Of a stretch of DNA of 39,734 nt, positions 1 to 39,734 are shown piece by piece (the stretch's first letter is position 1; the number at the start of each line of letters is the position of its first letter). Source of the stretch: Baffinella frigidus (Eukaryota > Cryptophyceae > Cryptomonadales > Baffinellaceae); NCBI GenBank assembly GCA_026770585.1, contig MU646549.1, positions 402,262 to 441,995 on the forward strand, written 5' to 3'. Under the pieces are notes generated by a model. The model had not been told where the DNA came from. It saw only the letters and a program-made list of their open reading frames with translations, and did no database searches. A program made the translations under genes and the position numbers.

Positions 1-470
1 GAAAACCGAAACCGTAGACCCGAAACCCGAAACCCGAAACCCGAAACCCGAAACCGTAGACCCGAAACCCGAAAACCGAAACCGTAGACCCGAAACCCGA
101 AAATCGAAACCCGAAACCCGAAACCGTAGACCCGAAGCCCGAAACCCGAAGCCCGAAACCGTAGACCCGAAACCCGAAGCCCGAATCCCGACTCCCGACT
201 CCCGACTCCCGACTCCCGACTCCCCGACTCCCCGGATCCCCGGATCCCCGGATCCCTAAACCCGAAACCCGAAACCCGAAACAGTACACCCGAAACAGTA
301 GACCCGAAGCCTGAAACCCGAAACCTTAGACACGAAGCCCGAAAAACGAAAAACGAAACCCGAAACCCGAAACCTGAAACCCGAAACCCGAAACCGTAGA
401 CCCGAAACCCGAAACCCGAAACCCTGAACCCGAAACCCGAAACCCGAAACCCGAAACCCGAAACCCAGGT
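1..470. repeat. Degenerate CCCGAAA-type tandem array
   Basis: A 7-bp CCCGAAA repeat with variants (CCGTAGA, CCCGACT, CCCGGAT), telomere-like in length but not the CCCTAAA unit. It is cut by the window edge. Confidence 0.9.
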
Positions 471-556
471 CCTCGAGCTTCTCGCGGGCGTCAAATCTTC
501 CTGCAAGTGAAGCCCTTCGGATTTAAGGGTTAGGGGTTAGGGGTTTGGGATTGGGT

Positions 557-660
557 TATCCCTCAAGTGGCGAGCAGGCTCATACGCCCTACGGTATGGC
601 CCTAGAACCTGCCTAGGGCGAGTTAGGGCGAATGTTCGCCCGTCCGCCACTTGAGGGATA
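557..660. mobile_element. MITE, TATCCCTTAAGTGG family (copy 1)
   Basis: Ends TATCCCTCAAGTGGCGA and its complement around a CCTAGG/CCCTACGGTAGGG-type core. Confidence 0.8.
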
Positions 661-692
661 GCCCCCCCACTTAGCAGGCACCGGTGACTTCG

Positions 693-755
693 GGAAACCG
701 GGAAACCGGGAAACCGGGAAACCGGGAAACCGGGAAACCGGGAAACCGGGAAACC
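693..755 (+). repeat. Tandem CGGGAAAC repeat
   Basis: About eight perfect 8-bp units, bordered by non-repetitive sequence. Confidence 0.9.
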
Positions 756-859
756 GACAAAGTTGATTGTCACCCGGAAAACACGCCGCCAAAAGTCAGC
801 ACCCCCCCCCCCGAAAATCCGAGTGGGGGGGCACCGGCGGCTGCTAAGTGGATGCCTCT

Positions 860-962
860 CGCATAACAAAAACGTCTTCCCCCTAGACCGCCATAGGGCC
901 CTAAGCATAGGCCTACTGTAGGGTCCTAGGGGGTGGCGCCTTCTTATGAGCGGGGTTACTCG
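860..962. mobile_element. Partial MITE, CTCATAAGAAACCGCC family
   Basis: The right end (CTTATGAGCGGGGTTACTCG) and core are present; the left end is diverged. Confidence 0.5.
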
Positions 963-1343
963 CAATTAAGGACAATGGGCACGCACCGGATTTTTTGAAG
1001 AGTGGACCTTAATAAATCAAGGACCGCAAGAGACCCACAGTCTGGCTGCGTGCCTTGCCATGCTAGATTCGGAAGGAATAAAGGATTTCTTCTGACCAGC
1101 GTTCAACCCACGCCAGATTGAAGGTGGGCCTTGATTTTTTCAAACCGTGTCAAGACACGGTCTCCACTTTTGAAAACCAATGTCTTGAAGGGGAAATTGA
1201 CTTTTGGCGACGGGGAAATTGACTTTTGGAAATTGACACCTTCCAAGACTCTGGCGTGGACGGCGGTTCCGTGGAGAAATCCCCGGGATGTTGACTTTTT
1301 CGATTGACCGTGGAATTTCATCCGGGCGAGTATTTGTGATGAA

Positions 1344-1503
1344 TATGTGAGCGGAGATCTCCAATGCGATTTTTCAATGAAAATTACTACACAAATGGAT
1401 TTTTCGGTCACGTGACACGTGACGGCCACGTCCCAACTAAAACGGGTAGTAATTTTCGTCGAAAATGCTTTTAAAATGGATCGGAGATCCCCGCTCACAT
1501 ATT
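1344..1503. mobile_element. MITE with TTACTACACA core
   Basis: Ends TATGTGAGCGGAGATCTCC and GGAGATCCCCGCTCACATA; inner arms AAAATTACTACACA and TAGTAATTTTCGTC. Confidence 0.75.
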
Positions 1504-2309
1504 AATCATAAATACTCACCCCGCGATTATTTTTGAACATCACTTTTTCTTTCTTGAACGTCCTTTAGGTCCTTTAGGTTTTAATTTCGCCCAACATAGC
1601 CCAACGAACCAAACGAGAACGCTGTAGGGGCCTGTTTAAATGTGGGATGTTCAGATTTGTACCAGTCACGTCCCGGAGCTTGCACAAAATATGGCAACTC
1701 CCCTTTTAGCCGGGCAAAAAAACGCTGTAAGACAGACACGAGGTTGTTCAATATTATCCGAAATCCGTGATCATTTTTATAATGATCACGGATTCCGCAT
1801 AGAAAGACGACGTTTCTATTCGTTTGAGAGGCATAAGTCTTTTAACATATTCTGGAATGTTTTTTTCTTCTTCGACACATCCTTTTAAACCCTTTTTCGG
1901 CCGCACATTTAAAATCGTCATCTGCCCTCAAGGTTTTAAATAGGCTCATGCACAAGTTCGAAAATGCATTCTCGAGTGGACACGCCCTTCCGTAGAAAGC
2001 ACCGCAGAGAAAAAAAAATTGCTCTGCACTGGAGAGCTCAACGCGATCCCAAATTAGGGTGAACCCGACGCAGTCGCCCGCGGTCGCGAGCGGCACAAGG
2101 ACGGGGCCCAGCCGAGAGATTGATAATTTATTGCCAAACAACCAGCGTCAGCGCCGCACATTCTACGCATTGTGCCACTTACTATACCCCGTGTCGGCCG
2201 CTCATACGAGCATTTCCCGGATGGGTTCTAACTCCACCTCCTACAGGCCCATCCGAGCCTCTGCACTGGAGAGCTGAATGTGACCGAAGGCAAAAACACT
2301 TTTCCTGCA

Positions 2310-2437
2310 GATCTTTGCCACGGAAAGGCGTGTCGTTGGGCTATGGTGGGCGAAATCGTTTCTCTGGCTCTAGGTCCTTGAGGTTTTGATTTCGCCCAAT
2401 ATAGCCTAACGACACGCCTTTCCGTAGAAAAGATCTG
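2310..2437. mobile_element. Inverted repeat, GGCGTGTCGTTGGGC family
   Basis: Arms AGATCTTTGCCACGGAAAGG and CCTTTCCGTAGAAAAGATCT. Partial copies lie near 6430, 11310-11400, 22200-22270 and 22420-22480. Confidence 0.7.
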
Positions 2438-2536
2438 CGGAACGCCGGACCTGGTTACTGATCACTGAATCTACTGAAGAGGATTTCGCCGTTGTTGCCT
2501 AGCCCGTGCCTTTGCCAGACTATGATCGGTCCATGT

Positions 2537-2640
2537 TATCCCTTAAGTGGCCATAGGGTGAATATTCGCCCTAACTCGCTCTAGGCAGGTCCTAGGGCCC
2601 TACGGTAAGGCGTATGCGCCTACTGGTCACTTAAGGGATA
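2537..2640. mobile_element. MITE, TATCCCTTAAGTGG family (copy 2)
   Basis: TIR TATCCCTTAAGTGGCCA, palindromic core CCTAGGCAGGTCCTAGGGCC. Confidence 0.85.
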
Positions 2641-2900
2641 CCCCGCTCAGTCTGTCTCCGAGGGACGCTCTTATCGCGTATCGTGATCCTTTAGGTCCTT
2701 CAGGTTCTTCGAGCTCCCAACATAGGCGGACACCGGAAATTGTGCCATGGGATCCCGTTGAGTATCTTGGCAGGGTTCCTGGAAACTTCATGCTGCCTGG
2801 ACCCTGATCCGTAAATCCTAATCCATAAGCCCTGTAACCTAAACCCTAAACCCCGAAACCTAAGATCCGGCTGTTCCGCGTGGAGATAGCCGATCTAATA

Positions 2901-3027
2901 CGGAAACACTTATAATTTATTAAATGGATTCAATGAAATTTACTACACAGAACGATCTTTATTAAATAGTAAAGCAACCGCGTAGTAAGTTCCATTGAAA
3001 TCAGGTTTATAGATTATAAGTGTTTCC
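2901..3027. mobile_element. MITE, GGAAACACTT family (copy 1)
   Basis: Ends GGAAACACTTATAATTTAT and ATTATAAGTGTTTCC; the core has TTTACTACACAGAACGA. Confidence 0.85.
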
Positions 3028-3194
3028 ATATGAGATCTCCCCGCAGAAGGCATGCTCCCCGCGGAACTTGTTTCTCGCTCGGAGATCCAACTTTGCTGTG
3101 GAGATGCGCTGCTTGCACGAGGACCAAGCGACGCACGCTGCTCAGGAGCAGTGTCTTGGTCCCTCGAAATCGACGCTGCTTGCACGTTACTCAC

Positions 3195-3269
3195 CGAGGT
3201 GGTGGCCGCTTCACCCACCCCTGGTGGATTTATTGGAACTCGCGTAATCGCTCGGCTGATGGCCTTATC
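3195..3269 (-). CDS. Candidate internal exon, minus strand
   Basis: 75 nt bounded by CAG and a consensus GTGAGT donor, open only in phase 0 (AISRAITRVPINPPGVGEAA). It could belong to a gene downstream of the AKR gene. No homology recognised and no partner exons found. Confidence 0.25.
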
Positions 3270-3959
3270 CTGCAACACGGAAAGCCTCTGAGCTTCGCTT
3301 AACAAAAAGCTTCTGAGCTTCGCTTATGCGACCAACACTCGAAACACTGTTAAACACTTAGTGTTTCGAGTGTTCCTTCAGGTCCTTTAGGTTCTTCGAG
3401 CTCCCAACATAGGCGGACACCGGAACGTATCCTGCAGAAAGGCCGTGCTTCCTTTCGGATCACATCAGCCCCCCCGTTGCAGAAGGATCGCGGCAGAAAC
3501 CGGCTAAAGGGTATCCTCATCGGGCGTTTGAGTTAGACCAAAGAGGTACAGGCTCGCACACACACCAGGACCAAGTCGGCTGAAGGCCCATATGGTATCC
3601 CATCGTTAGGCTCACAGGAGCTCCAACCACGGATACCTCAGATGTCAAACCAAACAAATGTAGAGGTTTCCCCCAATGTATGGAAGTCAGCAAAGATAAG
3701 GGAGAGAGACAGGTGGGTATGTAGAGGGTTCCCCCAATGTACGGAGGTCATCACAGTTAAGGGCAATCCAAGCGTCAAAGGACTTTGGTCGCATTTTGCC
3801 TGTCTTCCATTTGGAACGACGTCCGAGTTGTTTTTCACTCCCTTTCCCCCTTTTTCTCCATAGATGTCCCCCACCCTTCCCAGGAATCGGGTTTTCATCC
3901 AAAAACATTCCGGGTGAGTGAAAAAATTACTACGCGCGGTGGACCCAATTGTTTTCCCT

Positions 3960-4046
3960 CTCCGGGGGTCGAACTCGGGTCTCGCGTGACAGGGCTCATA
4001 ACCTGAGAAGATAATCCTTTCCCTTAACCACTGAGCTAACCTTCCA
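3960..4046 (-). other. tRNA-like element (possible tRNA-derived SINE or tRNA relic)
   Basis: On the minus strand, TTAGCTCAGTGGTTAAGG looks like a polymerase III A box/D arm and GAGTTCGACCC like a B box/T arm, about 60 nt apart. The acceptor stem does not pair and the anticodon loop is poor, so this is not called a functional tRNA. Confidence 0.4.
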
Positions 4047-4317
4047 GATGGACTCCGTGACCAAAAGGGACATGGAGACACACCGGTCTCCGGGGAGTAT
4101 ATCTTCTCTCACCCCCCCACTCGATGGCCGAGCGCTTCTTGTGTTTCATTAGCCAACCTTGAGGAACCGGCCGCTAAATGGCTGGACATTTCTGGCCCCC
4201 AAAGGTGCATGCCCCTCAAGGAAACAGGGGATTGTGGCCGCCTGTGCCCAATCGAGATTGGGTAACCCGGTTACCGCCGGTACCTGTGAATCGGCCGAGA
4301 ACTGGTAACGGTACAGG

Positions 4318-4434
4318 GGCACCTCGCTCATAAGAAACCGCCCCCCTCTAGAGGACCCTATAGTAGGGCTATGCCTAGGGCCCTATGGGGGTCCTATGGG
4401 GGGGCCAGTTTCTTATGAGCGAGGTACCCCTGTA
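4318..4434. mobile_element. MITE, CTCATAAGAAACCGCC family
   Basis: Arms ACCTCGCTCATAAGAAACCG and TTTCTTATGAGCGAGGTACC around GGACCCTATAGTAGGG. Confidence 0.8.
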
Positions 4435-4845
4435 ACCGGACCTCGCTCAGGTACCAAGTTACCCCCATCCCTGCATTCAGGACCTATCCTCATTTTTTTC
4501 TCTCTGAATTCACCGATCGCGTCCGTTGACTCCTTTCGGAAAGAATAAGTGCAGGTCTGGACTGGACACTTTTGTCAAATTATGCTCACCCCAGGAGAAT
4601 TCGAGGGTTATCCCTGCCTCGTTCTTGGAAAGTTACCTCGTTTTGATCAACTTTTGGCGGGAAGTGCACGGGCTTGCAACAATCCGTGCTTCTAAGTTCA
4701 GAGTTCCAAGTTTTGTCCTTCTCCTCTCCCTGGTCTGGTCCTACTTATCTCCTTCACGACCTGCCCGTCATGACATTTTAATAAACCTCGCCCCCCCTCC
4801 CCATTCCCCACCCCCGTCTAAATGACCCTCTAAGGGCCCTGCAAG

Positions 4846-4942
4846 AAATTCCGTGGCCAAGACTTGATGGACCTGAAAGAGGAGCTACCGGCACTCATGC
4901 TGGAACCGCGGCCTGACAAGCTCCGAGACCCCACGGTCGACG
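4846..4942 (+). CDS. Candidate internal exon of an unknown plus-strand gene
   Basis: After a pyrimidine-rich tract and an AG, 97 nt stay open and read like protein (LMDLKEELPALMLEPRPDKL and flanks) up to a GT donor. A MITE begins 26 nt later. No partner exons were found; the family is unknown. Confidence 0.35.
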
Positions 4943-4968
4943 GTGGTGCTAGGGGAGACGCAGCTCCG

Positions 4969-5072
4969 TATCCCTTAAGTGCCCATGCCGCCAAATTTGA
5001 CGGCCAAGAGGTCCTAGGCAGGTCCTAGGGCCCTACCGTAGGGCGTATGCGCCTACTGGCCACTTGAGGGAT
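4969..5072. mobile_element. MITE, TATCCCTTAAGTGG family (copy 3)
   Basis: TIR TATCCCTTAAGTGCCCA and GGCCACTTGAGGGATA, with the same core as the other copies. Confidence 0.8.
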
Positions 5073-5314
5073 ACGCGAGGTACCCATTGACAACGTTTCA
5101 CGGCACGAGGGTGGGGTCCCACGCCGCACCTGAGACCTGTTCAAGGGGCGAGGGTTCAAAGTTGATGGCTGCGAGTTGAAACTTTATGCTGCAGGGTTAA
5201 GAACTCACGATTTTGAACTGTGAGTTCAGACCTCAAGGTTCGGGGTTTACAGTCTGGGGTTTGGGGTTCAGAGTTTGGAGCGGTGATTTATCGGAGCAAG
5301 ATGAATGTGGGGGT

Positions 5315-7121
5315 TTATGGGGTGGGGTGAACATCGCTGAGCCCCCATCCATCCGTGCGCCCAAGAGCCCCCGTCTTCAGCCCCTCCTCGCACTGTTTTG
5401 TGGTTTGCGGTTTAGGGTTTAGGATTTAGGGTTTCGTGTTTCGTGTTTCGCGTTTCGCGTTTCGTATTTCGTGTTTGGGGTTTGGGGTTTGGGGTTTGGG
5501 GTTTGGGGTTTGGGGTTTGGGGTTTGGGGTTTGGGGTTTGGGGTTTGGGGTTTTGGGTCTCGGGTAAACCAGATCGAAGCCAACAGGCCAAGGGGCCAAG
5601 TATCCTGCTTTGGAGAGCGCCGCGCAGACTGCCGCCATCTGCATTTCATACGGAAACACTTTTAATTTAAACAACTTCGGTAATGAAATTTACTACACAG
5701 AACGAGTTTTACTAGTAATATTAAAGCAAACGTGTAGTAATTTTCATCGAAATCTGGTTTTTTGAATTAAAAGTGTTTCCACATTACATTCGAGAGTTCT
5801 TTTCTCATTCAACTAGTTTTTGTAATGACAGTTTCTATGCACCTGCTTTACTCTGATTGGTATGGTCCTTCTGTGCAGCAACGTGCATTACAACAAAAAT
5901 GTACTAAACGATTCCCCGGATTGGCATCGACGAAACGATGGACGAGAGGGCCCTCAGAAGGAAAGAGACTTTTATTGAACTATGACGTCGGACCGTCAAC
6001 GTAAGGCGTCCAGACAGGGCTCGAACTAAGTGCTTCTTAAAGGACCTACGATACTGAATGTACAACCGAAGGGCCCTCGCCACTGGACGGAAGCATTCTG
6101 GCGCCAGCTTGCAGGAGGGGGCAGCTCGCTTTCAAACCTTATCTCAAAAAAGGAGTTCTAAAACTCGTTTTCTGAAAGGTTTAGGTTCCATTGTGGGGTC
6201 GCTTCCTTGCGCCCATCAAAGAACGCCCCTCACCAGAACCTCATCCGGGGAAATCTATTTTCCCTTCAATTTCTGGAGATGCAAATTACTTCACAGGTGC
6301 GTCTTATTAGTAATATCAAAGCATTTGTGTAGTAAACTTCGTTGTCAGAAAATGAAAGAAAAATAGAGTTCCCCGGATCAAACCGTACCGTACGCCTGTG
6401 TCTGGGGCCCTCCAGTGGTCCTGGGGCAGATCTTTTCTACGGAAGGGCGTGTCGTTGGGCCATGTTGGGAGCATTTAAAACCTCAAGGACCTAAAGGGAG
6501 GAAGGGCGCGCCTGTGAGCTAGGTAGTCCCTCCACAGACCCTAAACGCCAACCACCACCTCCTGAACCCTGATTACACCTACGTTCTTTAGAGACAGAAC
6601 TCACGCCGTTGAGGTGTTGGGATTGAGGCTGGTTGTCCGGGCTTGGTGGGACTGGATGCACCGCGGCCATTGGGGGGGACGGCGGGGGTCCCCGCAGACG
6701 CTTTCGGTGTCATGCGCGAGCGCCCACGCTCCATCCCGCGCCACAGTTGACGTATGTGCACCGCAAACCCAGCGTGTCAACATGCGAATGGTCTGACAGT
6801 CGCCCCGCGTGAGGCAGAGTGAAGCCGAACCCACGCAGGGCCCTTCGGGGGGGGGTTCCAGGGTCGCCCTTTGAGCCATTGGATCGCCCTTGAAGCCGTT
6901 TTCTTCCCAAAATTGACTTTTGAATACCGTTTCCCTCAAAAAATTGACTTTGGAATACTCCCCCCTCCAGCCCTGCGTGGATCTAACGGGCGGCATGAGT
7001 CGAAGGAGTCGGGTGCACTCGAAACCCTACACCCTCCCCTCCCCGAAAGGTTGAAGGCTAACGAGGAGCACCGCGGGCGGGGCTCTCTGACTCTCTCTCG
7101 CTCTCTCTCTCGCTCTCTCCC

Positions 7122-7165
<44 letters not shown>

Positions 7166-7248
7166 CTCTCCCTTCTCTCTGTCTCTCTCTCTCTCGCGCT
7201 CTCTCCCTTCTCTGTCTCTCTCTCTCGCTCGCTCGCCCGCTCTCTCTC

Positions 7249-7280
<32 letters not shown>

Positions 7281-10200
7281 CTGTACCGCGGGCGGAGCGT
7301 TCTCTCGGACGGCAGGGGAGTCCGCAGGCGCTTTGGGGGTCACTAGGAACCCACGCGCCAGCGACCAGGCGATCAACACCTGCAAGCCAGACCCAGCTCA
7401 CTTTCGAGTTTCATGATGCCTTTGTCGGTGCCCCCCGTAACGAACCACGCATCCACAGAGTTCGAGACCTGTGACCTCCATCATGTCAGACTTGACGTAG
7501 TATTTTCATTTCCGGTGCGGGCTCGTTCTTGAGGCTCATAGACATTGTATCACTCAACTCAAGGCTAAAGGGCCTATCTAGGACCTGTATCGAGAGCAAT
7601 TAAGAAGAAGAAGAGAAGATTTTCGAGCAGTGTGAAACGTCTTGTTCTCGCTGGGTAGAACGTCTTGATCTTGGAGAGTGGAGATCAGCACCTGCAAGCC
7701 AGACCCAGCTCACATTCATAGGCTAACGGCCTGAAAATGGGGTAGTTAGGCCTACGGGATTGCCTAGGACCTCCTACCGTAGGCCGAGGGATCCTAGGAC
7801 CAAAAAGTCTCGGCCTACGGTAGGATGTCCTAGGCAATGCCGTAGGCCTAACTACCCCATTTTCAGGCCGTTACCCTAATAGCTTTCGAGCAGTGTGAAA
7901 CGTCTTCTTCTTGCTGGGTAGCACGTCTTGATCTTGGAGTGTACAACGTCGTGTTCTCGGAGTGTGAACCGCGTGAAACACGTCTTGGCCTACGTGCCGA
8001 GGAATCTGGTACAAAAGCAGGAATCTGGTACAAAAGAACAGCGAAAAGGATAGCTGCTGTGGAGTGGATCCTGGTTTCCGAGCGCAGAAGGCTGGATCTC
8101 ATACGCCGAGGAACCCCCCGCGTGAGCGACCAAACTTTCAGCGCCTACGTCTTGGCCTACGTAAACGCAAAAGTTCAGCCAGAGTCCTTCACCTTCACCG
8201 GATTAGTTGTACACCGATGTAGGGTGAGAACTGCAGGGGACCAGACAGCTGCATACGCAAACACTTATGATTTATAGACTGGATTTCAATCAAAATTACT
8301 ACACGTTTGCTTTAATATTACTACTAAAGATCGTTTTGTGTAGTAAATTTCATTGAATCCAGTTTATAGATTACAAGTGTTTGCGTATGAGATCCTGGCA
8401 GTGCACAGAAGACAGGCCTAGACTCCACAGCAGGTGCCTCCGCCCACGCAGGGCCCTTCGGGGGGGTATTCCAGGGACGCCCTTTGAGCCATTGGGCCAC
8501 CCTTGGAGCCGTTTTCTTCCCAAAATTAACTTTTGAATACCGTTTCCCTAAAAAAATTGACTTTGGAATACTCCCACCTCCAGAGCCCTGCGTGGGACTG
8601 CCTGGAGGCACCCCCACTTGCGCGCCCCCGTCTTCCCCGAGCTTCAATCACGTCCCTCTGAATAATATTCGACCACGTCCCTCTGAATAATATTCGATCA
8701 CGTCCCTCTGAATAATATTCGTGAGGGAGTCGCCGCTGCATATCTGGTTCAAACGCCCCAAAAATACAAGAAGGCAAATTTACTGCAAGCTGTGGCAGCT
8801 CACCACGCAAGAGGGTACGGCACAGTGACCCACAGGAGAAATCGTAGAATTCTACTATTTCTTAAGTTCATAAGTGGACATTCTTCCCACAGAAAAACCG
8901 AAATTTCGGAAAGTCGTTACAAATTCCGTGTGAACTGGCTTGTTTTCCTAGGTCAGCCCTACACTCTTGCGTGGCAGGGACCATGTTGTACTGGTCTCTT
9001 GTAAAAATCCGAAACTCCAAAAAAGTAAAAGACCACCGATAACATGTATTGTACGGTTCGGGATTCAGGATACCGACAGCTAGCCACCAACAGACCACAC
9101 ATTCTGTTGTGGAAGGTGGCGTGAGAGACTGTTGATGATCCTGGACAAGGCCAACTTGTCCAGGATCGCTTTCACCCCGAGTTCGGGGTGCCCAAAACAG
9201 AATTAACCACCCGTAACATAGCACCAAATCGATTTTTCGTCCAAAAATCGATTTTTTTGACGTTCCTGACCTCCTCACCTCACGTTTTAAAAATCCGCGC
9301 GGAGCCCATTTCTACAATACGGTGGGCGAGTTCGGGGGTGTGCCTGCTGCGGAGTGCATCCCGCTTGCTCCGCGACAGCCTTGACGCGTCCCCAGTTCTT
9401 GGCGCCCGTCTGCCCGGAGAGCTTCGACCACGTCGAGGCCTGTCCACCGAAGGCTGGAAGTGTGACTATTTTAAAACAGGGGGGTTCTTTTACAAGCGAA
9501 GAAAAAAAAATGTGAAAATGTGTAGTAAATTTCACACAAGTAGGGGCGTTTGGTCACGTTAATGGGGGAATTTCCCCAGTGACGTGACCAAGCCTGCCCA
9601 TGACTGGTACTACGTTTAACAATCCCACATTTGAAATACTCCATCTTCCAGCCTCGAGTGGGTCCGGAGAATGCTTCGTGTTCGCTATTCAGGGTATTTC
9701 ATAGGAAATGGATACCGTTTTAATAGGAGAGGAGTAATTGTTTACAGGAACGGGACAAGGATTCTCTTAGCTGGGAGAAATCGTGTCCCTTAGCATCGTG
9801 TCCCTTAGCTGTTGAGTTTCCATGAGCAGCAGGAGCGCGCTCTGCTACGACTTTCACACGCCCCCAGTTTTTCACGCCCGTCTTGCCCGCGTGCTTTGAC
9901 CACGTCGATGCCTGAAAAGGAACAAGTATTTTGCAGAAAGCGGAAACGTTTTTGATAGAGAGGAGATACCCTTTCACAGGCTGTTATAGGAAAGAGAAAA
10001 ACGTTTTGATGGGAAAGGTCAATTTTTTTTCGTAGGCAAGGTGCACCCAGGTGCGCGCCCCCGTGTTAATAGGGTAACGGCCTGAAAATGGGGTAGTTAG
10101 GCCTACGGCATTGTCTAGGACCTGCTACCGTAGGCCGAGAATTTTTGGTCCTAGGATCCCTCGGCCTACGGTAGGAGGTCCTAGGCAATGCCGTAGGCCT

Positions 10201-13200
10201 AACTACCCCATTTTCAGGCCGTTAGCCTATGAGTGTGGCCCGACATTCATAGGGAAACGTCCTGAAAACCGGGTAGTTAAGCCTACGGTACTGCCTACTG
10301 TAGGTCGTAGGGGCCCAGGGGGGTCCTAAGAAACGTTAGGTCCTAGGGGCCCTACGGCCTACCGTAGGCAAAACCGTAGGCCTAACTACCCGGTTTTCAA
10401 GACGTTAGCCTATGAGTGTGTGTGTGTGCGTGTGGGTGTTTGTGTATGCATGCGTCGTCATCAGTTGGATTCCCGCAGGATCGGTGGTGGAACCGGTGCT
10501 GTCGCGGTTAGCCTTTCAACATCGAAGAGGAAGAAGACATCGTCGACCACGTCGATGGCGCCACCTTCGACAACAGAATGTGTGGTCTGTTGGTGGCTAG
10601 CTGTCGGTATCCTGAATCCCGAACCGTACAATACATATTATCGGTGCTCTTTTACTTTTTTCGAGTTCCGGATTTACCCTAAACCCTAAACCCCAAACCC
10701 TAAACCCCAAACCCTAAACCCTAAACCTGTACAACAGCACCCCACGAAACAAAGCCATGCCAACGTTCCACCAACCCTCACAACTTGGGCAAATCGAAAA
10801 AGTCAAAAACACAAAACCCCCTTGGAGGCCGTCGGAATCCGACGGCCTTCAAGGGGATTTTTGGAGCCATTTTTCCGGATTTGCCCAGACTGTGAGGGTT
10901 GGTGGTAAGTTTGGGATGGCGTGGTTTCGTGAAGCTGTCAGTCACATTACCACGACACGAAGCCGCGACAAACCGGTTTGCCTCTCTGCGATGATGGAAG
11001 GCGCGCAATGTTCATGGGAAAGGGGTATGTTTTCATGCTAATAGGGTTAACGGCCTGAAAATGGGGTAGTTAGGCCTACGGCATTGCCTAGGACCTCCTA
11101 CCGTAGGCCGAGGGATCCTAGGACCAAAAAGTCTCGGCCTACGGTAGGAGGTCCTAGGCAATGCCGTAGGCCTAACTACCCCATTTTCAGGCCGTTAGCC
11201 TATGAATGCGTAAGAAAGAAGGGGCAGGAATGAGGGGGCAGGAAAGAGGAGGCAAGAACGTATGGGCAAGAGAGAGGGAGCGAGGAAGATGGGGGCAGGA
11301 GTACACGTGCCTTCAGGTCCTTTAGGTTCTGAGTACGCCCAACATAGGCGAACGCCTCGCCCTTCCGTAGACGTTCCGTAGACGGGGTCCGCAGCAAAGC
11401 CCTCCAGGGCTGGATCCTTTCGGATCGCAGCAAAGAATCTCGAGGATGCCTCTCGAGAGGCCAGTGACACCACTCGAGGCTAGAAATGGGACTATTCTAA
11501 AAGTTTTAACAGTACAAGTCCTTTACAAGTGGACCGCTGTGTAGTAATTTTCACACAAATGTTGCGTTTGGTCACGTTACTGGGGAAATTCCCCCAGTAA
11601 CGTGACCAAGCCTGCCCGTGACTGGTACTAAATTTAACAACCCTACATTTAAAATACTCCCTCTTCCAGCCTCGAGTGGTAGGCCCTCCTCGGGACAATC
11701 CGGCATTTCATCTCACAGGGGGCGCCCTGTGCCTTTATTGCGGAGTTTTCAGAACGGAGGACTTTACAACGGAGGAGTCAGAAGTCAGAAGACTCCTCCG
11801 TCCTAAAGTCACAGGGGTCGCCCTGTAAACCCTAAACCCTAAACCCTGAAGCCTACACCCTTGAGAACGGAGGATTCTTCTGCTTCGGAACGAAGGGGGG
11901 CGAGAAAGAGAAGGGTCAAGGTGACGCTACACTTGCCCGAGGCAGCTCTATCCTAATGCGAAAAGCTTACGTTAACGGACCCCTTAAGGGGTCGGTTAAC
12001 GTGGGCTTGCCAGCTCTAAAACGATTTTAAAAGCGATTTCAGGACTTTTAAAGCCCAAGAATTTTTTCCATTATATATTTTGTACCAAAGTTACCACTCC
12101 GTTAACGTAAGTTTTTTGCATGAATCCTGTACTGAGTCCCCCCGGGCGATTGCAGGGGAAACGTCAAGAACTATCGGGCTATCGGGGACAGGAAAAGACA
12201 GCTGCGGGACAAGACTCAGGACAGGGAAACTCTCTGAGAGGTGCTTTTACTGCTGGAAGTGGTAGGTGGGCCACCAACCCTCACAGTCTGGGCAAATCGG
12301 GAAAAATGGCTCCAAAACCCCCCTTGAGGGCCGTCGGATTCCGACGTCCTCCAAGGGGATTTGATTTGGTGTTTTTGACTTTTTCGATTTGCCCAAGTTG
12401 TGAGGGTTGGTGGGGAGTTTGACCTGGACCGCGTTGCCCCGGGCGATTTCACATGAAAGGGGATAAATTTTCTTAGCCAAGAAAATGTATCCCTTTCCTG
12501 TCAAAATTGGCCTCAGAGGGGGTGGGAGTTCATCCGGTGAAATGTTTAAAGAAAGTGGTCTATCAAACCGGATTGAATCTACCCATGGTCTTAATTAATC
12601 TTCGGCCAACTCCTATGAACAAATAGGGATTAATTTTCTTTGAAATTAAACACGTCCTCGGATGAGAGTGGACCTGGACAACGCTCCCCCTGGCACGCGC
12701 CGCGCGTACTGTCTCCCCGCGCTGTCCAGGGAGTCAGTGAGTGTGTCAGAGAGTGAGTCAGTGAGTGTGTGTGTGAGAGAGAGAGAGTAAGAGAGAGAGA
12801 GAGCGTGCGTGAGTGCTGTCCAGGGAGTCGGTGAGTGTGTCAGAGAGTGAGTCAGTGAGTGTGTGTGTGAGAGAGAGTGAGTAAGTGAGAGAGAGAGAGC
12901 GTGCGTGAGTGAGTGAGTGAGTGAGTGAGTGAGTGAGTGAGTGAGTGATAAGTGAGAGAGAGAAAGAGAAAGAGGGAGCGAGAGAGGGAGCAAGAGAGTG
13001 AGAGTGTGAGAGGAAAAGCTTGACTGATACATAGAGAGAGAGAGATGCTGATACCGAGAGGGAGATACCTGCGCTGGTGCAGAGCGAGAGAAAGAGCGTT
13101 GCTGCTACATATGACGGAGGTGAGGAGAGAGAAGGGCCGGGACACAAGGCCGGTCCGAGAGAGAGAGAGAGACAGAGAGAGACAGAGAGAGACAGAGAGA

Positions 13201-13222
13201 GACAGAGAGAGGGAGGGAAAGG

Positions 13223-13255
<33 letters not shown>

Positions 13256-13275
13256 CGAGAGAGAGGGAGGGAAAG

Positions 13276-13353
<78 letters not shown>

Positions 13354-14291
13354 NNNNNNNNNNNNNNNNNNNNNNNNNNNNNNNNNNNNNNNNNNNNNNN
13401 NNNNNNNNNNNNNNNNNNNNNNNNNNNNNNNNNNNNNNNNNNNNNNNNNNNNNNNNNNNNNNNNNNNNNNNNNNNNNNNNNNNNNNNNNNNNNNNNNNNN
13501 NNNNNNNNNNNNNNNNNNNNNNNNNNNNNNNNNNNNNNNNNNNNNNNNNNNNNNNNNNNNNNNNNNNNNNNNNNNNNNNNNNNNNNNNNNNNNNNNNNNN
13601 NNNNNNNNNNNNNNNNNNNNNNNNNNNNNNNNNNNNNNNNNNNNNNNNNNNNNNNNNNNNNNNNNNNNNNNNNNNNNNNNNNNNNNNNNNNNNNNNNNNN
13701 NNNNNNNNNNNNNNNNNNNNNNNNNNNNNNNNNNNNNNNNNNNNNNNNNNNNNNNNNNNNNNNNNNNNNNNNNNNNNNNNNNNNNNNNNNNNNNNNNNNN
13801 NNNNNNNNNNNNNNNNNNNNNNNNNNNNNNNNNNNNNNNNNNNNNNNNNNNNNNNNNNNNNNNNNNNNNNNNNNNNNNNNNNNNNNNNNNNNNNNNNNNN
13901 NNNNNNNNNNNNNNNNNNNNNNNNNNNNNNNNNNNNNNNNNNNNNNNNNNNNNNNNNNNNNNNNNNNNNNNNNNNNNNNNNNNNNNNNNNNNNNNNNNNN
14001 NNNNNNNNNNNNNNNNNNNNNNNNNNNNNNNNNNNNNNNNNNNNNNNNNNNNNNNNNNNNNNNNNNNNNNNNNNNNNNNNNNNNNNNNNNNNNNNNNNNN
14101 NNNNNNNNNNNNNNNNNNNNNNNNNNNNNNNNNNNNNNNNNNNNNNNNNNNNNNNNNNNNNNNNNNNNNNNNNNNNNNNNNNNNNNNNNNNNNNNNNNNN
14201 NNNNNNNNNNNNNNNNNNNNNNNNNNNNNNNNNNNNNNNNNNNNNNNNNNNNNNNNNNNNNNNNNNNNNNNNNNNNNNNNNNNNNNNNNNN

Positions 14292-14325
<34 letters not shown>

Positions 14326-15462
14326 CGGACCTGGTCAAAAGGCGACAGCACCAACTCCGAAACCGAGATACCGCCACGCGCTATAGAGCGCTGTGCAGAG
14401 AAGTTGGCCACGGGAAATAATGGAAAATTGAGAAACTGGAGCCGTTTTGTCAACTTTTGATAAATTTAGTACCATGAATTTTTCAAAAGTGGGACGAAAT
14501 GGCTCCAGTTTCCCCATTTTTCTATTTTTCGGTGGCCAACTTCTCTGCTCAGCGCTCTACCGCGCCGGAAGCCTCCACCCCCAAACCTCTCCGTGGCTCT
14601 TGGACCTGGTTGAACGGCGAGAGATCGAGCTGGACGACCGCCGGGGCTGGCTCTCTCTCTCTCTCTCTGTCTCTCTGTCTCTCTCTGATTCACCCTTTCC
14701 CTCCCTCTCCCTGCCTCTCTCTCTCTCTCACACACACACCCTTTCCCTCCCTCTCGCTGCCTCTCTCTCTCTCTCTCTGAGTCCCTTTCCCTCCCTCTCT
14801 CTGCCTCTCTCTCTCTCTCAGACCTGGTTAAAAGGCGACAGCTCCAACTGGACGACCGCCGGGGCAGGCAGACCAGCCGCAGCCAGAGCATCAAGGTGCG
14901 CCGCGCCCCAGTTGGCCACGCCGATGGCAGAACACAGCCCTTCTTGTTCCGCGAGAAGCAGCGCCTGAGGGCAACCACTTGTCAGCGAGATTGCTGAACA
15001 CAGCCCTTCTTGCCACCCAAGATTGTAGGGCAGAGTGCCGTGTAGTAAAAATAGTCAGATCTGACTATTTTGAAAGTCTCATAAGTTGACATTCTCCCAA
15101 GAGAAAAATCGAAATTTCGGAAAGTTGGTACAAATTCCGTGTGAACTGACTTGTTTTCCTAGGTCAGTCTTGCACTCTTGCGTGGTGCTGCGCGAGAAGC
15201 AGCGCCTGCAGCCAACCACTTGTGACTTGTGAGAGAAAGCGTGTTATGATACCGATGCGTGTGCGGTGTTTTTGGATGATAGAGTTTGCAGGTGCGATGG
15301 TGTTAGGCAGCCCCACCACCGGGATAGCATCGCGTTTGATGCAGAGCGAGAGCGTAGAGGGGGGCTCGTTGACTGAACAGACCCGTTGGGCTGACACCCG
15401 TTGGGTGGTACAGGCGGTGCTTGGCGGGGGGGGTAGAGAGACAGAGAAGGAGCGAGCGAGCG

Positions 15463-15496
<34 letters not shown>

Positions 15497-17392
15497 AATT
15501 CGTCCGGATGAAATTCGCTCGACGGCGGCACCAAGGGAGCACCGACGTGGAAAGGACGAGGAGTTGCGTGTCGCCGGGTGGCTACGTACCATTTAGTACC
15601 ACGAACCGAACCGGTGCGTCTTGAAATTCTGACCAATGACCTGCCGTCGCATGCCTGGTTCGAATGCATACAGTCCACCTACCCTAACACAGGCTACCGT
15701 AACACATACTTACCCTCCACACATACTCCTTCGGCCGGCCCCCGATTCCCCCCTGCAAGGAAGTATGCCTGAAGGGTGGACACCATAACGCATACCTACC
15801 CTCCACACATACTCAGTCAGTCCGGCCCCGACGGGTATGTGTTAGGGTAGGTCCACTGTAAACCCTAAACCCCACCCCATCTCCGAGCGCCTCTACGGCT
15901 TGGCGTCTGGTGGTGTGGGTGAATTTTTTCAAACGTGGTACCAAAGGTGGTACATAGGGCTCTCAACCGCACCTAAAACCTACACCTCACCTAAAACTCT
16001 CTCGACTGATCCGCACCCACGGCCTGTACCTGGCCTTGGATTCTGAGCACTAAATTTATCTCAGAAAAGGGATTCTAAAATTCGTTTTCTCAAGTCAATT
16101 CCCCTTCAAATATGTCAACTTATGCACAGAGAAAAGAATAAGTTGACGAATTTGTACAGGAATTGACTTGAGAAAACGAATTTTAGAATCCCTTTTCTGA
16201 GACAAAAATGACACCTCGTACGCAGCGAGTGGCGAATGCAAGAGCACCAGCGGCTTGCCTACCCCCCACCAACCCTCACAGTCTGGGCAAATCGGGAAAA
16301 ATGGCTTCAAAACCCCCCTAGAAGGCCGTCGGATTCCGACGTCCTCCAAGGGGATTCGGTGTTTTTGACTTTTTCGATTTGCCCAAGGTGTGGGGTTGGT
16401 GGCGAAATGACACCTCGTATGCCTTGAGACGTGCGACGGGGGACGCGAGCGGCGAATGCAAGAGCACCAGCGGCTTGCCTACCCCGTCACCCAGAGCCGA
16501 ACGCGACCGCTCGATCGCCCCTGATTTCATAAGGTAACGTCATGAAAACCGGGTAGTTAGGCCTACGGTATTGCCTACGGTAGGCCGTTGGGGTGCTATG
16601 ACCCAATGTTTCGTAGGACCCCCCTAGGCTCCTACGGCCTACCGTAGGCAATACCGTAGGCTTAACTCCCCGGTTTTCAGGACGTTAGCCTATGAGATTC
16701 CAGCTTTTCGTTTTAGTTTGTTGGGGGGGGACATCAGGCGAGGCGAGTGGTGGGTGTAAGAGCACCAGTGGCGCTCCAACCCCGTCTCGCGTAAAGTAGC
16801 ATGAAAAGGCTACTTGATCCCGCTCTGAGGGCTGGTGTATCAACGCCAGGGCACAAGTCGAATCAGATGTCAGATGACATGATCAGACTCGCGACGCCTC
16901 ACGTGAGCGCTCTATCGGCCCTAGGTCGTAGCCTAGGGTTTGGTTTGATGGGGTGGGGGCACCAGGAGAGGCGAGTGGTTTGTGCACTCCAAGCGAAGAG
17001 GGGACAACTTAAGCCAGACGGCGAAGAGGGGACAACTTAAGCCAGAAGTGTAAAATCCACCCGACCACCCAACGTCTCGCGTCAGCGCGATATCGCTCCT
17101 GGGTTGGGGTTTCGAAAAAGAACACTGTCAAAGTGGCCACTGTCAAAAATGGCAGAGATTGGAGTACCTCGCACGTCGGCAAACGCTGAGGGAAGGATCT
17201 TCGTCGTCACCGCCACCTTTGCGCATTTAGGGTTTAGGCCAAGAGTTTAGAGTGTAGGGCTTAGGGTCAGAGTTTAAGGTTTGCGGTTTGCGGTTTAAGG
17301 TTTAGGGTTAAAGGTTTAGGGTTCAGGGATCAGGGTAAAAGGTGTAGGATTCAGGGTTCAGAGTTATAGGTTGAGGGTTTAGGGTTGAAGGT

Positions 17393-17424
<32 letters not shown>

Positions 17425-17448
17425 GGTTGGGGGTTGGGGGTTGAAGGT

Positions 17449-17480
<32 letters not shown>

Positions 17481-17497
17481 GGTTGGGGGTTGAAGGT

Positions 17498-17529
<32 letters not shown>

Positions 17530-20500
17530 GGTTGGGGGTTGGGGGTTGAAGGTTGAGGGTTGAGGGTTGGGGGTTGGGGGTTGAATCTTGAAGGTTGAGG
17601 GTCTCGGGTTTCGGGTTTCGGGTTTCGGGGGTAGGTTGTGACCTTGCCCGCCTTGCCTGCCGCGCGTATCGCGCTGCCTACCTGATGATGCACTTGGGTT
17701 TTGGGTTTTGGAGTTTGGGGGTTGGGTTCAGGGTTTCGGGTTTAGGGTTGATGGCTCAGTGTCTGGTGTTCAGGGTCTGGGGTCCAGGGCAATTTTTGCC
17801 TAAAGTTAATCTTGAAGATTTCCACCCAATTGAAAATCTGAGTGCGTTACCAGTGGCATTTGAGTAGTAAGTTTCCCGGGTTTGGTCACAACCCTCCGGA
17901 TATTCCGGAGTGGTGTCCAAATCCTGGTACAAACTCTTATCACTTCGCATTTAAGGAGGCTGCTCGAGAACGCGTTCTCGAATGGTGACGGGAGAGTACA
18001 CGCCAGTCCACAAGTAGGAATTTCAAACGCATCGTTTCGCGCCTAAACGTGTGTCGTGGTATAAACGAAACATTGTAGCGCACGGCAAGAGCTCCGATTC
18101 CCAACACTTTTGGAGTGTTTGCCCGGTGAGAATCAAAGCTACTCGCATATGGTGTAGTCCAAAAAAAATCCCAGTTAAGATCTGGCGTGTCCTGCCTAAA
18201 GTAAATTCCCTCCACCGCAACAACGAAGGATTTGAACCACGCAATATCTTCAGGCCGAAACGTTGCGTTGTGAAAGTTCGACTTGTGCCCTGGGGTTGAT
18301 ATATCAGATGACAGAGGGCGGTCAAGGAGAACGAGGTGTTTTTCTGCTTTGCAAATCTAGGCGATTCGCAAAGCAGAATTCTGCTCTGCCCTTGCCAAGA
18401 ATTCTCGCTTGCCCTTTCTAAGTTGACAGATTTTGTGGGTGAATTGACTTTCATTTGATGGTTGAGAGTGGTTGAGTAAATGAAAGTCAATTCACCCACA
18501 AAATCTGTCAACTTAGAAAGGGCAAGCGAGAATTCTTGGCAAGGGCAAAGCAGAATTCTGCTTTGCGAATCGCCTTGATTTGCACAGCAGAAAAACACCT
18601 CGTTCTCCTTGACCGGCCTCTGACAACGTCTGCACCTGACCACCAGCCCTCAGAGCGGGATCAAGTAGCCTTTTCAGGTCCAACGATCTACAAAGATTCG
18701 CTGTGCATATTTCTGCAACGATTCGCTCTACATATTTCTGCAACTATTCTCTCTACATATTTTTCGCGGCACACATAAAACATTATTGCGCAGGTCAATA
18801 GCTCCACAATCTTGTATTGTCGCGTGTTGGTACAACCCTCCAGGATCTGTCGGGCAAATCCCAAAGGTTTTCCGTGGCGCGGTTTGAGTCAAGATTTTTC
18901 TCAATACCAAAATACACACCTGCGCCTCGTCGCTGGTACGAGGTCTGCATCTTGGGCAGCATGCAGTCATGTATCGGACAAACAAAAGGTTCGCACCTGC
19001 GCCTCGTTGCCGTAGGCCGCGGCCGTGTCCACCCCCCACACGCCCGCCGCCAGCGCCGCCTCCACAGCCGCCTTCCACGAGCAAGGGGGGGGTCTTTCTT
19101 AAAGTCAACCCCCATGCTGTCAACTTAACTGGAGATCCAGAGCCGAACTGTCAACTTAACTGGAGATCCAGAGAACTGTCAACTTAACTGGAGATCCAGA
19201 GCCGTCGCTACCGCAGCCTTCCGGCATCCACTCGAGGCTGGAAGAGGTTTTTTTTTAAATGCGGGGTTGTTAAATTGAGTACCAGTCACGGGCATGCTTG
19301 GTCACGTATCTCAAGTTATAACTACGTGACCAAATGCCCCGATTTGTGCGAAAATTACTACACAATTCTTTTCCCCCCTTCACTTGTAAAAGAATGACTG
19401 TTTTAAAATAGTCACACTTCTAGCCTCGAGTGGTGGGTTGCGGCTCATGCTTCATCTATATCTTAGCTGTTTGTAGGAACGTTTGCTTCTTCTTCGCTTC
19501 CGTGAAGCGTCGCGTAGAGTGGCCGCGTTGACCCCCCTTACCCCCCCTCCCCTGCAAGCTTATCCGGGGAAACCTATTTTTCTTTCATTTCATGGCGATG
19601 AAAATTACTACATACATGCTTTAATATTACTAATAAGAACGATTTGTGTAGTAATTTTCGTTGCCATCACCTGAAAGAAAAATGGTTTCCCCTGATAACC
19701 CCCCCCTCCTCTGCAAGCGCTGTCTCATCTTCCGCCACCAAGAGCTAGACGTCAGAGTAATCTTATCTCAGAAAAGGGATTCTAAAATCCGTTTTCTCAA
19801 GTCAATTCCTACACAAATTCGTCAACTTATTCTTTTCTCTTCTCATAAGTTGACAGATTTGAAGGGGAATTGACTTAAGAAAACGGATTTTAGAATCCCT
19901 TTTCTGAGATAATAGCACATCAGGCCCCCGCTCTGAGGGCTGCTGGTCAGGTCTCTCTGCTGGTTTCCCCGGATAAAAGCGCTGTCTCCTCATCCGCCGC
20001 CGAGAGCCGTCTGAGTTTCAGTTGTACACGGGACGGGATGCACAATCGGCCTAGGGAATGTATAGCAATGCAAAATAGATGTTTGGACTATACCTCCCCC
20101 CACACCCCCCCGCGCAGATAGCATCTAGCCCCCGCACCCCCTCTTGCCGAGAAAGGCACCTCCATTGCCGCCCTCCACAAGTGCCCCTGACTCAGTTTCC
20201 CGCCCCTCAACTACCAGTCAACGTTTTGCACCAGGACCGGGAAGTAACAGATCTCCGCTGACTTGCGTGGGCAAGGCAACTCGGCACAGACGAGTTGTGG
20301 CCACGCAGGGCTGGAGGGGGGGTATTCAAAAGTCGATTTGTCAAGAGAAAACTAGATTCAAAAGTCAATTTTCGGGAGAAAACGGCTCCAAGGGCACCCC
20401 AATGGCTCAAAGGGCGCCCCTGGAATACCCCCACGTAGCGCCCTGCGTGGGTAGACCGTTGGTGTCAGGACAGTTTCTCCCCGCCAGCGCCTCCCGCAAG

Positions 20501-21795
20501 ATCCCCAAACCAACTTTCCAAACCGCGCCCGGAGACCAAGAGGTCATCAAATCAGTCAACGGAAATCCCGTCGCGAGTCTTTCTATCATGCGAGGCGCTG
20601 CCGCACTGCACCTGGGTTGCGTTGACGGGGGTGTTGTAGGTCCCGAAGCTAATGACCGGCACCAGAAGCCCCCCTGAGGGGCGCCAGTATGCCCCGACGG
20701 CGACCACCTGCGCGGTGGCAGAGAAACAGCCTTTGTTCAACGTATTTATCCGGGGAAACCTATTTTTCTTTCATTTGATGGCAACGAAAATTACTACACA
20801 ATTCGTTGGTACTAGTAATATTAAAGCACTTGTGTAGTAATTTTCGTTGCCATCAGATGAAAGAAAAATAAGTTTCCCCGGATAAGTATGTCGTCGGACC
20901 GTCGACGCAAGGCGTCCACACAGGGGTCCATGCAGGGCGAGAAATCAAGGATGTATCGGAATAGGTTAGTTACTAACTAGTTACTAATAACTACTTACTA
21001 CGAACTGACTACGAACTAACCAGTCACCTGCGTGAGAGAGTTGATTGATTTCAAAACCGGCATGCCCACGTACTAAGACCCCCTGCGGTTTTTCTTTGGG
21101 CAACTAACTCCTCGAGTTCTCCCACGCACTGACCCGCGTGGTGGAAAGACAGAAGCAATCATTCATTGGACCGTTCACCACACGACCCGTTCCGTCCACA
21201 GTTGGGGGGGGGGGCACCCCGTTGGGTTCGAGGTCGAGATCGACGGCTCTGACGGCGGCCCCTGCCACCTCGGGACGCCAGAGCGCCGCGGCTGTCCCTG
21301 TCACGCCCCAACAGCTTCGGGGGTTAGGGTTTATGGGGATAGGACTTGGGGTGTGAGGGGTTGCGTTTTGGGTTGGGAGGTTGGATTGAGGGGGTTGGTT
21401 ATTGTTTTTTTGGGGGGGGGGTTAATGGTTTAGGGTGCAGAGTTTAGGGTGCAGAGTTGTATTCAGGGCTGAGGGTTGAGGGCTGAGGGTTGAGGGTTGA
21501 GGGTTGAGGGGCGGGGGTTGATGGTTGAGGGTTGAGGAATTGCACCTGCAAAGGGCACCAACAGCCCACTGCGCAGCACAGACCGACGCGACTCGTGGTG
21601 CATCATCACGAGGCTCCCACGGTTGGGAGCATCGCGCCGACCAGCGGTGCCTCCATGGACGGAGCGTCCGAGGGCACTGAGGGCACCGAGGCGCGATCCT
21701 CCAAGGATTGCCAGGTCGGCGGGCGGGGAAAACGCAGACGCTGTGAGCGCGCGCGCTGCTAGCAGGACCGCGAGGAGGGGTGCGCGGGGAAGCAT
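5315..21795 (-). CDS. Plastid-targeted aldo/keto reductase, 13 exons, ~406 aa
   Basis: Minus-strand exons: 21795-21546, 21297-21218 (or ending at 21269), 20707-20612, 19071-18997, 17681-17643, 17216-17168, 16520-16414, 14964-14824, 12721-12674, 9439-9344 (GC donor), 7379-7287, 5638-5570 and 5392-5315 (TAA). Phases agree throughout (1221 nt). The product is an NADPH-dependent oxidoreductase of the AKR superfamily: the opening strand is VPVISFGTYNTP, then GVDTAAAYGNEAQ (catalytic Asp157 and Tyr162), VAVTTKILPS (Lys186), LVLLHSPL (His218), SAIGVANWG, VVQLELSPFNQ and NWGRVKAVAEQ. The cofactor loop is VTPKAP...VREN, with Lys343 and Arg352. The leader has a signal peptide ending TASA-FSPP, a transit region, then ESRRSVLRSGLLVPFAG, which resembles a twin-arginine lumen signal. 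The substrate is unknown. Exon 13 and the exon 2 end are the least certain parts. The gene spans 16.5 kb and one intron crosses the large assembly gap. Confidence 0.82.
5400..5558 (+). repeat. GGGTTTG/TTTAGGG tract in AKR intron 12
   Basis: On the sense (minus) strand this is CCCAAAC/CCCTAAA and runs to within about 15 nt of the exon 13 acceptor. Confidence 0.9.
5651..5780. mobile_element. MITE, GGAAACACTT family (copy 2), abutting the AKR exon 12 acceptor
   Basis: Ends CGGAAACACTTTTAATTTA and TTAAAAGTGTTTCC. Its edge is 12 nt from the exon 12 boundary at 5638. Confidence 0.85.
6244..6379. mobile_element. MITE, ATCCGGGGAAA family (copy 1)
   Basis: Ends ATCCGGGGAAATCTATTTT and GTTCCCCGGAT, with the GTGTAGTAA core shared with other families. 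Confidence 0.75.
6662..7084 (-). pseudogene. Ghost copies of AKR exon 11, donor end
   Basis: 7084-7072 keeps the final PPA and donor. About 6745-6662 is a longer, degenerate copy (MTPKASAGTPAV region and a terminal GCG then GT) with a stop in the expected frame. Both lie downstream of the real exon 11 (7287-7379). Confidence 0.55.
6830..6981. mobile_element. MITE, CCACGCAGGGC family (copy 1)
   Basis: TIR CCCACGCAGGGC and GCCCTGCGTGG; inner parts include CCCAAAATTGACTTTTGAAT. Confidence 0.75.
7085..7281 (+). repeat. CT/GA microsatellite in AKR intron 11
   Basis: An impure (CT)n tract of nearly 200 bp. On the transcript it is (GA)n starting right after the exon 11 donor. Confidence 0.95.
7615..7945 (-). 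repeat. Duplicated AKR exon 11 acceptor region interrupted by a MITE
   Basis: The acceptor region of exon 11 (CACCTGCAAGCCAGACCCAG at 7377-7396 on the plus strand) recurs at 7689-7708, with about ten exon bases. A neighbouring segment, TTTCGAGCAGTGTGAAACG, occurs twice (7621 and 7883), with a MITE at 7719-7880 between. Confidence 0.65.
7719..7880. mobile_element. MITE, AACGGCCTGAAAATGGGG family (copy 1)
   Basis: Long near-perfect palindrome: arms AACGGCCTGAAAATGGGGTA with inner CCTACCGTAGGCCGAGG. Confidence 0.9.
8255..8396. mobile_element. MITE, GGAAACACTT family (copy 3)
   Basis: Ends CGCAAACACTTATGATTTAT and TTACAAGTGTTTGCG with the TTACTACAC core. Confidence 0.8.
8438..8599. mobile_element. 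MITE, CCACGCAGGGC family (copy 2)
   Basis: Closely related to the copy at 6830-6981, including the CCCTTTGAGCCATTGG segment. Confidence 0.75.
8845..8975. repeat. Dispersed ~130-bp repeat, copy 1
   Basis: Shares GAAATTTCGGAAAGT...ACAAATTCCGTGTGAACTG with 15050-15185 in the same orientation. Confidence 0.75.
9444..9662. mobile_element. MITE, CCACTCGAGGCTAGAAG family (copy 1), abutting the AKR exon 10 acceptor
   Basis: Ends CCACCGAAGGCTGGAAG and CTTCCAGCCTCGAGTGG; inner arms GGTCACGTTA and TGACGTGACC. The edge is about 5 nt from exon 10 (9439). Confidence 0.8.
9838..9911 (-). pseudogene. Ghost copy of AKR exon 10, 5' part
   Basis: Encodes ASTWSKHAGKTGVKNWGRV and continues KVVAE behind an AG acceptor, like the real exon at 9344-9439, then diverges. 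A MITE (9444-9662) lies between the copies. Confidence 0.8.
10069..10230. mobile_element. MITE, AACGGCCTGAAAATGGGG family (copy 2)
   Basis: Same palindrome as at 7719-7880, with the inner spacer in the opposite orientation. Confidence 0.9.
10249..10413. mobile_element. MITE, AAACGTCCTGAAAACCGGG subfamily (copy 1)
   Basis: Related palindrome immediately next to the previous copy. Arms GAAAACCGGGTAGTTAAGCC and their complement. Confidence 0.85.
10768..10905. mobile_element. MITE, CCACCAACCCTCACA family (copy 1)
   Basis: Arms CCACCAACCCTCACAACTTG and GTGAGGGTTGGTGG; the core CCGTCGGAATCCGACGG is itself palindromic. Confidence 0.85.
11040..11203. mobile_element. MITE, AACGGCCTGAAAATGGGG family (copy 3)
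   Basis: Almost identical to the copy at 7719-7880. Confidence 0.9.
11470..11680. mobile_element. MITE, CCACTCGAGGCTAGAAG family (copy 2)
   Basis: Ends CCACTCGAGGCTAGAA and CCAGCCTCGAGTGG; inner arms GGTCACGTTACTGGGGAAAT and complement. Confidence 0.85.
12271..12413. mobile_element. MITE, CCACCAACCCTCACA family (copy 2)
   Basis: Same arms and CCGTCGGATTCCGACG-type core as at 10768-10905. Confidence 0.85.
12721..12906 (-). repeat. ~93-bp tandem duplication spanning the AKR exon 9 acceptor
   Basis: The segment from 12721 (GCTGTCCAGGGAGTC, then GTGAGT-rich sequence) is repeated from 12814. On the transcript both end in CCCTGGACAG, so intron 8 has two equivalent acceptors; only the inner one is followed by an open exon. 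Confidence 0.75.
12722..13353 (+). repeat. GA/GTGAGT/GTGTGT microsatellite block in AKR intron 8
   Basis: Mixed (GA)n, (GAGT)n, (GT)n and GACAGA tracts up to the assembly gap. The sense strand is pyrimidine-rich and ends at the exon 9 acceptor. Confidence 0.95.
13354..14291. other. Assembly gap (938 N)
   Basis: A run of N flanked by GA on one side and C/CT on the other; true length and content are unknown. It lies within AKR intron 8. Confidence 1.
14331..14650 (-). pseudogene. Two ghost copies of AKR exon 8, donor end
   Basis: 14650-14606 encodes PAPAVVQLDLSPFNQ then GT; 14357-14331 encodes ELVLSPFDQ then GT. The real exon ends PAPAVVQLELSPFNQ at 14824. On the transcript, the real donor and the one at 14331 run into GA repeats. 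Confidence 0.78.
14384..14560. mobile_element. MITE, AGAGCGCTGTGCAGAGAAG family (copy 1)
   Basis: Arms AGAGCGCTGTGCAGAGAAGT and CTTCTCTGCTCAGCGCTCT; inner arms AACTGGAGCCGTTTT and AAATGGCTCCAGTTT. A second copy is at 32689-32863. Confidence 0.85.
14651..14820 (+). repeat. CT microsatellite after the AKR exon 8 donor
   Basis: (CT)n with CCCTTTCCCTCCCTCTC interruptions, lying between the exon 8 donor and its ghost copy. It reads GA on the transcript. Confidence 0.95.
15050..15185. repeat. Dispersed ~130-bp repeat, copy 2
   Basis: Matches 8845-8975 over most of its length, including CCTAGGTCAG and CACTCTTGCGTGG. Confidence 0.75.
15190..15205 (-). pseudogene. Ghost copy of AKR exon 8, acceptor end
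   Basis: Repeats the exon 8 start (GCGCTGCTTCTCGCG) plus upstream intron bases, about 240 bp upstream of the real exon. Confidence 0.6.
16058..16202. mobile_element. MITE, TCTCAGAAAAGGGATTCTAA family (copy 1)
   Basis: Near-perfect arms of about 50 bp (TCTCAGAAAAGGGATTCTAA and complement); inner AAGTTGACGAATTTGT-type arms. Confidence 0.9.
16215..16264 (-). pseudogene. Ghost copy of AKR exon 7, 3' part
   Basis: Encodes GKPLVLLHSPLAAYE plus the donor and first intron bases, lacking seven residues present in the real exon. It is separated from the real exon by a MITE at 16266-16402. Confidence 0.8.
16266..16402. mobile_element. MITE, CCACCAACCCTCACA family (copy 3), between AKR exon 7 and its ghost
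   Basis: Same family as 10768-10905. It ends 11 nt from the exon 7 donor on one side and at the start of the ghost exon copy on the other. Confidence 0.88.
16529..16693. mobile_element. MITE, AAACGTCCTGAAAACCGGG subfamily (copy 2), abutting the AKR exon 7 acceptor
   Basis: Palindrome like 10249-10413. Its edge is 8 nt from exon 7 (16520). Confidence 0.88.
16733..17094 (-). pseudogene. Ghost copies of AKR exon 7, 5' and middle parts
   Basis: Acceptor-side copies start near 17094 and 16922 (AG then GGGC/GAGCGAT...GAGCG). A middle part at 16735-16795 reads GAPLVLLHPPLASP in the register of the real GKPLVLLHSPLASP. Stops and frameshifts make them non-coding. Confidence 0.6.
17226..17640 (+). 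repeat. TTTAGGG/TTGAGGG tract in AKR intron 5
   Basis: About 50 degenerate 7-bp units. On the sense strand they read CCCTCAA/CCCTAAA and end some 8 nt before the exon 6 acceptor. Confidence 0.95.
18308..18626. mobile_element. Large near-perfect palindrome
   Basis: Arms of about 150 bp; for example CTAAGTTGACAGATTTTGTG against CACAAAATCTGTCAACTTAG around a ~20-bp loop. A piece of the arm recurs at 35355-35395. Confidence 0.9.
18920..18945 (-). pseudogene. Ghost copy of AKR exon 4, donor end
   Basis: A short copy of the exon end (GACGAGGCGCAG then GTG) downstream of the real exon at 18997-19071. It is short, so chance similarity is possible. Confidence 0.5.
19228..19434. mobile_element. MITE, CCACTCGAGGCTAGAAG family (copy 3)
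   Basis: Ends CCACTCGAGGCTGGAAG and CTAGCCTCGAGTGG; inner arms GGTCACGTA and TACGTGACC. Confidence 0.85.
19561..19696. mobile_element. MITE, ATCCGGGGAAA family (copy 2)
   Basis: Arms GGGGAAACCTATTTTTCTTT and GAAAGAAAAATGGTTTCCCC, core ATTACTACA...GTGTAGTAAT. Confidence 0.88.
19764..19912. mobile_element. MITE, TCTCAGAAAAGGGATTCTAA family (copy 2)
   Basis: Same arms as at 16058-16202. Confidence 0.9.
20302..20451. mobile_element. MITE, CCACGCAGGGC family (copy 3)
   Basis: Inverted relative to 6830-6981; arms CCACGCAGGGCTGGAGGGG and GCCCTGCGTGG. Confidence 0.8.
20747..20885. mobile_element. MITE, ATCCGGGGAAA family (copy 3)
   Basis: Near-perfect arms ATCCGGGGAAACCTATTTTT and complement; core TACTAGTAATATTAAAGCA. 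It sits 40 bp upstream of the AKR exon 3 acceptor. Confidence 0.9.
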
Positions 21796-23390
21796 GCTGA
21801 AACCTGACTTCGCCAGGTGCGCTTTAGAGGATCTGCCGAAAAAGCAGGAGGGCTGCGGTGGGCGATAGAAACTATGCCGACTGCTTTCGCCTGGTGGAGT
21901 CTGAGGAGAGCGCAGGGCTCGTCTCGCGTATGTGCTGCTGGACCAGTGCAACGCCTCGCCCAGTCAAGAAGGGAGACACACCAGAAAGATGTTGATGGGG
22001 TCCTTTAGACCTTTGGGGTCACGGATTTTGCCTGTCTCGATTCAACTTCACCTTCGTTGGAAAAAAGGCTGACTTGAATTCGGTGTGTGTGTGTGAAGAG
22101 AACCAGTTGATACCTTCACTCGCCCCAAGAGAGCCACCCTGTATCCCCTCTTCACGAGCCTCTGCACTGGAGAGCGAAACGCGATCCGAAAGCAAAACTG
22201 CTTTCTCTGCAGATCCCTTCTACGGAACGGCGTGTCGTTGGCATATGTTGGGAGAAATTAAAACCTAAAGGACCTAAATGAGCCTAACGATGGGATACCA
22301 TGTGGGCCTTCAGCCGACTTGATCCTGGTGTGTGTGCGGGCGCGCTCCTCTTTGGGATAACTCAAACGCCCGATGAGGATACCCTTTAGCCGGTTTCTGT
22401 CGCGATCCTTTCTCTGCAGTCCTTTCCACGGAAGGGCGTGGCGTTGGGCTATGTTGGGCGAAATTAAAACCTCAAGGACCTCGAGAGAGGATCCTTCTGT
22501 ACCGGGGAGCCTGCAAAATTCGCCCTATGGTCACTTAAGGGATAACATGGACCGATCATAGTCTGGCAAAGGCACGGGTTAGGCAATAACGGCGAAACCT
22601 CTTTAATAAATTGAGTAATCAGTAATGCGGTTCCTCCTCTCCAGAGACTGCTGCCGTGGCACCCATGGCTTCATCTCCGACGCAAATTTGACCTCCTGGC
22701 CACCTGACACTGGCTTCATCTCCGACGAAGCCAGTGTCTAGCGCGAGTCAGGAAATCCAAGAAACAAGCATTTTTGAGGGATTGGTTTCCTTAAATTCAA
22801 GAAACGGGGACCGACCGTTTTTTGAGAATTTCTTTAAATTGAAGAAACGGGGACCGACCGTTTTCAGAATGCCCGCACCTTGTGAGCGAGGTACCCCTGT
22901 ACAGTAGAACTATGCCCAGGGCCCTATGGTGGTCCCTAGGGGGGGAGGCGCTTTCTTATGCGCGAAGTACCCATGTACATCTTTTGACTCTTGATGTCCT
23001 TGACTACCACATGCAACCCTTGCATGGGGCGTTTATGTGAGGACGGAGTCCTGGACGGGCCCGCCTCGGGCGGGAGCGGGATGAGAAGTCATTCATGTCT
23101 ACATAAGTGACTTCTCATCCCGCTCCCGCCCGAGGCGGGCCCGTCCAGGACTCCGTCCTCACAGTTTACCCCGCATGCAGACGACTGCCTTGAGGGCGTT
23201 TTTTTCTTCTTCAGGGGGGTCGCAACGGGCCTTAAGGCGGTCGCGAGCCCCGAATACAATTCCAACGGCCCGAGGCGGGCTCGTCCTGGACTAGGTCCTC
23301 TCAGGACACGACTCAGTGTCCAGAGAGGCCGCCTCCCCCCAAGGCCTCACCGCTAAGTGGAGGTTCCCTCGAAAGTTGACTGGACGTTTC
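21796..23390. other. Intergenic region between AKR start and PsbP-gene end
   Basis: It holds the AKR promoter (no clear motif seen), repeat copies at 22130-22620 related in inverted orientation to 2290-3620, a 30-bp direct repeat (22793 and 22835, ..AAGAAACGGGGACCGACCG), a partial MITE at 22886-22978 and a palindrome at 23037-23163. No gene is visible. Confidence 0.7.
23037..23163. mobile_element. Palindromic GC-rich element
   Basis: Arms GTGAGGACGGAGTCCTGGAC and complement around a ~20-bp loop (GTCATTCATGTCTACATAAG). A half copy is at 38670-38735. Confidence 0.9.
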
Positions 23391-23447
23391 TCAGGGGATG
23401 GACACGCGGAAGGATGCGACGCCCGTGCGAAGCTTCATCTCGTCCAA
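23391..23447 (-). pseudogene. Ghost copy of PsbP last exon, 3' part with stop
   Basis: Encodes DEMKLRTGVASFRVSIP and a TGA; it matches the end of exon 9 at 23541-23618 nearly base for base, but its 5' part is missing. Confidence 0.8.
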
Positions 23448-23540
23448 ATGCCTGTACTACGCAGGACACGACTGTCTTGGAACAGTACCAGGGCGAGGAC
23501 GCAACTCAGTGGCGCGTCCGGATTTGTACTGGGACGCGAC

Positions 23541-26500
23541 TCAGGGGAGGGACACGCGGAAGGATGCGACGCCCGTGCGAAGCTTCTGCTCGTCCTCTGC
23601 GAACTTGCCTTGCTTCGCCTGTTTAGGGCTAAGTGTTTAGAGTTTTGTGTTTCGTGTTTAGTGTTTAGTGTTAAGGGCTTAAAGGGTTTAGGGTGTAGGG
23701 TTTAGGGTTTAGGGTTTGGGGTTTGGGGTTTGGGGTTTAGGGTTTATGGTTTATGGTTTATGGTTTGGGGTTTGGGGTTTGGGGTTTGGGGTTTATGGTT
23801 TAGGGTTCAGGGTTTAGGGTTTATCGAGGGTTTAGGATCTTCGGAGGGCGGGGGTGGTGCCAGGGTTAAGAGTTTAGGGTGTAGGGTTTATAGGGTGTGG
23901 GGATTAGGGTTCCGGATTTAGGGTTGATTTAGGTCAACAGGTTTAGGGGAATAGGGGGTGGTGCCTGTGCGGTGAGGAGGTAGACCTTCATGTCCTCGGA
24001 CATGGTGCAAATCCGTCAACTTTGGGGCGGAAAAGGGCCCGGGCGCACGAAGCTGAGGAGCCCAAATAGACTGAGACCGAGCTGGCAGATATATGGCTAC
24101 TGCCATGGTTGTCGGTTCCAGTATTCGAGGTAGGCCTGTACATGTACCGTGACTGGTTTGTGGCTTAGGGGTTAGGGTATATATAGGGTTTATGGTTTAG
24201 GGTTGATGTAGGGGAATAAGGGGTGCTGTGCGGTGAAGTTTATGGTAAACCGTGATTGGTTCATGGCTTAGGGGTTAGGGGGTACAGGGTTTATGGTTTA
24301 GGGTTGATGTAGGGGAATAGGGGGTGGTGCCTGTGCGGTGAGGACGTAGAGCTTCTTGTCCTCAATCGCCACCTGCCGAGACACACCCGTGATCAGCCAA
24401 TTGTTGACTGGTCCGGAGACACTGTTCACTAAACCGCGCAGGAGACGCTACCTGCCGATTAACAAATCTCAGCGAGAGAGAGAATAGTTTATTGAAACCA
24501 TAAACACCAGAGAGAGAATTAATTAAGGGGGGGTTGAAACCATATATCTCAGAGAGAGAGAATAGTTTGTTGAAACCAACATGGCCACGATACATTACCC
24601 GATTCAGCGTTCGGGGTTTAGGGTTCAGGGTTTAGGGTTTAGGGTTCAGGGTTCAGGGTTTAGGGTTCAGGGCTTAGGGTTTAGGTCGAGGGCTTAGGGT
24701 TTAGGGCTTAGGGCTTAGGGTTTAGGGTTTAGGGTTTAGAATTTAGGGTGCGGACCTTGGCGATAAAGAGCTTGTCGCCCAGATCGTTGGGAGTGGTGGA
24801 AGATCCCAAACCTTAAACCCTAAACTCTCAACCTTAAACCCCAAACCCTAAACGCCGGACGACATGGGAGCCTACACCCTGAGCCCCTGAGCTCAGTGAT
24901 GCATCCTGTCTACCCTTAACCCTAACCCAATACCTCTAACCCCTGGACCCTAGGAGACCTTGGCAATGAAGTGCTTGTCGCCGCGGGAGGTTTCGCTCTC
25001 GTACTCGATTCTGCAGTATGCCAAACCGGGTGTGCCCAACACGCTCCACGGTAGCACATCTAAAACATCCCCGTACAAACTAAAACTCCCTGGTACAAGA
25101 TAGAACACCCTAGGAGGTAGTAGTGCACTGCCAGCCAAAATTTCTAAAGTCAACCCCGACGAAACCTGGAAACTTCAGATGAACAATTCGCACAGTGGCA
25201 ACGACTTTAGACAAGTTTCCATGAGGGTTGACTTGAGCAAAAACGTTCGGCTGGCAGTGTAGTGAGCAAGACCTTGGCAATGAAGTGCTTGTCGCCGCGG
25301 GAGGTTTCGCTCTCGTACTCGATTATGTAGTACGTTTTCCCTGCCAGCAACAGGATTCATCAATACTCTGCTAGCGGTATGTAGCATGCTTTCCCTGCCG
25401 GCAACAAGATTCATCAATGCATTGCTGGCGGGGAGATTTTGCTTAAGTCAACGTTGACTTGAGCAACGTCGACTTGAGCAAAATCTCCCCGTAAAAAGAG
25501 TCAACTTCAGGATCTAAACCCTAAACCCTCAATCTAAATGAAAGTGGCGCGAGGTTTCGCTCTCGTACTCGATTGTGAAGTATGTTTTACCTGGGAGGAT
25601 TGAGGGTTTAGGGTTTAACGTGAATTCATAATCACATTTAAACACGGTGATGTGCTACCTTATGGGTGGAAACTGCTATCTTAGCCTCGACATAGCTTTA
25701 CCATAGCAACCCCCCCTTTTCCTTAAGATAGCAAAAAGGTGATGCGCACAAGATGAGCTCTCATACTCGAGGTGATGCGCACAGGATGAGCTCTCATACT
25801 CGAAAGTGTCGTACGTTTTCCCTGGCAGGGTTTAGGGCTGGGGGTCCTATTCGCGCCCACAGCCCTGAAACCAAAAGAGAGGGTTTATTCGCGCCCTAGC
25901 TCGACGGATGGAAACGAGGTCCACTTTCTCACCTGGACAAGTCAATTTCAAAAAATTCGTACTGAGTTTCCCCAGAACCCGCCGATTCACGGCACAGAAC
26001 ACACAAGCCTGGTTTAGGTAAAACCCTAAAATCTACACCCCTACACCCTAAACAGCCGAGTCAGGCCGCGTTGTAGAAAACCCCTAAAACCTACACCCCT
26101 ACACCCTAAACAGGCGAGTTAGGCCGCGTTGTAGGATCCTAGGTTTGGACCGCCTGCATGAACAAGCAGAGTTTGTTTGCGTGCTACATAAGTACAGTAT
26201 ACACTCACTCAATGTGTACAGAGAGAGAGGTCTCACCGTAACGAGCACGGGCGTTTGAGTTGGTTTGCGTCCTAAACAAGTACACTGTACACTCATGTTT
26301 CAGTTGGTTTGCGTCCTACACAGGTACAATATGCACTCGATACTGTGTGTCCAGTGAGAGGTCTAGTCCTAGCCCTGAATAAATTCTATTTGACAAGGCG
26401 CCCGTCTAAAGAATTTCTGGTACTAAATCGGATATTTTGGACCCCTAAAAAGAGTCAAGTTCGGAAATGGCTCCAAGCCCCACGCAAACCTGAGACAAAA

Positions 26501-29500
26501 TCTATTGAGGGAGACCGTGCTTTGAGAATCGTGAAAACCCCGTGTCCTGGGAAGTCAATTCTCCCCAGGATCTGAGAACCGGGTTTTCGTCAACCCGGTT
26601 CTCGGAATCCTGGGGGGGGAATTGACTTTCCAGGACCCGGAATTTTCACGATTCTCGAGGGACGGTCTCTGAGGGCCGCGATGAGGTCTAGCTCTATCCG
26701 AGTGAATCTGGGTGCATCATTATTAGTTTAAAAGCAGGGGCTTCAGTACAAATAAAATACATTTAGACACCTAAATGTATTTATTGCCGAGCTCAGATTT
26801 ACACAGACAGAGCTACCACACGAGAACGCTAGAGGGGCCCATCTAAAACCGAGGTGTAGCCTTCGTGTAGTAACTTTGGTTAGATTGGTCACGTGACTAG
26901 GCGAGATTCGTCCAGGCGCGATGTTGGAAAACCTTATCCTGGTACAAATGTTTACAACCCCACATGTAAATAGGTCCCTCTTGCAATCTCGAGTGGTAGG
27001 AGGTCTGACCGTCGATTTGCTCTTTCTTGTACGCCAGCATCTTCGCGGTCGTCACCTGGTTTCGGGTTCAGGTTTTAGGTTTTCGGGTTTCGGGTTTCGG
27101 GTTCCGGGTTTCGGGCTTGGTGTTTCGGGTTTCGGGTTTCAGGTTTCGGGTTTCGGGTTTCGTTTTAAGTGTTTAGTGTTTGGGGTTTGGGGTTTGGGGT
27201 TTGGGGTTTGGGGTTTGGGGTTTGGGGTTTGGGGTTTGGGNNNNNNNNNNTTTGGGGTTTGGGGTTTGGGGTTTGGGGTTTGGGGTTTGGGGTTTGGGGT
27301 TTGGGGTTTGGGGTTTGGGGTTTGGGGTTTGGGGTTTGGGGTTTTGTGGTTCGGGTTTCAGGTTTCGGTTTTCGGTTTTCAGGTTTCGGGTTTCGGGTCC
27401 AGGGTTTAAAGTTTAGGGTTCAGGGTTTAGGGTTCAGTGTTTAGGGTTTAGGGTTTAGGGTCCGACCCCGTCTCGCGCCTTCTCTGCGCCGAGCACCTTC
27501 TTTGCCACCTGACCCCACCAAGTTCAGGGTATAGGATTCTCAAGGTTTAGAAGGGTTTAGGCTTCAGGATTCCCGAGAATCAGATCATTCTCCTGATTGT
27601 TTACCCGGTTCAGGGTTTAGGCTTCAGAGTTCAGTCTCTGGATCTAAAGCGGGGAGACGACGAAGAACAGTCACACGCCATCCTGGCCGTAGTGAAATAT
27701 TCTTCTTCTTTGGGTTTAGGCTTCAGGGTTCCCGGGGAATTATATCATTCTCAATATTTTATGGCAACCAAAATCACTACACATTTTAACCTAAATCCTG
27801 AACCCTATGATCCAGCTGTGTGGCATGTTTCTTTTCTGCCAATCAAACTTGATTTCCCGGATTAGATCAGAAACCTCCTCGTTCGTGGATGGGAGGCGTG
27901 CCCGCACCTCCTTGACAGTGCCAAAGGCTTCGAGCGACTCGATCCTAGCTCTGCCTCACTCGGGTTGACCGACTATTCTAAAGTTGACATCCCAGGTTTG
28001 CGGTACAAAATTGTCAACTTTGGAGCGGAAAAGCGCCCGGGCTCACCAAATTGGCGAGCCCACATAGACCGAGGCAGAGCTAGACCTCCTTGACAGTGCC
28101 GAAGGCTTCGACAGACTCGATTTTGACAGGCTGCCAATGAACTTGCCACACACCTGGATGCTGCTAGCAATAGTAAGGCAACTGTGTAGTAATTCGCGTT
28201 GCCAACAAATGAGAATTATATACCACTCGAGGCTAGAAGAGGGAGTATTTTAAATGTGGGGTTGTTAAATTAAGTGCCAGTCACGGGCAGGCTTGGTCAC
28301 GTAGCTGGGGGAATTCCCCAAGCTACGTGACCAAACGCCCCTATTCGTGTGAAAATTACTACACGTCTCTTTTGTTTTCTCACTTATACAGGAATCCCTG
28401 TTTTAAAATAGTCACATTTCTAGCCTCGAGTGGTAGCTCCCCGGATGAGATTGATGGGAGTCTTGGAACCTCCTTGACGGTGCCGAATGCTTCGGGCGAG
28501 TCGATTTTGACCAGCGTCGACTTACACGCCCAGCTCTCATTTTTTCGCTATCTTACGGGCGGGGTTTCTGCTATATACCGTAAAGCTATGTGGAGACTAA
28601 GATAGGAAAACCCACTCTTAAGATAGCACGAAACGGCGGTCAAAAGTGACTCTGATTTTGCAAATTGACATAAAAATTGATCTTAAAATTGCGATAGCGT
28701 GTGCGCACCTCTTTCGCAGTGCCGAATGCTTCGAGAGAGTCGATTTTGACAGGATCGACCGACACGCCCAGCTCGCTCCCCCCGCTCCCTTTGATGTTGA
28801 TCTGCGGGAAAGTGAACCGTTAGGGTTCAGGGTTTAGGGTTTAGGGTTCAGGGTTTAGGGTGTTAGGCCACACAGCGGGCTACGAAGGGAAAATATTGCC
28901 AAATCTTAGGCATTTCCCGTCACCTCATCCTTAGGAACCCCTCCTATGTCCCTACGGATGGCCCACCGTAGGGTCCTATCTTGTCACAGGGTCGACCGAC
29001 ACGCCCAGCTCGCTCCCCCCGCTCCCTTTGATGTTGATCTGAGGGGGGGTTTAGGGTTTAGGGTATCTTAAGGGTGGATTTTCCTATGTTAGCCTCGACA
29101 TAGCTGTACCATAGCACCAAAACCCGCCCGTAAGATAGCAAAATGTGGGGGGAAATCCACGCTTAAGATAGCACAGGGTCGACTGACACACCCAGCTCAC
29201 TCCCCCCGCTCCCTCTGAAGTTGATCTGCAGGGAGGCGAAAGCGCACATCTTATTGGCCGATATTTCGACTAGATTTCTCGTCGATTTCTCGGAACAGGA
29301 CAGATTCTGTCCCGATATCTTAGGCTTTCGACGCAGCGAAGATGAGGGTGTATACGCTATTTTCGGCATACAATGATGCTATCTTACGCTTTTGTATGTG
29401 GACAGATTCTGGTATGTCCCGAGATGGAATTTCCTGCGAAGTCCACTGTGCAGCACGTTGCTTTCCCCTTCATCAACTTTCGCAACGTTATGAAGCGGGA

Positions 29501-31481
29501 AGCTACCCACCAGCAAACGGACGCGGCTCAAATCTGGGTCTCGGAGCGTATTTTTCGGTCTGTAGGACCCTACGGTAGCAAATCCCTAGGGGCCTAGGGA
29601 TTTCCTAGGGGGGTGAATAGATGACTTCAACTTTGATCTCGTGAAACTTTCTACAGGTGGAAACTCCGATTTGAGGCGCTTCGGGTTGCTGGTGGACGTG
29701 TGTGTGGAGGGGAAGCGCCGCATACGCGGAGCACGACTGCGGACCAGCGCATGCTTAGTGTTCATATGGGGGAAAGCACGGTTTATTGGTCATGCCAATG
29801 TTTCGAGGGGGTTGTAGATAGCCAGTAGCAGCTTAAAACGGGATTAAAAGCAACGGGAGTACACTTTAAAGTGTATCAGCCATCTATTCACCCCCCCCAG
29901 AAAACCCTAGGTCCCTAGGCAAGTCCTACCGTAGGGTCCAATGAAATTAACATCCGAAGCTCCCAGACCTGAAATAATAGGTTTCTCCAAATACCCACAA
30001 GCCCTCCGAAGTGGACCAAAACCCGACTCTACCTTTCTCGATTTCCGCCTGACACGCCTCGGATTTCGAGGCCAACGGCTCAACCACCCGCCTGCAATCC
30101 AAACAGCCAGATCCACGATTTGGTCCCCTTCGGAGGGCTGACCTCATCGAGGTGCGTCCGCACAGGTTTGTTCCCCGCTTTCCAGTCATTCGGGAACGTC
30201 AGTGAGTAGCCGAACTTCTCGCTCTTGTACTCCTGCCCCTCCTGCACCACCGCCGCCACCTCCTCCCCCGCCGCCACCTCCGCCCGCGCTGCTCCTGTGT
30301 ATGGGCCGGATAAATCAGTGAGTAGCCGAACTTCTCGCTCTTGTACTCCTGCCCCTCCACCACCGCCGCCACCGCCTCCGCCACCTCTGCCCGAGCTGCT
30401 CCTGGTTTGGGGCTTGGGATTTGGGGTTGGGAGTCTTTTTTTTAAGGTTTGGGGTTTAGGGTGTGGGGTTGAGGGATTAGGGATTAGGGTTTGAGATTTA
30501 GGGTTTAGGGATTAGGGATTAGGGATTAGGGATTAGGGTTTGTGGTTTAGAGCCTGGGGTTTGAAATTTAGGGCCTGGGGTTTGAGGTTCAGGGATTAGG
30601 GTTGAGGGTTTAGGGTTTACCTGCGTAGGGGAACAGCACTCCAGCCAGCACAGCGGCCCCCAGTACCTGAACGAGAAAGGAGAGAGTTGCTTTATTTATA
30701 AAAACGAAAAAGGTTTCGTGAGCGTGTTGTCCTAGTAGCCAGAGGGACCACAACGGGATGGTCAATTTGAGGTGTAACGGTTTCTGCATGATTCCCCGCC
30801 CGACACCTCCTCATTCTAGCTCTGTCTCAGTCTATTTGGGCTCACCAATCTGGTGAGCCCGGGCTCTTTTCCGCTCCACAGTTACGGATTTGAACCGCAC
30901 ACCCAACATGTCAACTTGAGAATAGTCGTCGAACCCGAGCGAGGCAGAACTAGGAGGTGTGCAGCAGCAAGATGCTCCGGCCTTAAGTCGGGTGCACTGG
31001 TTTACACGGTTCTAAGCTGTGGGGGAAGGTGAGGGGAGGTTAAGGCTCCGAAGCGGGTCCAGGTCGAACCTCGCGGCGCCCAACAGCCGCTCGCAGGGCG
31101 GGTGCGGCACCAGGCTCCACGCACCTGCAAACGGTCCAGATTCCGCGATCAGCCACTGGTTCCAGCTGGATGAACCTCATCGATTCCTGGCTGGATTCCT
31201 GGGCGAGGTGATTTTCATGCAGGCACGGGAGGATGGAGAGCTCAGGCCCAGCGCCGGGCTGAAGGGCGACAGCGCGCTCTAGGCGTGACGGGTGAACCAG
31301 CGAGGGCACAGCGTTGGCGGGGCGAGAGGCAGGGGGTGCTCGGGCGGTACATGGAGACTGAGCGGCGGCCGTGCGCTTGGATGTGTGCGGAAGCGGCGGG
31401 GAGAGGGGCAAGGAACGCCACCGCGGGCGCGGCGGAGAGTGCGGCAAGGCATAGCGCGACCGGCAGGGCTGCGGAGCGCAT
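23541..31481 (-). CDS. Thylakoid-lumen PsbP-domain protein, 9 exons, 252 aa
   Basis: Spliced by hand on the minus strand: exons 31481-31290, 30666-30621, 30294-30143, 28801-28709, 27508-27467, 27055-27010, 25340-25273, 24372-24331 and 23618-23541 (TGA). They sum to 759 nt with every phase matching. Introns are GT-AG, except that the one after exon 8 starts with GC. Residues 1-22 look like a signal peptide (cleavage before FLAP) and about 23-64 a plastid transit peptide. Exon 2 gives a hydrophobic lumen-targeting core ending in a thylakoid peptidase-type ARA site at residue 84. The roughly 168-residue mature part reads like PsbP: EYKSEKFGYSLTFPNDW, then ELGVSVDPVKIDSLEAFG, then GKTYY..EYESETSRGDKHF, then KLYVLTAQ, ending in an ASFRV motif. 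PsbP-family proteins sit on the lumenal side of photosystem II or assist its assembly; which subfamily this is cannot be told. Exons 3, 4, 7, 8 and 9 have truncated copies nearby. The exon 1 donor (gtcacg) was chosen mainly on phase. Confidence 0.85.
23630..23935 (+). repeat. TTTAGGG-type tract before PsbP exon 9
   Basis: On the sense strand CCCTAAA units run directly into the acceptor (CCCTAAACAG, then exon 9). Confidence 0.92.
23965..24237 (-). pseudogene. Ghost copies of PsbP exon 8, 3' parts
   Basis: 24003-23965 reads SEDMKVYLLTAQ followed by the same GC donor context as the real exon (CACAG then GCACCACC). 24237-24226 keeps only FTAQ. Both lie downstream of exon 8. Confidence 0.65.
24609..24750 (+). 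repeat. TTTAGGG/TTCAGGG tract
   Basis: About 20 telomere-like units in PsbP intron 7. Confidence 0.92.
24756..25010 (-). pseudogene. Ghost copies of PsbP exon 7, 3' parts
   Basis: Two donor-side copies lie downstream of the real exon: 25010-24959 (IEYESETSRGDKHFIAK, then GT) and a more diverged 24783-24756 (LGDKLFIAK, then GT). Confidence 0.72.
25122..25264. mobile_element. Inverted-repeat element between PsbP exon 7 and its ghost
   Basis: Arms CACTGCCAGCC and GGCTGGCAGTG, inner AGTCAACCC...GGGTTGACT. A related element is at 35270-35420. Confidence 0.65.
25544..25821 (-). pseudogene. Ghost copies of PsbP exon 7, 5' parts
   Basis: Two acceptor-side copies lie upstream of the real exon 7: 25821-25782 (KTYDTFEYESS) and 25590-25544 (KTYFTIEYESETSR). 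The first has a further ~34-bp tandem duplicate at about 25739-25771. A MITE (25652-25733) lies between them. Confidence 0.75.
25652..25733. mobile_element. MITE, GCTATCTTA family (copy 1)
   Basis: Shares CTTAGCCTCGACATAGCT and CTTAAGATAGCA with 29063-29173. Confidence 0.65.
26510..26670. mobile_element. Inverted-repeat element in PsbP intron 6
   Basis: Arms GAGACCGTGCTTTGAGAATC and the GATTCTCGAGGGACGGTCTC end, with palindromic centre AACCGGGTTTTCGTCAACCC. Confidence 0.8.
26856..27000. mobile_element. Partial MITE, CCACTCGAGG family, abutting the PsbP exon 6 donor
   Basis: Right end CTCGAGTGGTAGG and the GGTCACGTGAC centre are recognisable. The edge is about 8 nt from exon 6 (27010). Confidence 0.6.
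27060..27460 (+). repeat. GGGTTTG/GGGTTTC array between PsbP exons 5 and 6, with 10-N gap
   Basis: A long (GGGTTTG)n array with N at 27241-27250. CCCAAAC/CCCGAAA on the sense strand, ending at the exon 6 acceptor. Confidence 0.95.
27908..27944 (-). pseudogene. Ghost copy of PsbP exon 4, 3' half
   Basis: Encodes IESLEAFGTVKE followed by GTGCGG. On the transcript it is preceded by the AG that ends the MITE at 27945-28083. Confidence 0.75.
27945..28083. mobile_element. MITE, CTAGCTCTGCCTCA family (copy 1), GT-AG bounded
   Basis: Ends CTAGCTCTGCCTCACTCGG and CCGAGGCAGAGCTAG; inner arms GGGCTCACC and GGCGAGCCC. On the minus strand the unit runs from GTCTAGC to GCTAG, between two exon 4 ghosts. 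Confidence 0.85.
28086..28133 (-). pseudogene. Ghost copy of PsbP exon 4, 3' half
   Basis: Encodes PVKIESVEAFGTVKE followed by a GT that begins an adjacent MITE. It matches the second half of exon 4. Confidence 0.75.
28223..28434. mobile_element. MITE, CCACTCGAGGCTAGAAG family (copy 4)
   Basis: Perfect TIR CCACTCGAGGCTAGAA; inner arms GGTCACGTAGCTGGGGGAAT and complement. Confidence 0.88.
28470..28536 (-). pseudogene. Ghost copy of PsbP exon 4, 3' part, broken
   Basis: It keeps ELGV, a TAA stop and frameshift, then VKIDSPEAFGTVKE and the donor GT. It lies downstream of the intact exon 4. Confidence 0.7.
28547..28628. mobile_element. MITE, GCTATCTTA family (copy 2)
   Basis: GCTATCTTACGGGCGGGGTTT to CTCTTAAGATAGC. 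Confidence 0.7.
28988..29225 (-). pseudogene. Two ghost copies of PsbP exon 4, 5' halves
   Basis: Positions 29225-29175 and 29038-28988 each encode 17 codons (INxxGSGGSELGVSVDP) preceded by an AG acceptor. Both end at the same codon, where a GT follows. A MITE (29063-29173) sits exactly between them. Both lie upstream of the complete exon 4. Confidence 0.8.
29063..29173. mobile_element. MITE, GCTATCTTA family (copy 3), between two exon 4 ghosts
   Basis: Ends TATCTTAAGGGTGGATTTTC and AAATCCACGCTTAAGATAGC. It is flanked by the two 5'-half exon 4 copies. Confidence 0.8.
29565..29940. mobile_element. Long inverted-repeat element in PsbP intron 3
   Basis: Outer arms TAGGACCCTACGGTAG and CTACCGTAGGGTCC, inner GGGGGGTGAATAGATG and CATCTATTCACCCC. 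The roughly 230-bp middle is unique. A half copy is at 34385-34445. Confidence 0.75.
29999..30139. mobile_element. MITE, GCCCTCCGAAG family, starting at the PsbP exon 3 donor
   Basis: Ends GCCCTCCGAAGTGGACCAAA and TTTGGTCCCCTTCGGAGGGC. Its edge is 3 nt from the exon boundary at 30143. Confidence 0.85.
30309..30401 (-). pseudogene. Ghost copy of PsbP exon 3, 5' part with acceptor
   Basis: It repeats the first ~80 nt of exon 3, including the acceptor (CCAG then GAGCAGC) and the codons for GQEYKSEKFGYSL, with small differences, then stops short of the FPNDW part. It lies 107 nt upstream of the real exon. Reading through it into the real exon would shift frame, so only one acceptor can be productive. 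Confidence 0.8.
30402..30620 (+). repeat. TTTAGGG/GATTAGG tract in PsbP intron 2
   Basis: Sense strand CCCTAAA units begin immediately after the exon 2 donor (GTAAACCCTAAA) and end at the acceptor of the exon 3 ghost. Confidence 0.92.
30816..30953. mobile_element. MITE, CTAGCTCTGCCTCA family (copy 2)
   Basis: CTAGCTCTGTCTCAGTCTAT to GAGGCAGAACTAG with GGGCTCACC/GGTGAGCCC inner arms. Confidence 0.8.
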
Positions 31482-31949
31482 GGTCGCTGAAGAAGAGTCT
31501 GCGAACGGCAGGGGAGTAGGTGCTGCTCAGCGGTGGGCAGGGGGCGAGTTTGTGGCGTCGTATATCACCAAGAGAACACCGTATACGAAGATAAGGTAAG
31601 TAACCTCATTTGTGTAGTAACAATGAATACATATTGGTTTTAAAACTAGAAAGACTCACGTATGGCCCCCATTCTGAAGTTTCGACATTCCAGGCACCAA
31701 AACCGACCGGGGCCCGGAATGTCATGGCAGCTATTTGTCCGGTTTGGGCCCGTTTTTATCGACTTTGGGGGCCCCAAGTCTTGCCTTTTCGACATTTGAG
31801 GACGCCTCGCCGGTCCAGTTTGGGGCCCGGAATGTGGATTCAGAATGGGGGCCACACGAGGAGTCTTTCTAGTTTTAAAACCGACATGTACCGGTACATG
31901 TAGTATTCCTGTTTGACTGGTTTTGAAAACAAGTCACAGGTTCTTTCTC
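31482..31949. promoter_or_regulatory. Divergent promoter region between the PsbP-domain gene and the membrane-protein gene
   Basis: Only 468 bp separate the two divergent start codons, so both promoters and 5' leaders must lie here or overlap it. I see no convincing TATA box or known motif. More than half of the interval is an inverted-repeat element at about 31636-31882. Confidence 0.5.
31636..31882. mobile_element. MITE-like inverted repeat in the divergent promoter
   Basis: The ends are GGTTTTAAAACTAGAAAGAC and its reverse complement. Inner arms also match (GGCCCCCATTCTGAA against TTCAGAATGGGGGCC). No coding capacity is visible. Confidence 0.75.
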
Positions 31950-34900
31950 ATGGCACGTGCCTTCGTGCTCCCGCTGCTCCTGATCAACGCCGCCTCCGCA
32001 GTCGTTCCTCCGCCCAGCGCCCGTCCTGCGCCGTGCCGAGGGCTGGCTGGCGCGCCCGCTTTGAGACACGGATGGGGTGCCGCGTTCCTATCTCCTCCTC
32101 CATCTCAGCTCATGCGGAGGCCGATCGGGGTGCTGGACAGGGTCGAGGGGATAGGGCAGGGGGCGACAAAGGGACGGCCACTGGTGGGGGGGCGGAGTGG
32201 GGGAGCGGTGCGGTGGATCGGGGGCAGACGGGGGTTTGGGTCCGACGTTGTGGGAAGGGGCGACCGGGTTGCCCAGAGGATGCTCACAGCGCAGGACTTC
32301 CAGGTGAGCTCAACGCAAGCGATGTGTCGGCGTTGGTTCAATCTTTGGCTCATGCGCCCCTCTGCACAATTTGCTGACACGCCATCCCGTAAAAATTCCC
32401 TGAGATTCCCGTCAGGACATCCCGTCCGACATACTGCAATGTCGTAACAAAATCCATAGGTCGTTACCCTCTCAGGGTAACGACCTATTCAGGGTAGTTA
32501 CGCCTCCGGTATTGACTACGGTAGACCGTACAACCCCTAGGCCCGGGTTTCTCGTAGGAGCTCGTGAGAGCCCTACGGCCTACCGTAGTCAACGCCGTAA
32601 GCTTTTTTTCCTACCCGAATAGGTCGCAACGAGGTTGACGACATGCCGTCCATCGTCGTCCCGTATCACCCTACCGCCTTGCATTCCGTAGAGCGCTGTG
32701 CAGAGAAGTTGGCCTCGGAAAATGGGGAAATGGGAAAATTGGAGCCGTTGATGTCCACTTTTGAGAAATTCATGGTACTAAATTTATCAAAAGTTGACAA
32801 AATGGCTCCAATTTCTCAATTTTCCATTATTTCCCGTGGCCAACTTCTCTGCACAGCGCTCTAGCTCACGTAGCATCCTACGGAATGCCGGAATTAGGTT
32901 CTGACTCCGGAATTACGTCGGCCACCCTCAACGCGTTTCTCGTTCGCAGCATCAGCCAGTTGACTAACAACCATTAACAAACGCGTCACGTCGGACCATA
33001 AACTTAAAGCGTCCAGGGAGGGCTCCCTGAAAAAACGCGAGATCCCCTCCAGGACATGCCGGTACAGACCCGTGATTCCCTTGAGGACGTGCCGCAACAA
33101 ATCGGTGATTGCCGGTAGGACATTGCCACCGACAATACCGTAGGCTTAACAACCCTGAATACGGCGTCACCATTCAGGACCTGAATACGGCGTTACCCCA
33201 GAAGTCTCGTCCGACCCGCCTTAACGAATCTGTGATTCCCGGCAGGATATTGCCACCGACATGCCGTACATCCTGGAGGCGATCCAGGTACGATTCCAAT
33301 CTCTGCCTGAGTTTTATTCTGGTTCGTCCTTAAAGAGGATTTAAGAGCAGATATCCAGTAGAAAAAGGTGAATAGAAAGCCTTTAGGACGAGCCAGAATA
33401 AAACTGAGGCAGAGCTAGGATTCCCCCGTGTCCGACGGTTCCACCAGGCCTCCACGGTGGACTTACCACGCGACGATAGCCTGGGTATCAAATCAACCTG
33501 TTGCCAAAGTCCACTCGCCCGCAAATCCGTCACTTTAGGCCGCAATCCGGCCAAAAATACTTTTAGTAGTGCATAAATAATAGAAAGACGCAGTCGATTT
33601 GGTGCATAGGGTGATGTCGCGTGGTACCGAGAGCGTTTCTAAACGTCTATTTGTACCTGGCACACCGAGGCCTCCGAGTTACCAACTTAACAGACTATTC
33701 TCAAGTTGACAAGCTGGGTTCGTGGTACAAATCTGTCAACTTTGGAGCGAGAAAGAGCCCGGGCTCACCAAATCGGTGAGCCCAAATAGACTGAGACAGA
33801 GCTAGGAGACCTCCGCACCCGACGGTTGACTGAACCAGGCGTAGCCTAACTCTGTCCCACTTGATTTGGGCTCCCAAAAAAATCGCCCCCCCCCCCCCCC
33901 ATTTTACAGATAAACTTTGACCCCCCCCCGTGAAATTTACCCGTAAAACTTCGGGGGGGGGGGAATTTATGGGGAGCCCAAATCCAAGTGGGACAGAGCT
34001 AGGTAGCTGCGATTAGTGAACATGCGGTTTCGATAGCGGACGGCGCTGGGGGAGGCGATGGAACATACCGAGAAAACGGCTGGGGCTCGCCACTGAAATC
34101 ACCTTTACATGTAGATTTACACGAATTTGCCCGGCCTACACAGATTTACACTTTTTTGCCCGGTGTAGAAAGATTTACACGCATTTGCCAGTACACAGAA
34201 TTGTGGAATTTACCTGGAATGTCTCTCGATCGCAGGCGGTGTTTGCTGAGGCGATGGAGCACAAGGAGGAGACGGCTGCGGCCTACGTCAAGTTTCAACT
34301 CCAGCGGTGCGCCCCCCCACCCAACAACCTGAAATAGCTTACATCGGGGTTTCCAAGGACGGGGCTTCCCCCAGGATGTAGACAAGCCATCTATTCACCC
34401 CCTAGGGAAACCCTAGGTTCCTAGGGATGTCCTACCGTAGGGCCCTGCGAGATTATCAAAGAGAGGCGATGGAGCTCAAGGAGGAGACGGCTGCGGCCTT
34501 CGTCAAGTTCCAACTCCAGCGGTGCGCTCCCTAAACCCCAAACCCTACACCCTACACCCTGAACCCTAAACTCTAAACCCTAAAACCTAAACCCTAAACC
34601 CTAAACCCTTACCTCGAAACCCTAAACCCTAAACCCTAAATTCTGCACTCCAACCCCCAAACCCTAAACCCTAAACCCTAACCCCCAAACCCTGAACCCT
34701 AAACCCGGCAGGACGCTAAGCTTCGAGACGGTCGCAATAGCGCCCTACTTCCTCTACCTTCTCTTCCGGCAGCACACCCAGGCCCAGGTACACTACTGAT
34801 AACCTCCACCCCATATTTCGGTTAAAACCTAATTTGGGTCTACAACCATTTTGCGTACGCGAAGCGACGCGGTTTGGACACACCTGTATGGCTTGCCATC

Positions 34901-37900
34901 CAAATATAACCCTCAGCAAAGATGTGCTCGGCGCAACCCAATTTTCGCCCGTCTGGCAAGACCCCCGCGGGAGGCGCCGCCGGGGGCACGTATCGGCACT
35001 TGTTGGGGGTCTGGTTGCTTTACACTGGAGCCTGGTGATTTCTACAACCGGAATAAAACAGGAAGAAGGTACAGTACCAAATTTGGCTTTTTTCCAGACC
35101 TGCCTGCGTTTCATTTGGGTCTACAACCATTGTACGTACCCGAACCGACGCGGTTTGGACTTCCAAAGGTGGCCGGTCGCGCGCTAAGTTGTGGCAGAAG
35201 GTTGTGGAAGGTGTCGGCTGCCTTGCTCTATCTTCTCGTCCGACAGCACTCCCAAGCGCTGGTACCCACACACTGCACTGCCAGGGCGGAGTTTTTGTAT
35301 GAGTCAACTCACCTGCGAATGTGTAGTAAAGAAGTACCCATTACGGGTACCTCGTTTCTAAGTTGACAGATTCTGTGGGTGAATTGACTTTTACAAAATA
35401 TCCGGCCTGGCAGTGCACTGGGCTTCGCAGGAAACTTCAACCAGAAGTCTGGTCGAAATGTCGGTTAATGAGATGTCTTTGTACTGTACAGCGTAATTCT
35501 TAATTAGTATCACGAAAATAAATGGACCGATCTGCGAAGCCCACCGTGTGGTGGACACACCGATGACGCGAAAACGTGTGTTGTGAAGTGTCCACTTGAA
35601 TGGCTCTAGTCTCCGAAAAGCGTTGCTGGCCCACTTCCAAAACCCACTTCCAAAATCGTTGCTGGCCCACTCCCCAAATCACATTCCACATCATTCATGT
35701 CTCAAAATTGCATCCCGGAGATTGCCGTTGACAACGATTGTTTTTTTTTGGGTGGGTAAAAAAAACAGTGTGTTTACCTTTCTCGGGATTGAGCAGGAGG
35801 AGGAGAAGGGCACCGCGGGAGACGATGCGAAGGAGGAAAACTGGTCAGCCCCGTCACGTCCAATTCATGCGTCCATTTATTGTGTATCGTATTTTGGTAC
35901 GTATCCCTTAAGTGACCAACAGGCGAAAAATCGCCCGTGGAAGCCCTAGGCAGGTCCTAGGGCCCTACGGTAGGGCGTATGAGCCTACTGGCCACTTAAG
36001 GGACAGTGAAGCAAGATTGAGAAGGAGGAAAACTGGTCAGCCCCGCGCCCTGAGGCGAAGAGATCCACAAAATCGTCAACGTAGATCCCGTCATGAGTCT
36101 TTCTATTATTTGTACCACGCCGTTTACGGAGGGGAACCACGCCAGATTCTTGGAAGAGGTCGCCAAAAGTCGATTTCCCCTCAAGGCAGTGGTTTTCAAA
36201 AGTCAACAACCGTTCCATAGAACAGTCTAAAAACTTCAACCCCCTCGAACACTCTGGCAGCTTGCGTTTACGGAGCGGTTTTGGGTTTTGGGTACACCGC
36301 AATGGCAAACGCTAAACCCCTAAACCCTAAGCCCCTTTCACGTGGCGGAGGTAGAGCGGCCTATTTACATGTGGGATTGTAAAACTTTGTACTAGGATAG
36401 GGTTTTCCAACCTCGTGACCGGCCTAACCAGGGCTTGAGTGGCTCCGAGGGCAATGAAAGTTACTACACAAATGTAATGGCAATGAAAGTTGCTACACAA
36501 ATTTAGTGGCTCCAAGGGCAAAGAAAGTTACCACACAAATTCCAGAAATCGTGTGAAAATTACTACACAGTGAAACCGGCGGATCGCACGATTCCCCAGG
36601 GGTGGCCCAAAACAGAGAATCTGACTATCCAACCCTCGAACAGGTTTTCCAAGAGGCTGCCCGGGGTTGAGACAAGAATCTCGCGGGACTGGGGGGAGAA
36701 CGCCGCGATGGTTAACCCTAACCCCCTAAACCCTAAACCCGAAATCCAAAATCCGGAACCCGAAACCCGAATCCCCTAAACCCTAAACCATAAACCATAA
36801 ACCCCTCAATCCTAAACCCTGAAATCCTAAAACCCTAAGCCCGAAGCCCGAAACCCTAAACCACTAACCCCTAAAACCCTAAACCCCTAAACCCCTAAAC
36901 CCTGAACCCTAAGCCCGAAACCCCAAACCCCAAATCCTAAACCGAACCCCCGACCCTAAACCCAAACCCTGAACCAGGCGGTATTCATGGGGTCGATCTG
37001 GTCTACATTCGGGCTCTATTTCCTCGATATCTGGGTGAGCTCCCAAAAGAGTTTAGCCCTGGGCCCCTTTCCAGCTCCTTAAAAGGGTTTAGCCCTGGAC
37101 CCCTTTCCAAAGTCATCAAGTCAATTCCTGGCACACAGGTTACAAACCCGTCTGTGGGGGTGCACAGATCTTCGCGAAACGTTGCTTTTTGAAAGATCTT
37201 CGTGAAACGTTGAAATCTTTGTCCGAAATTGTCAGAAAATATCGAAATTCTGCTTATTCATCTCGAAAAAGGGGCCCGTGTAGACGTGAATCGTTGCGAA
37301 AGTGTGTCTTTGATAAGACCTGAATCGGTTTTTCAATCATGTAGCCCTTTTCGCCTCCGGGCACGGCTTTCTCTTAACAGATAATTTATTGATTACAAGG
37401 CCAGCACGACCACATTTTAAGACCCCCTGCGGGTTTTTTGGTACTACAAGGATCTGGAGTTCTCCCACACACTTCACTCGCTTGACGATGCTGCCCCCGC
37501 GTGGCCCTCCCTCCTCGCCCTCCTCCTCCTCCTGAAACCTAGCGCTTCGCTAGTGATGAGCTTAAACTCTAGCGCGCGCAGCGCTACACAGGCGCGTCTC
37601 CCTTGGTAGTAACAAACCTTTCTCTCTCTTAACGATGCTGACGGCAGGCGGCGAGGCGAATCGTGGCGCAGCCGCGCTCGACCCCCGCGTGGCCCTCCCT
37701 CCTTGCCCTCCTCCTCCTCGGGTACACCCCCTGCCCGGTTCAGTCAACTGTCTTCTTTGGTCCAGTCAACTGTCTGCTTGTTCGTGGCTGTTCGTGGATG
37801 TCTAATTCACGCACAGTTCTGGGTTGGGGGGTTAGGGGTTAGGGTTTGGAGTTTGGGCTGGGCCCTCCTCCTCCTAGGTTACCACGCCCCCCATCTCCAC

Positions 37901-38125
37901 GCACAAGCAACCCTTAACCCTAAACCCTTAACCCTAAAACCTAAGCCCTAAACCCTAAGCCCGAAGCCCTAATCCCTCCTCCCTGATCCCCAATCCCTAA
38001 TCCCCAATCCCTAAACTCTGAACCCCATACCCCAAACCCCAAACCCCAAACCCCAAACCCTAAACCCTAAACCCCAACCCCCCGCGCAGGATCCCGTTTT
38101 CGACGCTGACAGAAAAGATCTGTGA
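31950..38125 (+). CDS. Unrecognised plastid-targeted protein with two membrane segments, 7 exons, ~235 aa
   Basis: Plus-strand exons: 31950-32303, 34236-34306, 34712-34787, 35797-35843, 36644-36710, 36978-37034 and 38090-38125 (TGA). All introns are GT-AG and phases agree (708 nt). The first ATG gives a signal peptide (MARAFVLPLLLINAASA), then a long Pro/Arg/Gly-rich stretch typical of a transit peptide. The mature part begins near LTAQDFQ and continues with a charged helix (AVFAEAMEHKEETAAAYV), a hydrophobic segment around residues 146-160 (VAIAPYFLYLLF), an acidic loop (EEEKGTAGDDAKEEN), FSKRLPGVETRISRDWGENAAM, a second hydrophobic segment, residues 206-224 (AVFMGSIWSTFGLYFLDIW), and a short acidic tail. 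I do not recognise the family. A small plastid membrane protein is the inference from leader plus two hydrophobic segments. It is transcribed divergently from the PsbP-domain gene. An extra exon between 37034 and 38090 is possible. Confidence 0.7.
32474..32630. mobile_element. Palindromic MITE in intron 1 of the membrane-protein gene
   Basis: Arms GACCTATTCAGGGTAG and CTACCCGAATAGGTC, core CGGTAGACCGTA/TACGGCCTACCG. Distantly like the AACGGCC family. Confidence 0.75.
32689..32863. mobile_element. MITE, AGAGCGCTGTGCAGAGAAG family (copy 2)
   Basis: Arms TAGAGCGCTGTGCAGAGAAG and complement, same core as 14384-14560. Confidence 0.88.
33845..34003. mobile_element. MITE, CTAGCTCTGTCCCA variant with poly-C/poly-G centre
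   Basis: CCTAACTCTGTCCCACTTG to CAAGTGGGACAGAGCTAGG; the centre contains C14 and G11 runs and a TTTACCCGTAAA-like hairpin. Confidence 0.85.
34038..34095 (+). pseudogene. Ghost copy of membrane-protein gene exon 2, 5' part
   Basis: Encodes EAMEHTEKTAGA then a stop. It resembles EAMEHKEETAAA of the real exon 2 at 34236 and lies upstream of it. Confidence 0.65.
34463..34521 (+). pseudogene. Ghost copy of membrane-protein gene exon 2, 3' part
   Basis: Encodes EAMELKEETAAAFVKFQLQ ending at the same donor (CAGCG then GTGCGC). It is separated from the real exon by half a MITE (34385-34445). Confidence 0.8.
34530..34710 (+). repeat. CCCTAAA tract before exon 3 of the membrane-protein gene
   Basis: About 25 telomere-like units on the sense strand, ending some 6 nt before the exon 3 acceptor. 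Confidence 0.95.
35213..35261 (+). pseudogene. Ghost copy of membrane-protein gene exon 3, 3' part
   Basis: Encodes LLYLLVRQHSQAL then GTAC, matching LYLLFRQHTQAQ of the real exon 3. An inverted-repeat element (about 35270-35420) follows directly. Confidence 0.7.
35902..36004. mobile_element. MITE, TATCCCTTAAGTGG family (copy 4)
   Basis: TATCCCTTAAGTGACCA to GGCCACTTAAGGGACA. It separates exon 4 from its ghost. Confidence 0.82.
36020..36035 (+). pseudogene. Ghost copy of membrane-protein gene exon 4, donor end
   Basis: Repeats GAAGGAGGAAAACTG plus GTCAGCCCCG of the real exon 4 end (35843). A MITE (35902-36004) lies between the two copies. Confidence 0.7.
36061..36110 (-). other. Short YVDD-containing repeat, possible retrotransposon RT relic
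   Basis: On the minus strand one frame reads KTHDGIYVDDFVDLF, like the catalytic box of Ty1/copia reverse transcriptases. A diverged copy with a stop lies at 20541-20590. Only about 50 bp are shared, so chance is possible. Confidence 0.25.
36713..36976 (+). repeat. CCCTAAA tract filling the intron between exons 5 and 6
   Basis: Nearly the whole 267-nt intron is CCCTAAA-type repeat, from the donor (GTTAACCCTAACCCC) to the acceptor (CCCTGAACCAG). Confidence 0.95.
37490..37895 (+). repeat. Three imperfect copies of a pyrimidine-rich segment in intron 6
   Basis: Copies near 37490-37540, 37680-37722 and 37855-37890 share GTGGCCCTCCCTCCT/CTCCTCCTCC cores, and one frame reads AWPSLLALLLL. This may be a further exon with its ghosts, or plain low-complexity intron sequence. 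No phase-consistent splice pair was found. Confidence 0.35.
37905..38085 (+). repeat. CCCTAAA/CCCCAAA tract before the last exon
   Basis: Sense-strand repeat ending 13 nt before exon 7 (38090). Confidence 0.95.
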
Positions 38126-38245
38126 GGCGTTTGAGCCATCATTGCCCGCGCCATTGGAGCCGTTGGATGCGGGGGGGGCATTGGAGGGGGGGGCGCACAC
38201 GACTTAGCTCTGCCTCACAAGCTGGATTGGTTTTCGCAACTTAAG

Positions 38246-38404
38246 AGGGTAACGGCCTGAAAATGGGGTAGTTAGGCCTACGGCATTGCCTAGGACCTCC
38301 TACCGTAGGCCGAGACTTTTTGGTCCTAGGATCCCTCGGCCTACGGTAGGAGGTCCTAGGCAATGCCGTATGGCCAACTACCCCATTTTCAGGCCGTTAG
38401 CCTA
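38246..38404. mobile_element. MITE, AACGGCCTGAAAATGGGG family (copy 4)
   Basis: Same palindrome as 10069-10230, with a small change (TATGGCCAACT) in one arm. Confidence 0.9.
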
Positions 38405-38507
38405 TGAAACTGTTGGCCACGCGGAAAGGTCCTCTGCGGGGACGCGCCGCCTTCGGTCCTCGGTTCATGTACCTCTCGCGCTCCGAATCAAGGCCGCCTA
38501 CAGGGTT

Positions 38508-38618
38508 ACCTCGCTCATAAGAAACCGCCTCCCCCTAGGACCCTACAGTAGGCCTATGCCTGGGGCCCTACGGTGGTCCTAGGGGGGGGCAGTTTCTTAT
38601 GAGCGAGGTACCCCTGTA
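38508..38618. mobile_element. MITE, CTCATAAGAAACCGCC family
   Basis: Arms ACCTCGCTCATAAGAAACCG and TTTCTTATGAGCGAGGTACC. Partial relatives at 39427-39500 and 39560-39640. Confidence 0.85.
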
Positions 38619-38969
38619 GGGTGTAATAGAAATAGAGTATGCCTGCTCGCGTGTGCGATCAAGGGGGAGTGTGAGGACGGAGTCCTGGACGGGCCCGCCT
38701 CGGGCGGGAGAACAAGTCATTTATGTAGACATTAGACGTGAGCCTATTTCGGGGAAACCCTCTCTCAAGAGGATCCCCGTACGTGTGGAATAAAGTACAG
38801 GTATTCTGACCTCACACGGTTTCGTCTCGCCAATTTGGCGAGACCGGAAGTCAATTTCCTGGAGTTTTGGCGCAAATTCGTCAACTTTTGGGGTAGAAAC
38901 GATCAGTCAACCCGAGTCAGAGCTAGACGACCGAGAGCTCTGTCGCATAAAAAGACGCTCCGGTCATCT

Positions 38970-39074
38970 TATCCCTTAAGTGGCGAGGCGGTCAAAGTTG
39001 ACTGCCAAGAGGTCCTAGGCAGGTCCTAGGGCCCTACGGTAGGGCATATGAGCCTACTCGCCACTTAGGGGATA
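38970..39074. mobile_element. MITE, TATCCCTTAAGTGG family (copy 5)
   Basis: TATCCCTTAAGTGGCGA to CGCCACTTAGGGGATA. Confidence 0.85.
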
Positions 39075-39191
39075 CGAGACTGTATCCGAGGCGGGCTCGT
39101 TCCTTGAGGCGCAAGACTACTGCATCACTCAACCCAAGGCGTAAGGGCCTATCCAGGACCTGTATCGAGAGTAATAAAGACGAACAAGGAC

Positions 39192-39323
39192 TATCCCTTA
39201 AGTGGCGAGTAGGCTCATACGCCCTACCGTAGGGCCCTAGGACCTGCCTAGGACCTCTTTGTGGTCAGTTGCCTAGAGGACCTCTTGGCGGTCAATTTTA
39301 ACCGCCTCGCCGCTTAAGGGATA
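39192..39323. mobile_element. MITE, TATCCCTTAAGTGG family (copy 6)
   Basis: Opposite core orientation to copy 5, with a ~28-bp internal duplication (CCTCTTNGNGGTCA motif). Confidence 0.8.
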
Positions 39324-39734
39324 TCCCCAGAAGAGCGTTCGGGCCCACCTCCAGAGCTGAAAGCTGAGAGAAGACCTCTACATGGGGCACGCCTAGGCTT
39401 ACTGTAGGGTCCTACACCCTGCACGGTTGTCCTACAGGGGCACTTCGCTCATGAAAAACCGCCCCCCCCTAAGACCCTACGGTACGCCTATGCCTACATG
39501 TACTCTACACACCAGGCTTCTTGGTAGTATGTAATAACGGTCTCCATCTCTACGTGTACAAGGGGTACCTTGCTCATAAGAAACTGCCCCCCCCCTAGGA
39601 CCACCAGAGGGCCCTAGGTATGGTCCTACTGTAGGGTCCTAGTGGCTATGTCTGGGTCATTTGACCAGGGCGTAATCTGGTACAAATCCACTGAATTTAC
39701 AGTGAATTCACTACCTCGAGACGTATAGCCACTA

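What the first reader, a model, noticed from the sequence alone, without database searches (positions are those of the whole stretch)
5315..38125. Ghost exons obey a polarity rule: acceptor-side copies upstream, donor-side copies downstream
At least 15 of the 29 exons in all three genes have truncated copies in adjacent introns. In every case I could orient, copies upstream of the real exon retain its 5' part and acceptor (PsbP exons 3, 4, 7; AKR 7, 8, 9, 10, 11; membrane gene exon 2). Copies downstream retain its 3' part and donor or stop (PsbP 4, 7, 8, 9; AKR 4, 7, 8, 11; membrane gene 2, 3, 4). This is the geometry expected if tandem duplications spanning a splice junction are tolerated because splicing can use the inner copy, but the density is remarkable and suggests an active duplication process that lengthens introns.
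Basis: partly seen in the sequence, partly recalled or inferred. Interest (0 to 1): 0.93.

Follow-up and report, generated by a model that had tools for sequence, protein, structure and literature searches.

The report
Exon-edge ghosts lengthening algal introns
Introns of the Arctic alga Baffinella frigidus carry many partial copies of their neighbouring exons, upstream copies mostly keeping the exon's start and downstream copies its end, which likely arise when error-prone DNA repair duplicates an exon edge around inserted filler, an event predicted to be harmless because one complete exon remains to be spliced.

Summary
The window is from the cryptophyte Baffinella frigidus. Adding an ammonium transporter, 21 partly predicted exons of four more gene regions, and two kinesin loci chosen because they showed copies, 31 of 68 exons have 65 copies: 52 by the rule, 2 contrary, 5 whole-exon, 6 internal. 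Any head-to-tail duplication crossing a splice junction must leave this polarity, so it shows tandem-type direct duplication and no more. Stronger points: of 19 copies with at least 93% identity none abuts its exon (gaps 89-467 bp); 17 of 27 gaps in the window hold dispersed repeats, inverted-repeat elements or arrays; such recent copies occur on 9 of 39 exon tiles against 5 of 106 clean intron tiles; spliced products of three genes consist of complete exons. Best reading: break repair duplicates exon edges around filler, tolerated because one exon stays whole, and introns grow. The parts are known; the density and exon bias are unusual.

The parts
30143..30294 (-). PsbP exon 4 (complete exon)
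30320..30411 (-). upstream copy of PsbP exon 4: acceptor and first 91 nt
   Evidence: score 124, 86%
28709..28801 (-). PsbP exon 5 (complete exon)
28986..29045 (-). upstream copy of PsbP exon 5: acceptor and nt 1-53
   Evidence: score 110, 97%
29173..29234 (-). second upstream copy of PsbP exon 5: acceptor and nt 1-53
   Evidence: score 88, 89%
28468..28536 (-). downstream copy of PsbP exon 5: nt 28-93 and donor
   Evidence: score 82, 84%
28084..28130 (-). downstream copy of PsbP exon 5: nt 49-93 and donor
   Evidence: score 64, 87%
27896..27943 (-). downstream copy of PsbP exon 5: nt 58-93 and donor; an element at 27944-28083 fills the gap to the previous copy
   Evidence: score 51, 81%
25273..25340 (-). 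PsbP exon 8 (complete exon)
25378..25418 (-). upstream copy of PsbP exon 8: 23 nt of intron, acceptor, nt 1-17; 14 nt from the duplicated flank
   Evidence: score 57, 88%
25547..25593 (-). upstream copy of PsbP exon 8: acceptor and nt 1-44
   Evidence: score 69, 89%
25790..25828 (-). upstream copy of PsbP exon 8: acceptor and nt 1-32
   Evidence: score 48, 85%
24955..25018 (-). downstream copy of PsbP exon 8: nt 9-68 and donor
   Evidence: score 118, 97%
24753..24779 (-). downstream copy of PsbP exon 8: nt 45-68 and donor
   Evidence: score 39, 89%
24331..24372 (-). PsbP exon 9 (complete exon, GC donor)
24205..24236 (-). downstream copy of PsbP exon 9: last 11 nt and donor side; homology runs on through the whole unit (abutting tandem duplication); not in the uniform count
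   Evidence: score 43
23944..23997 (-). downstream copy of PsbP exon 9: nt 10-42, donor and 21 nt of intron
   Evidence: score 93, 94%
23541..23618 (-). PsbP exon 10 (complete last exon)
23376..23445 (-). downstream copy of PsbP exon 10: nt 24-78 with stop codon
   Evidence: score 102, 89%
16414..16520 (-). AKR exon 7 (complete exon)
16206..16270 (-). downstream copy of AKR exon 7: nt 30-76, internal deletion, then nt 99-107 with donor; an inverted-repeat element (16266-16402) lies between
   Evidence: core score 78, 94%; chain score 31
16737..16786 (-). weak upstream copy of AKR exon 7: nt 33-82, neither end
   Evidence: score 40, 76%
14824..14964 (-). AKR exon 8 (complete exon)
14989..15223 (-). 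upstream copy of AKR exon 8 (acceptor, nt 1-42), interrupted by a dispersed element at 15013-15186
   Evidence: score 51 and 38
14586..14650 (-). downstream copy of AKR exon 8: nt 97-141 and donor, behind a GA-rich array
   Evidence: score 65, 80%
14328..14356 (-). downstream copy of AKR exon 8: nt 116-141 and donor
   Evidence: score 48, 93%
9344..9439 (-). AKR exon 10 (complete exon, GC donor)
9839..9914 (-). upstream copy of AKR exon 10: acceptor and nt 1-73
   Evidence: score 67, 78%
7287..7379 (-). AKR exon 11 (complete exon)
7680..7716 (-). upstream copy of AKR exon 11: 24 nt of intron, acceptor, nt 1-12
   Evidence: score 59, 92%
33246..33287 (+). MEM exon 2 (complete exon)
33096..33142 (+). 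upstream copy of MEM exon 2: 22 nt of intron, acceptor, nt 1-23
   Evidence: score 58, 85%
34236..34306 (+). MEM exon 3 (complete exon)
34463..34527 (+). downstream copy of MEM exon 3: nt 13-71 and donor
   Evidence: score 115, 95%
34030..34086 (+). weak upstream copy of MEM exon 3: nt 1-47, acceptor AG lost
   Evidence: score 39, 74%
34712..34787 (+). MEM exon 4 (complete exon)
35222..35265 (+). downstream copy of MEM exon 4: nt 37-76 and donor
   Evidence: score 48, 82%
35797..35843 (+). MEM exon 5 (complete exon)
36018..36045 (+). downstream copy of MEM exon 5: nt 30-47 and donor, behind a dispersed element (35901-36003)
   Evidence: score 51, 96%
37648..37721 (+). MEM exon 8 (complete exon)
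37494..37531 (+). upstream copy of MEM exon 8: nt 35-72, with the exon's 5' intron flank before it and the acceptor deleted; the one contrary case in the window
   Evidence: score 71, 97%; flank score 27

Best explanation
Introns of Baffinella frigidus hold partial direct copies of adjacent exons whose polarity is that of head-to-tail duplication across splice junctions; they most likely arise when error-prone break repair duplicates an exon edge around captured filler DNA, and would be tolerated because one complete exon with both splice sites remains. Shown: the copies, their strand and polarity, their recurrence in further genes on four contigs, the distance of young copies from the exon, filler in 17 of 27 gaps, and spliced protein sequences of PsbP, AKR and an ammonium transporter made of complete exons. 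Inferred: that a break starts it (ends filled in on both sides before joining leave duplicated flanks, and mobile elements or telomere-like arrays are captured between them); that recognition of whole exons lets the cell ignore copies with a single splice site; and that repetition of this is a leading route by which these introns grow.
For: Polarity 23 of 26 copies in the window, 52 of 65 over all loci, 2 contrary, no inverted copy. Young copies (>=93%): 0 of 19 abut, gaps 89-467 bp. 17 of 27 gaps hold a dispersed repeat, an inverted-repeat element or an array; one element fills a gap of 140 bp exactly and a GA array fills 169 of 173 bp. Copies lie next to their own exon: upstream 13 of 13 and downstream 9 of 13 are nearer to it than to the other end of the intron. 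Other direct repeats around filler exist in introns without an exon, e.g. 7621-7679/7884-7942. The exon-copy ends of a queried PsbP stretch matched nowhere else in the genome; the other reported matches covered only about query positions 40-195, the element between the copies (capped list). Complete exons in P0001, P0014, P0015. Fill-in duplications at breaks are known from mouse and human cells (PMC8355091, passages).
Against: No break, no repair enzyme and no empty site was observed. 10 of 27 gaps have no annotated filler, and some copies abut or nearly so (PsbP4, PsbP8 second copy, PsbP9). 38 of 46 inverted-repeat elements in the window lack duplicated flanks, so element and duplication are not tightly tied. 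The exon bias (9 of 39 against 5 of 106 tiles) is not explained by the mechanism. Differences between copies and exons are 67 synonymous to 58 other, somewhat more synonymous than my own estimate of about 43% for a freely evolving copy. A kinase exon has whole copies.
Confidence: 0.55

Rival explanations
1. Plain tandem duplication (replication slippage or unequal exchange) made abutting copies first; elements and arrays were inserted between them later by ordinary processes.
For: PsbP9 downstream copy is an abutting unit, PsbP4 and one PsbP8 copy nearly so; an element sits inside the AKR8 upstream copy, so later insertion does happen; the C112 kinesin locus shows homology through a whole unit of about 250 bp (read by eye).
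Against: None of the 19 copies with at least 93% identity abuts its exon, although these had the least time to receive insertions.
Confidence: 0.25
2. Mobile inverted-repeat elements (introner-like) insert with unusually long target duplications; when the duplicated target crosses a splice site the insertion into the exon is rescued.
For: Elements fill or nearly fill several gaps (PsbP5 copies 2-3, AKR7).
Against: 38 of 46 inverted-repeat elements have no duplicated flank; some gaps hold arrays or nothing recognised.
Confidence: 0.1
3. The copies are functional: alternative exons or splice-regulating decoys kept by selection.
For: Splice sites are mostly still present; differences lean to synonymous sites, 67 to 58; a kinase exon has 4 further copies that count as whole, one of them shortened in the prediction.
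Against: In the window no copy keeps both ends; P0001, P0014 and P0015 contain none of the copies; one copy differs by a stop codon and one is cut by an element.
Confidence: 0.06
4. The copies are relics of intron birth by tandem duplication of an AGGT-bearing exon segment.
For: That model also puts acceptor-side copies upstream and donor-side copies downstream (my reasoning; model as described in PMC4974935, passages).
Against: It places copies at the far ends of the intron; 0 of 13 upstream and 0 of 13 downstream copies lie within 30 nt of them.
Confidence: 0.02
5. Assembly artefact: haplotype fragments or misjoined reads.
For: Draft assembly with runs of N (13354-14291, 27241-27250 in the window).
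Against: Copies differ from their exon by 3-26% in the window, carry indels and an inserted element, and recur on four contigs.
Confidence: 0.02

Closest known systems
Small tandem duplications from fill-in of staggered breaks (CST and Pol alpha-primase, then end joining; PMC8355091, abstract and passages)
   Same: Direct duplications of tens of bases, no inverted copies, no need of long homology; a plausible source of duplicated exon edges.
   Different: Shown there in mouse and human cells at induced breaks; here the copies usually stand apart with filler between them, and neither breaks nor enzymes were seen.
Telomere-like repeats inserted at double-strand breaks in mammals (PMC2246262, passages)
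   Same: Arrays of telomere type inside genes; in that study 6 of 130 rodent and 4 of 25 primate insertions came with a duplication of the flank.
   Different: There array insertion is the main event; here arrays are one filler among others, degenerate, and in introns mostly in the C-rich sense. That TTTAGGG is this alga's telomere repeat was not tested.
[quoted passage not shown] potato RdRp gene, PMC4974935, passages)
   Same: Duplication that includes splice signals, protein unchanged or nearly so; the potato case duplicated an intron-exon junction.
   Different: No new intron results here: copies lie beside their own exon and lengthen an existing intron.
Tandem exon duplication and mutually exclusive exons (recalled)
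   Same: The kinase exon on C245 has whole copies with matching phase.
   Different: In the window's genes no copy is complete.
Introners (recalled; search listing only)
   Same: Mobile inverted-repeat sequence in introns.
   Different: Most such elements here lack the duplicated flanks, and they were not shown to bring splice sites.

Membership tests
Head-to-tail tandem duplication across splice junctions | copies on the same strand | tested here: met
   0 inverted copies at score >=38 for 68 exons
Head-to-tail tandem duplication across splice junctions | upstream copy keeps 5' end, downstream copy keeps 3' end | tested here: met
   52 of 65 copies; 2 contrary, 5 whole, 6 internal
Head-to-tail tandem duplication across splice junctions | copies abut in young events | tested here: not met
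   0 of 19 copies with >=93% identity; so called duplication around filler, not plain tandem duplication
Break repair by fill-in and end joining with captured DNA | duplication and filler arise in one event at a break | not testable with these tools
   no strain without the event was available
Break repair by fill-in and end joining with captured DNA | filler between the duplicated ends | tested here: inconclusive
   17 of 27 gaps have annotated filler, 10 do not
Transposon insertion with long target duplication | elements are generally flanked by the duplication | tested here: not met
   8 of 46 inverted-repeat elements in the window
Intron gain by tandem duplication (AGGT model) | copies at the far ends of the intron | tested here: not met
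   0 of 26 copies within 30 nt
Alternative exons | both splice sites and an open frame | tested here: not met
   no window copy keeps both ends; met only by the kinase copies
Alternative exons | inclusion in mRNA | tested here: inconclusive
   three transcript-type proteins lack the copies; no read data

The most novel reading that the evidence does not exclude
In this alga DNA repair is a main engine of intron growth: breaks in or beside exons are sealed with duplicated exon edges around filler, and telomere-type repair supplies C-rich arrays that double as ready-made branch-point and pyrimidine tracts, so that an exon edge is shed into the intron as a ghost while a working splice site stands behind it. 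Exons become hotspots and recorders of break repair, and the same process can make new introns.
Probability: 0.27. Interest if true: 0.82.

Novelty: new variant of a known kind. Interest (0 to 1): 0.62.

Why it matters
How introns grow apart from transposon blooms is poorly known. Here 28 of 65 exons that were not chosen for having copies (33 in the window, 11 of the ammonium transporter, 21 elsewhere on the contig) carry datable fragments of themselves, so position, age and filler of each event can be read from one genome, and a comparison of strains would show directly whether duplication and filler arise together. It is also a practical warning for gene finding: exon-like fragments with one good splice site are common, and my own simple finder took the kinase copies for exons.

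Tried and rejected
Rejected: intron birth by duplication (copy positions); long target duplications as a general property of the inverted-repeat elements; assembly artefact (divergence, recurrence). Led nowhere: AKR paralogue loci L042-L048 gave too few alignable exons; PF00012 gave coordinates without overlapping pairs. Paper searches did not list a description of this pattern; only open-licence papers are held and I saw listings, plus passages of four papers. Alignments often end 2-10 nt past the splice site, but small indels and masked arrays shorten them, so I draw nothing from it. My finder overlaps 32 of 33 known exons, but only 33 of its 121 predictions overlap real ones; I therefore used 21 exons that I picked by eye from its chains for domain-like content; not each is itself covered by a Pfam hit, and their edges are predicted.

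Rows dropped before counts: in the window MEM6 (array match) and one PsbP9 copy with 11 exon bases, from 28 hits; elsewhere hits with fewer than 12 exon bases; in the ammonium transporter two upstream hits that lie on its real exons 2 and 5. itself prints 67 copies, 53 by the rule, 6 whole, and 32 exons with copies; I report 65, 52, 5 and 31. One search, at threshold 36, printed 28 copies for the contig set, at 38, has 27.
Full report
What the window is. A protein search with the membrane gene returned 'hypothetical protein T484DRAFT_1951821 [Baffinella frigidus]', whose sequence equals my gene model. The held genome has 382 Mb in 1364 contigs and the window is C245:402262-441995. The published CCMP2293 assembly has 534.5 Mb and 41.1% repeats, and the main text of that paper has no word beginning with 'intron' (PMC9756366, passages by word search).

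Gene models. Exons were fixed by tblastn of P0001, P0014 and P0039 and by splice sites. PsbP has 10 exons (31481-23541, minus), AKR 14 (21795-5098, minus), MEM 9 (31950-38207, plus). Median exon 71 bp (with PsbP exon 5 corrected), median intron 756 bp. P0014 and P0001 stand on contigs of at most 1753 and 906 bases, much shorter than the genes, so they come from spliced RNA (inference); P0039 is a database model and may be predicted.

Copies and polarity. Each exon with 25-nt flanks was compared with +-3.5 kb around it after masking short-period arrays (alignments): 28 hits on 15 exons. MEM6 is an array match; one PsbP9 copy has too few exon bases. The remaining 26 copies belong to 14 of 33 exons; none is inverted. 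The AKR7 downstream copy regains the donor after a gap of about 22 nt, and the contrary MEM8 copy has kept the exon's 5' intron flank but lost the acceptor, so both can be decayed duplications of the expected kind.

Why polarity. If a stretch with one end in an exon and the other in an intron is duplicated head to tail, the copy that stays joined to the rest of the exon is the complete one; the other must lie on the intron side and keep the splice site. Polarity therefore shows tandem-type direct duplication rather than scattered fragments, but it would hold for any interval and is no rule of its own. This paragraph is reasoning, not a computation.

Generality. An MMETSP protein (P0015) is an AKR/ammonium-transporter chimera joined where both genes read GTGGCGGTGACGACGA. 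Its second half led to a gene on contig C3, where 3 of 11 exons have 5 copies, all downstream with the 3' part. On C245 outside the window, 21 exons from four predicted chains (Pfam on the chains: protein kinase, PP2C, TRPM2-like with ankyrin, ankyrin) include 11 with 27 copies: 17 by the rule, 1 contrary, 5 whole, 4 internal. Two kinesin loci, chosen because PF00225 hits overlapped, have 7 copies on 3 exons, all by the rule. In all: 31 of 68 exons, 65 copies, 52 by the rule, 2 contrary, 5 whole, 6 internal. The p value printed treats copies as independent, which nested copies are not, and includes one dropped row.

Structure of the events. Of 19 copies with at least 93% identity the nearest to its exon is 89 bp away. 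In the window 17 of 27 gaps contain at least 30 bp of dispersed repeat, inverted-repeat element or array; 10 do not. One element fills the 140-bp gap between two PsbP5 copies, and an array fills 169 of 173 bp at AKR8. Yet 38 of 46 inverted-repeat elements in the window have no duplicated flank, so insertion of an element does not by itself make the duplication. An element inside the AKR8 upstream copy shows that ordinary insertions also come later, and a few copies abut or nearly so (PsbP4, one PsbP8 copy, PsbP9). Break repair with fill-in and captured DNA, followed by decay, would give this mixture; that step is inferred. Fill-in duplications at breaks with 3' overhangs are experimentally known in mouse and human cells (PMC8355091, abstract and passages); telomere-like arrays inserted at breaks, 6 of 130 in rodents and 4 of 25 in primates with duplication, are described in mammals (PMC2246262, passages).

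Exon bias. Exon tiles have a copy within 700 bp in 14 of 39 cases, clean intron tiles in 13 of 106; for copies of at least 93% identity it is 9 of 39 against 5 of 106 (Fisher p 0.003 and 0.002; tiles of one exon are not independent). Slower divergence of exons explains part of the first comparison, hardly the second. I have no proven reason for it.

Splicing. Most copies carry one splice site. Complete exons are what the spliced proteins contain. That a copy with a single site is passed over because whole exons are recognised is inference. Telomere-like arrays in the window's introns stand mostly in the C-rich sense: 402 C-rich to 78 G-rich motifs over 30 introns, 85:3 in the first and 93:1 in the last 100 nt; ammonium transporter 137:1 and TRPM-like chain 149:46, but the kinase chain 36:44 and the PP2C chain 54:37. 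CCCTAAA-type sequence resembles a branch site with a pyrimidine tract (recalled), so such filler may help an inner acceptor to work.

Against my reading. Differences between copies and exons are 67 synonymous to 58 other; by my own estimate a freely evolving copy against a conserved exon should give about 43% synonymous, so some copies may once have coded or roles may have switched. P0001 ends in SIP like the downstream copy at 23376-23445, while the complete exon here has SLP: strain difference or exchange between copies. The kinase exon with whole copies could be a set of alternative exons. No empty site, no RNA read and no break was seen.

Verdict.

Noticed in passing
window introns of PsbP, AKR, MEM; L049: Telomere-like heptamer arrays stand mostly in the C-rich sense in introns (402:78 motifs; 178:4 within 100 nt of splice sites), but not in the kinase and PP2C chains.
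   Followed up: partly
L049:1-960 against the C94 paralogue (L030, L032, L034, L040): The ammonium transporter on C3 appears to have three introns where its C94 paralogue reads through (by eye); one of them is almost entirely array sequence beginning gtaaacccc. This suggests intron gain or loss.
   Followed up: no
C94 paralogue, large second intron (merged loci, about 2144, 2565, 3314, 3861): Four short stretches resembling the acceptor and start of the next exon (GGTCACGGCT type), each followed by the same dispersed element; seen by eye only.
   Followed up: no
C245:320316-321265 (L014 region): A kinase exon (VRMLQSISQHDNLIAYLDAFIE, 66 nt, phase 0) has 4 further copies downstream; three are complete with both splice sites, one is shortened in the prediction. 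Possible mutually exclusive exons.
   Followed up: partly
23376-23618: P0001 has SIP at its C terminus like the downstream copy, while the complete last exon of PsbP here has SLP.
   Followed up: no
P0015: The MMETSP protein is a chimera of AKR and an ammonium transporter, joined at a 16-base identity of the two genes; probably an assembly error.
   Followed up: yes
24331, 9344; L049 exons 1 and 7: Donor sites that begin with GC instead of GT.
   Followed up: no
7621-7679 and 7884-7942: A 59-bp direct repeat (93%) around an inverted-repeat element inside an AKR intron, away from any exon: the same kind of event without an exon.
   Followed up: partly
27941-28088: An element of this family has matches of 86-91% at about 40 other places in the genome among the candidates scored (3568 first-look candidates, 40 scored).
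   Followed up: no
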